From the NCBI GenBank assembly GCA_015488775.1, contig WFNF01000035.1, positions 1 to 59,147 of the forward strand: a stretch of DNA of 59,147 nucleotides. Direction: 5' to 3'. The notes under the pieces were generated by a model. The model was not told the origin of the DNA, searched no databases, and saw nothing but the letters and a program-made list of their open reading frames with translations. The translations under genes and the position numbers were made by a program. This document shows positions 1-59,147 of the stretch, piece after piece (the first letter of the stretch is position 1; each line of letters opens with the position of its first letter). Source of the DNA: Helicobacteraceae bacterium (GTDB lineage: Bacteria > Campylobacterota > Campylobacteria > Campylobacterales > Sulfurimonadaceae).

Positions 1-1
1 A

Positions 2-241
2 AAGTATAAATTAGAATACTCTAAGATATATGATGATGTTCTTATAGATGATGAGATAGTAAAGGGTGAAAAGAGGACTGGTTGTGCTTATTGTGCGTTT
101 GGTGTTCAGTTTGAGGGTAAGGATGATAATCGTTTTACTCGGTTAGAAAAGAGGAAGCCTAAGCAGTTTAAGAAGATGATGGGGTTGGAGAATGGTGGTG
201 TTTCTTATGGGGAGGCTTTGGATGTTGTTTTAGGGGTTTGA
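2..241 (+). CDS. PAPS-reductase-family protein, C-terminal fragment (5' end outside window)
   Basis: The frame is open from base 2 to a TGA at 239-241, giving the last 79 residues of a protein whose start lies left of the window. The fragment has a CxxC pair in TGCAYCAFG, then NRFTRLEKRKPKQF and a short tail. This resembles the C-terminus of phosphoadenosine-phosphosulfate-reductase-like (PP-loop ATPase) proteins common on phages and genomic islands, in which a GCxxCxFG motif is followed by a conserved NRF/KxHP segment. The catalytic PP-loop is not visible, so the substrate cannot be named. Codon choice is G-rich (AAG, GAG, TTG, GGG), unlike neighbouring purH, which suggests transfer. Confidence is moderate for the family and low for function. 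Confidence 0.6.
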   Translation, partial: KYKLEYSKIYDDVLIDDEIVKGEKRTGCAYCAFGVQFEGKDDNRFTRLEKRKPKQFKKMMGLENGGVSYGEALDVVLGV

Positions 242-323
242 GAGTTGGGTGAGAGTGAAGTTTTGTTTCCTGCGTGGTTATGTTTAGGGAATGCTTTGTT
301 TTAGAGGATTTGAGCTTTTTGGC

Positions 324-337
324 GAGACTGAAGTCTC
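324..337. repeat. small palindrome with TGAA loop
   Basis: GAGAC, TGAA, GTCTC forms a 5-bp stem with a 4-base loop in the gap between the PAPS-reductase-like gene and purH. It has the same TGAA centre as the hairpin at 488-507 but different arms. There is no adjacent T-run, so it is not a typical terminator. It may be a REP-like element. Confidence 0.4.
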
Positions 338-436
338 ACTTCCAAAAAAAACTGATTTTAGAATAAGGAAAGTGGGAGTTTAGTTCTGCTAGATAAACTG
401 ATTAAGAACAAGTGAATCTTTTAAGCCTCACTTATA

Positions 437-464
437 GTGCAATCTAAAAGTGCACCATTTTTTT
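437..464 (+). terminator. weak candidate terminator
   Basis: GTGCA (437-441) can pair with TGCAC (451-455), and seven T's follow at 458-464. The stem is only 5 bp with a 9-base loop, so this is a weak candidate for the end of the rightward transcript from the left edge, about 200 bases after its stop codon. Confidence 0.25.
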
Positions 465-487
465 ACATTTGTAAGTGATGTATGTAT

Positions 488-507
488 CCCCAAGCTGAAG
501 TTTGGGG
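488..507. repeat. palindrome with TGAA loop downstream of purH
   Basis: CCCCAAGC, TGAA, GTTTGGGG forms an 8-bp stem including one G-T pair. It lies 16 bases past the purH stop on the minus strand. Neither strand has a T-run beside it, so it could stabilise an mRNA 3' end or be a dispersed palindromic repeat, but it does not look like a rho-independent terminator. Confidence 0.45.
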
Positions 508-523
508 AGTAGAAGAAAAAACT

Positions 524-2059
524 CTAATGTAAAAAGTGACGAGTTTCAGAAAAATAAAGTGACATACCATGCTCATTTGCAGCCTCTATAATCTCATCAT
601 CTCTAATACTTCCACCAGGCTCAATAACTGCACTAACATTTGCAGTTGCTGCTGCGTCTATTGAGTCTCTAAAAGGGAAAAATGCTTCACTTGCAAGTGC
701 TGCTCCACTAACATCTAGTCCCATCTCTTTTGCTTTTTTAAGTGCACATTGAGCCGCGTCAACCCTAGATGTCATACCCATACCAACAGCAACCATTGCA
801 GAGTTTTTAACATAAACAACACAGTTAGATTTTGTAAGTGATGCAACTTTATAAGCTATCTCTAAATCTTTAAGCTCTTGCTCACTTGCTTTGTTTGAAG
901 TCATTAACTTAGCATCTCTAACCTCTTCATCTTTTACAACATCAGCGTCTTGAAATACAAATCCACCATTAACATGTTTAAAAGATTTTTTATCATCACT
1001 TAAGATAATTTTATCTGAACCATACTCAAAAAGTTTAATACGCTTTTTCTTTGAAAACTCATCTTGAGCCTCTTTTGTTATGCGTCCAGCTATAACTACT
1101 TCTAAAAAGATTTCATTCATCTTTATAGCCATCTCTAAATCAACAACACCATTAACAGCTACAACACCACCAAAAGCTGAAACAGGATCACATTTTAACG
1201 CTTCAGTATAAGCTTCAAAAAGTGTATCTTTTATGGCAAAACCACAAGGATTACCATGTTTAGAGATACATACAGCATTATCATCACCAAATGATGCAGC
1301 GATTTTTACTGCTCCACTTATGTCATTTATATTGTTAAAAGATGCCTCACCTTTTAGAGTTGTAAAGTTGTCTCTAAAATGTGTATCAAACTCATATAAT
1401 GCACCTTTTTGGTGTGGGTTTTCACCATAACGAGTGTTCATAACCTTATCACCAACTATAAACTGCTTCTCACCAAAACCTTCGTTAAAACGCTCGTTCA
1501 TATAGTTAGCAATCATAGAGTCGTAAGCAGCAGTATGCTCATACGCTTTGATCATAAGTGAGCGTCTAAAATCTTTAGTGTTTGTATTACTTTCTATCTT
1601 TTCTATAATAGGAGCGTAATCATTTACATCAGTAACTATAATAACACTATCAAAGTTTTTAGCAGCACTTCTAACCATAGCAGGCCCACCAATGTCAATG
1701 TTTTCTATAATCTCATCAAAATCATCAGTACGCTCTATAGTTGCTTTAAATGGGTAAAGGTTTACACAAACAAGATCAATAGATTCAACACCAAGCTCTT
1801 TAGCCTGATCAAGATGTGATTGTTTATCTCTTCTATGTAAGATACCACCATGAACATAAGGGTTAAGAGTTTTAACACGCCCCTCAAAACACTCAGGAAA
1901 CTTAGTAACCTCATCTATCTCTATAGCAGATACACCAGATTCTTTTAACATCTTAAATGTTCCACCAGTTGAGATAATCTCATAACCATTTTTTACTAAG
2001 TTTTGAGCAAACTCAACTATACCATTTTTATCACTAACACTTAATAGAGCTCTCTTCAA
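524..2059 (-). CDS. purH: Bifunctional AICAR formyltransferase / IMP cyclohydrolase
   Basis: This enzyme catalyses the last two steps of de novo purine synthesis, formylating AICAR with 10-formyl-THF and closing the ring to IMP. Its 511 residues match the family's usual length. The N-terminal MGS-like cyclohydrolase domain (about 1-190) opens with [16 protein letters not shown] and holds STGGTF and GRVKTLNP. The C-terminal transformylase domain carries RYGENPHQ (210-217) and [10 protein letters not shown] with the catalytic Lys267-His268 pair. The start is TTG at 2059, preceded by AAAGG about 8 bases upstream, and no earlier start fits the family alignment. It stands alone between two accessory-looking stretches. 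The assignment is very secure. Confidence 0.97.
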
Positions 2060-2135
2060 ATTAAAGACCTTTTGAAATATTTTTGAAATTTTAACAAAAA
2101 AAAATGAAGATAAGGCTATATAAAAAAATTACCTT

Positions 2136-2372
2136 TTACAACTCACCCAAAACACCCAATCCAAAACCACTTTTCATTTTTATATCTATCTCATACCCCA
2201 AAGCACTTAGGATAATATCTAAAGTTTTTATAGAAACACTTCCAAAGTAACCTTTCTCAATTTTTCCAAGTGTTACACGGCTAATCCCAGCCAAGGTTGC
2301 CAACTCCTCTTGAGTCATCTTTTGTTCTTTACGAAGAGTTTTTACCTTATCTCCAATGTTGTGTAAGTTCAT
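2136..2372 (-). CDS. hipB: HipB-like XRE-family antitoxin/repressor
   Basis: A 78-residue single-domain helix-turn-helix protein of the XRE/Cro family: KVKTLRKEQKMTQEELATLAGISRVTLGKIEKG is a textbook lambda-repressor-type HTH (quoted in parts: MTQEELATLAG, SRVTLGKIEKG). A longer reading starting at 2399 is possible, but AAGGAG at 2385-2380 sits 7 bases before the ATG at 2372, so the shorter start is preferred. It overlaps the end of hipA by 26 bases. Known HipB proteins neutralise HipA and repress the operon by binding inverted repeats. The order here is toxin first, antitoxin second, the reverse of E. coli hipBA. The palindrome at 3567-3588 is the likely binding site. Confidence 0.85.
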   Translation of the reverse strand: MNLHNIGDKVKTLRKEQKMTQEELATLAGISRVTLGKIEKGYFGSVSIKTLDIILSALGYEIDIKMKSGFGLGVLGEL

Positions 2373-3555
2373 TTGGTAACTCCTTATATGTTTTTTCATC
2401 TAGTGAAAATCTAAAGACATCCAACATCTTTGAACCAATATTTTTAAAATCACTATTTTTTTGTAAATAATCTTCAATTTCAACTATAGTATTTTTTAAA
2501 CTATCTATACATTTTGTATAAACTTTATCAGCGTCACATTGAGATAGATAACACTCTTGGACTCCAAACTTTAAAAGTTCTTTTTTACCAAACCACATTT
2601 TTTTTCCAAACATTGTAAGTGCAGGTCTATCTTTATAATAATAAGCCGTAGTGTTTACTACATCATAAGCTGGAGAAAAGTATATTTTTTTAAAATCATT
2701 TGTATAAAGAACACCAAAGTTTTTTAGATGTGCATCACCATTTTTAAGAAGATAATTCATAACTACAACAGTATAAAAACTTTTCATAGACTCTAACTTG
2801 TTTGTTACTACACTGTAGATTATTCTAGCAACTCTTTCATAAGAGCCACTGTATTTTTCCTCTTTGTTTTTTCCAAGCAATGACAATATCTCTTCAAAAC
2901 CTAAAAATTCATCTATATTTTTATCATAGTTAAATCTTTCCACTACTAAAAAACGATTATTTTTTGATAGTTGAATATTTACAGTTTTTATACCTGTTTT
3001 TTCTATAGCTTTAAGACAAAAGTATTCATTCAAAGCTAGTTGATCATACTCATCACCCCACGTTTTTATAATATACTCTTTAGTAGAGAGTGACTCTTTA
3101 TCTTTTAGTAGTGCCAGTGATTTAGGTTGTACCCCACTTATAGCATTTTTACTAAGATATACTTTTATAAGTTTGGAAAATGTATCTTTAGTATCATTAT
3201 GTAAAATATCTTCTAGCTTAAAACTTTCCATCTCACTACTTTTACACCAACTCTCATAGTTAAGCCTACTTTGTATGTTTGCACAAAGATAGGAAAATGA
3301 CAAAAAATCATCTATATATCCGTATTCTTTAGATATATACTGTTTCAGGATCTCAAAAAGATACCCCTCTGGCATATTCATATCAAATATTGGATGAAGT
3401 TTATTTTTCCAGATGTAAGAGGATGCACGATATGGCATAATAATAGAGATAGGTTTACTAGGGTGTGTGTAGTTAAAAGCATAAGTGTTATGCTCCTTGT
3501 CATAGAACAATTCACCTGCTTTTTTATTTATAATTTTAACATCAATTTTTTTCAT
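2347..3555 (-). CDS. hipA: HipA-like serine/threonine kinase toxin
   Basis: 402 residues, near the 440 of E. coli HipA, which phosphorylates glutamyl-tRNA synthetase and induces persistence. Visible motifs are the Gly-rich loop region SGVQPKS (140-146), the ATP-contacting Lys in YIIKTW (Lys164), the catalytic loop NGDAHLKN (272-279, Asp274) and the metal-binding SPAYDV (Asp298 region). All key residues are present, so the kinase looks intact. The N-terminal 100 residues fit the HipA N1 domain. The gene is transcribed first and overlaps hipB, so toxin and antitoxin are translationally linked. The target is not inferable from sequence. Confidence 0.9.
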   Translation of the reverse strand: MKKIDVKIINKKAGELFYDKEHNTYAFNYTHPSKPISIIMPYRASSYIWKNKLHPIFDMNMPEGYLFEILKQYISKEYGYIDDFLSFSYLCANIQSRLNYESWCKSSEMESFKLEDILHNDTKDTFSKLIKVYLSKNAISGVQPKSLALLKDKESLSTKEYIIKTWGDEYDQLALNEYFCLKAIEKTGIKTVNIQLSKNNRFLVVERFNYDKNIDEFLGFEEILSLLGKNKEEKYSGSYERVARIIYSVVTNKLESMKSFYTVVVMNYLLKNGDAHLKNFGVLYTNDFKKIYFSPAYDVVNTTAYYYKDRPALTMFGKKMWFGKKELLKFGVQECYLSQCDADKVYTKCIDSLKNTIVEIEDYLQKNSDFKNIGSKMLDVFRFSLDEKTYKELPNELTQHWR

Positions 3556-3566
3556 AACACTACCTA

Positions 3567-3588
3567 AATGATAATTATATTTATCATT
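3567..3588. promoter_or_regulatory. probable HipB operator upstream of hipA
   Basis: AATGATAA and TTATCATT form perfect 8-bp inverted arms separated by TTATAT, centred about 22 bases upstream of the hipA start. The size and position suit a dimeric XRE repressor, and autoregulation by HipB at such palindromes is established for hipBA. Binding here is inferred. Confidence 0.55.
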
Positions 3589-3661
3589 ATAGCTATATAA
3601 TTATAAAATGTAAACTAATATTAACATTTTATAAACTCAAATGGATATTATAGACCTTGTA

Positions 3662-4903
3662 TTAATTTGATTTAGAAAGTGCCTCTTTCTCTCTAAGTTT
3701 ATCTTTTTTACTTTTTTTCTTACCCTTAATGGGAGCTGGACCTTTTACTTTTAAAGGAGCATCCCCACTAAGTTCAAATCCCTCTATAGTTTCACGCTTT
3801 AGTTTTATATCTGAGCGTTTTTCTATAAGTTTAAAATGGTCCATACTTTCATAATCTATGAAACTAATAGCATCACCACTGCTTAAAGCTCTAGCTGTTC
3901 TACCTATACGATGAACATAATCTGATGGTGAACGAGGTAAATCATAATTTATAATACAATCTATATTGTCTATATCTAAACCACGAGCAGCAATATCTGT
4001 AGCAAATAAAATATTAAACTCTTTGTTTTTAAATGCCTCTAAAGTCTCTTCTCTAAGCTCTTGGTCTAGATCTGCATTAAATGAAGCAGAGTTAAAACCA
4101 TACTTTCTAAACTTTAAAGCTATGTTGTCCGTTGCACGTTTATTTGCCATAAAAACTAATACAGATTTCCATTTATGTTTTTTGATCAGATATCTTAAAA
4201 GAGGTCCTCTTTTTTCCTTATCAACTTCTATAACTCTTTGATTTATATTTGGATTTATTAAAGTTTCACTTTCAACTTTAACCTCTGTAGCGTCTGTAGT
4301 TATCTTTTGACTTAACTCTTTCATCTTTTGTGGATAAGTTGCTGAAAACATCAAGTTTTGTCTTGTTTTAGGGATAGATTCAAGTATTAAGTCTAACTCT
4401 TCTATAAAACCATCACCAAGCATTCTGTCAGCTTCATCTAAAACTAAACACTCTATCGTAGATAAGTTCATCTGCTTTTTTGAAAGAACATCTAAGAAAC
4501 GACCACTTGTAGCTACTAAAATATCGCAACCTTGTTGTATCTTATATATCTGATCACCTATGCCACTTCCACCTGTAACACTTACTACTTTTAGTTTTTT
4601 TGGAAGATTTACAGAAAATTCACTAAAAAGTGAAGCAATTTGTTGTGTTAATTCTCTTGTAGGAGTTAAGACAAGAACTTTTATCTTGCTTTTACCCTCT
4701 ACTTCTTTTTGAAATAAATTTTGTAAAATCGGTAAAACAAAACTTGCACTTTTACCACTACCCGTTTGTGCTTGGGCTATAACATCTTTGTTATCAAGAA
4801 CTAAGGGTATAACTTTTGATTGTATCAAAGTGGGTTTAGTATAAAGTTTCTCTTTTAAAATTTTATTTATATTTTCTTCTATACCAAGGTTTTTAAATGG
4901 CAT
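3662..4903 (-). CDS. DEAD-box ATP-dependent RNA helicase, RhlE-like
   Basis: 413 residues containing both RecA-like helicase domains. Motifs in order: Q motif (KPTLIQSKVIP, 23-33), Walker A AQTGSGKS (45-52), PTRELTQQ (81-88), Walker B DEAD (156-159), SAT (187-189), then DIAARGLDI and HRIGRTARA in domain 2. A short basic tail (GKKKSKKDKLREK) likely aids RNA binding. Such enzymes act in ribosome assembly and RNA turnover, especially in the cold. A TTG one codon upstream is possible, but AAGGA at 4914-4910 is better spaced (6 bases) for the ATG at 4903. It is a monocistronic gene. The subfamily (RhlE rather than CsdA or SrmB) is a judgement from length and tail. Confidence 0.93.
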   Translation of the reverse strand: MPFKNLGIEENINKILKEKLYTKPTLIQSKVIPLVLDNKDVIAQAQTGSGKSASFVLPILQNLFQKEVEGKSKIKVLVLTPTRELTQQIASLFSEFSVNLPKKLKVVSVTGGSGIGDQIYKIQQGCDILVATSGRFLDVLSKKQMNLSTIECLVLDEADRMLGDGFIEELDLILESIPKTRQNLMFSATYPQKMKELSQKITTDATEVKVESETLINPNINQRVIEVDKEKRGPLLRYLIKKHKWKSVLVFMANKRATDNIALKFRKYGFNSASFNADLDQELREETLEAFKNKEFNILFATDIAARGLDIDNIDCIINYDLPRSPSDYVHRIGRTARALSSGDAISFIDYESMDHFKLIEKRSDIKLKRETIEGFELSGDAPLKVKGPAPIKGKKKSKKDKLREKEALSKSN

Positions 4904-4947
4904 CAATTTTCCTTAATTTATCTTTTACTGCATTATAACAGATAATT

Positions 4948-4978
4948 AAAAAAAATTTGGAAGAGAAACTCTTCCAAA
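4948..4978 (-). terminator. intrinsic terminator of the metal-efflux operon
   Basis: TTTGGAAGAG (4956-4965) and CTCTTCCAAA (4969-4978) form a perfect 10-bp stem with a 3-base loop. On the minus strand eight T's follow at 4955-4948. It lies 12 bases past the stop of the RND pump gene. This is the clearest rho-independent terminator in the window. Confidence 0.9.
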
Positions 4979-4989
4979 ATAAAATAATA

Positions 4990-7900
4990 CTATTGACCTT
5001 TTTTATAAAACAACATATAAGTTGATGGTAATATAAGCAAAGTTAGTAGAGTAGAACTTATGATACCACCTGTGATTACAACAGATAGTGGGTATTGTAT
5101 CTCACTACCTACACCAGTTGCATATAGTAGAGGTAATATACCAAAAAGTGTTGTAAATGCAGTCATTAAAACTGGTCTTAGACGAAGTAATGTAGCTTTT
5201 TTAACAATCTCTTTCATATCTACCTCTGGAGTTTTAGCCCTTAACTCATCTATAAACGAGACAAGAACTATACCATTTAGTATAGCTATAGCAAAAATCG
5301 CTAAAAAGCCTATGATTGCTGAAACAGATAGATATATTCCACTTATAAGTAAAGCTATAATTCCACCTATAAAACCAAAAGGTACATTTAACAAAATCAA
5401 CATAGCTTTTGAGATTGAGTTAAACGCAGTATATAAAAGTAAAATAACCAAAAATATAGTGATAGGAACAATAACCATAAGTTTTTGGCTTGCTTCATTC
5501 ATATTTTTAAAGTCCCCTGCCCAACCTATGTAGTAACCATCAGGTATATTAACCTTAGCTTTTATTTTTTCATCTGCTTCTTTTACAAATGAAGCTACAT
5601 CTCTATCTTCAACCTCCATAGATAAAACCATATATCTTGATAGATTTTCCCTTTTTATAAAAGAAGAACCATGTTTTATGCTTATGTCACACACCTCGTC
5701 TAGTGTTACAAGGTTTCCATTTGATGAGCGTATAGTTACTTTTTTTACAGACTCAATATCTTTTTTTGCATCTTTAATCTTAGCAACTATACCAAAACGC
5801 CTTACACCCTCTATCTTTTGGCTTACCGCTTCTTCACCTATACCATTTTTTATAACACTCATAACCTCATCAACAGATATTCCATACCTAGCTAAAGCAA
5901 GATAATTTGGTTCTATTTTTATTTGTGCTTGACCAAGTTGTGTTTCAACCTCTATCTCACCAAGACCATCAACTCCATTTAGAGTTTTTTGTATATCTTT
6001 AGAGATGGAGTCTAAAACCTTTTGATCATCACCATATATTTTTACTGCCAACTCAGCTTTAACACCCTCTAAAAGCTCCTCTATACGCATAGCAATTGGT
6101 TGTGTTGGTACAAACTGAACATAGGTAAAATGTTCTTTTAAATCTTCATTCATCTTTAGGGTTAAATCTTCAAGATTATCTATATGATCAGATAACGTAA
6201 GTAAAACCTCCATATAGTTAGCTTGAGCAGTCTCCCCTTTTTCACTTCTACCAACCATAGCTAAAACAGATACAACCTCATCTTTGTAGTTATCTAAGAT
6301 ATATTTCTCTATAGATGATGCTGTTTGTGTTGAGTGTTCAAGTCCAGTTCCAGGGATTGCTATAACTCTGTACATTATAGACTCTTCATTTAACTCAGGC
6401 ATAAACTCTCGTCCTTGAAGAGTTAAGATATAAGCTAAAACAACAAAAATTACACTTATTGCACCTAAAATTACTTTAGCATGATTTAATGCTAAATCTA
6501 AAAGTGGAGAGTAAGATTTTTTGATAAATCTCATAACAGAGTTTTCACTCTGAGATGATTGTTTTAAAAGTAAAAATGCCAAAACAGGTACTAAGATTAA
6601 AGCTACAGCTAAAGATCCTAACATAACAAAAACTATATTTATAGCCATAGGTGCATATAATTTTCCAGCAAGTCCATCAAGGCTTAAAAGTGGTATAAAA
6701 ACAGCAGCTATAATTAAAACTGCGAAAGTTACAGGTAAAGCAACCTCTTTAGAAGCTTCAGATATAACTTCAAGTTTAGATTTATGTGGCTCTTCATGAA
6801 GCTTTCTAAAACTGTTTTCAACTATAACAATAGTTCCATCAACTATCATACCAACGGCAATTGCTAAACCACTTAAACTCATAAGATTAGCACTAACCCC
6901 ATAATAATCCATAAGTAAAAAAGCTATCAATAAAGATAATGGTAAAGAGATTATCACTATAAAAGCAGATCTTAACTCAAATAAAAATAAAAATAGAACA
7001 ATAGCAACCAAAACAATACCAGATAAAAGTGCAGAACTCATCGTATTTACAGCTTTATGTGTTATTTGTGTTCTGTCATATATAGTTTTTACCTCAACAC
7101 CCTTAGGTAGTGCAGCATTTACAATAGGAAGTTTACCTATAACTCTCTGTACAACTTTTGCAGCATTTGTAGCACTTCTTTGCAATACCATACCTATAAC
7201 ACTTTCATTACCATCAATAACTACAGCTCCAAATCTAGGAGCAGATCCAACCTCAACTACTGCTACATCTCTTATAGTTACAGATTGTCCTTTAGATGAT
7301 TTTACAAGTGTATTTCTAATATCATCTAAACTTTTATACAGTCCAGACCCTCTTATAAGGTACTGTTCGCGATTAAACTCTAAGTACTGTCCACCAGCAG
7401 CTTTATTGCTTTTTTTAAGAGCCTCAACTACATCTTGGTAGGTTACTCCTATATTTTGAAGTTTTTTAGTATCTATTAAAACATTATATTGTTTCTCATC
7501 TCCACCCCAACCTACAACCTCTTCAACACCACTTACACTTTTTAAAATCGGTGCAACTATATACTCTTGCATCTCTTTTATCTCTCGTAAAGAGTAGGTG
7601 TTTGTTGTATCTTTAACCTCATACCAATAAACTTGTCCTAAACCTGTTGTATTTGGTCCAATAACTGGTTTACCCCAACCATCTGGTATATTAACAGTAT
7701 TTAGTCTTTCACTAACAAGCTGTCTTAAAAAATATATATCCATTGAGTCCTCAAAAAAGACACTAACATAAGATAGACCAAATATTGAGTTAGACATTAT
7801 AAGTTTAACTCCAGCCATGCCAGATAAGGCTGACTCTATTGGGTAAGTTATAATTTTTTCTATATCTTCAGCTGAGTTACCAGCACTTTCAGTATATACG

Positions 7901-8043
7901 ATAACCTGCTTAGGTGTGATATCTGGAAAAGCATCTACAGGTATCTCAACATAAGCCTTATATCCAAACACAGATATAGTTAGAAAAAGGACTATAACAA
8001 GTAGTTTATATTTTAAAGATGTTTCTATAAGTAAATTTAACAT
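4990..8043 (-). CDS. Heavy-metal efflux RND transporter, CzcA/CusA family
   Basis: An inner-membrane proton-driven pump of the HME-RND family, about 1017 residues, forming a tripartite exporter with the next two genes. Family hallmarks include PVDAFPDITPKQV near the N-terminus, IVDGTIVIVEN in the fourth membrane helix, and two halves each with a periplasmic loop and about six membrane helices. The segment around EELLEGVKAELAVKIYGDD resembles CzcA-type pumps for divalent metals. The Met residues that bind Cu(I) in CusA do not appear in the matching places (EELLEG, LARYGISV). Starts at 8058 (GTG) and 8055 (ATG) are possible, but the ATG at 8043 fits the family's MLNxxIExSL opening and follows the adaptor stop by 1 base. 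Confidence 0.92.
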   Translation of the reverse strand: MLNLLIETSLKYKLLVIVLFLTISVFGYKAYVEIPVDAFPDITPKQVIVYTESAGNSAEDIEKIITYPIESALSGMAGVKLIMSNSIFGLSYVSVFFEDSMDIYFLRQLVSERLNTVNIPDGWGKPVIGPNTTGLGQVYWYEVKDTTNTYSLREIKEMQEYIVAPILKSVSGVEEVVGWGGDEKQYNVLIDTKKLQNIGVTYQDVVEALKKSNKAAGGQYLEFNREQYLIRGSGLYKSLDDIRNTLVKSSKGQSVTIRDVAVVEVGSAPRFGAVVIDGNESVIGMVLQRSATNAAKVVQRVIGKLPIVNAALPKGVEVKTIYDRTQITHKAVNTMSSALLSGIVLVAIVLFLFLFELRSAFIVIISLPLSLLIAFLLMDYYGVSANLMSLSGLAIAVGMIVDGTIVIVENSFRKLHEEPHKSKLEVISEASKEVALPVTFAVLIIAAVFIPLLSLDGLAGKLYAPMAINIVFVMLGSLAVALILVPVLAFLLLKQSSQSENSVMRFIKKSYSPLLDLALNHAKVILGAISVIFVVLAYILTLQGREFMPELNEESIMYRVIAIPGTGLEHSTQTASSIEKYILDNYKDEVVSVLAMVGRSEKGETAQANYMEVLLTLSDHIDNLEDLTLKMNEDLKEHFTYVQFVPTQPIAMRIEELLEGVKAELAVKIYGDDQKVLDSISKDIQKTLNGVDGLGEIEVETQLGQAQIKIEPNYLALARYGISVDEVMSVIKNGIGEEAVSQKIEGVRRFGIVAKIKDAKKDIESVKKVTIRSSNGNLVTLDEVCDISIKHGSSFIKRENLSRYMVLSMEVEDRDVASFVKEADEKIKAKVNIPDGYYIGWAGDFKNMNEASQKLMVIVPITIFLVILLLYTAFNSISKAMLILLNVPFGFIGGIIALLISGIYLSVSAIIGFLAIFAIAILNGIVLVSFIDELRAKTPEVDMKEIVKKATLLRLRPVLMTAFTTLFGILPLLYATGVGSEIQYPLSVVITGGIISSTLLTLLILPSTYMLFYKKGQ

Positions 8044-8044
8044 T

Positions 8045-9136
8045 TTAATCACCATCACCTATTGATGATTTTAAAATCATAGATTTAACAAAATAAGATT
8101 TATCACTAACATACTCTTCACCCTCTTGTAAGCCTTTTACAGCTACATAATCCTCATCACTAGCTACAATTTCAACTACTTTTATAGAGTATGGAACTTC
8201 TTCATTCTCTTCATCATCAACTTTTTTACTTTTTTCATCTTCAGCTTCATCTTTTGGAACAAAAACTACCCATTCGTTATTGTAAAAACTTAAAGCAGAT
8301 TTTTTAACACTAACATAAGATGTTGTTTGATCAAAATATATAGTTGAACCTACATAAGCGTTTAAAAAAAGATTTACATTTTTAGAATCTATCATCGATA
8401 AAGCTATAATTCTTTGAGTTGTTGTATCAACCTCAGGCATAATCTGTGTTATATGTGTTGATAAAGTTTGCATGTTATATTTTGCAACAACTCTCTGGTT
8501 TAGTTTTATTTTTGATGCGTACTCTAGCGGTATATAAGATTTAAGATAAAAAGCATCTTTTTTTACTATACTCAAAATTGGTGTTTGTGCATCAACTACA
8601 GAGTGTAAAGATTGTAATATACTAGAGACTTTACCACTACTATGTGCATATAAAATATAATCAGCAGATGCTTTTTTTAGAGTGTTTGGATTTATACCTA
8701 GAGTATGTAGTTGAGAAGATAAAGAGTTTATTTTAGATAACAAAACGTCTTTTTTAATAGTTTGATTATTTAACTCTTGTAAAGATGTCATACCCTTATC
8801 GTAAAGCTTTTTAACTGACTCATAGTTTTTGTTTGAAGCTCTATATTGTTCTTTAAATGAGATATATTGTGCTGTCATATTTGAAAGCTTTATGGACTCT
8901 ATAAGAGCTAATTTATCACCTTTTTTGACAACTTGAGCCTGTTTTACATAATACTTTTCTATATGTCCACCAACTATAGACATCACACTTTGTTTAGAGT
9001 TTGAAAGTTGTGTAATTTGTGAGTTTACCTCCACTTTTTTTCCAAACATCCTTGTTTGTGCTATATCTGTTGGTATATCTACACCAAAGAGTGCATTTGA
9101 AGTTAATAATATAAACGGTAATAATTTTTTAATCAT
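8045..9136 (-). CDS. Periplasmic adaptor (membrane fusion protein) of HME-RND pump, CzcB/CusB type
   Basis: 363 residues with a signal peptide (MIKKLLPFILLTSNALFG). It links the RND pump to the outer-membrane channel. The barrel-sandwich and alpha-hairpin regions are visible: VGGHIEKYYVKQAQVVKKGDKL is a lipoyl-like half (positions about 55-75), followed by a helical hairpin (about 80-145) and a second half near YILYAHSSGKVSSI. The C-terminal third is unusually acidic (EAEDEKSKKVDDEENEE), which could chelate metal or act as a flexible linker. AAGGA lies 7 bases before the ATG. The gene overlaps the upstream channel gene by 8 bases and is followed at once by the pump gene. Metal specificity is not decided by the sequence. 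Confidence 0.87.
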   Translation of the reverse strand: MIKKLLPFILLTSNALFGVDIPTDIAQTRMFGKKVEVNSQITQLSNSKQSVMSIVGGHIEKYYVKQAQVVKKGDKLALIESIKLSNMTAQYISFKEQYRASNKNYESVKKLYDKGMTSLQELNNQTIKKDVLLSKINSLSSQLHTLGINPNTLKKASADYILYAHSSGKVSSILQSLHSVVDAQTPILSIVKKDAFYLKSYIPLEYASKIKLNQRVVAKYNMQTLSTHITQIMPEVDTTTQRIIALSMIDSKNVNLFLNAYVGSTIYFDQTTSYVSVKKSALSFYNNEWVVFVPKDEAEDEKSKKVDDEENEEVPYSIKVVEIVASDEDYVAVKGLQEGEEYVSDKSYFVKSMILKSSIGDGD

Positions 9137-10289
9137 TGTAATATCCTTTAAGGTAGTTAATCGTTATAGAGTCTCTATCTACTTGTATTTTTGTTTTTAT
9201 TAGACGCTCTTTTGTTTCAATAAGTCTAGCTTTTACATCTTGAAGAGCTATAATATTTACATTTGAAATTTTATAAGCATCTTCAAACATACTTAAAAGA
9301 TCCTCTTCATCTTTTAATATTTGCGAATCTATAAGTTTAACTTTGGTTAAAGACTCTATCTCTAAAGCTAATCTTTTTAGCTCTATATCTATTTGAGATT
9401 GTAGATTTTCACTTAACATTTCAGCTTTTTTAGACTCTAACGTAGAGATAGCTTTCTCTTGAGACTTGTCATTAAAAAAAGCTAGTGGAAATGATGCAGA
9501 TACTCTATATATATTTTGATCAGGTTCATTTTCATACTCAGCAGCTAAACTCATCCACTCGACTTTATTTGAGTTTACTTTTGACTCAGCCAAAGAGCTT
9601 AATGATTTGTTTTTAAGCTCAATAAGTTCTGGAGATGTTGAGTTTGTATCTTTTATAAAAAAATTGTAGTCTGTATCTAAATCTATCTCATCTTTTATAC
9701 CACTTTGTTTAAGCAAAGAGTAGTAGTTTCTAGAACTTGTAATCTTTAGACTCTCTAAGTTTGATTCAACCATCTTATAATCAATCTTAGCTTGTAAAAA
9801 CTCACCCCTAGAGATAGTACCTAAGTCATATCTTGATTTTGATATATCAAAAATATTTTTAGCAAGAGTAAGTTCATCTTTAGCTAAATCCTCTAAAAGC
9901 TTAGATAATGAGTAGTTTGTAAAGCTTAAAGATATATCTCTTATAAAATCTGCTTTGTTTTTTATATAGTTTGATTTTGCCAACTCTAAATTTGCTTTTA
10001 CTAAAGAGTCCTTGTCTGAAGCAACTCCCCAAAGTCTAATATCTTGTGTATAAGAACCTCTATAACCTAACTTAGTTGATGAGTTATCTTGATCAAAAAG
10101 AGATAACTCTAAATCTAAGCTTGGATTTTTGTATCTTGTTAAGGTTTCATTCTTAAAACTAGTTTGTTTTATTGTAAGTTTTGATGCTTCAAGGTATGGA
10201 CTTTTTTCAATAGCCATATCTAAAAATTTATCAAAACTTTTTCCCATAAGTGCACTGTAAAATAGTGCAAATATAATTATATATTTCAT
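9129..10289 (-). CDS. Outer-membrane channel of HME-RND pump, TolC/CzcC family
   Basis: 386 residues with a signal peptide (IIIFALFYSALMG). The body is long alpha-helical coiled coil with the two repeated halves of the TolC fold: SPYLEASKLTIKQT begins the first helix pair and a second pair runs from about 180 onward. This would form the trimeric outer-membrane tunnel for metal export. It is shorter than TolC (about 470 mature residues), as in other CzcC-like proteins of Campylobacterota. AGGAAA lies before the ATG. It is the first gene of the three-gene pump set and overlaps the adaptor gene by 8 bases. Confidence 0.85.
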   Translation of the reverse strand: MKYIIIFALFYSALMGKSFDKFLDMAIEKSPYLEASKLTIKQTSFKNETLTRYKNPSLDLELSLFDQDNSSTKLGYRGSYTQDIRLWGVASDKDSLVKANLELAKSNYIKNKADFIRDISLSFTNYSLSKLLEDLAKDELTLAKNIFDISKSRYDLGTISRGEFLQAKIDYKMVESNLESLKITSSRNYYSLLKQSGIKDEIDLDTDYNFFIKDTNSTSPELIELKNKSLSSLAESKVNSNKVEWMSLAAEYENEPDQNIYRVSASFPLAFFNDKSQEKAISTLESKKAEMLSENLQSQIDIELKRLALEIESLTKVKLIDSQILKDEEDLLSMFEDAYKISNVNIIALQDVKARLIETKERLIKTKIQVDRDSITINYLKGYYND

Positions 10290-10348
10290 AAATATTTCCT
10301 GTTTTTTTGTTATGTAGCCTAAAAAAAGGCATAAGTATAGGTAAGGTG

Positions 10349-10672
10349 TTATATAGAGTAGATAGGTGGTTTAAGAAAGTTTTTTAAAGAGTTAAAAGTG
10401 TATATATCAACAGTGGTACTTGGTTTTTCAAAACTAAGATTATGATCAATTATAAGCTGAGTTTGTGTCAATAAAAAAGGAGCATGAAACATATGGTGTA
10501 TATCACAAACATCTCCACTTAAATCATTACCATGTGGGGAGTCATCAAATTCAATTACATACTCACTTACATCACAATGAGTTGTATCTAAAAAACTAAT
10601 AGCAAATGCGTGTAAGTTAGCAAAGCTTAAAAAAAATAAGATAAAGATGCTAATTAGTTTTTTGTGTTTCAT
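10349..10672 (-). CDS. Small periplasmic Cys/His protein, CzcI-like
   Basis: 107 residues with a signal peptide ending near ANLHAFA. The mature part has clustered likely metal ligands (THCDVSEY, SPHG, VCDIHHMFH) and ends FLKPPIYSI. Small exported proteins of this kind, such as CzcI, often precede czcCBA genes and are thought to tune metal resistance. The match is by pattern only: length, signal peptide, C/H cluster and Pro-Pro near the end. A TATAAT hexamer ends only 6 bases before the ATG, so the transcript may begin at or near the start codon. It lies 59 bases upstream of the channel gene on the same strand. Confidence 0.6.
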   Translation of the reverse strand: MKHKKLISIFILFFLSFANLHAFAISFLDTTHCDVSEYVIEFDDSPHGNDLSGDVCDIHHMFHAPFLLTQTQLIIDHNLSFEKPSTTVDIYTFNSLKNFLKPPIYSI

Positions 10673-10678
10673 TCAAGT

Positions 10679-10684
10679 ATTATA
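10679..10684 (-). promoter_or_regulatory. candidate -10 box before the efflux operon
   Basis: A perfect TATAAT on the minus strand lies 6 bases upstream of the CzcI-like start. If used, it predicts a leaderless or nearly leaderless mRNA. No -35 hexamer is recognisable, which is usual in Campylobacterota. Confidence 0.35.
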
Positions 10685-10686
10685 GC

Positions 10687-11334
10687 CTAATAAAATGTTA
10701 CTTTTTTTAAAGATAACTTAGCTGTTGGTGTTTGAGCGGCAAATTTCTCCTCATTATGTGCAATCATTACTCCGTTTACATCTTGATAGTTGCTATAAAG
10801 TGTTCTAAAACTCATTTTATTTTCACCTTGACTTAGTTCACCTATAACCTTGTCTATCATAAAAGTTTTTTTATTTACAAAATAGTAAGATGTGATACTC
10901 CCTTTAATAAATTCTATTTTATAATACTCTTTAGTATCTATTAAAGCCAAATCAGATTTATGATTTTTTAAAACCAAAGGGGAATAAATTCTCATTAATT
11001 GCAACTTCATAGCATCAAGCAAAGCGCCTTTAGCAGCTTTAGTAACTCCCTGAGTCTCTTTAGTCCCATAATCTTTATTTAACAAGCGAATCTCATGTCT
11101 TGATGGATATGTAAGCTCAATACTAAGGGCATCAGGGATAATAACTTTTCTCTCCTCTTGACCAACAGAGCCCATACTTGTTTTTATCTTCCAAACTTGT
11201 GCATATTTATTTAACTGCTTTAGTGGTTTTTCACCACCATAACTTTTTATAACATTATCTAAAACCTTATCTAGGTTCAACTCTGAAGCATAACTTACAA
11301 AAGTAAGCATTAATACCAATAGTATTTTTTTCAT
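10687..11334 (-). CDS. Exported LolA-like outer-membrane lipoprotein-sorting family protein
   Basis: 215 residues with a signal peptide (MKKILLVLMLTFVSYA). The sequence begins LDKVLDNVIKSYGGEKPLKQL and alternates beta strands (KTSMGSVGQEERKVIIP, YYKIEFIKG, SYYFVNKKTFMIDKVIGEL). This is the pattern of periplasmic proteins with the LolA/LppX half-barrel fold annotated as lipoprotein-sorting-like. It sits 14 bases upstream of the CzcI-like gene on the same strand, so it may lead the metal-efflux transcript, although its role there is unknown. The ATG is preceded by a weak GAAAG. I do not assign a specific function. Confidence 0.6.
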   Translation of the reverse strand: MKKILLVLMLTFVSYASELNLDKVLDNVIKSYGGEKPLKQLNKYAQVWKIKTSMGSVGQEERKVIIPDALSIELTYPSRHEIRLLNKDYGTKETQGVTKAAKGALLDAMKLQLMRIYSPLVLKNHKSDLALIDTKEYYKIEFIKGSITSYYFVNKKTFMIDKVIGELSQGENKMSFRTLYSNYQDVNGVMIAHNEEKFAAQTPTAKLSLKKVTFY

Positions 11335-11487
11335 CTTTCAATCTTTGTGTTTTATTTTTTTTGAGAACAGATATTATAGTAATAATACATAAATTATATT
11401 AATAAAATATTAAAAAGTCTGTTTTATAATTTGAGTGTAAAATAAGAAAAGTAATTTGATTTTTTTTAAATTTGAATGAAGCACCAG

Positions 11488-11564
11488 TGGTGGGTTCGGA
11501 CAGATTCGAACTGTCGACCACTCCGTTATGAGCGGAGGGCTCTAACCAACTGAGCTACGAACCC
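11488..11564 (-). tRNA. tRNA-Met (CAT), probably elongator
   Basis: 77 nt on the minus strand, including an encoded 3' CCA. The acceptor GGGTTCG pairs perfectly with CGAACCC, the D stem is GCTC/GAGC, the anticodon stem CTCCG/CGGAG encloses the loop CTCATAA (anticodon CAT), and the T arm is GACAG-TTCGAAT-CTGTC. The perfect first pair and the lack of a three-G-C-pair anticodon stem argue against initiator tRNA. The D-arm sequence matches elongator Met better than tRNA-Ile2(CAT), though lysidine-modified Ile cannot be excluded by eye. Confidence 0.93.
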
Positions 11565-11585
11565 ACTGTTTGTTTTGGTAGCGAA

Positions 11586-11591
11586 ATTATA
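11586..11591 (-). promoter_or_regulatory. candidate -10 box for tRNA-Met
   Basis: TATAAT on the minus strand in the context GCTATAATTTCGC, 21 bases before the mature tRNA 5' end. The same TATAATTTCGC string precedes the atp operon (52125-52130). No clear -35 is seen. Confidence 0.5.
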
Positions 11592-11627
11592 GCTTGTAAA
11601 GCTTAAAGTATTCTTTAAAAAAGATAT

Positions 11628-12737
11628 TTAGACAAAACTTTTTGTTCCTCTAGTGTCATACATATCTTTAAATCTAAAGCTAAGAAGGTTTTCCATAATA
11701 GCAAACATAATAATAAAATTTATAAAAGAGCTACCGCCATAAGAGAAAAGAGGTAGTGGTAATCCAACCACAGGAGCGTAACCCATAGTCATAGCGATGT
11801 TAACGCTCATATATATAAAAATAATCAAAGACAAGGACATACTCACTACCCGAATAAAATAATCTTTATGTATCATACTTAAACTAAGTAGATGTAAGAT
11901 TAGAACTGCATATATAGTTATTAGAAAAAAAGCTCCAACAAAACCAAACCTTTCAACAACATAAGCAAAAATAAAATCACTAGACGCAATTGGTAAAAAT
12001 TTCATCTGTGTTTGAGTAGCTTCCTCTTTTATTTTTCCAAAGACACCACCAGAGCCAATAGCAATGATGGACTGCTGAACATGGTAAGATGGCTTTTCGC
12101 TTAAAAAATCATTTACACGCTGTTTTTGATAATCATGAAGATTAGAATACAAAAAAGGTGCAGTAACTGCTAATGCAATAAATATACCAAGCCATATTTT
12201 CCAATGTACCCCTATAAGAAAAAGAACACCATAACCAACAAGTAAAAGCACAAGAGCAGTACCTAAATCTGGTTCTTTCAATATTAAGATAAATGGCAAC
12301 AAAATATATAAAGATATATAAGAAAATCGTTTTATATCATAACCACCCTCAGGTGGTGGATTTTTATTGATTAAATAAGCTAACATAACTATAAAAGCTG
12401 GTTTCATAAGTTCACTAGGTTGAATAGTAAAATGGATAAAAGGAAGCTCAATCCATCTTTTAGCACCTAATCTTGCATGACCAAAGAACTCAACTGCTAC
12501 GAGCAAAGCTATATTCATCCAGTATGCAAATGGGACTAACCATATAAAACGTCTAAGAGGTATTAGAAAAAAGATTAAAAACACAAATAAGCCAACTATG
12601 AGGTATACTGTATGCTTTTTTTCAAGTATTGGATGTATCTCACCTATTAAAAATCCTGATACAAAAATAAGAGGAATAATAAGTATGATGGTTAAAAAGT
12701 CAAAGTGTGCTAAAATGCGTCTATCAATTTTGAACAA
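11628..12737 (-). CDS. rodA: SEDS-family peptidoglycan glycosyltransferase RodA
   Basis: 369 residues, about ten membrane helices, of the SEDS family that polymerises glycan strands in the elongasome together with a class B PBP. Hallmarks are HARLGAKRWIELPFIHFTIQPSELMK (residues about 85-115, including GAKRWI and QPSE), KPSYHVQQSIIAIGSGG, and the C-terminal GLPLPLFSYGGSSF signature. Its length and the N-terminal MFKIDRR opening favour RodA over FtsW. The start is TTG at 12737, with AAGGGG 6 bases upstream. It is divergent from rluD, and in C. jejuni the homologous gene (mrdB) has the same neighbours. Confidence 0.93.
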   Translation of the reverse strand: MFKIDRRILAHFDFLTIILIIPLIFVSGFLIGEIHPILEKKHTVYLIVGLFVFLIFFLIPLRRFIWLVPFAYWMNIALLVAVEFFGHARLGAKRWIELPFIHFTIQPSELMKPAFIVMLAYLINKNPPPEGGYDIKRFSYISLYILLPFILILKEPDLGTALVLLLVGYGVLFLIGVHWKIWLGIFIALAVTAPFLYSNLHDYQKQRVNDFLSEKPSYHVQQSIIAIGSGGVFGKIKEEATQTQMKFLPIASSDFIFAYVVERFGFVGAFFLITIYAVLILHLLSLSMIHKDYFIRVVSMSLSLIIFIYMSVNIAMTMGYAPVVGLPLPLFSYGGSSFINFIIMFAIMENLLSFRFKDMYDTRGTKSFV

Positions 12738-12791
12738 ATTTATCCCCTTATAAAAATTTCAATAGAATATTAACATAACAAAGGTATAAAA

Positions 12792-13754
12792 ATGATTTTT
12801 ACAACAACACAAGCACTAAGATTAGATATCTTTTTAAGTAAAGAGCTTAATCAGACTAGAAACCAAATTGCACAATTAATTAAAAAAGATTGTATCACTG
12901 TAGATGGAAAAGAAACATCCAAACCAGGTCTTAAACTAAAACCTGATCAAGTAGTTGGAGTTAGCCTTCCAAAACAAGAGGAGAGCAAAGCTCTAAAAAT
13001 TAACTTTGATGTAGAGATAATTTTTGAAGATGAACATATTTTAGTTATAAATAAGCCTACAAATCTGACTGTTCACCCTGCTCCAAGTGTAAAAGATGCA
13101 ACTTTAGTTGATTGGTTAAAACATAAAGGAATTAGACTATCAACCATAAGTGGTGAAGAGAGACACGGCATAGTTCATAGACTAGACAAGGGTACAAGTG
13201 GAGTTATGGTTGTTGCAAAAAGCAATGAAGCACATGAAAAACTATCTTTGCAACTACAAGATAAATCTATGGGACGTTACTATATTGCAGTAATTGAGCC
13301 ACCTTTAAAAGAGAACCATACCATTGTAGATAAAGCTATAGGAAGATCTGCTAACAATAGACTAAAAATGGCATGTGTAGAGGGTCGAAAAGAGGCAAAA
13401 ACATTATTTGCTAAAATGGCTTTAAGTAAAGATGAAAGACAAGAAATTATTGCTTGTAAACTTTTTACAGGTAGAACACATCAGATAAGAGTTCACCTAG
13501 AATCACTAAATAGACATATTTTAGGGGATCATTTATATGGTTCTAAGAGCAATATTGGTAAAATCCAGCGTATTTTACTACACGCATATATATTATATTT
13601 GAAACATCCTATAACTGATCAAGAGATGCAGTTTGTTGCTAATGTTCCAGATGATTATACTGAGTACCTAAAAAAATATTTTGAGATGGAGATTATAGAT
13701 GAAAAACTTGATGTTAAAAACTTTAACAATTTTTTTAATAGCGACAATATTTAG
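12792..13754 (+). CDS. RluD-family 23S rRNA pseudouridine synthase
   Basis: 320 residues. An N-terminal S4 RNA-binding domain (about 10-60) is followed by the catalytic RluA/RluD domain with the hallmark HRLDKGTSG, catalytic Asp132. This converts uridine to pseudouridine in structured RNA, most likely in 23S rRNA helix 69 if it is a true RluD. KLFTGRTHQIRVHLESLNRH matches the family's GRTHQIRxH block (RTHQIRVH). AAAGG precedes the ATG. It is the first gene of a six-gene rightward operon, and its last 56 bases overlap the start of the FlpA-like gene. The precise rRNA target is not provable from sequence alone. Confidence 0.9.
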   Translation: MIFTTTQALRLDIFLSKELNQTRNQIAQLIKKDCITVDGKETSKPGLKLKPDQVVGVSLPKQEESKALKINFDVEIIFEDEHILVINKPTNLTVHPAPSVKDATLVDWLKHKGIRLSTISGEERHGIVHRLDKGTSGVMVVAKSNEAHEKLSLQLQDKSMGRYYIAVIEPPLKENHTIVDKAIGRSANNRLKMACVEGRKEAKTLFAKMALSKDERQEIIACKLFTGRTHQIRVHLESLNRHILGDHLYGSKSNIGKIQRILLHAYILYLKHPITDQEMQFVANVPDDYTEYLKKYFEMEIIDEKLDVKNFNNFFNSDNI

Positions 13755-14952
13755 TGGTTGTGGCGCAAAACCAAAACCACAAAAAAACGCTTTAATTGAC
13801 ACAACACTGCCTGTCCTAGAGATTAATGGCTATTTAGCAGATTCAAACGCTGTAGCGTTTGAGTGGAAAGAGATTAAAGACACAAGAGTAAAGGGTGTTT
13901 ATATATATAAACGTTCATTAAATGATCCAAAATCAAAAAGATTGAAGTATTATGATTCTACAGTGTCTCGTTTTGTTACTCACTATACAGATTACGACAT
14001 AAAACCAAATTCAAAATATCAGTATACTTTTAGTACATATAAAGATGAAGATTCACAATCAAAAGCAACACAAATTGAGTCTGTTACTTCAAAACCATTA
14101 ATTAATTCAGTTTCATACTTTGAAAGTATTGGAAATATGCCAAGATCAGCAAAATTAATATGGAGACCACACACAAACCCAAGTGTTGTAGCTTATGAGA
14201 TAAAACGTCGTGGTATTGATGATAGAGAGTTTAAAACTATTGCAAGACCTAAAGGAAGACTAACAGCTGAGTATATAGATTTAGACTTAAAAGACAATCA
14301 AAGTTACAACTACGTAATATATGCTGTTCAATTTAATAAAATGAAATCTAAGCCTAGTAAAACAATTAAAGTTGTTACAAAACCTTTACCAGTTGAGATT
14401 ACAGGTCTAAATGCAAGTTTAGATTTACCACATAAGATATCTGTATCATGGAACCAATCACAACAAGACTCTATATCACACTATAATTTATATAGAAGTT
14501 CATCAAAAGATGGCCGATACAAATATCATGTAAAAACTGAACATACAACTTTTATTGATAAAGTAGATGAAAATGGTAAAATCTATTACTACAAAGTTAC
14601 CGCAACAGATAAGGACAACTTAGAAGGTGAACTTAGTGATATTGGTACAAAAGGTATGACACTTGAGTTGCCATCTGCCCCAGTTTTACAAACAGTAACT
14701 CCTAAAGATGATAAAATCATTTTAAAATGGAAAAGCTTAGATGATAGAGCTAAATCATACAAAATTTTAAAAAGCGTTAAAGGTTCTTGGAGTAATGAAG
14801 TACTAAAGCCAATAGTAGGGATTAAAGGTTTAACATACACAGATAATGATGTAAAAACATCTCAAACATATATTTATAGTGTTGTAGCTATAGATAAAAA
14901 TAAAATAGAATCTAAACCTTCAAATGAAGTAAAAAGTAAAGAGTCCAACTAA
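13699..14952 (+). CDS. FlpA-like lipoprotein with fibronectin type III domains
   Basis: 417 residues with a lipoprotein signal (LTIFLIATIFSGC), Cys at about 21. The rest is repeated fibronectin type III modules of roughly 90 residues, recognised by recurring YxxYxF/YxYxVxAVD strands near YKYHVK, YYYKVTATDKDN and YIYSVVAIDKNK. C. jejuni FlpA (Cj1279c), in the same gene order, is a surface lipoprotein that binds host fibronectin. In a free-living relative the role is more likely envelope-related. GGAG at 13688-13691 is 7 bases before the ATG at 13699, supporting this start despite the 56-base overlap with rluD. The stop overlaps the trmB start (TAATG). Confidence 0.85.
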   Translation: MKNLMLKTLTIFLIATIFSGCGAKPKPQKNALIDTTLPVLEINGYLADSNAVAFEWKEIKDTRVKGVYIYKRSLNDPKSKRLKYYDSTVSRFVTHYTDYDIKPNSKYQYTFSTYKDEDSQSKATQIESVTSKPLINSVSYFESIGNMPRSAKLIWRPHTNPSVVAYEIKRRGIDDREFKTIARPKGRLTAEYIDLDLKDNQSYNYVIYAVQFNKMKSKPSKTIKVVTKPLPVEITGLNASLDLPHKISVSWNQSQQDSISHYNLYRSSSKDGRYKYHVKTEHTTFIDKVDENGKIYYYKVTATDKDNLEGELSDIGTKGMTLELPSAPVLQTVTPKDDKIILKWKSLDDRAKSYKILKSVKGSWSNEVLKPIVGIKGLTYTDNDVKTSQTYIYSVVAIDKNKIESKPSNEVKSKESN

Positions 14953-16127
14953 TGCCACATATGCACGTCAAAGAGTTTGAAACTCCAAAACTTCCAGCAT
15001 CTTTTGATGGAGTTGACTTTAACTATAATGCCTTTAATTCAGCTAGTAGCGAAGAAACATATATAAGTACAACTATAGAGGGAAAGTCATTTTTTCTTTT
15101 GATCAAAAGAGCACATGGTAAAACTTTAATAAAAAGCGATAAATTAACTCGACCATCTGAACTTTACTACACAAAAAAAGCTATGTTAGCTTACGCTTCT
15201 TTTGCTTCTTTAGATGTAATTGCAACAAATGTAGACCATAACGAAAAAAATGAGCATCTTCTAGGTGAATCTTTTTTAAAAAGAATAGATTATTTTTCAT
15301 CAACTTTTCCAGATGTTGAGTCAGTATCTATGGAGGTTGGTTTTGGTTCAGGAAGACATCTTTTACATCAAGCATCTAAAAACCCTCAAACACTTTATAT
15401 AGGTCTAGAGATACATAAACCATCTATAGAACAAGTGTTAAAACAGATTAAGATTCAAGAGCTTACAAATATTATGATTTTAGATTATGATGCAAGACTG
15501 TTTTTAGAGTTAGTTCCATCAAATACACTTTCACAAATCTTTGTACACTTTCCAGTTCCTTGGGATAAAAAACCACAAAGACGTGTTATATCTGAATCTT
15601 TTATATCTGAAGCATCTCGTGCTTTAAAAATGGAGGGAACATTAGAGCTTAGAACAGATTCTGAAAACTACTACGCCTACTCTTATGAAACTTTTATTTC
15701 CCAAAGACAAACAGAGCTTAAAATCCGTAAAAACTTTAATTTAGATGTAAGTTCAAAGTATGAAGATAGATGGAAGAAGATGGAAAAAAACATTTATGAC
15801 ATCACTATGACTAGTTATGAGCAAAGCGATGAGATAAATAAAAATATAGATTTTTATTTTAATGGTATAGCGGTAAATCTTGATAAAATTAGAACTTTAC
15901 ATAAAAAAACTTTTAAGAAAGATAGCTATTTTATACACTTTGAAAGAGAATATATCATAGATGAAAACTCAATGATTTTTAGAATTTCACTAGGAAGTTT
16001 TGATAGACCAGAACACCTTTACTTGATTATATCACCATCAAAAATTGAGTATTTTCCATCTAATCCTATCTCAAACCAAACAAATAAAAAAACACACCAA
16101 TATTTAAAAGAGCTTTTAAATGGATAA
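14952..16127 (+). CDS. trmB: tRNA (guanine-N7)-methyltransferase TrmB, long form
   Basis: 391 residues, much longer than the roughly 240 of E. coli TrmB. The SAM-binding domain is central, with SMEVGFGSGRHL near 125-136 and IHVHFPVPWDKKPQRR-type motif (FPVPWDKKPQRR) matching the family's PDPWxKKRH. The N-terminal 100 residues and the C-terminal 80 residues (from about 310) are extensions that I believe are usual in Campylobacterota. The enzyme makes m7G46 in tRNA. The start overlaps the flpA stop by one base and the end overlaps ftsE by 8 bases, so expression is coupled within the operon. Confidence 0.9.
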   Translation: MPHMHVKEFETPKLPASFDGVDFNYNAFNSASSEETYISTTIEGKSFFLLIKRAHGKTLIKSDKLTRPSELYYTKKAMLAYASFASLDVIATNVDHNEKNEHLLGESFLKRIDYFSSTFPDVESVSMEVGFGSGRHLLHQASKNPQTLYIGLEIHKPSIEQVLKQIKIQELTNIMILDYDARLFLELVPSNTLSQIFVHFPVPWDKKPQRRVISESFISEASRALKMEGTLELRTDSENYYAYSYETFISQRQTELKIRKNFNLDVSSKYEDRWKKMEKNIYDITMTSYEQSDEINKNIDFYFNGIAVNLDKIRTLHKKTFKKDSYFIHFEREYIIDENSMIFRISLGSFDRPEHLYLIISPSKIEYFPSNPISNQTNKKTHQYLKELLNG

Positions 16128-16791
16128 AGTAATAGTAGCAAAAGATTTAACATTAGCATATAATGAAGATGAAGTGATTATAAAAGAGGCAAGTTTTTCA
16201 GTTGATTCTGGTTCATTTGTTTTTATAACTGGAGCAAGTGGTAGTGGTAAATCAACTCTACTTAAATCATTATATGGAGCGCTAGACTCAAAAAGTGGAT
16301 CTCTAATAGTAGGTGGAGTAGAGTTAGACAAAATATCTAGCAAAAAACTTGACTTTTTAAGACGCCACATAGGTATAGTATTTCAAGATTATAAACTTGT
16401 TAAAGAGTGGACTATAGAAAAAAATGTGATGTTGCCCTTAATCATATCTGGCTATGCAAAAGATGTTTCAGGGATGCAGGTTCAAAAACTTTTAAGTCAT
16501 GTTAAACTTAACCATCAAGCTGGTAAATACCCTTTAGAGTTAAGTGGTGGGGAGCAACAACGAGTTGCAATGGCAAGAGCTTTAGCTCATAATCCTATAC
16601 TTATCTTAGCAGATGAGCCAACAGGTAATCTTGATGATTATAGTTCACAAGTTATCTGGAATTTACTTGAGGGTGCAAACAACCAACTAAAGACAACTAT
16701 AGTTGTGGTAACACACCATATACCTGAATCTTTAACTATTAAATACAAACATTATCATATCGAATACGGGGTAGTTTATGAAGTCTCTTAG
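16120..16791 (+). CDS. ftsE: FtsE-like cell-division ABC ATPase
   Basis: 223 residues, a single ABC ATPase domain: Walker A GASGSGKST (about 40-48), Q-loop VFQDYKL, signature LSGGEQQRVAMARAL, Walker B ILILADEPTGNLD and the H-loop VVVTHH. With FtsX it forms a type VII ABC complex that transmits cytoplasmic ATP hydrolysis to periplasmic murein hydrolase control. Identification rests on ABC subfamily likeness (DYKLV after the Q-loop is typical of FtsE) and on its position between trmB and ftsX. It overlaps ftsX by 14 bases. Confidence 0.9.
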   Translation: MDKVIVAKDLTLAYNEDEVIIKEASFSVDSGSFVFITGASGSGKSTLLKSLYGALDSKSGSLIVGGVELDKISSKKLDFLRRHIGIVFQDYKLVKEWTIEKNVMLPLIISGYAKDVSGMQVQKLLSHVKLNHQAGKYPLELSGGEQQRVAMARALAHNPILILADEPTGNLDDYSSQVIWNLLEGANNQLKTTIVVVTHHIPESLTIKYKHYHIEYGVVYEVS

Positions 16792-17590
16792 AAACCATTT
16801 TTCCCTTATATTGGCACTTTTTGCAGTTCTTTTAAGCATACAAGTTTTTAACATTATAGAAAGAACCATAGCTGCTTATGAAAAAAATCTTCAAGATAAC
16901 TACTCTATAGTTATAGTTTCAAAAACTGCACTTGATTTAAAGTTTTTAAAAAGATCAGATACAATAATTGCTGATATAACTGAAATCTCACCTGCAAAGG
17001 TACTAGAGAAAGTAAAAAAAGATTTTAAGCAAAAAAATCTTGATCAGATACGTTCATCTTTACCAAAATTTTATACTATGAAACTAACAAAGTATCCTAG
17101 TAGTTTTGAACTTAGCGACTTAGAGAGATCTTTAAGAAAAATTTCTTCTATAACTAAGATTGAGGATTTTTCAAAATCTCACGATTCAGTACATAAACTT
17201 TTAACTCTTTTTAAAAGTGTAATAAGCTTTTTAGGTTTTATAATAGTTGCAGTAACTGCACTTTTAATCTTAAAAGAGATGAGATTATGGCAGTTTCAAC
17301 ATCAAGAGCGTATGAATATAATGGCACTCTTTGGTGCACCTATATGGCTAAGATCTGCTGTTCTTTTTAGACTTGCTATTGTAGATGCAATACTTGCATC
17401 TATATTAGTTTTAGTAACTTTTTTTATTATTGATAAAAATGGTACTATAGAAACAGAACTTGATCTTTTAAACATCAATATTACACTTTTTAACTATGTA
17501 AATGACTTTTTCTTTTTACTTGGGGTATCACTTGCTACATCAATAATACTAGCAACTTTTATAGTTTTGGGACATAAAGAAGAGGTATGA
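16778..17590 (+). CDS. ftsX: FtsX-like permease
   Basis: 270 residues with four predicted membrane helices: about 8-27, 148-172, 197-226 and 240-266. A periplasmic loop of about 120 residues lies between helices 1 and 2. This is the FtsX topology, in which the large loop recruits an EnvC-like activator. Sequence conservation is low, as is usual for the family, so the call leans on topology, on the LKEMRLWQFQHQERMNIMALFGA segment (residues about 165-187, a typical FtsX coupling region), and on overlap with ftsE upstream and the EnvC-like gene downstream (ATGA). Confidence 0.88.
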   Translation: MKSLRNHFSLILALFAVLLSIQVFNIIERTIAAYEKNLQDNYSIVIVSKTALDLKFLKRSDTIIADITEISPAKVLEKVKKDFKQKNLDQIRSSLPKFYTMKLTKYPSSFELSDLERSLRKISSITKIEDFSKSHDSVHKLLTLFKSVISFLGFIIVAVTALLILKEMRLWQFQHQERMNIMALFGAPIWLRSAVLFRLAIVDAILASILVLVTFFIIDKNGTIETELDLLNINITLFNYVNDFFFLLGVSLATSIILATFIVLGHKEEV

Positions 17591-18804
17591 AAAAACTTTT
17601 AATTTTACTTCTTTTTTTTACATTAGTTAACGCTACTAAAATAGATAAAAAAATCAATACAACATCAAAACAAATCAAGACCTTTGATAGTAAGCAAAAT
17701 AAAATGCAAAAAGGTCTTGCTAAAACTGCGAAAGCAATATTGAGACAAAAAAGAAAGATTTTAAGACAACAAAGAAAGCTTAAAAAATTAGTCAGAGAGC
17801 TCAAAAGTAAAGATGAAATATATAAAAATCAAAAAAAATCTCTTATAAGCCTAAAAAAAGAGCAACATGATTTAGAGCAAAAACAATTACTGCTTGAAAA
17901 ATCTTTAGCAACTTATTTGGCTAAAAACATATCTATAGCTAGAATTATAGAAGATGATAGAGCTCAAAGTGTAGACAATATAATTATGCAAGAGGTGCTC
18001 AAAGCTATAGATTTACAAACAAATAAAAATATAAAAACTATTAGAAATAATTACAAAAACAATATATCTAATATTGAAGCAGTTAGCAAAAAAACCATCA
18101 GTATAAAACTTTCTATTAATGATATAGAAAAGAAGAAAATGCAACTTATTGCTACAAAAAAAGAGTCACAAGAAGGTTTAAAAAATCTACAAAGATCAAA
18201 GAAAAAATACAAAAAATCACTTAGAAGACTTTTATCACAACAACATGAGATGCAAAAACAATTAGCTAGATTAAATATTATAAAAAAAGATCAGGTTAAA
18301 AAAGCTAAAGCAAATGCCAAAGCACAACAAGAGAGATTAAATAGAAAGAAAAACACTAAAGTTGGTAAAACTAAAGTTAAGAAAGTTGGTTCTTCTTATC
18401 AAAAAATCAAGACAGTAAGATACAAGGGCGTAAGAACTATATCACCATTGGACAAATATATAGTAACTAAGAAATTTGGAAGTTATACTGATCCAATATA
18501 TGGTATAAAAATTTTTAATGAATCTATATCTATGAAACCTAAGCTTAAAAACTCTAAGGTCAAAAGTGTACTAAATGGTAAAGTTATTTTAGTTGCTAAA
18601 ACTCCACTTTTACATAATATTGTGATTATAGAGCATAAAAATTCTATACACACGATATATGCGCATATAGATCGTATCGCACCAAATATTAAAAAAGGTA
18701 AAAGACTTAAAAAAGGCACGGTAATTGGGCGTGTTAATAATGAGTTGATGTTTGAAGTAACTCAAAAATCTTACCACATCAATCCCCTCTCTATGATCAA
18801 ATAA
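17587..18804 (+). CDS. EnvC-like murein hydrolase activator with degenerate LytM domain
   Basis: 405 residues with a signal peptide (KKLLILLLFFTLVNA). Residues about 20-280 are a highly basic coiled coil (repeated KKxLxRQ, KKSLISLKKEQHDLEQ). The C-terminal 110 residues are a LytM/M23 fold (YGIKIFNESISM, VIIEHKNSIHTIYAHIDRI, GTVIGRVNNELMFEV). The zinc ligands of active M23 enzymes are missing: the usual HxGxD is replaced near YGIKIFNE, and HLHFEV reads ELMFEV. It is therefore probably not a peptidase but an activator of amidases, as EnvC is for AmiA/AmiB. Its position directly after ftsEX supports this. It starts within the ftsX stop (ATGA). Confidence 0.85.
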   Translation: MKKLLILLLFFTLVNATKIDKKINTTSKQIKTFDSKQNKMQKGLAKTAKAILRQKRKILRQQRKLKKLVRELKSKDEIYKNQKKSLISLKKEQHDLEQKQLLLEKSLATYLAKNISIARIIEDDRAQSVDNIIMQEVLKAIDLQTNKNIKTIRNNYKNNISNIEAVSKKTISIKLSINDIEKKKMQLIATKKESQEGLKNLQRSKKKYKKSLRRLLSQQHEMQKQLARLNIIKKDQVKKAKANAKAQQERLNRKKNTKVGKTKVKKVGSSYQKIKTVRYKGVRTISPLDKYIVTKKFGSYTDPIYGIKIFNESISMKPKLKNSKVKSVLNGKVILVAKTPLLHNIVIIEHKNSIHTIYAHIDRIAPNIKKGKRLKKGTVIGRVNNELMFEVTQKSYHINPLSMIK

Positions 18805-18805
18805 T

Positions 18806-19699
18806 ATGTTCTTAAAAAAGATAGACAAAGGTGTTAAATATATGCTTATATCAAGCATATTATTTGCTTTTATGGGTGCTTTTGCAAAACTATCTTCTCA
18901 AAGTATGAGTTCAATTGAGGTTGTGTTTTTCAGAAATGTTTTTGGTGTAGCCATAATCTCGTACTCAATTTATAAAACTGGTTTAAGTGGAGTTGGTGGA
19001 AAACCTTTTTTACTATTTTTTAGGGGTTTTATGGGTTTTATTGCTCTTTTAGCTTTTTTTTACAACATAGCTCATATATCGCTTAGTGACGCAATGACAT
19101 TTACAAAAACTGCACCAATATTTACAGCAATATTTGCTTATATATTTTTAAAAGAGCATCTAAGTTCATACGCTTGGATGGGAGTTTTTATAGGTTTTAT
19201 AGGTATAGTTTTCATAACTCAACCAAGTGGATTTACATTTAGTAAAACTGACTTGCTTGGTATATTTTCTGGAGTTGGTGCTGCACTTGCATACACATCA
19301 GTTAGAGAGTTAAAAAAGATATATGACACTAAAGCTATAGTTTTATCTTTTATGCTTATTGGCACTGTTGGACCTTTAATATTAATGTTTAGTGCTGAGT
19401 TTATAAGCCTAAAAGGGTTTGATTTTCTTTTAGCTCCTTTTGTTCTGCCACATGGAGTTACGTGGTTTTATATAACTGCAATGGGTCTTTTTGCTACCTT
19501 TGCTCAAGTTTATATGACAAGAGCATATGGGGAGACAAAAGCAGGTATTATTGGTGCAATATCTTACTCAAATATAATATTTTCAATAATTTTAGGTGTT
19601 ATCTTAGGTGATGCCTTTCCAAACTATCTTACTTTTATAGGGATAGCTTTGATTATAGTATCTGGACTTAGTGTAACATTAAAAGATAAAAAAACTTAA
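18806..19699 (+). CDS. DMT-superfamily (EamA) transporter
   Basis: 297 residues with about ten membrane helices arranged as two EamA repeats (about 10-140 and 150-290). GLFATFAQVYMTRAYGETKA and the paired TKTAPIFTAIFAYIFLKEHL segment (residues about 90-110) are typical of the metabolite-exporter family. Substrates of such proteins (amino acids, nucleosides, osmolytes) cannot be read from sequence. The ATG is 1 base after the EnvC-like stop with no clear ribosome site. An alternative ATG at 18842 has AAAGG 10 bases upstream. It may be a late member of the envelope operon. Confidence 0.85.
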   Translation: MFLKKIDKGVKYMLISSILFAFMGAFAKLSSQSMSSIEVVFFRNVFGVAIISYSIYKTGLSGVGGKPFLLFFRGFMGFIALLAFFYNIAHISLSDAMTFTKTAPIFTAIFAYIFLKEHLSSYAWMGVFIGFIGIVFITQPSGFTFSKTDLLGIFSGVGAALAYTSVRELKKIYDTKAIVLSFMLIGTVGPLILMFSAEFISLKGFDFLLAPFVLPHGVTWFYITAMGLFATFAQVYMTRAYGETKAGIIGAISYSNIIFSIILGVILGDAFPNYLTFIGIALIIVSGLSVTLKDKKT

Positions 19700-19701
19700 T
19701 T

Positions 19702-20823
19702 ATGCAAAAAGAAAGATTTCAACTAAGAGATGTTTTTAATCTTGATACTATTAAATATATCTCATTAAATATAAAAAGTACCTACCCTCTTTTTGATCAA
19801 GAAGGTTTTGAAGAGGATTGCTCAAAAAACTTTTTAGATTTAGATTTTATGCAAAGATGTATGAAAATCGAAAATAATCTTGAGATATTCCTACCTAAAT
19901 CATTTAAACAAAGCACTAAAATAATTTTAGATTCACTTGGTGATGAGATTAAAAATGATGTTTTAGAGGGTTATGATGGTTTTTATATAATGCCACTAAC
20001 TCTATATATATCCAAAAATGGACTAGATGATTTAGATACATCTTTTAATGCACTAAAAGAGATGACAAAAAGGTTTACTAGCGAGTTTGCTATGAGAGAG
20101 TTTCTAATCAAACACCAAGACAAAAGTATGCAGTTTTTACAACAGTGTTCCATAGATAAAAATGTTCATATAAGAAGATTAGCAAGTGAGGGCTCAAGAC
20201 CAAGACTCCCACTTGCAGTAGCACTAAAAGAGTTCAAAAAAGACTCATCTAAGGTTTTAGAACTTTTAAAACTACTTAAAGGTGAAAAGAGTTTATTAGT
20301 TGTACGCTCAATCGCAAACAATCTAAACGATATATCTAAGGATAATCCAGAAGATATGCTAAACTTTTTAAAAACATTCAAAGTATCTAAAAACCATCAA
20401 GACTACTTTATAAAGCACGCACTTAGAACCTTAGTTAAAACTGCTAACAAAGATGCCTTAGCGATGTTAGGTTATAAAAATGATATAAACATAGACACAA
20501 AACTAACCCTTAAAAGTAAAACTATAACTTTAGGTGAAAACTTAGAGTTTGATGTTTATATCAAAAATAATCAAGATAAAAATATAAATCTAATGATAGA
20601 TTATTTAATATATTTTAAAAAAGCAAATGGCTCAAATAAAGAAAAAGTTTTTAAACTATCTAAAAAAGTCATTGCGTCAAATTCAACCTTACGATTAGAG
20701 AAAAAGCATCTTATAAAAAGTGCCACAACTAGAAAACACTACAAGGGTGAACACTTTTTACAAATACAAATTAATGGTCTTTTACAGAAAGAAAAATTAA
20801 AATTTAATTTGAATTTTAAATAA
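19702..20823 (+). CDS. AlkC-type DNA alkylation repair glycosylase
   Basis: 373 residues. The middle holds the HEAT-like core of the AlkC/AlkD family: HIRRLASEGSRPRLPLAVAL (about 157-176) followed by LVVRSIANNLNDISK, the two blocks that identify COG4335 (AlkC-like). The last 110 residues (from about 265) are beta-rich (TLGENLEFDVYIKN, GEHFLQIQINGL) and fit the immunoglobulin-like domain of AlkC, which helps grip damaged DNA. Family members excise cationic alkylated purines such as 3-methyladenine and 3-methylcytosine without base flipping. It starts 2 bases after the exporter gene and overlaps the convergent small gene by 8 bases. Confidence 0.85.
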   Translation: MQKERFQLRDVFNLDTIKYISLNIKSTYPLFDQEGFEEDCSKNFLDLDFMQRCMKIENNLEIFLPKSFKQSTKIILDSLGDEIKNDVLEGYDGFYIMPLTLYISKNGLDDLDTSFNALKEMTKRFTSEFAMREFLIKHQDKSMQFLQQCSIDKNVHIRRLASEGSRPRLPLAVALKEFKKDSSKVLELLKLLKGEKSLLVVRSIANNLNDISKDNPEDMLNFLKTFKVSKNHQDYFIKHALRTLVKTANKDALAMLGYKNDINIDTKLTLKSKTITLGENLEFDVYIKNNQDKNINLMIDYLIYFKKANGSNKEKVFKLSKKVIASNSTLRLEKKHLIKSATTRKHYKGEHFLQIQINGLLQKEKLKFNLNFK

Positions 20824-21019
20824 TATTTATAGTAAAATCACCAAATTTTTCACTTAAAGTGAAAGTGTGCTTTTTACAGAACTCTTTATTCATCATCTCA
20901 AAAAGTTCATTTGCTTTTTTAGATGCTTCCTCTTTTGAGTCGAACTCTGCATTTGGGTTTAAACCCCTTTTTAAAAAGCAACTACACTCATTATTAACTT
21001 TAACTCTATACTTCGCCAT
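20816..21019 (-). CDS. Small conserved-looking protein at the end of the chemosensory operon
   Basis: 67 residues, unrecognised. It opens MAKYRVKVNNECSCFLKRG and has three Cys (two as CSC near the N-terminus, one in EFCKKH), a helical middle (SKEEASKKANELFEMMNKEF) and a beta end. AAAGG lies 8 bases before the ATG. It begins 17 bases after the response-regulator stop on the same strand, so it is probably cotranscribed with the chemosensory genes. Its stop overlaps the convergent alkC stop by 8 bases. The reading is preferred over the opposite-strand frame because of its ribosome site and amphipathic composition. No function can be given. Confidence 0.65.
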   Translation of the reverse strand: MAKYRVKVNNECSCFLKRGLNPNAEFDSKEEASKKANELFEMMNKEFCKKHTFTLSEKFGDFTINII

Positions 21020-21036
21020 AACAGTAACCTTTATTT

Positions 21037-22344
21037 TTAAAAATTAAATATATCATCTAATTCACCAGTATTACTCTCATCCTCACCATTGATCATAGAA
21101 GATATCATACTAGAGTTTGCAACTATAGTGTCATTCATAAAATCTATAGATGGCGCTCCATCATGAAAAATCATCCTATTCCAAGTAGCTAAATCGTTTC
21201 CAAAAGCAGAACATAATGGACCAATAGATGTGGAGTTTTCTATAAATGTGTCACTATGTTCAAGTATGTTAGTAGAAAGAGAACTTAATGCAGATGAGAT
21301 ATCGTAAGTTTCAGTATATATGGTAAGTAAACTACCTATACTATTCATTAACGATGACATCTCCTCTATATCATCATACTCAACACCACCACTACCAACT
21401 ATAAGTAAAAGAGAATTAAGTTTAGATATATAATCATTAAGCTCATTTTGATCATTAACATCCATAAAATCAAAAACTTCTAAATGTTCAACTGAAGCTT
21501 TAAAATCTACACTAGTAGTATTTTCAACTTCAACACTTTGAGCAATCTCTTCACTTATAGGTTCTATTACCTCCTCTACTACACTAATCTCCTTACTTAG
21601 AACAAAAGAGAGTAAATTATCTTTATGTTTATACTCACCCTTAAAAGCATTTTTAGCCGTTACAAGTCTTACGAAAGTTGGTTCAATAATCTCTTTAGAT
21701 TTTAGAGTAAAAAATATCTTCTCTTCTGATTCTTCAACTACAATTGAAGCTTTTTGTTTTAGTTTTAATTCTAACTCACCAAAAGAGTAAAGTGTTCTAA
21801 CAACATCACTCAACCCATCATATTTATCATCATCATTTAAAAGATAATACTCCCAAAACTCAGACAATGCATCATCATTACCTATAAAAAAGATAAGATG
21901 TCTTTGAAAGATTTTATTTGTGTATAGATTAAAATGGGTAGAACTCTCTTTAGTATGTTTTCTAGAGTTTATAAGTTTTATATAATTTTCTATGCGAGAT
22001 AAAAATATATCTGAATTTATAGGTTTAGATATATAATCCTCAGCACCAGAGCTAAGTATCTGTTTTTGTCTTTGAGCATCATCAACAGCACTAACAGCAA
22101 TAATCATAAGTTTATCATCATACTCTCTTATAAGTTTAGTTGCTTCTATTCCATCCATCACAGGCATCATAATATCCATAAAAACTAAATCAAATTTCTT
22201 AGTTTTTACTATATCAACTGCTTCTTGACCATTAACAACTTCATCAATGTTAAATGCAACATCATTATCATCACTATAATCTTCTAATAGAAGGTTTATA
22301 ATCATTCTATTGTTTTTATTATCATCAACTATTAATATGTTCAT
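21037..22344 (-). CDS. Response regulator with N-terminal receiver and large uncharacterised output region
   Basis: 435 residues. The receiver domain (1-125) is complete: Asp7/Asp8, phospho-acceptor Asp57 in LVFMDIMMPVMDG, conserved Ser/Thr in IAVSAVD and Lys in YISKPI. The remaining 300 residues match no domain I know. They contain a stretch (about 125-235) suggestive of a mixed fold and an acidic, Ser-rich C-terminal half with helices near 290-400. The last residues, GELDDIFNF, resemble CheY-docking tails of CheZ and FliM. It overlaps the histidine kinase by 20 bases and is its likely partner. AAAGG precedes the ATG. The output could be protein-protein contact within the array, since no DNA-binding domain is evident. 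Confidence 0.85.
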   Translation of the reverse strand: MNILIVDDNKNNRMIINLLLEDYSDDNDVAFNIDEVVNGQEAVDIVKTKKFDLVFMDIMMPVMDGIEATKLIREYDDKLMIIAVSAVDDAQRQKQILSSGAEDYISKPINSDIFLSRIENYIKLINSRKHTKESSTHFNLYTNKIFQRHLIFFIGNDDALSEFWEYYLLNDDDKYDGLSDVVRTLYSFGELELKLKQKASIVVEESEEKIFFTLKSKEIIEPTFVRLVTAKNAFKGEYKHKDNLLSFVLSKEISVVEEVIEPISEEIAQSVEVENTTSVDFKASVEHLEVFDFMDVNDQNELNDYISKLNSLLLIVGSGGVEYDDIEEMSSLMNSIGSLLTIYTETYDISSALSSLSTNILEHSDTFIENSTSIGPLCSAFGNDLATWNRMIFHDGAPSIDFMNDTIVANSSMISSMINGEDESNTGELDDIFNF

Positions 22345-23836
22345 CTTTTACCTTTTCTAGTTTTACTTTTGCTCCACCTAAACTTGAGGTGTTATCTATG
22401 TTTATATCTATACCCATTAAAATTGACAACTCTTTTGCTATATATAAACCTACACCAACACCTGTTGATTCTCTAGTTAAAAAAGATTCATCATTTTGTT
22501 CAAAAAGAGCAAATAAGTTTTTAGACTCATCAACTCCAGCACCATCATCTTCAATTATAATAGAAAAATTATTTGAATTATCTTCTAGGGTGATTAAAAT
22601 TTTTAATTTAGCATTTTTGCACGCATTATCCATAACCTCACTAAAAATCATATCAAGTTTAGAATACTCTAAATATGAAAATACCTCTTTAACCTTATTG
22701 TTTATAACTAGTTCTTTTGAACAATGTGAAAATTTATCAACTACGCTAGTAAATACAGAAGAAACATCAATATTAGAGCTCTCTATCTCAACCATATCAT
22801 CTTTTAATTTAATAGCAAAAAGAACTTTCTCTATCATCTCCACCATGTCTGAGCCATTTTCTTCAATCAAGTTTAATTGAGTTAACATCTTCTCTTTTTT
22901 AGAAATATCAAGTTTATTTATAGTTTTACTAAGATGTGAAGAGAAGTTAATGATAGAGTTAAGAGGTGTTTTTAACTCATGATTAAAGATATTTATAAAA
23001 TTATCTTTTATTTTACTTATCTCTTCATTTTTGCTTTTTTGAGCTTTTAGTTTACTTAGTTTAAAGTTCATCTCTTTAATCTCTAACTCTCTAGTGATCA
23101 TCACACTTTTAGTTATATCTTCTAAAAAACTTATATATTCTATTATCTCATCATCAGCATTATATATAGGAGAGATATTGATTTTTAAAACTTTTTCACC
23201 ATTATCATCTGCGTACTCTAGCTGAGTTGTAAACTTTTTACCAGCTTTTAGTCTTTCCCACATCAAATCAATCTCATCATGTTGAAACATAGGATTAAAT
23301 TTTGCATTAACCATCTTTTCAAAACTAATACCAAAAAAAGATGTAAGATTTTTATTTGCGTAAGTCACATCACCATCAAGGTTGTGTTTAGATATCATAT
23401 AAATATCTTCAATAACATCATTAATTCTTGAGATATTATTAGAGATATCATACATTTTAGTTTTAGATATTTTTTCTAAAATCTCAATCAGGACATTTGC
23501 ATTTATTGGCTTATTTATGTAAAAATCAACACCAAATTCTATAAGATGTTTAACATCACTTAGAGTATATTTATCTAACAAAACAACAAACATAGCATTT
23601 GGATTTAGAGCTTTTATTTTTTGAAAAAGATTTATTATATCTATATGTTCTGTTTTATTAGAGATTATATAAACATCACTTTTAGACTCTTTTATCTTGT
23701 TTAACATAGTAAGTATATTTTCAAAAACACTAATTTTATCACTAACACTACTAAGTATAGATGTTAGTTTTTTAATTACTTTATCATCATGATCATATAA
23801 AACAAAAGATAAATTAGCGTCTATTAGCTCTTTCAT
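22325..23836 (-). CDS. Soluble histidine kinase: pseudo-receiver, PAS, HisKA, HATPase
   Basis: 503 residues with no membrane segment. Residues 1-125 have a receiver fold (YDHDD start, Lys109 in YINKPI), but the phospho-acceptor position is Asn60 (VYIISN), so it is likely a pseudo-receiver. A PAS domain follows at about 140-250 (GDVTYANKNLTSFFGISFEKM). The HisKA box is FNHELKTPLNS with His286. The HATPase domain has N-box MDNACKNAK, G1 DDGAGVD and G2 TGVGVGLYIAKEL. It starts with the ParA-like stop (ATGA overlap) and runs into the response regulator. It is a cytoplasmic kinase, perhaps reading CheY-like or PAS signals of the same array. Confidence 0.9.
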   Translation of the reverse strand: MKELIDANLSFVLYDHDDKVIKKLTSILSSVSDKISVFENILTMLNKIKESKSDVYIISNKTEHIDIINLFQKIKALNPNAMFVVLLDKYTLSDVKHLIEFGVDFYINKPINANVLIEILEKISKTKMYDISNNISRINDVIEDIYMISKHNLDGDVTYANKNLTSFFGISFEKMVNAKFNPMFQHDEIDLMWERLKAGKKFTTQLEYADDNGEKVLKINISPIYNADDEIIEYISFLEDITKSVMITRELEIKEMNFKLSKLKAQKSKNEEISKIKDNFINIFNHELKTPLNSIINFSSHLSKTINKLDISKKEKMLTQLNLIEENGSDMVEMIEKVLFAIKLKDDMVEIESSNIDVSSVFTSVVDKFSHCSKELVINNKVKEVFSYLEYSKLDMIFSEVMDNACKNAKLKILITLEDNSNNFSIIIEDDGAGVDESKNLFALFEQNDESFLTRESTGVGVGLYIAKELSILMGIDINIDNTSSLGGAKVKLEKVKDEHINS

Positions 23837-24570
23837 GAAATCCTCTTAATTAAATCGAGAGTAAATTTTTTGTAATCTTTTTGACCTTTAGAGCGTTTAG
23901 AGTCTAACACTAAAGGTAAAGCACTCTCAAACTGAGAAGCTAACTTGATGTCAACACCTATGGGACTCATAACTTTTTCATCCCCATAAGCATCTCTAAC
24001 TTTTTGAACAGACACCTGATGCTCATTAATATGTGGATTATACATAACAGGCAACATATAAACCTCTGCAACTTCTCTTTTAGATGAAGTTTGGTAAATC
24101 GCTCTAACCATCTGATTTACAGCAACAACGCCCAAATGATGTGGAACAAAAGGGATAACTATAGTATCTGCAACCTCTAAAGCATTTTTTAAAAGTGCGT
24201 CAAATGTTGGAGCAGTATCTATGATTACATAATCAAAAAAATCTGCGATTTTCTCTTTTTTAAATCTATTTTTAAGGACACCTCTAAGATCAGAGTACTC
24301 ATAAACATCAAAAAAAGATAAAGCTGGTGAAACAGTTAAATTTTCACTTACACTATGTAAAAAAGTTTCACTTAGGTTACTTCCTAAAAATACAGAATGA
24401 GCCCCATTCTTCTCTGCTATATCAACTCCAACACCTAAAGTAGCATGACCTTGTGTATCTAAATCTATTAAAAGGACTGAACTATCTTTAGCTAACTCAC
24501 TAGCTAAAGATACAGCGGTAGTACTTTTAGCGCTACCACCCTTTCTATTACTAACAACAATACACTTCAA
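23833..24570 (-). CDS. ParA/MinD-like ATPase of the chemosensory cluster (ParC-like)
   Basis: 245 residues. The deviant Walker A is KGGSAKST (Lys10 signature, Lys15), Walker A'/B is LLIDLDTQGHAT, and switch II is VIIDTAPTFDA. It differs from the chromosome-partitioning Soj in this window (KGGVGKTT) by having Ala before the catalytic Lys. No ParB-like gene is adjacent. Known ParA homologues in chemotaxis loci (ParC in Vibrio, PpfA in Rhodobacter) position receptor arrays, and this is the likely role. The start is TTG at 24570, with GGGAG 6 bases upstream. It is located between the STAS gene and the kinase. Confidence 0.88.
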   Translation of the reverse strand: MKCIVVSNRKGGSAKSTTAVSLASELAKDSSVLLIDLDTQGHATLGVGVDIAEKNGAHSVFLGSNLSETFLHSVSENLTVSPALSFFDVYEYSDLRGVLKNRFKKEKIADFFDYVIIDTAPTFDALLKNALEVADTIVIPFVPHHLGVVAVNQMVRAIYQTSSKREVAEVYMLPVMYNPHINEHQVSVQKVRDAYGDEKVMSPIGVDIKLASQFESALPLVLDSKRSKGQKDYKKFTLDLIKRIS

Positions 24571-24596
24571 AAAATTCTCCCTTTAGTTGAGGTTAG

Positions 24597-24848
24597 TTAA
24601 ACAACAAACCCCTCTATCACTTTTTTATACATAAGATTGTTTGATGGTAATACAAACTCACAACCATACATCTTTTTATAAGCTAATATTACTTGTAAAA
24701 TACTTAGATGTACATCATCACAAGCCGAAAAATCAAATTTTATTAAATTTGGCTCATTTTTTTGTAAAAAATCTCTAAGATTTTTAACCTCATCCTCATA
24801 AACTATACTTGTTAAAACAACATTTACCCCATCATACTCTAAAGCCAT
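24597..24848 (-). CDS. STAS-domain protein of the chemosensory cluster
   Basis: 83 residues, one STAS-like fold: beta strands GVNVVLTSIVY and LIKFDFSACD, then HLSILQVILAYKKM as the first helix and CEFVLPSN as the next strand. STAS proteins act as phospho-switchable binding partners. A Ser sits at the usual switch position (HLSIL, about Ser49). It lies between the second CheW-CZB gene and the ParA-like gene, all closely spaced, and AGGAG precedes the ATG. It could be a partner of the adjacent histidine kinase or the ATPase, but no kinase/phosphatase of the anti-sigma type is encoded nearby. Confidence 0.7.
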   Translation of the reverse strand: MALEYDGVNVVLTSIVYEDEVKNLRDFLQKNEPNLIKFDFSACDDVHLSILQVILAYKKMYGCEFVLPSNNLMYKKVIEGFVV

Positions 24849-24857
24849 AATATTCTC

Positions 24858-25625
24858 CTATTTTTGTGGTAATTTAATCTCTTTTATAACATTAACCAAC
24901 TCACCATCTAACTCTATAACCCCATTTAACTCAAGGTACTCACTTACTACATTATCATCAGAAGATTTTTGTATAACGTTTTCATCAAGATGGGCTATAT
25001 CAACTATGCTATCTACTTTTATAGCAAAGTCCGCTCCATTATAATGGTACAAAAGTAACTTTTGTAAAGATGCTGCTACTGTATCAAACTCAGCTATAAA
25101 AAGATCTATGCTAGCTATAGTTTTATGATAAATCTGTTTTATCCTTACATCAAAATCTTTTTTAGCTGCTTCTTTATCTGTTTTTGCCATCTCTAAAACA
25201 GCAGTAGCAGAGTTATGTAGAGCTTTATGGTTTGCGTTTAGATCTTTTAAGATGTTAGATACATTATCATCATAAGATGTAAAACCATCTAACCACTTTC
25301 CAAGTTGACACATATGTGGATTTGTTGTTTTAGAAAATGGGTGATCATTATAAATAGCATCTTCTAGTGCATCAATCCAAGCTACATGTTGTTTTTTTAA
25401 ATCATCAAAAAGAACCAACATCTCATCATCATAAGTTACTAAACCCATCATCTTTCTTAAGTTTACAACCTTTATAACTCTTGACTCATATGACATCATC
25501 CCATCTACATACTCATGTGCACTTGGTATATCTGTAAGTTGTGGAGTTTGTATAATCCTTTGAACCTTCTCTATCTCTATAGCATAAACACTATGAGCAA
25601 GTTTAAATATTACAAAATCTACCAT
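24858..25625 (-). CDS. CheW protein interrupted by a CZB zinc-binding domain (copy 1)
   Basis: 255 residues. Residues 1-64 are the first half of a CheW domain (FKLAHSVYAIEIEKVQRII, VIKVVNLRKMMGL). Residues about 70-190 are a helical CZB domain with the four expected zinc ligands: His80, Cys106 in HMCQLGKW, His133 and His137 in HKALH. Residues 191-255 resume CheW (YNGADFAIKVDSIVDI, YLELNGVIELDGELVNVI). CZB domains bind zinc tightly and respond to zinc or hypochlorous acid in known receptors and cyclases. Here the sensor is built into the coupling protein. It starts 2 bases after the paralogous copy 2 stop. Confidence 0.9.
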   Translation of the reverse strand: MVDFVIFKLAHSVYAIEIEKVQRIIQTPQLTDIPSAHEYVDGMMSYESRVIKVVNLRKMMGLVTYDDEMLVLFDDLKKQHVAWIDALEDAIYNDHPFSKTTNPHMCQLGKWLDGFTSYDDNVSNILKDLNANHKALHNSATAVLEMAKTDKEAAKKDFDVRIKQIYHKTIASIDLFIAEFDTVAASLQKLLLYHYNGADFAIKVDSIVDIAHLDENVIQKSSDDNVVSEYLELNGVIELDGELVNVIKEIKLPQK

Positions 25626-25627
25626 AG

Positions 25628-26392
25628 TTAAGCCTTTATCTTGATTTTTTCCACTACTGTTCGAAGTTTATCTTTAACCTCAAAAACACCATCTATCTCT
25701 AGGTATCTACCATTAAATTCTAAAGACTTATCTCTTTTAATAATATTTTCATCTATATGCACTATATCTTCTATCTCATCAACCTTAAGAGCAAAAATCT
25801 CATCACCCTCACCCAACATTAAAATCTTTTGAGATTCATTAGCAACTTGGTCTGATAAAATCTGCATCTTATCTAAATAAGATATAGTGTTTGTATATAT
25901 CTCTTTTACACTATTTTCACACCATTCTATAGCACTGTTTTTATCTATCTTTTTTTTATCAAGAACGGTAATGGCACTTTTATGTAGATTTTTATGATGT
26001 TTATCTAACTCTACTAAAACATTAATAACTTCATTATCATAAGAGCTGAAGTTATCTATCCACTTACCTAAATTACACATATGTGGATTTGTTGTTTTAG
26101 AAAATGCTACATCATTATGAACACTATCGCTTAAAGAATCAAGCCAAGCTTTATGTTGAGCTTTTAAATCATCAAACATATTGTGAATTTTATCTATATA
26201 ACTCTCTTTAGATATCATCTTTCTAAAAGAAGCAACCTCTACTACTTTATCTTCATAGTTTATAATCCCATCAATAACTTTACTTTTAGAGTTTGATGGT
26301 GTTACATCACCAAGATTTACTATACGATTAACATAATCTAAATCTAGTGCATAGTGTAAATCTTCTATGCTAAAAAGTAAAAACGATTTCAT
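25628..26392 (-). CDS. CheW protein interrupted by a CZB zinc-binding domain (copy 2)
   Basis: 254 residues, a clear tandem paralogue of the next gene with identical ligand spacing: His80, Cys106 (HMCNLGKW), His133 and His137 (HKNLH). CheW halves flank it at 1-64 (FSIEDLHYALDLDYVNRIV, VVEVASFRKMI) and about 191-254 (GDEIFALKVDEIEDI). The shared block FSKTTNPHMC is the most conserved part of the pair. The ATG overlaps the cheA stop (TAATG), so translation is coupled to the kinase. The two copies could tune CheA coupling by zinc occupancy or thiol oxidation, which is inference from the family. Confidence 0.9.
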   Translation of the reverse strand: MKSFLLFSIEDLHYALDLDYVNRIVNLGDVTPSNSKSKVIDGIINYEDKVVEVASFRKMISKESYIDKIHNMFDDLKAQHKAWLDSLSDSVHNDVAFSKTTNPHMCNLGKWIDNFSSYDNEVINVLVELDKHHKNLHKSAITVLDKKKIDKNSAIEWCENSVKEIYTNTISYLDKMQILSDQVANESQKILMLGEGDEIFALKVDEIEDIVHIDENIIKRDKSLEFNGRYLEIDGVFEVKDKLRTVVEKIKIKA

Positions 26393-29094
26393 TATGATGC
26401 TTCTTCAACTTTGATTTTAATCTCATGAGCTAAACCAAGCATCCCTAAAGGATCTAAAACCATAATTATTTGTCCATTACCAAGTAAAGCAGTTCCACTA
26501 AATAATGGATGTGAATCTAAAACACCCTCTAAAGGTTTTTGAACAACATCAAGTTGCCCTAAAAGTTCATTTACAACAACTGCTAAAAGGTTTCCTTTTA
26601 TATTTAGAACAACTATAGGTAAGTTTTCATCATCTAAAGAGTCTTTATCTAACATAGACTCAACAAAAAGAAGAGGTATAACCTCACCTCTAAGATATAT
26701 AAACTGTTCACCATGAAGTAACTCTATATCTTTTTTAGAGATTTTAACAGTTTCACTTACACTTTCCATAGGGAAACCATAATGAATTTCACTAAGAGAT
26801 ACATGAAGTAAAGATGTAACAGCTAAAGATACAGGTATAGTAAGAGTTATAGTAGTTCCCTTACCAATACTAGTACTTATAGATATAGTTCCACCAAAAC
26901 CCTCTATAGATTTTCTAACAACATCCATACCAACACCACGACCACTATATTCACTAATCTCATCAGCAGTTGATAAACCAGGTAACATAACTAATTCAGC
27001 TTTTTGGTTATCACTTAAAGCATCAATCTGATCAAGTGTTAGAAGCTCTTTTTCTAAAACTTTTTGTATAACTTTTTCAACATTTATACCAGCACCATCA
27101 TCTTTAATCTCTATAATTATCTTATCTGATTGTGAGTAAGCTTTTAACTCTATAAGACCAACAGGATCTTTCTCAGCTTCTTTTCTAACCTCTGGAAGTT
27201 CTATACCATGATCAAGAGAGTTTCTCATAATATGTATCATAGGATCAGCCATCATCTCTATAATATTTTTATCTAGCTTAGTCTCTCCACCATCCATTTT
27301 TAAAGTAACTTTTTTATTTAGGTTTTTAGAGATATCACGAACTAGTTTTGGGTACCTATCAAAAACATAAGATATAGGTAACATTCTCATACCCATGATT
27401 AAATCTTGTAGTTGTTCAGATAAACGATTTATAAAAGTATATTTTTCTAAAATGGCTCTTTTTATACTCTCTGAGTTCATGTTATGTACACCATCAGCTA
27501 AGTATGGAAGTGAGTTTTTAGCTACAAGAAGTTCTCCAACTATATTCATAAGATGGTCAATAGAATCTTGGTCTATTTTAACTGTTTTACCTATTACATT
27601 TTTTTTGTGAACCTCTTTTTCTGCTGTAGGTTTTTTAGCAGGTGTATCTTTTACAACTTCAGCTTTTACTTCAGGGGTAGGTTCAACTTTTGGAGCTTCA
27701 ACTACTTTTTCCTCTTTAGCTATAGGTTCATCTTTAACTACAACATCTTCGATAACTTCTTTTTCCTCTTTAACAACTTCATCTTCAACTACACTATTTT
27801 CATCTATAAGACCAAGAGCTTTATTAATATATTGCTTAATTTCATCAATACTTTCAAAATTTTCTGGCATATCACTATCGTAAGCTCTAGCAAAAGAGAG
27901 CATAGAGATAATTCTATCTTTATCCTCTTTCACATCATTTGATTCTATAGCTTTTAACTGTTGTCTAAACATCTCCATTAAAGCTTCATTAACATTTTTA
28001 TCAGCAACTTTAGTGCCTGAGTCTGAATTAGATTTTGAAGCTACTGAACTTAAACTATCTACAAAATAATTTAATTTATTTAGGTTATTAACATCAATTG
28101 CTTCAGCAATTATTTTTAATCTTAATAATTTTTTATATGCAATGCTAGTGCTATTGATCAACTCTAAAGTTTTAGATATAGACTCAATAAACAAATCTTG
28201 ATTTTTATCTTTAATATGTGTCATCAAATCATTTTTTAACTCTATTAAGATATCTAAGTCTTCAATCTCTACATCCATATCAAGTAAAAGATTTGCATCT
28301 AGTTTTAAAAATCTCAATTCATCCATAAAGTTAAAAAGTGAATCTTCTATCTCTTCATATGAAGCATATATAAACGCTGTAATATCTACACATAGATTTA
28401 ATCCCTCTTCATCATCAAGTCCACTTAATATATTTTTTGCACCATCTTCACTCATTGTTGTATTTATATATATAACACTATCACCTAAAAGTGAAAGGGT
28501 ATAGATTGGGTCATTACCAAAAACCATACAAGAGGTGTCTATATCAAAATTTACTGCAAAAAGATGTTTATCGTTTATAGTATTTTCATCTAGTTTAATA
28601 TCTTCAAAGTGTAGGGTAAAAGCATCTGATTTTAAAGTTTTTATATCCATATTTATAATAGATTTTGGATCATCAACTAGCTGAAGTGGACAACTCCATT
28701 CAACTTTTTTATCATCTTTACCCATAATGTCATTTAAAGATTTTACAATTGATTTTTTTGTATCTTCATCTGCGTCAACTATATCTTCACTATCTTCAGC
28801 CGCTTCAATAAGATTTAGAACCTCATCAAATGCATCATAAAGTACATCAACCATCTCAGGTTTAAACTCTATTTTTGAAGCTCTCAACATATCTAAAAGA
28901 TCTTCGGCAGAATGTGTAATATCTTTTACAGACTCAAAACCTACAATTCCAGAACCACCTTTTAGTGTATGTGCTGCTCTAAAAACAGAATTTAAAAGCT
29001 CAGGGTCATCTCCACCAATATCACTTAAGTTCTGATCAATAAATGCTAAATTTTCTCGTGCTTCTTGTAAAAATTGTTCTAATAATGGGTTCAT
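26392..29094 (-). CDS. cheA: CheA-type chemotaxis histidine kinase, long form without receiver
   Basis: 900 residues against 654 in E. coli. The N-terminal Hpt domain has AAHTLKGGSG with His42. Residues about 130-430 match no domain I recognise and are mixed alpha/beta. An acidic Lys/Glu/Pro linker (about 430-500) leads to the P3 dimerisation helix (DQDSIDHLMNIVGELL-like, in VKIDQDSIDHLMNIVGELL), the kinase domain (HIMRNSLDHGIE, DDGAGIN, SGRGVGMDVV) and the P5 CheW-like domain. There is no C-terminal receiver, unlike the CheA-Y usual in Campylobacterota flagellar chemotaxis. AAGGAA at 29106-29101 sits 6 bases before the ATG at 29094, ruling out the longer frame from 29130. Confidence 0.95.
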   Translation of the reverse strand: MNPLLEQFLQEARENLAFIDQNLSDIGGDDPELLNSVFRAAHTLKGGSGIVGFESVKDITHSAEDLLDMLRASKIEFKPEMVDVLYDAFDEVLNLIEAAEDSEDIVDADEDTKKSIVKSLNDIMGKDDKKVEWSCPLQLVDDPKSIINMDIKTLKSDAFTLHFEDIKLDENTINDKHLFAVNFDIDTSCMVFGNDPIYTLSLLGDSVIYINTTMSEDGAKNILSGLDDEEGLNLCVDITAFIYASYEEIEDSLFNFMDELRFLKLDANLLLDMDVEIEDLDILIELKNDLMTHIKDKNQDLFIESISKTLELINSTSIAYKKLLRLKIIAEAIDVNNLNKLNYFVDSLSSVASKSNSDSGTKVADKNVNEALMEMFRQQLKAIESNDVKEDKDRIISMLSFARAYDSDMPENFESIDEIKQYINKALGLIDENSVVEDEVVKEEKEVIEDVVVKDEPIAKEEKVVEAPKVEPTPEVKAEVVKDTPAKKPTAEKEVHKKNVIGKTVKIDQDSIDHLMNIVGELLVAKNSLPYLADGVHNMNSESIKRAILEKYTFINRLSEQLQDLIMGMRMLPISYVFDRYPKLVRDISKNLNKKVTLKMDGGETKLDKNIIEMMADPMIHIMRNSLDHGIELPEVRKEAEKDPVGLIELKAYSQSDKIIIEIKDDGAGINVEKVIQKVLEKELLTLDQIDALSDNQKAELVMLPGLSTADEISEYSGRGVGMDVVRKSIEGFGGTISISTSIGKGTTITLTIPVSLAVTSLLHVSLSEIHYGFPMESVSETVKISKKDIELLHGEQFIYLRGEVIPLLFVESMLDKDSLDDENLPIVVLNIKGNLLAVVVNELLGQLDVVQKPLEGVLDSHPLFSGTALLGNGQIIMVLDPLGMLGLAHEIKIKVEEAS

Positions 29095-29104
29095 AATATC
29101 TTCC

Positions 29105-29470
29105 TTACTTTGTGCAAAAAATGTCCACAAAACCTTTTAAATAATCTGGTTTTATTGGTTTAGTTTCAAAAAGGTTTGCTCCAACATTATATGCTTGGAT
29201 TTTATCATCCTCTTTTGCTTGAGTTGTAATCATAATAATTGGTGTATTTTTAAATTTATCATTTTTTCTTATCTCTTGGACAAATGAATAACCATCCATA
29301 ATAGGCATATTAACATCAACTAGATACATATCAATATCATTATCTAGTGACTTTTCTAATGCTTCCATCCCGTTTTCTGCTTCAACAACCTCAATACCAA
29401 ACCCTTTTAAAAGAGAACCATGATACGACCTTACAGTTTTTGAATCATCTACTACCATTACCTTAGCCAT
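29105..29470 (-). CDS. CheY-like single-domain response regulator (first of two, adjacent to cheA)
   Basis: 121 residues, one complete receiver: Asp8/Asp9, phospho-acceptor Asp52 in LVDVNMPIMDG, Thr in MITTQA and Lys in ETKPIK. It lies 10 bases upstream of cheA with AGGAG before its ATG. The Phe/Tyr switch residue of flagellar CheY is not obvious, since the segment after the Thr reads GANLFETKP. It may therefore not bind the flagellar motor and instead serve as a phosphate sink or an array regulator. Confidence 0.9.
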   Translation of the reverse strand: MAKVMVVDDSKTVRSYHGSLLKGFGIEVVEAENGMEALEKSLDNDIDMYLVDVNMPIMDGYSFVQEIRKNDKFKNTPIIMITTQAKEDDKIQAYNVGANLFETKPIKPDYLKGFVDIFCTK

Positions 29471-29479
29471 AATTCTCTC

Positions 29480-29869
29480 CTAAAAAAATAATATTTCATC
29501 TTCATTGTCATGCTTTGTTTTACCAGAAAATGAGTCTCGTTTATCTTGAGCTATACTTATAGCGCTACTAAGTTTTTCTTGTAGTTTTGCCATAGATTCA
29601 ATAGCTAAAGACTCATCTTCACTATATGCATACTCAAATCTTTGAATACTTTGTTCAACACATTCAATAGCATCAATAGTAGCCGAAAGTTGTTGAGATA
29701 TAATATCTTGATACTGCAAAGCTTCAGCTGCATCATCATCAAGAGTACATCCACTTTTCTCTATAAAAGTTGCAAGTTTTAATGTTGCTTTTTTAGAGAG
29801 TTCTATAGTATCTGACTCAACTGACTTAATGTGTTTAAGTAGTTCATTTACCGATTTAAGTAATAACAT
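29480..29869 (-). CDS. Short CheZ-like protein, candidate CheY phosphatase
   Basis: 129 residues, wholly helical. LQYQDIISQQL carries Asp55 and Gln59, the D-x3-Q pattern and context of E. coli CheZ (FQDLTGQ, Asp143/Gln147), whose Gln activates water for CheY-P hydrolysis. It ends in an acidic aromatic tail, EDEILFF, like the CheY-binding C-terminus of CheZ. At about 60 percent of CheZ length it would form a minimal four-helix dimer. GGAG at 29879-29876 is 6 bases before the ATG at 29869, so this start is chosen over an ATG at 29881. It lies between two cheY genes. The call is by motif and context, without a search. Confidence 0.65.
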   Translation of the reverse strand: MLLLKSVNELLKHIKSVESDTIELSKKATLKLATFIEKSGCTLDDDAAEALQYQDIISQQLSATIDAIECVEQSIQRFEYAYSEDESLAIESMAKLQEKLSSAISIAQDKRDSFSGKTKHDNEDEILFF

Positions 29870-29882
29870 ATTTATCTCCATT

Positions 29883-30260
29883 TTATGCTGGTAATCTCAA
29901 TACTCTTGAAATTGCTGCTTTTAGTTGTGGTGCACTAAATGGCTTAACTATCCAGCCTGTTAATCCTAAGGCTTTACCTTGTTGCTTAACCTCATCTTTT
30001 GTCTCTGTAGTCAACATAAGAACAGGTGTTCTTTTTGTAATATCAAGCTCTCTTAGAGCTTTTAAAAACTCAAAACCATTCATAACAGGCATATTTAAAT
30101 CTGTAATAATCAAATCTGGTTTAAGAGAGCCAGATTGGATTTCAGCTAAAGCATCTTGTGCTTTTATATAAAATTTACTCTCTATAGGCATCTTAGCTGT
30201 TACAACTCTTGTTGAAGCTAGCGCAGTTTCTGAATCATCTACAAATAATACTAATGGCAT
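29883..30260 (-). CDS. CheY-like single-domain response regulator (second copy)
   Basis: 125 residues, a single receiver with Asp8/Asp9, phospho-acceptor Asp54 (IITDLNMPVMNG), Thr in LMLTTET and Lys in IVKPFS. Trp occupies the position next to the Lys loop (GWIVKPF). This receiver is closer to chemotaxis CheY proteins with a C-terminal KPFSAPQLKAAI helix than its sister at 29105-29470. It follows a 124-base gap with strong hairpins after cheR, and AAGGA precedes the ATG. It is probably the main substrate of CheA and of the adjacent CheZ-like protein, although which CheY is dephosphorylated is not evident. Confidence 0.9.
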   Translation of the reverse strand: MPLVLFVDDSETALASTRVVTAKMPIESKFYIKAQDALAEIQSGSLKPDLIITDLNMPVMNGFEFLKALRELDITKRTPVLMLTTETKDEVKQQGKALGLTGWIVKPFSAPQLKAAISRVLRLPA

Positions 30261-30287
30261 TTTTTATCCTTTTTTTATCATAATAAC

Positions 30288-30380
30288 ATTGGCAACGAAC
30301 CAATACAACCCTCAAACTACATAAAATTATGTACTTAAAAGGGTATTACTAAAAACTATAATAGCTTTTAATAATACCCT
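30288..30380 (-). other. three hairpins in the cheR-cheY gap
   Basis: The 124-base gap holds a long hairpin at 30340-30380: AGGGTATTA pairs with TAATACCCT, and inside it five more pairs, a mismatch and three pairs close on a TAA loop (about 17 bp). Next to it are TACATAA/TTATGTA (30318-30333) and ATTGG/CCAAT (30288-30304). No U-run follows on the minus strand. Partial termination or mRNA processing that separates expression of upstream and downstream genes is plausible. Confidence 0.6.
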
Positions 30381-30384
30381 CTAT

Positions 30385-31215
30385 CTACTTTTGGTAGATT
30401 AGAGTATCTCCTACTTTTTTTGCTTTAAAAACAGAAACTATGCGAGACATATACTCTGCGTGTCCTAAAAGTATAAAACCGTTAGGATTTAACATATCAT
30501 AAAAATTCATTGCAACCTCTTTTCTACTTGCATCATCAAAATATATCAACATATTTCTTGAAAAGATTACATCAAATTTACCAAGTTTTCTCATCTCAGA
30601 CTTATCAAAGATATTTGCAACTTGAAAATCAACGGTTCCTATTAAATCTTCACTTAACTTATAACTAAACTTCTTTTTTTCAAACCATTGAGATAAAATA
30701 TTTTTAGGTATAGCGTGAATACTCCTTTGAGAGTATTCTGATTTTTTTGCTTTTTCTATAACAGTTGAGTCTATATCTATACCAATAACCTCTATATCGC
30801 GTTTCTCAACAATCTCACCCTCTTCTATAATATGTAGGATTATAGAGTAAGGTTCTTCACCAGTTGAACAAGGTGCAGATAGTATTCTTATAGGCTCGCC
30901 TGCTCTTTTAGTTTTATCTATCTCGTGTAAAACATGATCAACTAAAACTTCAAACTGGTTTTTTTCTCTAAAAAAATAAGTTTCGTTAACAGTAACAGCG
31001 TTCATTAACTCTTGAAACTCAGAGCTATCTTTATCTTCAAATCTTAATTTAAAAAAATATTTTCTAAAATTATCAAAACCTAACTTTGAAGATCTTTCAT
31101 CAATATATTTTGATATTTTGTCAAAATGTTTATCATACTCCAAATATATACCACTTTTTCTATAGATATATTCACCCATTTTTTCAAAATTTTCTTTAGA
31201 TAAAAAGTTGCTCAT
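30385..31215 (-). CDS. cheR: Chemoreceptor glutamate methyltransferase CheR
   Basis: 276 residues. An N-terminal helical domain (1-75) precedes a SAM-dependent methyltransferase domain. The block NAVTVNETYFFREKNQFEVL (about 68-87) is the CheR signature, followed by RILSAPCSTGEEPYSI (SAM-binding), VIGIDID and FDVIFSRNMLIYFDD. It methylates receptor glutamates for adaptation, here most likely on the soluble two-tip receptor of the operon. AAGGGA precedes the ATG, 2 bases after the HEAT-repeat stop. No CheD is present in the cluster. Confidence 0.95.
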   Translation of the reverse strand: MSNFLSKENFEKMGEYIYRKSGIYLEYDKHFDKISKYIDERSSKLGFDNFRKYFFKLRFEDKDSSEFQELMNAVTVNETYFFREKNQFEVLVDHVLHEIDKTKRAGEPIRILSAPCSTGEEPYSIILHIIEEGEIVEKRDIEVIGIDIDSTVIEKAKKSEYSQRSIHAIPKNILSQWFEKKKFSYKLSEDLIGTVDFQVANIFDKSEMRKLGKFDVIFSRNMLIYFDDASRKEVAMNFYDMLNPNGFILLGHAEYMSRIVSVFKAKKVGDTLIYQK

Positions 31216-31217
31216 AA

Positions 31218-31841
31218 TTATCCCTTAATCATTTTGATAGCATTATCTACACTAAAAACTACATACGGATCGTTATCAAATCTAGTTTTTAATGAATCTA
31301 AAAGTTTTATATCTTCCTCTTGACCTATCTCTGACATATAATCAACAGCAGTCATCGCAACATTAATATCATCCTCTTTTTCAAGTAGTTCGATCAACAT
31401 ATCTCTTGACTCACTAAAATTTACATCACCTAAAACATTTATAGCGAAAATCCTTAAATCTCTATCATCACCTATCATAAACTTTACAATGTAGTACTTT
31501 ATAGCTTCACCATAATCTCTAAGTATAGAAATACCAAGATTTCTAGTAAAGGCATTGTCTAACTTTAAAAGATTCATAACCTCTTCAATTGGTGCGTCTT
31601 CTGTTGGCATATTTGAAAGTATTGCAGCTATTCTTGACTCAAACTCTTTAGTAGTTTTTTTATCTATAAGCTTTTTTACAAGAACATCTGGACCACCATC
31701 GAACTTAGCAATCTGATCTAATGCAGAAGACTTTTCATCAAAATCATCAGACTCTCTAAAAAATTCTACCGCTTCCTCTAAAGAATCAAAAGTTACTAAC
31801 TCTTCAATAGCTTGTGATTTATGTTTTTTTACTAATGCCAT
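31218..31841 (-). CDS. HEAT-repeat protein of the chemosensory cluster
   Basis: 207 residues of alpha-solenoid repeats, visible as recurring paired helices: NAFTRNLGISILRDYGE, RDLRIFAINVLGDVN, DINVAMTAVDYMSEIGQ (about 30-residue spacing). HEAT proteins are scaffolds and carry no catalysis. Its first seven codons' worth of sequence, MALVKK, is identical to the start of the chemoreceptor encoded upstream at 34266-36149, with matching DNA. It sits between cheB and cheR, so it may dock the modification enzymes or CheA onto the array. I do not know a named orthologue. Confidence 0.8.
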   Translation of the reverse strand: MALVKKHKSQAIEELVTFDSLEEAVEFFRESDDFDEKSSALDQIAKFDGGPDVLVKKLIDKKTTKEFESRIAAILSNMPTEDAPIEEVMNLLKLDNAFTRNLGISILRDYGEAIKYYIVKFMIGDDRDLRIFAINVLGDVNFSESRDMLIELLEKEDDINVAMTAVDYMSEIGQEEDIKLLDSLKTRFDNDPYVVFSVDNAIKMIKG

Positions 31842-31849
31842 AATATTTC

Positions 31850-32902
31850 CTATTTAAAAGTTGCTATTTTTTTTAAAATACGATTAAATGGTAATTGCTC
31901 TTGCACACCACCACGATCAAATGCTTCTTTAGGCATACCATAAACTGTTGCACTCTCTTCGCTTTCACCTAAAGTATAACCACCATCTTTTTTTATCTCT
32001 ACCATACCATCTGCGCCATCATCACCAATACCTGTTAAAAGTACGCCAATAATTGCACTACCACCAAATACTTGGACTCCACTTTTAAACATCTCATCTA
32101 CACTAGGTTTAAAAAAACCTCTAGTTTCATTAGACTCTCTAATAACAATTTTCCCTGAAACTTTTTTTGCAAAGTGTAGATGGACTCCACCTCTTGCTAA
32201 ATAAATTTTGGAAGCAACTATCTCCATGTTTGATTTAGTATGTACAACTTCTAGGCTACTTACCTTGTTTAATCTTGCTGCAAAAGCTTCAGTAAATTGT
32301 TCAGGCATATGTTGAACAATAACTACAGGGTATGGGTAACAAGGGTTTATTGATGAACATATCTGCTCAATCAAACCTGGACCTCCAGTTGATGCGCCTA
32401 TAAGTAATACCTTCTCAAAATCTTCATTACATTTTTGCATCTCATTTTGTGTATTAGGCGCGCGTCGTCTTTCTCTAACCCTAGGTTGAGAAAGTTTAGA
32501 TTTTATACGTCTTTTAGAGATTCTACTTAAAGATTTAACTTTCATTAAAATCTCTTCTTTGTTTACATCGTCTCCAACTTGCATAGTTCCAGGCTTTGCA
32601 ACATAATCCATTGCACCTAATTCTAAAGCTTCTACAGTTGTAGTAGCATCAGCACTTGTTAATGAACTTACCATTAAAACTGCACTAGGATTTTTTTCCA
32701 TAATCTCTTTTAAGGCAGTTAGACCATCCATAACAGGCATATTAACGTCCATTGTTATAACATCATAATCTGTAGCACAAGCCATATCAACAGCTATTTT
32801 TCCATTTTTTGCTATATCTATCTCAAAGCCAAGTTCAGAAATTAAACTTGTAAGTTGTTTTCTAACTAATGCAGAATCATCTACTATAAGTACTTTTTTC
32901 AT
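31850..32902 (-). CDS. cheB: Chemoreceptor glutamate methylesterase CheB
   Basis: 350 residues: a receiver (1-125) with Asp8/Asp9, phospho-acceptor Asp52 (VITMDVNMPVMDG), Ser/Thr in MVSSLTS and Lys in VAKPGT, then an Arg-rich linker and the methylesterase domain. The catalytic triad is visible as Ser in LIGASTGGPG, His in VIVQHMPEQF and Asp in GIGDDGADGM. It removes methyl groups and deamidates receptor glutamines when phosphorylated by CheA. It starts in the stop of the triple-CheW gene (ATGA overlap), with AAGGA before the ATG. Confidence 0.96.
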   Translation of the reverse strand: MKKVLIVDDSALVRKQLTSLISELGFEIDIAKNGKIAVDMACATDYDVITMDVNMPVMDGLTALKEIMEKNPSAVLMVSSLTSADATTTVEALELGAMDYVAKPGTMQVGDDVNKEEILMKVKSLSRISKRRIKSKLSQPRVRERRRAPNTQNEMQKCNEDFEKVLLIGASTGGPGLIEQICSSINPCYPYPVVIVQHMPEQFTEAFAARLNKVSSLEVVHTKSNMEIVASKIYLARGGVHLHFAKKVSGKIVIRESNETRGFFKPSVDEMFKSGVQVFGGSAIIGVLLTGIGDDGADGMVEIKKDGGYTLGESEESATVYGMPKEAFDRGGVQEQLPFNRILKKIATFK

Positions 32903-34263
32903 ACTTGTCCTTTTGAATAAACTTCATTAATATTTAATAGCATTACTAATCTCTCTCCATCTTCAAGATGAAGAACATTAGTAAATAGTGCATCATCATC
33001 ACTTGAAGCTTTTAGTTCATTTTTATATATATTCATAACATCATTTACATGATCAACATAAAAACCTATTTTTTTGTCATCATTTGTACAAACAACAATC
33101 TTTTTATCTTCGCCAAGTTCTAATTTTTTTCCTAGACGATTATGTAAAGAACCTATCGGCACAACCTGACCTCTAATGTTTATAAGTCCTCTAATACCCT
33201 CTGGAGCTTGAGCGATGCTAATATCTTTTGTATAATCAATAATCTCATCAATCTCATCAATATTAAAAGCGTATTCCTCATCAGCAATTTTAAATGTTAA
33301 AACTTCAAGTACAACATCTTGAGCCTCTTTTTTTTCTTCATGGTTAGTATTTGAATCTAAAAATTTTCTATTTTCACCAAGCCAGTCTAAAAAAACATAC
33401 TCATCTAGCAAAGATATAAGTTGATCATCATCATGAACTATTCCAGATATTTTTTTATCTTGAAAATGTTGAGGTAGAGTGTCTATATTTTTTTTATTAA
33501 AATCTTTAATATTTAAAATTTCATCAACTTTTACACCAAATACATCATCGCCAATTTTAATTATAATAACTCTATTTTTATCACAAGAGTACTCTTTAAA
33601 ACCATAAAATGTTCTAAGATCCATTATCGCTCTTAAATCACCTCTTAGTGAGGTAATACCTATAAGCTCTTTACTAGATCCTGCAACTGCTGTAATATTT
33701 TGTGGAACTACAATAATCTCATTTAAGTATTCAATATTTATTGAAAAAAGTTCTTCACCCATTTTAAAAAGTAAAAATCTTTCATACTCATCTTGATCAA
33801 CAATTTCATCTTCAGCACTAATATTATCTTTTACTGTATCTACATCTAAAGGTTTAAAGTCTATCTCTTTAAATAAAAGCTCTAAACTAATAAGTTGTAT
33901 AATCTCATCTTCAGTTTTAATAATAGCTACAATAGCATCTTCACTATCTTCAATTCTCTCTACATCTTTAGAGTCAACCTCAATAGAGTCAATTACCTCT
34001 TCAACATACAAAGAAAAGCTAGAACCATCTAAAGACAAAACTCTATTTTTATCATTTGCTTCACTAATAGAGTTCTCTAAAAGACAATTTACACTAATTA
34101 CAGTAGCAATATCTCCAGAGACTGCACTAATACCTAAAATAGATTTAGGTGTTAGCACAATTTTAGTTATTTCAGGTACTCTTAGTATCTGATTGATATG
34201 TTTTGTTTCTATTGCGTACTTCACACCATCTTGTGAAATAACTAAAATCTCTAAATTTTCCAT
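32899..34263 (-). CDS. Triple-domain CheW coupling protein
   Basis: 454 residues comprising three tandem CheW-like domains: about 1-130 (VISQDGVKYAIETKHINQIL), 160-300 (FKMGEELFSINIEYLNEII, LIGITSLRGDLRAIMDLR) and 312-452 (FKIADEEYAFNIDEIDEII, IRGLINIRGQVVPIGSLHN). Domains 2 and 3 keep the RG(D/Q) motif of receptor- and CheA-binding CheW, while domain 1 is weaker (ISAVSGDIATVISV). Multi-CheW proteins can bridge several CheA or receptor units in a baseplate. It lies 2 bases after the receptor gene and overlaps cheB by 4. Confidence 0.9.
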   Translation of the reverse strand: MENLEILVISQDGVKYAIETKHINQILRVPEITKIVLTPKSILGISAVSGDIATVISVNCLLENSISEANDKNRVLSLDGSSFSLYVEEVIDSIEVDSKDVERIEDSEDAIVAIIKTEDEIIQLISLELLFKEIDFKPLDVDTVKDNISAEDEIVDQDEYERFLLFKMGEELFSINIEYLNEIIVVPQNITAVAGSSKELIGITSLRGDLRAIMDLRTFYGFKEYSCDKNRVIIIKIGDDVFGVKVDEILNIKDFNKKNIDTLPQHFQDKKISGIVHDDDQLISLLDEYVFLDWLGENRKFLDSNTNHEEKKEAQDVVLEVLTFKIADEEYAFNIDEIDEIIDYTKDISIAQAPEGIRGLINIRGQVVPIGSLHNRLGKKLELGEDKKIVVCTNDDKKIGFYVDHVNDVMNIYKNELKASSDDDALFTNVLHLEDGERLVMLLNINEVYSKGQV

Positions 34264-34265
34264 AA

Positions 34266-36149
34266 TTAACCTTGTTGTAACTCATCTGCCATAACAGCTA
34301 ACTCTTCAACACTCTCACCAACATGTGCAATAGTCTCTATAATTAACTCACTAGCTTTTCTTGACTCCATAGCATTTCTTGCGCTAAGTTCAACTGCTTT
34401 TTGAATCTCAGATATACCTATAAGAACTTGATTAAGCCCTTCCAAGTTTTGATCATTCATAGCCTTTAAACCTGTATATCTATCTAGTAAATCTACAAGC
34501 ATATTTGTAATCTTGTCTATCTCATTTAAAAGTAAATCTATCTGAACAATTTCATTTTTTTGAGTACCAAGTAAAGATAACCAATCCGTCTCAACTGTAT
34601 CTATCTCAGAATTCATAGATTCAATAGTATCATTAATCTTTTCAGTGTTAGCTTCTGAATCTTTAGCTAGATTTCTAATATCTGCACTAACAACTGCAAA
34701 TCCCTTACCAAAATCACCTGCACGAGCAGCCTCAATAGAGCCACTAATTGCAAGCATATTTAGTTGTATAATTGAGTTAGATATATTTGAAACCGTTTTA
34801 TTTACATTTTTTGTCTCTTTGTTAATTAAAACCAATTCATTACTAGCACCAGTACCCTCACTAACTGAGCTGTCTAATTCACCTTTAATCTCATTTACTA
34901 CATTTTTAATACTAACAAAAGATATTTTTAAAAGATCAAAATTACGTCTAGCTATCTCTATAAGTTTATCTATATCTTTAGCATTATCTAGACCCTCTTC
35001 AACCATCTCTTTGTTATTAAGGGCACTTTGGTTAGTTTCATGAGAAGATTTTTCTATCATATTTAAGGCTGAAGTAACATCTTCAAGTGAGTTTTGAATA
35101 TCATCAGTTGCACTTGAAACATTATCTGCTAGTGTTGCTATATCTTCAGCAGTTTTACTTGTGTCTGTTGAGTATTTTAACTCTTCTGCTTGATTTGAAA
35201 GTTCTTTTATGTCATCTTCTGCTTGAGATAGTGCATTTGATTGTATCTCTATAGAGTTTAACGTTTTTTCAACTGAAAGTGCGATTTCACTTGATGCCTT
35301 AGCAATATCACTAGATCCACTGTTTACTTTTCCTATAAAATTTTCAAGATTTTGTGTATACAGTTTTACAGATTTAGCAGCTTCAATAGAGTAGATAGCG
35401 ATTTTACTAAGTTCAAGCATTTTGTCACTTAAATTATTACCCTTATCACCTGTCTCTTTAATAATACTAGAAGTACCAACAATACTTGTAATAATATTAT
35501 CTATACTTCCTTGTATTTTATTTACAAGTTCAGAGATAAACTCAGCATTTTTTTCAGATTCACCAGCTAAAGCACGAGTTTCATCAGCAACAACTGCAAA
35601 ACCTTTACCATGTTCTTTAGCACGACTAGCTTCTATAGCAGCATTAAGAGCGAGTAAGTTTGTTTGATCAGCAATCTTTGCAATAAATCCAACAGCTTCT
35701 CCAATATTTTCAGATGAAGCTTTTAACTCTTCTGATTTTTTAGAAGATTCATCAGCAACAATAACAGATTTTTTCATTCTCTCAACAGAAAAGTTAATCG
35801 TATCAACAGAAGATAAAATACTCTCACCAGCACTAAGAGTTGAATTTTCAACAGCATCTATTGATGTACCCATTCTACTTATGTTAGAATTGATTGAAGA
35901 AACATTTTCTAAAGCTTGTTCACTTGCTCCTGAGTTCTCCTCAGCAGCAGTTGCAATTTGTTCCATAGAAGATTTTAATTGTTCTATTGCACTAACACTT
36001 TCTTGAGCATTATCTAAAATAGTTACAGATACACCTGCAATACTCTCAGAAATTTGTTGTTGTTTTGCTAAAGTTCTTTGTCTTCTTTTATCTGAACTAC
36101 CACCACTATTTGCACTTGGTGCTGATCCAGTTTTTTTTACTAATGCCAT
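34266..36149 (-). CDS. Soluble chemoreceptor with two signalling hairpins (DosM-like)
   Basis: 627 residues, no membrane segment and no ligand-binding domain. Two methyl-accepting signalling tips are visible: tip 1 at about 155-196 (IADQTNLLALNAAIEASRAK, HGKGFAVVADETRALA) and tip 2 at about 458-497 (QLNMLAISGSIEAARAGDFG, KGFAVVSADIRNLA). Each tip is near the centre of roughly 280 residues of heptad coiled coil, so the protein looks like two receptor hairpins joined base to base. Vibrio cholerae DosM has two signalling domains and stabilises cytoplasmic double-layer arrays; this is the closest known precedent. It follows the PAS gene by 9 bases, with AGGAG before the ATG. Confidence 0.92.
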   Translation of the reverse strand: MALVKKTGSAPSANSGGSSDKRRQRTLAKQQQISESIAGVSVTILDNAQESVSAIEQLKSSMEQIATAAEENSGASEQALENVSSINSNISRMGTSIDAVENSTLSAGESILSSVDTINFSVERMKKSVIVADESSKKSEELKASSENIGEAVGFIAKIADQTNLLALNAAIEASRAKEHGKGFAVVADETRALAGESEKNAEFISELVNKIQGSIDNIITSIVGTSSIIKETGDKGNNLSDKMLELSKIAIYSIEAAKSVKLYTQNLENFIGKVNSGSSDIAKASSEIALSVEKTLNSIEIQSNALSQAEDDIKELSNQAEELKYSTDTSKTAEDIATLADNVSSATDDIQNSLEDVTSALNMIEKSSHETNQSALNNKEMVEEGLDNAKDIDKLIEIARRNFDLLKISFVSIKNVVNEIKGELDSSVSEGTGASNELVLINKETKNVNKTVSNISNSIIQLNMLAISGSIEAARAGDFGKGFAVVSADIRNLAKDSEANTEKINDTIESMNSEIDTVETDWLSLLGTQKNEIVQIDLLLNEIDKITNMLVDLLDRYTGLKAMNDQNLEGLNQVLIGISEIQKAVELSARNAMESRKASELIIETIAHVGESVEELAVMADELQQG

Positions 36150-36158
36150 AATTTTCTC

Positions 36159-36575
36159 CTAATCTAAAGTTGCATAAAGCTCTTCAGCTTTTTTAATATC
36201 TTCACGTGAAGGTTTAACTCTTATTGATACATACTTAGTTTGTCCACTTTTATCAATAGATTTTAATACAGTAGCATACACCCAATAAAATCCTCCACCT
36301 TTTCTAGTATTTTTCACATAACCCGTCCAAAAACCTTTTGATTGAACATCATCCCATAAAGATTTAAAAGCTGCTCTAGGCATCTCTGGATGTCTTACAA
36401 CATTGTGAGGTTGTCCAATCAAATCATCCTTAGTCATATTTGCTACATTAAGGAAAGAGTCACTAGCGTAAGTTACTACCCCTTTTTCATCAGTTTCAGA
36501 AAGAAGATAAAGATCATTGTATAAAACCTCACCATCCTCCATAAAAGTTAAAGTTTCGTTTTTACTTTCAGACAT
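36159..36575 (-). CDS. Stand-alone Aer-type PAS sensor protein
   Basis: 138 residues, essentially one PAS domain of the Aer kind. The segment QPHNVVRHPEMPRAAFKSLW (about 76-95) followed by GFWTGYVKNTRKGGGFYWV is the FAD-binding core of aerotaxis receptors. There is no HAMP, membrane or signalling domain, so the sensor is physically separated from the receptor encoded next. It is the first gene of the operon, with GGAGG 9 bases before the ATG. FAD redox state as the input is inferred from the family. Confidence 0.88.
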   Translation of the reverse strand: MSESKNETLTFMEDGEVLYNDLYLLSETDEKGVVTYASDSFLNVANMTKDDLIGQPHNVVRHPEMPRAAFKSLWDDVQSKGFWTGYVKNTRKGGGFYWVYATVLKSIDKSGQTKYVSIRVKPSREDIKKAEELYATLD

Positions 36576-36599
36576 AACGTCAACCCTCCAAGATTATTA

Positions 36600-36605
36600 A
36601 TTATA
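36600..36605 (-). promoter_or_regulatory. candidate -10 box of the chemosensory operon
   Basis: TATAAT on the minus strand, 24 bases upstream of the PAS start, within a long AT-rich stretch. No sigma28 (GCCGATAA) or sigma54 (TGGCAC-N5-TTGC) site is seen between it and rpsO, so the operon does not look flagellar-regulated. Confidence 0.35.
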
Positions 36606-36875
36606 AAAAAGATGATATCGTGATAAAACTGAAAGAACATTAAAAAAAACAAACTTAGTTTATTTTATTACAAAAAGATAGGTTTGGTGCATTATTGAGA
36701 TAATTTGTAACATAAAAATAGCACTAATGCCTAAAAATAGGTGTACTAGCTATGGAAAGAATTAATATAAAATAATTTGTTTAAGCTTAAAAAATTGATA
36801 AAATATTGGTTTTTTCAATAAAATCTAATTGTTGTGATAAAAAAGGGGATTAAAAGTTTGTTTTGAAGTAAGGTT

Positions 36876-36894
36876 TGTGATGCAAAGCATCACA
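36876..36894 (-). other. stem-loop downstream of rpsO
   Basis: TGTGATGC and GCATCACA form a perfect 8-bp stem around AAA, 8 bases past the rpsO stop. No T-run follows on the minus strand, so it could be a 3' mRNA-stabilising hairpin rather than a standard terminator. Confidence 0.5.
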
Positions 36895-36902
36895 ATTAAA
36901 GA

Positions 36903-37178
36903 TTATATATTATCTCTAATATTTAAAGTAGCAATAGTTTTTGCATAAAGCTCTTTATCTTGTCTTTTTAAGTAACGCATAAGACGTTTTCTTTGACCAA
37001 CTAGTTTTAAAAGACCTAATCTTGAAGCGTGATCTTTTTTATGTATCTTTAAGTGTTCAGTTAATTCTGTAACTCTTGCAGATAATAATGCTATCTGAAC
37101 CTCTGATGAACCTGTGTCACCGTCTTTGCGTGCGAAATTTTTAACAATTTCTTCTTTTTTCGCCGTATCTAAAGCCAT
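36903..37178 (-). CDS. rpsO: Ribosomal protein S15
   Basis: 91 residues. It binds 16S rRNA in the platform of the small subunit and forms a bridge to the 50S subunit. The family core is intact: [34 protein letters not shown] and [16 protein letters not shown] (three helical blocks). AAGGAGG lies 7 bases before the ATG, and TATAAT is at 37217-37212. It is monocistronic and divergent from the TerB-like gene. Confidence 0.98.
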
Positions 37179-37211
37179 GTTGGCCTCCTTGATTGGTATA
37201 AATTTTAGCGA

Positions 37212-37217
37212 ATTATA
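37212..37217 (-). promoter_or_regulatory. candidate -10 box of rpsO
   Basis: TATAAT on the minus strand in the context GATATAATTCGC, 33 bases before the rpsO start. An A-rich stretch lies just upstream in place of a recognisable -35, as is common in Campylobacterota. Confidence 0.45.
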
Positions 37218-37273
37218 TCTTTTTTTTCTTAATATAGCTATAATTATTAAAATAAAAAAATTAAGGATTTAGA

Positions 37274-37714
37274 TTGTCTATTAAAGGCTCAATTAAAAAG
37301 TTTCTATTTAGCTCATTTAGAGAGGTTTTTTTATATCACCATAACTCTTTAGAGTTTAGGGCTAAACTTTTCGCCTTAGTAATATGTGCAAACGGTAAAC
37401 ATGGATGTTGTGAAAAAGATATAGTCTTAGATGCAGGATTTAATACATATAAAGACAAAGACAGAGCAAGGGCCCTTGAAGTTTTAACTTATGAATTTAT
37501 AAAAAAAGTAGAAGATAACAACGGACTTGATATTGATAGACTTGTAGATGAATTACTAAGAAGTTTAAGAGATATACCAAGATATCATAAAAAAATAAAT
37601 ATTCAACAATTGAAGCCAATTGCTGAATGTTGTAAAGATAAAAACTCTAAAATATATCAACAAAGAATTATTGAATTTTTACAAAAAACTAAAGATGAAT
37701 ATGCTAATCGTTAA
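37274..37714 (+). CDS. TerB-like helical protein, function unknown
   Basis: 146 residues, all-helical. RAKLFALVICANGKHGCCEKDIV resembles the start of TerB/DjlA-type domains (helix, ANGK turn, helix), and the second half has a further helix pair with two Cys (ECCKDKN). The start is TTG at 37274, with AAGGA 6 bases upstream, which supports it being real. It is divergent from rpsO and its stop overlaps the convergent rhodanese gene by 11 bases. The fold assignment is tentative and no function is implied. Confidence 0.65.
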   Translation: MSIKGSIKKFLFSSFREVFLYHHNSLEFRAKLFALVICANGKHGCCEKDIVLDAGFNTYKDKDRARALEVLTYEFIKKVEDNNGLDIDRLVDELLRSLRDIPRYHKKINIQQLKPIAECCKDKNSKIYQQRIIEFLQKTKDEYANR

Positions 37715-38045
37715 ATGTGTTAAGTTTATAACCTTCACTTAAAAGTTTCATAACACCACCAGCTAAATTTTTAATGTTTGTATATCCATTTTGATGTAAA
37801 AATCCAGTTATTTGACTTGTTCTAGACCCAGTTCTACATATAAGACCAATATCTGCGTCTTTACCTCCAAGTTTTTCAATCTCTTTTATAAAAGATTCTG
37901 CATCATAGTTTCCCATCTCATCAAAAAAAGTTATAGTTTTTGAATTTGGTACTATACCTGTTTGTTGCCACTCGCCTCTAGTTCTTATATCTATAACTAT
38001 CATATCTGAGTTTTCTAAAATATCTTTATTTGGGTAAATATCCAT
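37704..38045 (-). CDS. Single-domain rhodanese
   Basis: 113 residues, one rhodanese-like sulfurtransferase domain. It begins with the typical VIDIRTRGEWQQTGIVPNS segment and has the active-site loop CRTGSRT with catalytic Cys, then the closing NLAGGVMKL. It could supply persulfide sulfur. The PP-loop tRNA-thiolation-like gene directly upstream on the same strand (57-base gap) makes a link to tRNA sulfur modification possible but unproven. AAAGGA precedes the ATG. Confidence 0.88.
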   Translation of the reverse strand: MDIYPNKDILENSDMIVIDIRTRGEWQQTGIVPNSKTITFFDEMGNYDAESFIKEIEKLGGKDADIGLICRTGSRTSQITGFLHQNGYTNIKNLAGGVMKLLSEGYKLNTFND

Positions 38046-38102
38046 AAATGTCCTTTGAAGTAAAATTTCTTAGAATTATAACAATTATAGATTTGAATTA
38101 TA

Positions 38103-38861
38103 TTAAATATTAAATCTACTTTTATCAAAGAAAGTATCATCAGATATATTTTGAAAAGAAGCGTTTAAAGATACAAATAATGATGGAAATTTTTCTTCCA
38201 TCTCAGATAACATAATTTTCATACTAGCTCTAGCATGAGGCATTTTAACATCAAAACGCATAGCAGGACAAGCCTCATCACCAATGGTAGTTAAATTATT
38301 GTCATCAGTAAAAGCTCGTAATTGTCTCTCTCTTAATTGGATTAATGGTCTAATAACCATCAATCCATTTCCAGCTTTGTATTTAGGAGCTAATGCTCTC
38401 ATTTGACCATTATAAAACATGTTCATAAAGTAAGACTCTGCTGCGTCATCGAGATGATGTCCAAGAGCTACTTTATTACAATTATATTGTTGAGCCGCAC
38501 TATATAAAGAGCCCCTTCTCATTCTAGAGAAGAAACTACAAAAAGATGAATTTTTTCTAATCTTTTCTTTTGCTAACTCATAAGTATTTGTTTCATAAAT
38601 ATGATGAGTAATACCATGCTCTTTTGTATGCTCAAGTAAAGATGCAAAGTTTTCGCCCATCCCATAAGTTACAGTAACAGCAATAATCTCAAAATCAAAC
38701 GGAGCACGGCGACGTTGTTCATGAAGAGCATGGATAAGGGTAAGTGAATCTTTACCACCACTTAGTCCAACTAGAACTCTATCACCCTCCTCTATCATCT
38801 CAAAATTGGCATTAGATTTACCAACTTGCCTCATAATCTTTTTAGATGGGGTGATTGCCAT
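38103..38861 (-). CDS. TtcA-like PP-loop tRNA-thiolation-family protein
   Basis: 252 residues. The PP-loop SGGKDS (34-39), the ATP-site GHHLDDAAE (about 136-144) and RRGSLY place it in the TtcA family, which makes 2-thiocytidine 32 in tRNA using an iron-sulfur cluster. In TtcA the motif CSLCSRLRRG supplies two cluster cysteines. Here it reads CSFFSRMRRG, so the second Cys is Phe. A later Cys (EACPAMRFD) could match the third ligand. The cluster may be altered or the substrate different. It starts 1 base after the mtnN stop. Confidence 0.82.
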   Translation of the reverse strand: MAITPSKKIMRQVGKSNANFEMIEEGDRVLVGLSGGKDSLTLIHALHEQRRRAPFDFEIIAVTVTYGMGENFASLLEHTKEHGITHHIYETNTYELAKEKIRKNSSFCSFFSRMRRGSLYSAAQQYNCNKVALGHHLDDAAESYFMNMFYNGQMRALAPKYKAGNGLMVIRPLIQLRERQLRAFTDDNNLTTIGDEACPAMRFDVKMPHARASMKIMLSEMEEKFPSLFVSLNASFQNISDDTFFDKSRFNI

Positions 38862-38862
38862 A

Positions 38863-39549
38863 CTAATCTATCTTTTCTATCATTTTTAATATAAATTCAG
38901 CAGATACTTTTGCAGAACTATCTAAAAATTCATCAAAATTAAATCCAGCATCCATATCTGCAGCATCACTTATAGCTCTTAAAATAAAAAATGGCACCTC
39001 TAATGATGTACAAACTACACCAACACTAGCACCCTCCATCTCTAAAGCATCAGCATTAAATGTTTTTTCAATCCAATCTTTCTTTTCACTAGAAGCTATA
39101 AACTGATCACCTGTAGCTATAATTCCAGCTTTTAGTTTTAAGCCTAAATCACTTGCAACATCTTTAGCAACATTGTTTAGTTTATCATCACTATCAACAT
39201 AAACACTACCCTCTGGAACATAACCATTAGGATGACCAAATATAGTGATATCTAAATCGTGTTGAGCAAGTTTGGTAGCATAAATTAGATCACCAATGTT
39301 AAGATCACTGTTTACTGCTCCTGCAACTCCTGAAAAAAGTAACTTAGTAGCTCCAAATTTTTCAATCATAGTTGTAGCAGTAAGTGTAGAGAAAACCTTA
39401 CCAATTTTAGAATATGCTAAAATTAAATCAACACCTTTATATTTAGCCTTATAGTATGTGTTGCTAGCGTAATTAATAGCTTCATAAGTATCCATAGCTT
39501 CAAGTATTGGCTCAAGCTCCTCGCTCATAGCGGAAATAATAGCTAACAT
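38863..39549 (-). CDS. mtnN: 5'-methylthioadenosine/S-adenosylhomocysteine nucleosidase
   Basis: 228 residues, full length. It hydrolyses MTA and SAH. In Campylobacterota the same enzyme also cleaves 6-amino-6-deoxyfutalosine in menaquinone synthesis. Recognised blocks are AIISAMSEELEPIL at the start (Glu base), LLFSGVAGAVN, EMEGASVGVVC (ribose-binding Glu) and ILRAISDAADMDA with the catalytic Asp. Its ATG overlaps the fabD stop by one base (TAATG). Confidence 0.95.
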   Translation of the reverse strand: MLAIISAMSEELEPILEAMDTYEAINYASNTYYKAKYKGVDLILAYSKIGKVFSTLTATTMIEKFGATKLLFSGVAGAVNSDLNIGDLIYATKLAQHDLDITIFGHPNGYVPEGSVYVDSDDKLNNVAKDVASDLGLKLKAGIIATGDQFIASSEKKDWIEKTFNADALEMEGASVGVVCTSLEVPFFILRAISDAADMDAGFNFDEFLDSSAKVSAEFILKMIEKID

Positions 39550-40475
39550 TATGAAAGTTCTTCAACAACTTTATCTAAAGATGCCATATCTGAAACATTT
39601 AATGTTTTTAACTCTTTTCTAATACGTCTATTTAAACCTTTAAGAACGACTCCTTGACCAAACTCAATAGCTAAATCAGCCTCAATAGCTTTTATAGATT
39701 GTTTATATAAAACTGGTTTTATAAGTTGTTCACTTAATAACTCTAATGCTTCATCTTTACTAGAGTAGGCTTTAGTTGTTACATTTGAGATAATAGGAGC
39801 TTCAAATGAATCATTAATCATCTTAATCATCTCATCCTTAAGTGGAGCCATAGCAGAGCTTAAAAGTGGACAGTGTGAAGATACTGACATATTTAATAAA
39901 ATTGCTCTTTTAGCACCTGCCTCTTTAAAAGTTTCCTCTAAAGAACTTAAATCAGATTTTAAACCTGCAATTACAAGTTGACCATCTTGATTATAGTTAG
40001 CTGGCCAAACTTTTTTACCCTCATCTTGAGCTTTTACACATATCTCTTCAACTTTTTCGTCATCTAAACCAACTAATGCCATCATACCTGCATCTATATC
40101 TGAACAAGCATCACTCATCAACTTACCACGTTTATGTGTAAGTTCAAGAGCGTCAAGATAATCTATAGCACCACTTGCACATAAAGCAGAAAATTCACCT
40201 AAAGAGTGACCTAAAAATAGTTCAGCTTTAATATCAACTTTTTGCTTTAAAAGTTTATACGCAATAATACTTACAAGTAAAATAGCTGGTTGAGTAAACT
40301 CAGTTTGATTAATTTTATCATTTTCTTCAAATAACAACTCTTTAAAATCAATACCTAATCTTTGAGACGCTTTATCAAACATCTCTTTAGCTAACTCAGA
40401 GTTTTCATAAAAATCTTTACCCATACCTATAGCTTGAGAACCTTGACCTGGAAATAACATTGCAATTTTTTTCAT
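39549..40475 (-). CDS. fabD: Malonyl-CoA:ACP transacylase
   Basis: 308 residues. It loads malonate onto acyl carrier protein for fatty-acid synthesis. The N-terminal FPGQGSQAIGMG, the nucleophile elbow GHSLGEFSAL (Ser about 89) and the His in SVSSHCPLLSSA mark the active site. QSIKAIEADLAIEFGQGVVLKGL closes the fold. It lies 10 bases downstream of the Fis-type regulator gene and is coupled to mtnN. Confidence 0.96.
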   Translation of the reverse strand: MKKIAMLFPGQGSQAIGMGKDFYENSELAKEMFDKASQRLGIDFKELLFEENDKINQTEFTQPAILLVSIIAYKLLKQKVDIKAELFLGHSLGEFSALCASGAIDYLDALELTHKRGKLMSDACSDIDAGMMALVGLDDEKVEEICVKAQDEGKKVWPANYNQDGQLVIAGLKSDLSSLEETFKEAGAKRAILLNMSVSSHCPLLSSAMAPLKDEMIKMINDSFEAPIISNVTTKAYSSKDEALELLSEQLIKPVLYKQSIKAIEADLAIEFGQGVVLKGLNRRIRKELKTLNVSDMASLDKVVEELS

Positions 40476-40485
40476 TTTATACCTT

Positions 40486-41256
40486 TTATTTTGGAGTTGG
40501 AGTTTCTAAATAATCTGAATTTTCAGATATTTTTTTTCTTAATGTGTTTCTATTTAAACCTAAAATAGCAGAAAGTTTTAATTGAGATTTGAATTTTTTA
40601 ATACCAGCTTTTATAAGTGGAACTTCGAAAATATGCAAAAAATCCCTATAATCGTTTTTTCCACCTATTTTATGAAATAGATGATTTTCAATCAACTTCA
40701 TTAGTGTAGATTCATCTATATTTGAAGTTAAAACTTTTGAATAAATTTGCTTTTTTAAAGATACTAAGTTTTCACTCAAATCAGGCTCAAAATCATCAAA
40801 AACAACATTGGTAGATATATTAAACAAAGATTTAGACTCAATTTCAAAATGATTAATAAAAGAGCTAACATCTTCTACTCTAGAAACTAATGGGGGTAGA
40901 TAAAGCTTTAAAGAGAAAAGATCAAGTAAATCATGATGTATAACATCAGAACTATAACAAGCAATAACTCTAGTTTTATTTTTTTTTAGCTCATCATAAA
41001 ATAACTTATAGTTTTGAATTTTATTTAAATTCAAAACTATAACCACATCATTAAAAGCGATAGAATCAAGAAGTCTTTGTGTATTTTGAGCATCTACTAC
41101 AAGTGCGTTAGGTGCAATGTAAGATGCTATAGTTTTTTTTCCAGTTCCAACGGAACCATATATAAAAGCATTTACATTTAAAGATTTTAAAAGATTTGCA
41201 GTTTTAAAAGCTTCCCTCAAAAAAGAGGAAGAAGCGATTAAATTAGTGGCAACCAC
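40486..41256 (-). CDS. Fis-type HTH protein with degenerate AAA+ domain
   Basis: About 256 residues. The C-terminus is a Fis-family helix-turn-helix (KLSAILGLNRNTLRKKI). The middle resembles an NtrC-type AAA+ domain with a Walker A YGSVGTGKKT, but the Walker B is VIVLNLNK instead of a D-E motif and the GAFTGA loop that contacts sigma54 is absent. It is thus probably not a sigma54 activator. A GTG at 41256 is the likeliest start, overlapping slyD by 14 bases. An in-frame start at 41319 would overlap further and has an unnatural repetitive N-terminus. Target genes are unknown. Confidence 0.75.
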   Translation of the reverse strand: MVATNLIASSSFLREAFKTANLLKSLNVNAFIYGSVGTGKKTIASYIAPNALVVDAQNTQRLLDSIAFNDVVIVLNLNKIQNYKLFYDELKKNKTRVIACYSSDVIHHDLLDLFSLKLYLPPLVSRVEDVSSFINHFEIESKSLFNISTNVVFDDFEPDLSENLVSLKKQIYSKVLTSNIDESTLMKLIENHLFHKIGGKNDYRDFLHIFEVPLIKAGIKKFKSQLKLSAILGLNRNTLRKKISENSDYLETPTPK

Positions 41257-41761
41257 AGCTATGGCCACCCTCTGTAGAACAACAACCATCATCAACAGCG
41301 TTTTCTGCAGGTATACCACTTAAAACTTCATCAGCAGTAGCTTCACGTACTGAGTTAAGTGTAACACTAAACATTAAAGATTTACCAGCTAAAGGGTGAT
41401 TATAATCAATAACTACAGTCTCATCTTTAATCTCTTTTACATTAACTTGAACTGTTCCACCATCTTCACTTTGTCCGTAAAGTGTCATTCCAACAGTTAA
41501 ATCAATACCAGAGAACTGATCTTTTGGAACCTCTTGAACTGCTTCATCATTATACTCACCATAAGCATCTTCAGGAGATACAAGAATGTCACCCTTATCA
41601 CCAACATTATATTCACTAATACCAGACTCTAAACCTGGAATTATTTGACCTTTACCAAACATAAATACTAAAGGTTCAGCACCAACATTTGAGTCAACTA
41701 CTGTACCATTGTCCTTTACTTCATATTCGATAGATACAATTTGATTTTCTACAATTGCCAT
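41243..41761 (-). CDS. slyD: SlyD-type FKBP peptidyl-prolyl isomerase
   Basis: 172 residues. The FKBP domain with inserted IF flap is evident from VSIEYEVKDNGTVVDSN, FMFGKGQIIPGLE, SPEDAYGEY and DYNHPLAGKSLMFSV. The C-terminus, CCSTEGGHSCGCH, is a short metal-binding tail rich in Cys and His, as in SlyD proteins that deliver nickel to hydrogenase or urease. It acts as a cytoplasmic chaperone and prolyl isomerase. AAGGAA precedes the ATG. Confidence 0.95.
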   Translation of the reverse strand: MAIVENQIVSIEYEVKDNGTVVDSNVGAEPLVFMFGKGQIIPGLESGISEYNVGDKGDILVSPEDAYGEYNDEAVQEVPKDQFSGIDLTVGMTLYGQSEDGGTVQVNVKEIKDETVVIDYNHPLAGKSLMFSVTLNSVREATADEVLSGIPAENAVDDGCCSTEGGHSCGCH

Positions 41762-41834
41762 ATAATTTCCTTAATTTTTTTGAAATACTAGCATAAAAAC
41801 AAAACAAAAACAAAAAAAGTTTTTATTAAAATAA

Positions 41835-42758
41835 CTATTTAAGTCTTTTTTTTGCTTGTTTAGCATACTTAGATTTTGGATATGTAGCTATTATTGCTTT
41901 ATAAAAATTTTGAGCATTTTCCACATCACTAGTTTTATCCATAGACACAGCCATATGTAACATCAATATTGGCATGTATGAAGCCTTAGCATAAAGCTCA
42001 GCTGATTTTTTAAAGTAAGCGATAGCATTGTCATACGACTTTCTATAATAATACATCTCACCTAACATATAGTTCGCACGAGCTGGTTTATAGTTTATCT
42101 CATTTAAATGATCATAATAAACTATAGCTTTATCATAATTTTTTTTGTCAAAATAAGCTCTAGCTTCTTTAGCAATTTGAGATTTATTTTTACCTTTAAA
42201 ACTATCATCAGGTTTTTTATTTAGTGCTTTAAATTGTGTAAGAACTAGAAGTTTTAAATCGTTAACTTCACCAACAAGCTTATTATATTCATCTTTTGAA
42301 ACATAATTAGTATTAATATCATTAATCATACCAGAAAATTCAGTAAGAACCTCTTTTAATTTAATAATATTATTTTCGTGAGCAAGAATACTTGAGGATA
42401 TATTATTTTCTTTTTTCAAATACTCTTCATATCTAGCCTCAAAAATTGTATTTTGAGATGAACTATTTTTTTTCATAACTTGAATGTTAATTTTATTTTT
42501 ATGAGATTTTTCTAGTAAACCTTCAACTATCTTTTGAATCCCATCTATACGTTCAGTAACCTCTTTTATGTCACCATTTTGTCTAGTTGATCTTCTATTG
42601 ATATTTTCAAGATTTTTTTTGTTTGTAAGTATGTACTTTTCATTTTCTGTCAAACCATAGGGGTTGTCAGAGTCAATGTTACCAGCACCAAAAGCAGATG
42701 GTTCACCAGCATAAAGTGCTAGTGAAAACAGAGGTATAATTAAAAATATTTTATTCAT
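41835..42758 (-). CDS. cpoB: Tol-Pal-associated periplasmic protein CpoB/YbgF
   Basis: 307 residues with a signal peptide (IFLIIPLFSLALYAG). A coiled-coil N-terminal half (40-190) is followed by TPR repeats: RAYFDKKNYDKAIVYYDHL, NYMLGEMYYYRKSYDNAIAYF and AVSMDKTSDVENAQNFYKAI. CpoB coordinates outer-membrane constriction with peptidoglycan synthesis. It starts 1 base after the pal stop and ends the Tol-Pal gene set. No convincing terminator follows in the 73-base gap to slyD. Confidence 0.9.
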   Translation of the reverse strand: MNKIFLIIPLFSLALYAGEPSAFGAGNIDSDNPYGLTENEKYILTNKKNLENINRRSTRQNGDIKEVTERIDGIQKIVEGLLEKSHKNKINIQVMKKNSSSQNTIFEARYEEYLKKENNISSSILAHENNIIKLKEVLTEFSGMINDINTNYVSKDEYNKLVGEVNDLKLLVLTQFKALNKKPDDSFKGKNKSQIAKEARAYFDKKNYDKAIVYYDHLNEINYKPARANYMLGEMYYYRKSYDNAIAYFKKSAELYAKASYMPILMLHMAVSMDKTSDVENAQNFYKAIIATYPKSKYAKQAKKRLK

Positions 42759-42759
42759 A

Positions 42760-43326
42760 TTATGGAAGAAGTTTAAAATCTACTCTTCTATTTTTTGACC
42801 AACATTTTTGAGTTTTGTCATTACAAACAGGAGAACTTTCACCATAACTTACCATAGTAATACGACCTGCTTTAACATTTTGAGTTATCAATGCACTTTT
42901 AACTGCATTAGCACGTTTTAAACCTAGTGCATAGTTATACTCATCACTACCCCATTCATCACAGTTACCTTCAATTTTTATCATAAAATTTTTAGCATCA
43001 CCGTTAACCATTTTTACATTAGAGTAAAGAGAATCTTCTTGAGAGGTTTTAATTTTAAACTTATCGTAATCAAAGTATATTGGGTTCATCTTATTCTCAA
43101 GAGCACTCATACTTGTATCATTAGTTTTAGCATTATCACTAGATGCACCAGTCTCTTCACCAACAACTATATCATCGCTTCCAACACTCTCAGTTTGAAC
43201 ATCAGTAGGAACCTCTGTCTTTTTGTCATCTCCAGCTGTATCATCAATTGTTGGTTCAGCTGCACCACATCCACTTAAAATCAAAATAGCAACTAACGTA
43301 CTAGCTAACAGTAGTGTTTTATTCAT
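42760..43326 (-). CDS. pal: Peptidoglycan-associated lipoprotein Pal
   Basis: 188 residues. The signal ends in a lipobox (LSGC), followed by an acidic linker and an OmpA-like domain: IYFDYDKFKI, IEGNCDEWGSDEYNYALGLK and RAxAV with SYGESSP and NRRVDFKLL, the peptidoglycan-binding set with Asp and Arg. It anchors the outer membrane to peptidoglycan. A frame from 43365 exists, but AAGGGA just before the ATG at 43326 and the lipoprotein signal fix the start here. Confidence 0.95.
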   Translation of the reverse strand: MNKTLLLASTLVAILILSGCGAAEPTIDDTAGDDKKTEVPTDVQTESVGSDDIVVGEETGASSDNAKTNDTSMSALENKMNPIYFDYDKFKIKTSQEDSLYSNVKMVNGDAKNFMIKIEGNCDEWGSDEYNYALGLKRANAVKSALITQNVKAGRITMVSYGESSPVCNDKTQKCWSKNRRVDFKLLP

Positions 43327-43381
43327 GTCTTCCCTTTTGTAATTTTTATTATGACATAATATCACAATTTTATAAATTTAA

Positions 43382-44626
43382 CTACCAATCCATAGATTGA
43401 ATTTTTCCAATGTTCAGAGGAAACAGATAGTTTTTATTATATTCTAACCTTATAACACCAATTGCACTTTGATTTTTATAATTTTTTATAAAAAGAACAG
43501 CACGACCATCTTTAGAAAATCTTGGAAAGTCATTAACACCAGACGCAGTCAAACGCCTAACAAAATCACTTTTAGTAGAGATAAGATGTAAATTAAATGT
43601 ATTTGCTGAGAAAGCATTTTTAGACTCTCTAGCCTTATAAACAAGATACTCATTATGAGCAGAGCAAGCTGAGTTAGACTTACCATAGTAAACCATTTGA
43701 TCAACTTCATTGTTATCTAAGTTTTTTTGAAATACATTAGGATAACCGAGTCTATTTGATACAAAAGCTATAGTATTACCGTCCATAAACTGCGCATTAA
43801 CATCAATTCCCTTATACTTAGTAATACGCTTTAATTTTTTGGTATCAAAATTATATTTATATATATCACTTTGTCCATTAGGAGCCATACTTAAAAGAGC
43901 TTCTTTACCATCATCACTAATGTCTGAACAGATTAATAGACCATCACTAGTTAATAACTTTTGACTTTTTCCACTTAAAGTATCAAGCTTAAATAAAGTA
44001 GGTCTGAGTCCAGAAAGATTTGTGTAAACAATCTCATTTTGCTTGTTATTTAAAAATTTTGGAAAAACATTCAACCCACCACGCACAACTACGTGCTGAT
44101 AGGTTAAAGTATAGTCAGTAAGAACTATTTCACTCTCACCACGTCCAACTAGTCTTGAAATCACAACTTTTCTTTTCATCCAAGCCACATCATTAGAACC
44201 AAAAACTTTATTTATATCATATGCCATTGAATGAGCAACAAAAATATATAGTGAAGTTCTATTGATTTTATAACGCTTTTGAAATATTGCTTTTTTACCT
44301 CTAATGATTTTTAAATTTACATTAGTTGATCCGTCATTGTCCTCTAAAGAATACTTTATCACAATATCTTTTTTCATATTAATAACATCAACATCATCAT
44401 CAAAATCATTTTTTACATATGTATTTGACACATTAAAGATTGAAAGAACTTTTAAATCACTAACTATAGCTTTAAAAAACTTTTTATTTAAACTCTTATC
44501 ATAAGAGTCCGTAGAATCTTCAACTGCCAAACTGGGCATACGTTGTGATTGCTTAATAACCTCAATAGTTGCATCAGAAGCAAGAGCAACTAAACTAAAA
44601 AGTATTGATATAAATATAACTTTCAA
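43382..44626 (-). CDS. tolB: Periplasmic Tol-Pal protein TolB
   Basis: 414 residues with a signal peptide (KVIFISILFSLVALA). An N-terminal TolB domain (20-160) is followed by beta-propeller blades with repeated SDISDDGKEALLSM, SNRLGYPNVFQ and FPRFSKDGRAVLFI patterns. It shuttles between TolA and Pal during outer-membrane invagination. The start is TTG at 44626, with AAAGGA just upstream. It lies 9 bases after the TolA-like stop. Confidence 0.93.
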   Translation of the reverse strand: MKVIFISILFSLVALASDATIEVIKQSQRMPSLAVEDSTDSYDKSLNKKFFKAIVSDLKVLSIFNVSNTYVKNDFDDDVDVINMKKDIVIKYSLEDNDGSTNVNLKIIRGKKAIFQKRYKINRTSLYIFVAHSMAYDINKVFGSNDVAWMKRKVVISRLVGRGESEIVLTDYTLTYQHVVVRGGLNVFPKFLNNKQNEIVYTNLSGLRPTLFKLDTLSGKSQKLLTSDGLLICSDISDDGKEALLSMAPNGQSDIYKYNFDTKKLKRITKYKGIDVNAQFMDGNTIAFVSNRLGYPNVFQKNLDNNEVDQMVYYGKSNSACSAHNEYLVYKARESKNAFSANTFNLHLISTKSDFVRRLTASGVNDFPRFSKDGRAVLFIKNYKNQSAIGVIRLEYNKNYLFPLNIGKIQSMDW

Positions 44627-44635
44627 AAATATCCT

Positions 44636-45370
44636 TTATTTAGCTGTAAGTCTAAGAGCGAAACAGCTATTTTTTTCACTTGGTGGTTTTGGCATACTAA
44701 CACTAGCTAAACGGTCTTTAACACTGTCGACTTCAGAGTTAAAAGCAGTCGAGTTTGAGTATTGAACAACAACATATCTTAGTAATGTTCCATTTGAACC
44801 AATACAAATTTTAACTTTTGCACTATCTTGTGAATTTACCGGAAAAAAATTATCATACACTAAGGCTTGAACTCTAGCATAATATTCATTTACTTCATCA
44901 GCTGTACTATCACTTTGAGCTTCTTGCGGAATTTCAACTTTAGAAAAATCTAATTCTTTTATTTTTTCATTTGCATCTACAATTTTATTCTTTTCAACAG
45001 ATTCAGCTTTTTTGTTTAGCTTTTTTAAAATCTCTTTATTGATTTTAACTTTTTCAACTTTCTTCTTTTTTTGTACTTTTTTTGCATTAACACTAGCAAA
45101 TAATGAAGATATATCTGGTGTAGAAGTTTTCTCAACAACTTTTGGCTTAGGTGAAGACTTAGGCTGTGGTCTATTTTTTTTGACAATTTTTTTTGTTTTT
45201 AAATTATCTAAAGATATAGTAACTACAGTATCTTTTTTCATAGCGAAACTTATAAGTCTCTCCTCTTCTGCTATAACAGTAAAAGCAAGTACAAAGACTA
45301 AAGCAAAAAGTAAAAAAGAGAGTAAGCCACTTAGATAAAAGTAGCTATCGTTTTTATCCGTTAGTTGCAA
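44636..45370 (-). CDS. tolA: TolA/TonB-like energy-transducing protein
   Basis: About 244 residues. One N-terminal membrane anchor (YLSGLLSFLLFALVFVLAF) is followed by a Lys/Pro-rich periplasmic spacer (KKNRPQPKSSPKPKV) and a C-terminal domain (VCIGSNG-like region, KVKICIGSNGTLLRY and SMPKPPSEKNSCFALRL). It links ExbB/ExbD-type proton flow to TolB. The start is chosen at TTG 45370 because GAGG lies exactly 6 bases upstream; the longer frame from 45409 has no ribosome site. It overlaps exbD by 17 bases. Confidence 0.85.
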   Translation of the reverse strand: MQLTDKNDSYFYLSGLLSFLLFALVFVLAFTVIAEEERLISFAMKKDTVVTISLDNLKTKKIVKKNRPQPKSSPKPKVVEKTSTPDISSLFASVNAKKVQKKKKVEKVKINKEILKKLNKKAESVEKNKIVDANEKIKELDFSKVEIPQEAQSDSTADEVNEYYARVQALVYDNFFPVNSQDSAKVKICIGSNGTLLRYVVVQYSNSTAFNSEVDSVKDRLASVSMPKPPSEKNSCFALRLTAK

Positions 45371-45749
45371 GTGAAACCTCGCTGAAACCAGCTTGTTTAA
45401 CCGCGCCAAGAACTCCCATGACTAGGCCATAGTCAAGAGACTTATCAGCATGAATCATAACAGTACTTTTAAGATCCAATTTTTGTGCAAACTTGTAAAA
45501 ATTATCGCTAAAAGCATTCAGTTCAAAACTCTCTCCATTAACCTTAATTTGACCCTTACGATCAATACTAATATTAACAGGAGGCTTTTGACTCAAGGCT
45601 TTTTGAGCTGAGCCTTGTGGTAAAGAGATTAGCTCTTCATAAACAATGTTAGGTGTTATGACCATTAGAATGGCCAATAAAACTAGCATTACATCAACTA
45701 GAGGAGTAATGTTAAGTTCAGGTGCTTCGTCCCAGTCATAAAGTTGCAT
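45354..45749 (-). CDS. TolR/ExbD proton-channel subunit
   Basis: 131 residues with one membrane helix near the N-terminus (LVDVMLVLLAILMVITP) carrying the essential Asp (PLVDVML), then a periplasmic domain ending in VMGVLGAVKQAGFSEVSLA. With the TolQ/ExbB protein it converts the proton gradient into movement of TolA. Its position before tolA-tolB-pal suggests a TolR role rather than a TonB role. Confidence 0.92.
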   Translation of the reverse strand: MQLYDWDEAPELNITPLVDVMLVLLAILMVITPNIVYEELISLPQGSAQKALSQKPPVNISIDRKGQIKVNGESFELNAFSDNFYKFAQKLDLKSTVMIHADKSLDYGLVMGVLGAVKQAGFSEVSLATNG

Positions 45750-45752
45750 TGT

Positions 45753-46319
45753 TTATTTACCTTTAGCTAAAAGAGAGTCACATTGCATTTTAAGAAGACC
45801 GTTTAGATTAAACGCATTTCTTTTTAAAATTTGGTGATATGTATAAGCAAAAATTGCTACAAAAATACCCGCTGCAGTAGCGATTAAAGCATCACTAACA
45901 CCAGCTGCCATAACGACCATAGTACTACTTGAACTAGATATATTTTTAAATGTTCCAAGTATAGAAACAACTGTTCCAAACAGACCAATAAAAGGTGAAG
46001 TTGAAGCTATCACAGATAAAGTAGCTAAACCTTTAGTTGATTCTTTAGTAGCAGCAAAAGTACCTAAATCAAGTATCTCTTTTGAAAGAGTTGTTGTAGT
46101 TTTAACAAATTTACTAAGAAAAGAAGAATCATCAAGTTTAGAAGCACCCATAAGAAGTGATTCTAAAGATGTTGTTTCTTTTGAACTCCAAGAATTAAGT
46201 ACCAAAAAACGGTAGATAAATGTCCAGTTTAAAACAATGAAATATATGCTTAACAAAGCAAGTACACCAATAGTAACGGGATGACTTTTAAGGTAAAAAT
46301 CTAGAAGTTCATTTCCCAT
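45753..46319 (-). CDS. TolQ/ExbB proton-channel subunit
   Basis: 188 residues with three membrane helices: about 15-36, 108-130 and 142-164. The conserved segment SPFIGLFGTVVSILGTFKNI and the SDALIATAAGIFVAIFAYTYH helix are family hallmarks. It pairs with the next gene to power TolA. Its ATG overlaps the atpC stop by one base, tying the Tol-Pal genes to the ATP synthase operon, an arrangement I recall as conserved in Campylobacterota. Confidence 0.92.
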   Translation of the reverse strand: MGNELLDFYLKSHPVTIGVLALLSIYFIVLNWTFIYRFLVLNSWSSKETTSLESLLMGASKLDDSSFLSKFVKTTTTLSKEILDLGTFAATKESTKGLATLSVIASTSPFIGLFGTVVSILGTFKNISSSSSTMVVMAAGVSDALIATAAGIFVAIFAYTYHQILKRNAFNLNGLLKMQCDSLLAKGK

Positions 46320-46711
46320 TATACTAACCTGTGAGCCGCTGACTCGATTTTAGCAGAAACAGAAGCTAAAGCAACATTAGAGTCACCAATATCTTTCATT
46401 AAAGTTTTAGCATCATCTAACGCTTTTGCAATTTCACTCTCATTTTCACCACGAATAGCTACTGCTCCATCAACAAGAACAACAACTTTTTCTTCAGTAA
46501 CCTGTACAACACCCCAGTTAATCACTACTGATTCCATAGATTTACTTGATTTTTCAATATCTATAACACCAGCTTTTAATAATGTAGTTAAAGAAGCATG
46601 TTCTGGTAAAACTCCAAATTCACCCTCTTCTCCTGGAAGTGTTACACTAACAGCCTCAGAACAAAAGATGATTCCATTTGGAGTAATTATTTCAAGTTTA
46701 AATGTATCCAT
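46319..46711 (-). CDS. atpC: ATP synthase F1 subunit epsilon
   Basis: 130 residues. A beta-sandwich domain (FKLEIITPNGIIFCSEAVSV, GEEGEFGVLPEHASL) is followed by a helical hairpin (EIAKALDDAKTLMKDIG). This subunit couples rotation and inhibits ATP hydrolysis. It is separated from atpD by 77 bases containing two hairpins, unlike the other tight junctions of the operon. AAGGATAAC precedes the ATG. Confidence 0.95.
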   Translation of the reverse strand: MDTFKLEIITPNGIIFCSEAVSVTLPGEEGEFGVLPEHASLTTLLKAGVIDIEKSSKSMESVVINWGVVQVTEEKVVVLVDGAVAIRGENESEIAKALDDAKTLMKDIGDSNVALASVSAKIESAAHRLV

Positions 46712-46731
46712 AGTTATCCTTTAGATAGATT

Positions 46732-46775
46732 ACCCCAAATTAAAATTGGGGTTTAATAGGGTTTAAACCCTATTA
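46732..46775 (-). other. tandem hairpins in the atpD-atpC gap
   Basis: TAATAGGG and CCCTATTA (46754-46775) form a perfect 22-base palindrome around TTTAAA, and ACCCCAA/TTGGGGT (46732-46752) forms a second 7-bp stem directly after it in transcription direction. No T-run follows. Such structures could lower expression of atpC and the downstream exbB/exbD/tol genes relative to the major F1 subunits. Confidence 0.7.
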
Positions 46776-46788
46776 CTAACAAACAAAA

Positions 46789-49085
<2,297 letters not shown>

Positions 49086-49093
49086 GTAAATCC

Positions 49094-50611
49094 TTACTCA
49101 GCTATAAAAGTTGCTTTAAACTCTTCAATCGCTTTTTTCATTAACGCATCAGTATCACCATCAATTTTAGAAGTAGATCTAATATTCTCAAAAATTTGAG
49201 GGTAAGATGCTTCAATGAATGGGTACAACTCAGCTTCAAATCTACCAACAACACTTGGAGATAAATCATCAAGGAAACCTGCATTACCAGCAAATATAAT
49301 AAGTGCTTGCTTTTCAGCAGGTAATGGAGAGTATGGTGGTTGTTTAAGAACTTCAACCATTCTTTGTCCACGCTCTAGTTGATTTCTAGAGATTTCGTCA
49401 AGATCAGATGCAAATTGAGCAAATGCTTGAAGCTCTCTATATTGTGCTAAATCTAGTCTTAAAGTACCAGCAACTTGCTTAGTAGCTTTAATTTGAGCAG
49501 CACCACCAACACGAGAAACTGAAAGACCAACATTAATTGCAGGACGTACACCTGAATTAAATAGATCAGTTTCTAGGAATATTTGACCATCAGTGATAGA
49601 GATTACATTTGTTGGAATGTAAGCAGCAACATCACCTGCTTGAGTCTCAATGATTGGAAGTGCAGTTAAAGAACCAGCACCTAATTCATCATTAAGTTTA
49701 GCAGCACGCTCTAATAAACGAGAGTGTAGGTAAAAAACATCACCAGGATAAGCTTCACGACCTGGAGGACGACGAAGAATAAGTGACATTTCACGGTAAG
49801 CAACTGCATGTTTTGATAAATCATCATATACAATTAAACCATGTCTAGCAGAATCTCTAAAGTACTCACCCATAGTAACACCAGTATATGGAGCTAAAAA
49901 TTGTAGTGCAGCAGCTTCAGCAGCAGTAGAAGTTACAATAATTGTATATTCCATTGCACCGTGCTCTTCTAAACGACGAGCAACATTAGCTACAGTTGAT
50001 TCTTTTTGACCGATTGCAACGTAAATACATACAACACCATTACCTTTTTGGTTAATGATTGCATCTAGAGCAACTGTAGTTTTACCAGTTTGTCTGTCAC
50101 CAATAATAAGTTCTCTTTGACCTCTACCAATTGGCACAAGTGCATCAATAGCTTTAATACCAGTTGCAAGTGGTTCATGAACAGATTTTCTTTCCATAAT
50201 TCCAGGTGCTTTTTCTTCTACAAAACGAGTTTCTGTAGTTTCTATTGGACCTTTACCATCAACTGGTTCACCAAGTGCATTTACAATACGTCCTAGAAGT
50301 GCATCACCAACAGGTACTTTAAGAAGTTTACCTAAACGCTTAACGCTCATACCTTCTCTTAAATCTTTACCACGACCCAAAATAACAGTACCTACGCTAC
50401 CCTCTTCTAAGTTCATTGCTAAACCTTGAGTTCCATCTTCAAACTCAATCATCTCTCCAGCCATAACATTGTTAAGACCATATACCTTTGCAATACCATC
50501 AGCGTAAGATGTAATCTTACCTGTTTCATTGATATCAACGCTTAATTCAAAGTTTTCAATACGCTCTTTAATAATCGAGCTTATTTCATCTGCTTGTATT
50601 TTTGCTACCAT
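49094..50611 (-). CDS. atpA: ATP synthase F1 subunit alpha
   Basis: 505 residues, the non-catalytic nucleotide-binding subunit. [13 protein letters not shown] is the Walker A, and [21 protein letters not shown] and SRVGGAAQ (Arg finger region) are highly conserved. The N-terminal barrel includes [22 protein letters not shown] precedes the ATG, 14 bases after atpH. Confidence 0.98.
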
Positions 50612-50625
50612 ACACTAAACCTTTC

Positions 50626-51159
50626 TTAGATTGCTTTTAAAATATGATCAATAAGTTGATTATTGATTCTTTCTCTTGAGAAGTTAATTTCTAAACCTAA
50701 AGCTTCAACATCAACCTTAATTCCGTTAAAATCACTTTTAACAAAAGTTAAGTTAATTTTTGAATTAACCTTAGTAGAAATTTTCTTAGCAAGATCTTCA
50801 ATAACATCACTACTCATATCATCTGAACTATAAACTTTACCATTAAATTCATTTAATTGTTTTGAGTACTCTGCACTTAAAACATTTGAAATTGCTGGGA
50901 TAAGTCCTGCTCTATTTTTTAAAACTAATAACTTCATTAAATTATTAATCTCATCACTAGAAGCACTTTTAACTACATCTAAAAGAATACTATCTTTATC
51001 TGAGTTAGAAACGAGAGGTGATGTTAAAACTTCTGCAAATTTTGAGTTATCAAAAGATGTAGATAATGATTTAAATAGTTCTACAGTATTAGCAAAAGAT
51101 TCAGCGTCAAGCTGAGATTTTAGTGCTTCTACATATCTTAGTGCTATTATCTCTTCCAT
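50626..51159 (-). CDS. atpH: ATP synthase F1 subunit delta
   Basis: 177 residues. An N-terminal six-helix bundle (ALRYVEALKSQLD start, SPLVSNSDKDSILLDVV) and a C-terminal part (LVLKNRAGLIPAISNVLSAEY, NFSRERINNQL) fit the OSCP/delta family. It links the top of F1 to the b-subunit stalk. The ATG overlaps the atpF stop by one base. Confidence 0.93.
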   Translation of the reverse strand: MEEIIALRYVEALKSQLDAESFANTVELFKSLSTSFDNSKFAEVLTSPLVSNSDKDSILLDVVKSASSDEINNLMKLLVLKNRAGLIPAISNVLSAEYSKQLNEFNGKVYSSDDMSSDVIEDLAKKISTKVNSKINLTFVKSDFNGIKVDVEALGLEINFSRERINNQLIDHILKAI

Positions 51160-51674
51160 TACGCCACCTTCTTAATAATAAGATCTGTCATTGCGTCTTT
51201 AGTAAGAGTATCATCTTTAAGCATATCACTAACAATATTCTCAACTACTTCTCTAGTCATAGCTCTTTGTTCGAACTCCATTAAAGCAGTATTTTGTTTT
51301 TGTATATTTTCAATATCACTCTCGCATTGAGCCATTATTTTATCATTTAAAATATTGTTCTCTTTTTTAGAGCTTTCTTTTAAAGATGTAGCAAATTTAT
51401 TTGCATCATCTATTGCACTTTGAGCATCTTCTTTTGCCTTTTTAGACTCTTGAAGTTTATCATGCACCTTTTTTAACTCATCTGCGATACCATCTGTTCT
51501 ACCAACAAAAAACGATTTTATTGGTTCTGCAAGTAGATAGTATAATATCCCGATAAAGATAAGGAAGTTAACTGTACGTTGTACAATATCTGTTCCACCT
51601 TCGCTCACAGCCTCACTAGAAGCCAAAGCTAAAGCAGACAAACTTAACATAGTTACTAATAATTTAATCACCAT
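51159..51674 (-). CDS. atpF: ATP synthase F0 subunit b
   Basis: 171 residues. It begins with a signal-like hydrophobic stretch (KLLVTMLSLSALALASS), then one membrane helix (VNFLIFIGILYYLLAEPIKSFFVGR) and a long helical stalk (KKVHDKLQESKKAKEDAQ). The extra N-terminal hydrophobic stretch is, as I recall, typical of Campylobacterota. Start at ATG 51674 or GTG 51671 cannot be decided, since GGGGAT lies close to both. It works as a heterodimer with the b' subunit encoded just upstream. Confidence 0.9.
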   Translation of the reverse strand: MVIKLLVTMLSLSALALASSEAVSEGGTDIVQRTVNFLIFIGILYYLLAEPIKSFFVGRTDGIADELKKVHDKLQESKKAKEDAQSAIDDANKFATSLKESSKKENNILNDKIMAQCESDIENIQKQNTALMEFEQRAMTREVVENIVSDMLKDDTLTKDAMTDLIIKKVA

Positions 51675-51679
51675 ATCCC

Positions 51680-52102
51680 CTATATCTTTGTAAACTTAGC
51701 AATAGCAGCTTCTTTGTAAAGTGGAACTTGTGCCAATAAAGAGTTTTTTAATTGCTCCTCTTGAGTAACAAGTCCCTCTTTAAATTTAGCCATTTCACTT
51801 TGCAGTTCTGACCTCTTTGCTTCAATCTTACTATTAGCTAAATCTTTAGCCTCAGTAATAACCTTATCTCTTAAAGCTGCAGCTTCAAGTTTAGCATCGT
51901 TAATAATTTGTTTAGCTTTTGCATACATCTCATTAATCTCATCTTCATTTGAACCAACTTGGTCCAAATCTCTTTTGAGATCAGAGTCGCGCATCTGCAT
52001 AAAATCAAACATTGGTTTAACTAGCCAACTATTTAATACAACAATAAGAGTTATGAAGACAATAATCGTAGACAACAACAGCCATTCATTAATATCTAAC
52101 AT
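51680..52102 (-). CDS. atpF': ATP synthase F0 subunit b' (second b-type subunit)
   Basis: 140 residues: one N-terminal membrane helix (LLSTIIVFITLIVVLNSWLV) and a charged helical stalk (AKAKQIINDAKLEAAALRDK). The presence of two unequal b genes is the arrangement of photosynthetic bacteria and Campylobacterota. AGGAGG is 6 bases before the ATG. It is the first gene of the F1/b operon; the a and c subunit genes are not in this window. Confidence 0.92.
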   Translation of the reverse strand: MLDINEWLLLSTIIVFITLIVVLNSWLVKPMFDFMQMRDSDLKRDLDQVGSNEDEINEMYAKAKQIINDAKLEAAALRDKVITEAKDLANSKIEAKRSELQSEMAKFKEGLVTQEEQLKNSLLAQVPLYKEAAIAKFTKI

Positions 52103-52124
52103 AGCACCTCCTAAAAGTTGCGAA

Positions 52125-52130
52125 ATTATA
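52125..52130 (-). promoter_or_regulatory. candidate -10 box of the ATP synthase operon
   Basis: TATAAT on the minus strand in the context AGTATAATTTCGC, 22 bases before the atpF' start, in the 66-base gap after parB. The same string TATAATTTCGC precedes tRNA-Met. No -35 is evident. It would give the ATP synthase genes their own promoter apart from parAB. Confidence 0.5.
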
Positions 52131-52168
52131 CTACTAATATTTTGAAAGTATTGTTAAAGTGTGATTAT

Positions 52169-53011
52169 TTAAGAAAAATATTTTAAAAAAGACGTTAATG
52201 CTTCACTATTATCAAATGAAATAGTAAGTTTATTTTTAGAAGAACTAGTTTTTAGACCTATATCGTAAAGCCTATTTTTAATTTCATTAAAATCCATTTC
52301 TTCTTTAGGTGTACTAGTTTCAGGTATATAGGCTGATTTTTTAAAATTTGAAACCATTTTTTCTGTATCTCTAACACTTAGCTTTTGACCTAAAATAGAA
52401 TTTACTAAAAGTTTTTGCTCTTTTTCATCAACATTTACCAATATTTTAGCATGACCTGCCGTTAATTTTTTTTCAATTAAAGCTTTTTGAGCATTAGAAC
52501 AAAGTTTTAACAATCTAAGTGTGTTTGTAACATGAGTTCTTGATTTCGATATCTTTGCTGATAGGTCATCATGTGTGTAGCCGTGAAGTTCAACTAATCC
52601 ACTGTAAGCATTTGCTAATTCTATAGCATTTAACTCTTCACGTTGAATATTTTCAATCAAAGCATTAGATCTCATCTGATCAGTTGTAGCAGATATAACA
52701 ATAGATTTTATTGTTTTTGTTTTAGCAAGTTTAGACGCGCGTAAACGACGTTCACCTGCAACTAAGATATAGCCATCAATCTCGTCAACAACAACAACTG
52801 GTTGAATTAGACCATTTTCTTTAATTGATTCGCTCAACTCATGTAAAGCTTTTTCATCAAAACTTTTTCTAGGTTGATAAGGATTGGCTTTAATTGAGCT
52901 AAGATCAATATCTAAAATTTCATACCTAGATGGGAGTTCATTATCATAAGCTTCTTCTATCTCACCTAAAAGTTCCCCAAGACCACGTCCTAATCCAGCT
53001 TTTTTTGCCAT
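52169..53011 (-). CDS. parB: Chromosome-partitioning protein ParB
   Basis: 280 residues. The N-terminal CTP-binding ParB/Srx domain holds ANPYQPRKSFDEKALHELS, LIQPVVV and GERRLRASK (GxxR motif). A central HTH follows (ELHGYTHDDLSAKISKSRTHVTNTLRLL), then a C-terminal dimerisation region. It binds parS sites and loads SMC. No parS-like palindrome was seen in this window. It lies 2 bases after parA. Confidence 0.96.
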   Translation of the reverse strand: MAKKAGLGRGLGELLGEIEEAYDNELPSRYEILDIDLSSIKANPYQPRKSFDEKALHELSESIKENGLIQPVVVVDEIDGYILVAGERRLRASKLAKTKTIKSIVISATTDQMRSNALIENIQREELNAIELANAYSGLVELHGYTHDDLSAKISKSRTHVTNTLRLLKLCSNAQKALIEKKLTAGHAKILVNVDEKEQKLLVNSILGQKLSVRDTEKMVSNFKKSAYIPETSTPKEEMDFNEIKNRLYDIGLKTSSSKNKLTISFDNSEALTSFLKYFS

Positions 53012-53013
53012 AA

Positions 53014-53793
53014 TTAAAGTATCGCTTGTGCAAGACTTTGGTAAGCAACAGAACCAGATGATTTTACATCATACAAGATTGTTGGCTTTCCAAAACTTGG
53101 AGATTCTGCAAGTTTAATATTTCTAGGTATAACTATATACTCATCTTTATCATCTTTAAAAAGTTTGGAATTAAAATGTTGCTTCAAATCTGCAAAAACT
53201 TGCTTAGATAAATTGTTTTGAGAACTATACATAGTTGGTAAAAAACCTTTTATTTTTAACTTAGGGTTAATAGTCTTTCTAATAAGTCTAATTGTATTTA
53301 AAAGTTGAGCTAAGCCCTCTAAAGCAAAAAACTCACACTGTATGGGTATTATAACAGAGTTAGAAGCTGAAAGTGCATTCATAGTCATTGGTCCAAGTGC
53401 AGGTGGTGCATCAATGATAATATAATCGTAATCTTTCTCAACTTTAGATATAGCTTTTTTTAGGATATATTCACGTCCCTTAGCATTAGAATCATCATAA
53501 TACTCTTTTTCTACGCCAACTAAACCTATGTTTGATGGAACTAAACTTAATGTTGGCAACATCGTTTTTAAAATTACATCTTTTATCTTTTTAGTACCAA
53601 TAAGAACATGATATATATTAAACTCATAATCATTTCTATGATACCCTAAAGATGTTGTTGCGTTAGCTTGTGGATCAGCATCAATTAGTAGCACTTTTTT
53701 TTCTGCTACTGCTAAAGATGCTGCAAGGTTTACAGCAGTGGTTGTTTTTCCAACACCACCTTTTTGATTTGCAATTACTATTACTTCACTCAT
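53014..53793 (-). CDS. parA: Chromosome-partitioning ATPase ParA/Soj
   Basis: 259 residues. Deviant Walker [14 protein letters not shown], Walker A' [12 protein letters not shown] and switch [14 protein letters not shown] are intact. It forms ATP-dependent DNA-bound dimers that move ParB-parS complexes. It is distinct from the divergent ParA-like protein in the chemosensory cluster. Its ATG overlaps the birA stop (ATGA). Confidence 0.97.
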
Positions 53794-54443
53794 CGTAAAC
53801 TATAAATCCTTTTTCCGTCACTCATCAATGAACCATCATCTTGCAATATTGCTCTATTTAATGAAATTTTTTTATCTTTATAATATGTATTAAATTTTTT
53901 ACTAAGTTCAAATTCTATCTTAAATTTACTAAAAATTAACTTCCATGTGTGTTTTTTTAATAACTCGATTTTAAAATTTTCTAAAAGAGTTATTTGATCT
54001 AAATCTATATCCAAAACACCAAATGAATCTGGAGCACACTTTGTGTTTATTCCTATACCACAAACTAGGGTATCCTTATAAACATTGGTAATAGTCCCAC
54101 CAATTTTTTTATTATCAATATAAAAATCATTAGGCCATTTCATCCAAATAGAAGAACCCTCTTTAGCTATCAACTCTTTCAATATGTATGAAAAGTAGAT
54201 AGATGAAGATTCTAAAGGTAAATCTTCACTAAGATCTTTCATCTTAAAAGTAAAAGAGAAATATAAATTACCCTCACAAGATTCCCAAGTATTACTTCTT
54301 GAACCCTGACCTTTAGTTTGTGATAATGCTACCACAAGAGATGGAACCTCCATCTCAGACTTTTTTAATTTTTCTAAGATGTATTTTTGAGTTGATTCTA
54401 AGGACTCAAAGCAATATGTCTGAAACTTCAATTCTCTTACCAT
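53790..54443 (-). CDS. birA: Biotin-[acetyl-CoA-carboxylase] ligase
   Basis: 217 residues, the single-domain class without the DNA-binding repressor domain. [23 protein letters not shown] (GRGRxxR loop variant), NLYFSF and MKWPNDFYI match the catalytic core. It attaches biotin to BCCP. The gene overlaps fmt by 38 bases. The ATG at 54443 has no good ribosome site, and a TTG four codons in (FQTYCFESL) is an alternative start. Confidence 0.9.
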
Positions 54444-55308
54444 TAATATAATCTATAGCTCTCATCTCTTTTTTAGATGGTGGCTGAAGTTTTGTAATTT
54501 TCAATGAACCCTTTTTACAACCAACAATTATAAATTCTTTTTCAATTTTTAAAATTTCACCCGCATTGTTTAGCGAATTTTCTTCATACAAAAACATCTG
54601 TTTTATTTTCATTTTAGACTCAAGATATATTCCTGGCCAAGGTGTATATGCACGGTATCTATTATAAATATCTTTTGCATCATCAAAATTAATTAAACCA
54701 TTTTCTTTTTTGATTTTTTTACAAAGAGATGAAAGTGTATCATCTTGTTTTCTAGGTGTAAATGTTTTAAAATTATTCAATATATCAATAGTTAAATCAC
54801 AAGCAACACTAGTTAAATCATTAAAAAGTTCACCAACTATTGTATCTTTCTCTATCTCTATTTCAGAAATCTTCAAAATATCACCAGTGTCTAAGCCCTC
54901 TTCCATCAGCATAGCAGTAACACCTGTTTTTTTATCGTCATTAAGTAAAGATTGTTGTATTGGACTTGCTCCTCTGTACTGAGGTAAACTTGAAGCGTGC
55001 AAGTTTATACAAGGAGCGTGTACCAATATATCAAGTGGCAAAATCTGACCATAGGCTGCAACTACTATATAATCACACTCTATATTTAGAACACTAGAAC
55101 TTTCATCTCTTAGTCTACGTGGTTGAATAACTTTTATAGAGTTTTCAAGTGCAACCTCTTTTACAATAGGTGCTCTTAAAACTTTTTTACGACCAACAGG
55201 TTTATCCTCTTGAGTAAAAACGGCTACAACTTCCATATTATCTTGTTTAATAATAGTTTTTAAAATTTCAGAAGCATAATCTGGAGTTCCCATAAAAATA
55301 ATTTTCAT
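54406..55308 (-). CDS. fmt: Methionyl-tRNA formyltransferase
   Basis: 300 residues. The N-terminal formyltransferase domain has IIFMGTPDYASEIL, INLHASSLPQYRGASPIQ with the catalytic Asn/His/Asp region, and MEEGLDTGDIL. The C-terminal OB-like domain contains YRAYTPWPGIYL and [18 protein letters not shown]. It formylates initiator Met-tRNA. AAGGAAATAG precedes the ATG, directly after proB. Confidence 0.96.
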   Translation of the reverse strand: MKIIFMGTPDYASEILKTIIKQDNMEVVAVFTQEDKPVGRKKVLRAPIVKEVALENSIKVIQPRRLRDESSSVLNIECDYIVVAAYGQILPLDILVHAPCINLHASSLPQYRGASPIQQSLLNDDKKTGVTAMLMEEGLDTGDILKISEIEIEKDTIVGELFNDLTSVACDLTIDILNNFKTFTPRKQDDTLSSLCKKIKKENGLINFDDAKDIYNRYRAYTPWPGIYLESKMKIKQMFLYEENSLNNAGEILKIEKEFIIVGCKKGSLKITKLQPPSKKEMRAIDYINGKRIEVSDILL

Positions 55309-56070
55309 CTATTTCCTTGTAAAAAGAGTTCCACCTAAGTGTTTATTATCAATTAAAAAGCTAGATATATCACTTAAATCAAAGCCACTAGCTAGAAACA
55401 TATCAATATTTTTTTCTAAAACTATATCTGCTGCTTTTAGTTTTGTCACTATTCCACCAGTTGCAAAAGCGTTGTTTGGAGTCACCTCTTGATTTAATTC
55501 AGCCTCACTTATTTCATTTACAATTTTAAGTTTTAATGCATCACCGTATTCACTTGGGTTTTTATCATAATATGCATCAATGTCAGAAAGTATAACCAAT
55601 AAATCAGCGTTAATGTGAGTTGCTACAAAAGCAGACAATTGATCATTATCACCTAGTTCTAACTCCTTAGTAGCTGTAGCATCATTTTCATTTACTATAG
55701 GAATAACACCATGTGCTAAAAGAGTTTCAATAGTGCTTTTTACACGGGATTCTTGATCAGAGTAAACAAAGTTTGATGAAGTAACCAATACTTGTGCTAC
55801 TAGTATATCATGTCTTTCAAATCTATTTTTATATTTACGCATTAAAAGTGGTTGACCAATAGATGCTAATGCTTGTTTGTTTGACAAAATAGATTTATCA
55901 AGTTTCAACTTTGTATAACCAGCACTAACCGCGCCAGAACTAACAAGTAAAACTTCATAGTTATTTTTTAATTTTGCTATAAACTCAACTAAAGCATAAA
56001 GTCTATCTTCTGAAATTCTATTTTGTTCACTTAAAACAGCACTACCTACTTTTATTACTATACGTTTCAT
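55309..56070 (-). CDS. proB: Glutamate 5-kinase, short form without PUA domain
   Basis: 253 residues, comprising only the amino-acid-kinase domain (E. coli ProB has 367 with a C-terminal PUA domain). RIVIKVGSAVLS, VSSGAVSAGY, IVNENDATAT, GDNDQLSAFVA and GTGGIVTKLKAA-like (FATGGIVTKLKAAD) motifs are present. It makes glutamyl-5-phosphate for proline synthesis. Its start overlaps the obg stop (ATGA). Confidence 0.94.
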   Translation of the reverse strand: MKRIVIKVGSAVLSEQNRISEDRLYALVEFIAKLKNNYEVLLVSSGAVSAGYTKLKLDKSILSNKQALASIGQPLLMRKYKNRFERHDILVAQVLVTSSNFVYSDQESRVKSTIETLLAHGVIPIVNENDATATKELELGDNDQLSAFVATHINADLLVILSDIDAYYDKNPSEYGDALKLKIVNEISEAELNQEVTPNNAFATGGIVTKLKAADIVLEKNIDMFLASGFDLSDISSFLIDNKHLGGTLFTRK

Positions 56071-57170
56071 TTAAGCCTTGCTAACTTTACTAATTCATAA
56101 AGACCAAACTTACAAGCTTCAATATTTGTTCTCATTACAGAAGATATTGGTGCAATGAAAAATGGTTTAGTATTGTCATACACAAGAGTATCATCTTTTA
56201 CACTTTGTTCATAAAAACCAAGCTCTGTACTAAACCCATAATCACTTTTACTACTTTGTTCAACTCCAACAACTTCAAAAAATTCTTTTACTTTTTTAGT
56301 AACTTCCTCTGCAGGCAAAGCATCAAGCCTAGTAAGTGCAATAGCAAAATTGTTACCCTCTAGTTTTGATGAGAAAGTTAAAAGTTCTTCTCTTAAAGTA
56401 TTATACTGCTCAGCCATATCTCTATAGTTAGCTAAATCAATCATAAAAAGAAGTGTTTTGGTTCTTTCAATATGTCTTAAAAACTTAAGCCCTAATCCTT
56501 TACCATCACTAGCTCCACCAATAATCCCAGGTATATCAGCCATAACAAAAGCGTCATAATCACCAATATTTACTTCACCTAACTTAGGTGTCAGAGTTGT
56601 AAACTCATAATTAGAAACTTCAGGCCTTGCGTTTGAAACGGTAGATATTAAAGTTGATTTTCCAACATTTGGAAAACCAACAAGTCCAACATCTGCTATA
56701 AGCTTAAGGTCTAACTTAAGATTGCGCTCTAACGCTTCTTGACCTGGTTGTGCATAACGTGGTTGTTGATTTGTAGATGACTTAAAGTGAAAGTTTCCTA
56801 AACCACCTTTACCACCTGTGAGATATTTAAACCTTTGACCATTTTCAGTCATGTCACATATAAATTCACCAGTATCAGCGTCACTAATTTCAGTACCAGG
56901 TGGAACTATAACTTCCAAAATTTTCCCTGATTTACCAGTCATACGTGAACCAAGTCCAGGTTTTCCACCATCAGCTTTTAAATTTTTATTACCCTTAAAG
57001 TGTGAAAGAGTATGTGTGTTATTATCACAAACTATCCAAACATCGCCACCACGACCACCATCGCCACCGTTTGGTCCACCTTGTGTTACAAACTTCTCAC
57101 GTCTAAAAGAAACACAACCTGCTCCACCCTTACCACTTGCAACACTAATTTTTACATTATCACTAAACAT
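56067..57170 (-). CDS. obg: Obg/CgtA ribosome-assembly GTPase
   Basis: 367 residues. The N-terminal glycine-rich Obg fold (1-158) has FVTQGGPNGGDGGRGGDV. The G domain has G1 GFPNVGKST, G3 DIPGIIGG and a G4 motif reading TRLD where NKxD is usual. It acts in 50S assembly and stress control. A hairpin at 57182-57202 overlaps its AAAAGG ribosome site, so initiation could be modulated. It is followed by proB in an overlapping pair. Confidence 0.95.
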   Translation of the reverse strand: MFSDNVKISVASGKGGAGCVSFRREKFVTQGGPNGGDGGRGGDVWIVCDNNTHTLSHFKGNKNLKADGGKPGLGSRMTGKSGKILEVIVPPGTEISDADTGEFICDMTENGQRFKYLTGGKGGLGNFHFKSSTNQQPRYAQPGQEALERNLKLDLKLIADVGLVGFPNVGKSTLISTVSNARPEVSNYEFTTLTPKLGEVNIGDYDAFVMADIPGIIGGASDGKGLGLKFLRHIERTKTLLFMIDLANYRDMAEQYNTLREELLTFSSKLEGNNFAIALTRLDALPAEEVTKKVKEFFEVVGVEQSSKSDYGFSTELGFYEQSVKDDTLVYDNTKPFFIAPISSVMRTNIEACKFGLYELVKLARLK

Positions 57171-57181
57171 CTGTCAAATCC

Positions 57182-57379
57182 TTTTAAGACTTTCTCTTAA
57201 AATATAGGAGTAAAACTCCATTGTTCTTTATAATTAAAGTTTTAATAAAGAGACTAAGTATCTTCAATTTTTATATAATTTGTATTAGATTTTTATTTGA
57301 AGATAAACCACCAAACAAAATTTTTAATAAAATCTTGATTTGTGGTTTATAAGTTTTAAGAGCCAAAAGACTCTTAAAA
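57182..57379 (-). other. hairpin-rich gap between rpmA and obg
   Basis: The 210-base gap (57171-57380) contains several stems on the transcribed minus strand: TTTTAAGAG/CTCTTAAAA (57354-57379) right after rpmA, ATAAACCAC/GTGGTTTAT (57303-57350), TATCTTCAA/TTGAAGATA (57259-57305, mutually exclusive with the previous one by overlap), GGAGT/ACTCC (57207-57219) and TTTTAAGA/TCTTAAAA (57182-57202) touching the obg ribosome site. None has a classic T-run, so partial termination or processing between rpmA and obg is the most that can be inferred. Confidence 0.6.
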
Positions 57380-57380
57380 A

Positions 57381-57638
57381 TTAAGAAGCTGCAATTATGC
57401 TAACTTGTTTACGCTTTTTATCTTTACGCTCAAATTGAACTATACCATCAACAAGTGCAAATAAAGTATGATCTTTACCCATACCGATATTATTACCTGG
57501 GTGGATTTTTGTTCCACGTTGACGAATAATAATATTACCAGCTACAACTTTTTCACCACCGTACTTTTTAACACCAAGTCTACGACCTGCTGAATCACGA
57601 TTATTCTGTGTACTACCCTGACCTTTCTTATGTGCCAT
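57381..57638 (-). CDS. rpmA: Ribosomal protein L27
   Basis: 85 residues. [16 protein letters not shown] (mature N-terminus reaching the peptidyl-transferase centre), [18 protein letters not shown] and [18 protein letters not shown] identify it. There is no N-terminal cleavage extension of the Firmicutes type. AAGGAG precedes the ATG, 10 bases after rplU. Confidence 0.98.
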
Positions 57639-57648
57639 ACTAAGCTCC

Positions 57649-57957
57649 TTACGCTGTTATTTTCGTGATTCTAACACGAGTGAAGTCTCTTCTGAAACCT
57701 CTTTTAACTTTACTATCTTTACGACGACGTTTTTTGAAAATTATAACTTTCTTATCACGACCTTCGTTGATAACCTCAGCAGTTACAACAGCGCCTTCTA
57801 CGAAAGGTGCTCCAGTTTTTAGTTCACCGTTATTTACAGCTAAAACTTCTTTTATCTCAACAGTAGCTTTAGATTCAAGGCTCATTTTATCAAGCTTAAG
57901 GATATCACCCTCTTGAACTTTATACTGCTTACCACCATTTTTAATGATTGCGTACAT
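57649..57957 (-). CDS. rplU: Ribosomal protein L21
   Basis: 102 residues: [18 protein letters not shown] at the start and [20 protein letters not shown] near the end are the standard conserved blocks. It is the first gene of the rplU-rpmA unit, preceded by a structured leader of about 240 bases and a consensus promoter. AAGGAAATAT lies just before the ATG. Confidence 0.98.
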
Positions 57958-57979
57958 ATATTTCCTTCTAATTTAAGGT

Positions 57980-58187
57980 CTCTAAAGACTCAGAGTATTA
58001 CCATCAAAGTTTTATGTGCATATGAATACATACAAAGATGTAAACATTTTTAACATTAAAAACGATCATTATAAGTATAGGCACTTATAAAGTAAGGAGT
58101 AAGAACATCTTCTTTGATCAAATAACTAAAATATTAACTGATCAAAATAGATGTTAAACTCTATGGTAATACTCTGAATCTTTAGAG
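57980..58187 (-). promoter_or_regulatory. structured rplU leader closed by 25-nt inverted repeats
   Basis: The arms 57980-58004 and 58163-58187 are reverse complements over 25 bases with one mismatch. Inside are TTATAAGT/ACTTATAA (58069-58090, 8 bp) and a 17-base stem with two mismatches (58104-58120 with 58139-58155), plus AGTTT/AAACT (58008-58012 with 58156-58160) next to the closing stem. The whole reads as a multi-branched RNA on the minus strand, between the promoter and the rplU ribosome site. It could be an L21-type autoregulatory leader, or a stable RNA such as 6S with read-through. Confidence 0.65.
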
Positions 58188-58207
58188 CACACTTTTTTGA
58201 ATGTGAA

Positions 58208-58236
58208 ATTATAGCTAAAGAGATTATTATTGTCAA
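58208..58236 (-). promoter_or_regulatory. consensus sigma70 promoter of rplU-rpmA
   Basis: On the minus strand TTGACA (58236-58231) and TATAAT (58213-58208) are both perfect and separated by exactly 17 bases. The predicted start is near 58201, leaving a 5' leader of about 244 nt before rplU. This is the only fully consensus promoter I found in the window. Confidence 0.85.
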
Positions 58237-58267
58237 TACACTGATACTAAATTATTTAGGATTTGAG

Positions 58268-59147
58268 TTAAATATCAACATGATAGTCTTTTATTTCATC
58301 TCGTGCTTGTAGTATTTCTTCTTCTTTTATATACTTAACTTCAAATACTTTTTCATATCTTTTGTAAGTACCAATATTTGTATCCCTTTCAGAAATCAAC
58401 TCTGTATCAAAGTTATCAATAAAATATTTATAAAAAATATAAAGTCTATTATTTCTTTTAGCACTTATATTTGGGCTTACGCAAATAAAATAGTTCTTAG
58501 ATTGAATATTAGTAGATATTTTTTCTAAAAAATGTGTATCTAATTTAAAAAATTCTGCATCGAGGATATTTGAAAATAAATGTAACACTATATTTTTTCT
58601 ATCAGTCTTTATATCACTTTGCTCTATACAATCTAAATCTTTATTTATAGCATTTATATTATAATTATTTTGCTTTAGTATATCTAAGTGAAGAATACCT
58701 CTAGAAAGTGCTAGTTTTGAAGGTTCTATTAATGTTATATTTTTTATATCTATATTTAAATTATTTTCTTTTATATACTCTATAAAAAGTGAAGTAGCAA
58801 GTGCTTGACCACATCCCCAATCTATAATATCTATTGACGAATTTTTTAGTTTTTCACTAATTACTTTAAATGATTCATACAGTTTTAATTTATGCATAGT
58901 GCTATATGAGAATATATATTGATACAATAATTCTTCATCATCTATAATATATCTTCCCCTATCTAGCTTATTATATAATTTTTGCTTATTATCAATATTT
59001 TGTATATATTCAACAGATATTTTTTTAATATCGCTGAAGTTTGGATTAGGTAAAGAGTATAATTTTTTTGAATAATCACTATTTTCGATTGATAATGCAT
59101 TTGTATTGCAAACCTGTTCTTCATCATGAGTTAGATATGAAAATACT
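58268..59147 (-). CDS. SAM-dependent methyltransferase-like protein, 5' end outside window
   Basis: The frame is open from the right edge to a stop at 58268, so the gene is cut; at least 292 residues are visible. An internal TTG at 58927 is not a convincing start because the frame continues upstream without a stop. The core has IIDWGCGQALATSLFIEYI (motif I) and ITLIEPSKLALSRGILHL (motif II acidic residue), typical of class I methyltransferases, and the preceding QYIFSYSTMHKLKLYESF helix. The upstream visible part is rich in Asp, Asn, Lys and Tyr. The substrate is unknown. Confidence 0.65.
   Translation of the reverse strand, partial: VFSYLTHDEEQVCNTNALSIENSDYSKKLYSLPNPNFSDIKKISVEYIQNIDNKQKLYNKLDRGRYIIDDEELLYQYIFSYSTMHKLKLYESFKVISEKLKNSSIDIIDWGCGQALATSLFIEYIKENNLNIDIKNITLIEPSKLALSRGILHLDILKQNNYNINAINKDLDCIEQSDIKTDRKNIVLHLFSNILDAEFFKLDTHFLEKISTNIQSKNYFICVSPNISAKRNNRLYIFYKYFIDNFDTELISERDTNIGTYKRYEKVFEVKYIKEEEILQARDEIKDYHVDI

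Follow-up and report, generated by a model that had tools for sequence, protein, structure and literature searches.

On the minus strand of the window, as the whole stretch of 59,147 nucleotides that was analysed is called here, positions 21037-36575 hold sixteen open reading frames that all run the same way and whose intergenic gaps are of -20 to 26 nt, except that cheR and the first cheY lie 124 nt apart. All sixteen encode the products that the original prediction had assigned to them (Table 1), and there are Pfam matches for PAS, two MCP-signal stretches, three CheW stretches, CheB, HEAT, CheR and two CheY in the signalling part, and for CheA (Hpt, dimer, ATPase and CheW), two CheW with CZB, ParA, the histidine kinase and the response regulator in the rest, so that only the STAS and CheZ-like proteins are without such backing. 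Also borne out were the lack of a membrane segment in any of the sixteen proteins, since hydropathy gave no convincing transmembrane segment and its borderline peaks fall within soluble domains of CheA and CheB, and the lack of a receiver in CheA, where the four domains just named are the only ones found. The cheA reading frame reaches a TTG at 29130, with the ATG at 29094 the more likely start. A short reading frame that follows the sixteen is probably a seventeenth and last gene of the operon. Ahead of the first gene is a sequence element with counterparts in 27 of 45 upstream regions, against 4.8 expected from shuffles, and almost always lying between -51 and -62. A sigma-54 or a flagellar sigma-28 promoter at this place was considered and rejected, as among 43 loci none has a sigma-54 site upstream and two have a sigma-28-like one.

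Table 1. Features of the chemosensory locus, in the order of transcription
Feature	Position	Strand	Evidence or remark
Upstream element TT[T/C]AG-N10..14-TA[T/A]NNT	36612..36633	-	58 nt ahead of first start codon
Stand-alone PAS protein, Aer/CetB type, predicted FAD binder	36159..36575	-	best PDB match Aer PAS 8dik, E 5e-29
DosM, soluble receptor with two signalling tips	34266..36149	-	two MCPsignal stretches, no HAMP, no transmembrane segment
DosM N-terminal tag MALVKK	36132..36149	-	conserved across loci
CheW3, triple CheW	32899..34263	-	three CheW stretches, E 3e-67
CheB, receiver and methylesterase	31850..32902	-	Pfam
HEAT-repeat protein, between cheB and cheR	31218..31841	-	HEAT_2, E 6e-12
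HEAT protein N-terminal tag MALVKK	31824..31841	-	pattern search
CheR methyltransferase	30385..31215	-	E 2e-51
CheY1	29883..30260	-	receiver E 7e-21; W58 to L, K119 to A
CheZ-like phosphatase candidate	29480..29881	-	QD-x3-Q; C-terminus EIEFF in relatives and DEILFF in the window
CheY2	29105..29470	-	receiver E 7e-27; W58 to V, K119 to F
CheA, F9 clade, no receiver	26392..29094	-	Hpt, H-kinase_dim, HATPase, CheW
CheW with inserted CZB, copy 1	25628..26392 (CZB 25964-26155)	-	Pfam, alignment
CheW with inserted CZB, copy 2	24858..25625 (CZB 25197-25388)	-	model pLDDT 92
STAS-like protein, phospho-Ser/Thr position lost	24597..24848	-	synteny with STAS_2 proteins; alignment
ParA-like ATPase	23833..24570	-	AAA_31 E 3e-29; Soj/ParA structure matches
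Histidine kinase: N-terminal receiver present, its phospho-aspartate missing; PAS, HisKA, HATPase	22325..23836	-	
Response regulator, 310-residue C-terminal part, ends LDDIFNF	21037..22344	-	receiver E 5e-26
67-residue reading frame	20816..21019	-	17-nt gap after last of the sixteen genes; homologues at equivalent place in several relatives

To which class does the system belong? Class F9 is defined by a two-tip receptor, DosM, together with a triple CheW, and its receptors are of heptad class 44H. Here the receptor has two tandem signalling domains, the three CheW units are concatenated, and dosM, cheW3, cheB, cheR, cheA and cheY are clustered in an order that matches that of plasmid F9 operons, with the HEAT gene in a position equivalent to the one that it has in alpha- and betaproteobacterial F9 operons. 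The original prediction had suggested that CheA be placed against the MiST classes; this was done instead by a CheA tree, made without MiST class models and from sequences that did not include the V. cholerae CheA, in which the window protein groups with 23 other DosM-linked CheAs (clade of 24, support 96/96) and the flagellar F3 CheA of the same genome falls outside. As two-tip DosM and triple CheW define F9, the operon is a complete chemosensory system of a known, if poorly understood, class and not a new one, and a reading of it as an unclassified system is not supported; a membrane-free array is in fact the rule for F9 (PMC9321776, PMC7534058). The claim that it is distinct from the flagellar system is upheld by the separate CheA clade and by a separate F3-type locus elsewhere in the genome, where CheV lies beside a receiver-bearing CheA; FliG is also encoded in the genome. 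The cheVAW order and CheA receiver of F3 are not features of the operon. CheD and CheV, reported missing, are indeed missing from the operon, the genome nevertheless having that CheV beside its second CheA.

Twelve core genes are in identical order in 51 loci of Sulfurimonas/Sulfuricurvum type, as they are in complete genomes, and the expectation that gene order would be kept in relatives is in that respect well founded. It does not extend to the sixteen genes as a conserved unit, for the second CheW-CZB and the kinase are variable additions, most relatives having no kinase gene after parA. The core order also occurs on plasmids of alpha- and betaproteobacteria, and two of these plasmids carry parA as well. 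Distribution is patchy, with the operon in 20 of 399 genomes of the order. That survey used DosM as its probe because CheW3 is only ~38% identical between relatives; with CheW3, no other genome was reached at E 1e-40 among 150, a sample in which DosM is rare. A Marinitoga plasmid match was rejected as a complete F9 operon, as the neighbouring receptor has a membrane-type N-terminus and no CheA is linked. V. cholerae cluster I and Azospirillum brasilense Che2, the latter placed in F9 by its gene content, resemble the operon in having DosM, triple CheW, CheA, CheB, CheR and CheY, and both also coexist with another, flagellar class. What the Campylobacterota version adds is the flavin PAS protein, the CheZ-like protein, CheW or CheW-CZB and the long response regulator, while a linked parA is shared with only some other F9 operons. 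The F9 arrays of V. cholerae have been imaged, and are cytoplasmic and double-layered (PMC7534058); a like array is predicted here.

DosM itself lacks a sensor domain and therefore input would come from add-on sensors, two kinds of which can be proposed. The original prediction of redox as one input gains from the lone PAS protein: with the FAD contacts of Aer/CetB-type PAS domains taken from PMC9668731 and PMC2628428, residues H53, R57, H58, W70, N85 and R115 are conserved in 72-73 of 73 sequences, and position 60 is D or E, so that FAD binding is predicted from the residues. In this it is like Aer and CetB of the Campylobacter jejuni CetA/CetB pair, and as in CetAB sensor and receptor are separate proteins; DosM, however, is soluble and has neither the membrane nor the HAMP region of a CetA-type partner. 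The PAS protein may act in trans on the receptor layer, by analogy with what has been proposed for CetB on CetA. The other predicted input, metals, widened here to metal or thiol, is in keeping with the CZB domains of two CheW adaptors, which have the residues of a 3 His/1 Cys zinc site (H80, C106, H133 and H137). In the alignment for copy 2, C106 is invariant and each of the three histidines at least 90% conserved, and for its model Foldseek matched the CheW part to 2qdl and the CZB to 3t9o. CheW-CZB proteins elsewhere likewise have both domains in one chain with these ligands, whereas in the operon the model places the CZB inside the CheW fold, and some relatives have it in degenerate form or not at all. 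The two CZB domains could thus be zinc sensors within the baseplate, and soluble receptors encoded elsewhere in the genome may add inputs.

Where the signal goes is a question on which the two CheYs bear. By the W58/K119 criteria for FliM-binding CheY (PMC9321776), neither has the signature, and this holds for essentially all of ~60 relatives. That speaks against a role of the operon as an accessory array for the flagellar motor in energy taxis, with CheY1, CheY2 or the F3 CheY acting on FliM, as do the lack of a detectable phenotype under standard conditions on deletion of the V. cholerae F9 CheA (PMC7534058) and the dispensability for chemotaxis of A. brasilense Che2, which is probably F9 by gene content (PMC8561660). 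Though the genome is of a flagellated type (FliG), a complete flagellar gene set is present in 97% of F9 species surveyed (PMC9321776), and the closest relatives of the PAS protein, Aer and CetB, serve energy taxis (PMC2628428), we regard such an output as unlikely. Output would rather run through CheY1, CheY2 and the multidomain response regulator, and its direct target is probably something other than the flagellar switch. CheB and CheR would provide adaptation and the CheZ-type protein is a candidate phosphatase. Its two motifs, which would correspond to the active-site Asp and Gln of CheZ, spaced by four residues, and to its C-terminus that binds CheY, are present throughout the relatives shown, with no Pfam or profile match.

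The response regulator is 47-50% identical to four relatives over its full length. Its model has the receiver followed by a beta-alpha-alpha-beta-beta-alpha-beta-beta order, at a pLDDT of about 65-80 in that region, and the top fold match is the Rec-Bergerat protein LvrC of Leptospira, for which a role as anti-sigma factor has been put forward (PMC13269768). This, and the STAS gene within the operon, raise the thought of a partner switch in which the STAS protein and a response regulator with a possibly RsbW-like middle domain would, on a signal from the array, sequester a sigma factor or some other regulator. Identification of the STAS protein draws on its counterparts: in the window it is below the Pfam cut-off (E 0.25), and proteins at the same position match STAS in Leptospiraceae (2e-7) and Methylobacterium (1e-3). 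However, its phospho-site is lost, confidence in the relevant part of the regulator model is modest, and the E-value of the LvrC match may stem mainly from the receiver. Beyond a receiver and possibly a Bergerat-like domain, LvrC shares no detected sequence similarity in the C-terminal part, and the response regulator is the longer of the two, having in addition a helical bundle and a terminal LDDIF[DN]F. As profile searches of that part against PDB and Pfam gave nothing convincing, with no Bergerat or sigma-related match, and no ATP-binding motifs are apparent by eye, a partner switch seems quite improbable.

The ParA-like ATPase, distinct from a second ParA at 53014-53793, has the Walker motif KGGSAK[TS] in 52 of 53 sequences and KGGSGKS in the remaining one. 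Its linkage to array genes is what is seen for positioning ATPases of PpfA/ParC type, and the cytoplasmic cluster of R. sphaeroides (TlpT/PpfA) likewise combines a soluble receptor array and a linked ParA-like ATPase, though CheA is split there, TlpT has one signalling domain to the two of DosM, and the role of the operon ParA is putative. By analogy with PpfA, it may position or partition the array over the nucleoid. Positioning of PpfA/ParC type also calls for an array protein that activates the ATPase through its N-terminus. In R. sphaeroides the partner of PpfA is the N-terminus of the soluble receptor (PMC3964821). Here DosM and HEAT start alike, and a pattern search of this genome placed the motif at the start of these two proteins only; this common tag, MALxKK, is conserved across phyla and appears not to have been described before. 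That it reflects a general effect at translation starts was rejected, as the other matches to the pattern in this genome start no protein and further phyla have the tag too. A strict tie to linked parA was also rejected: several operons keep the tag without it, so pairing of tag and ParA is not established. The tag may dock one shared partner, ParA or an F9 core component. That M-[AGPS]-[LIF]-[VIM]-[KR]-[KR] is a dedicated F9 docking tag, on the scaffold receptor DosM and the unrelated HEAT protein, for one partner, most simply the operon ParA, which would position a cytoplasmic redox- and zinc-sensing array as organelle-like cargo, we put forward only tentatively and with some doubt. A possibility worth taking seriously, if short of an even chance, is that what docks at the tag is an adaptation enzyme or some other part of the core (CheB, CheR, CheW3 or CheA), with HEAT as competitor or carrier, as DosM keeps the tag in loci with neither parA nor a HEAT gene linked (A. 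vitis and, in a looser form, loci L136, L137 and L139) and HEAT, in the loci that have it, is between cheB and cheR or adjoins cheR. Yet what usually activates ParA is a basic, disordered N-terminus (PMC7993993, PMC10241942), TlpT-PpfA is a direct precedent for pairing with ParA (PMC3964821), and tag-bearing genomes without linked parA could encode ParA elsewhere.

Taken as a whole, a fairly probable reading is that this F9 system is a membrane-free, double-layered array, in which CheW3 could link two baseplates with two-tip DosM, with add-on FAD-PAS and CZB sensors, positioning by ParA, a CheY and response-regulator output that is probably off the flagellar switch, and a MALxKK docking tag; its signal, its output and the function of the tag are what we infer. 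The F9 class itself was already known, and what is new here is the flavin PAS residues, the CZB inside the CheW fold, the CheYs without a FliM signature and the MALxKK tag. F9 is sporadically distributed, and for no known F9 system has a signal or an output been demonstrated. For each step the Campylobacterota operon offers a candidate: the PAS protein for flavin-based sensing, the CZB domains for zinc sensing within the baseplate, the CheZ-like protein as phosphatase, the ParA-like ATPase for positioning, the long response regulator, and MALxKK as a docking tag common to two proteins.

A receptor with two signalling domains in tandem and an adaptor with three CheW domains together mark chemosensory class F9 (PMC9321776), and the operon, with DosM (the soluble receptor with two signalling tips) and CheW3 (the triple CheW), is of that class. 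In a tree of 32 CheAs, that of the window clusters (support 96/96) with 23 other DosM-linked CheAs, from Campylobacterota, Alpha- and Betaproteobacteria, Leptospiraceae and Riflebacteria, while E. coli CheA and the same genome's receiver-bearing CheA, which follows CheV, lie outside its clade; the original prediction of a system separate from the flagellar one is thereby borne out. The class assignment is not new as F9 was reported earlier in free-living Campylobacterota (PMC9239204). V. cholerae F9 forms cytoplasmic two-layered arrays with DosM as scaffold (PMC7534058), and arrays would presumably form in the present organism also.

Family searches of the operon proteins agreed with the gene list first read from the sequence, and the expectation of no membrane segment also held, i.e., no convincing one was found in any operon protein. 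Almost all of the ORFs overlap or sit a few bases apart, the one long internal gap being between cheR and cheY1. The window's STAS protein gave a weak family match, and the protein at the same position in other F9 operons matches STAS. The CheZ-like protein gave no profile match in these searches. CheZ has a catalytic Asp/Gln plus a CheY-binding tail, and these are resembled by QD-x3-Q and a terminal EIEFF kept in almost every relative shown (the copy in the window ends DEILFF).

Features of the operon and of the partition genes elsewhere in the window
Feature	Position	Strand	Remark
Operon	21037-36575	-	sixteen ORFs
67-aa ORF	20816-21019	-	probably a further operon gene; 17 nt past last operon gene; homologues (41-51%) in same place in several relatives
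cheA start	29094		likely
cheR/cheY1 gap	30261-30384		124 nt; may contain an internal promoter
Promoter-like element upstream of PAS gene	36612-36633	-	conserved; unlike sigma-54 or sigma-28 sites
ParB	52169-53011		GLGRGL motif
ParA adjoining ParB	53014-53793		

Is the gene order kept in relatives? Named genomes were scanned and yielded 75 Campylobacterota-type loci, and the 51 with all twelve core genes have them in one identical order. rpsO adjoins the PAS gene in 45 of the loci and, together with the shared core order, this points to vertical inheritance within the Campylobacterota-type group. Across the whole order DosM has a patchy distribution, occurring in 20 of 399 genomes and in 12 of 88 genera. 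Complete-genome loci read PAS-DosM-CheW3-CheB-HEAT-CheR-CheY1-CheZl-CheY2-CheA-CheW-STAS-ParA-RR (HEAT, HEAT-repeat protein; CheZl, CheZ-like; RR, response regulator), and the window has, beyond these, a second CheW-CZB and a histidine kinase. Three loci without the CheZ-like gene (L040, L044, L070) are permuted, with CheY1-CheY2-CheA-CheW-STAS-ParA before PAS-DosM-CheW3 and HEAT-CheR foremost where the contig reaches. Alpha- and betaproteobacterial plasmid operons have DosM-CheW3-CheB-HEAT-CheR-CheY-CheA-STAS in common, accompanied in two of these operons by parA. What look like partial F9 sets, in which few other che genes or none join DosM-CheW3, are present at the Campylobacterota loci L090, L093 and L139; on the short contig of L093 both DosM and HEAT begin MGF. 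On a Marinitoga plasmid (L099), two receptors and c-di-GMP genes neighbour the gene of a CheW-repeat protein that matches the triple CheW, and there is no CheA.

The operon's ParA is of Soj type and separate from the ParA that adjoins a ParB; of 53 sequences, 52 have the motif KGGSAK[TS] and one has KGGSGKS. Could it position the array? ParA-activating elements are usually a basic N-terminus (PMC7993993, PMC10241942), and TlpT-PpfA is a precedent (PMC3964821). DosM and HEAT, otherwise unrelated, start with the same hexapeptide pattern (MALxKK; as a pattern, M-[AGPS]-[LIF]-[VIM]-[KR]-[KR]) in nearly all loci, and in DosM it leads into a linker that varies in length and sequence. This tag is conserved: in its strict form it starts 110 of the 1724 ORFs in the fetched loci, and beyond the DosM class and the 195-215 aa class, counted as HEAT by size, it starts only three, all Azospirillum DosMs. 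A pattern search of the window's genome, leaving out CGN arginine codons, gave eight hits, the protein starts being those of DosM and HEAT only and the rest short frames or internal. The tag also occurs in plasmid-borne F9 operons from other phyla, and it is retained in operons without linked parA. It may act on ParA or may dock a core component of the array, and ParA itself may position the array. Leptospiraceae and Riflebacteria DosMs (L095-L097) have N-termini of the form GLSG[KR]xLxKP, which resembles the motif of the window's ParB.

With no recognised sensor domain in DosM, what would serve as input? The PAS protein matches the FAD-PAS of Aer at E 5e-29. Among the Aer FAD-contact residues examined, taken from PMC9668731 and PMC2628428, H53, R57, H58, W70, N85 and R115 are kept in 72-73 of 73 PAS sequences; position 60 holds either D or E, and Aer M69 is replaced by L throughout. 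Two of three FAD-stabilising Aer substitutions (28G, 99V) are native in the PAS protein (PMC9668731, PMC2628428); CetB has all three. From these residues the PAS protein would be expected to bind FAD, and may signal in trans to DosM. Three other receptors of this genome (L004, L005, L010), one with a CZB domain, lack TM segments by hydropathy and are candidate partners for DosM or for the F3 array.

By what route might output proceed? Both CheY1 and CheY2 retain their phosphorylation residues but have neither W58 nor K119, criteria for FliM-binding CheYs (PMC9321776). The C-terminal part of the response regulator, ~310 residues ending LDDIF[DN]F, is conserved, and its structural model (pLDDT 72) suggests that a helical bundle accompanies a Bergerat-like domain, LvrC being the top fold match; sequence searches of this part gave no support for the Bergerat-like domain. 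A partner switch with STAS as the output is no more than a lead, and the operon's output may run through these proteins.

The zinc domain, CZB, is by prediction inserted within the CheW fold: the plain 143-aa CheW of relatives aligns to both its flanks, the model (pLDDT 92) has a helical insert between two beta halves, and Foldseek recovered both CheW and the CZB domain of DgcZ. Among 44 sequences, picked for having the CZB cysteine motif, C106 is invariant and H80, H133 and H137 are each kept in at least 90%; CheW-CZB is predicted to bind zinc. In some relatives the insert is degenerate with ligands lost, the CheWs of L031, L032 and L037 lacking them in a CZB-like insert, and zinc sensing would thus be an optional module.
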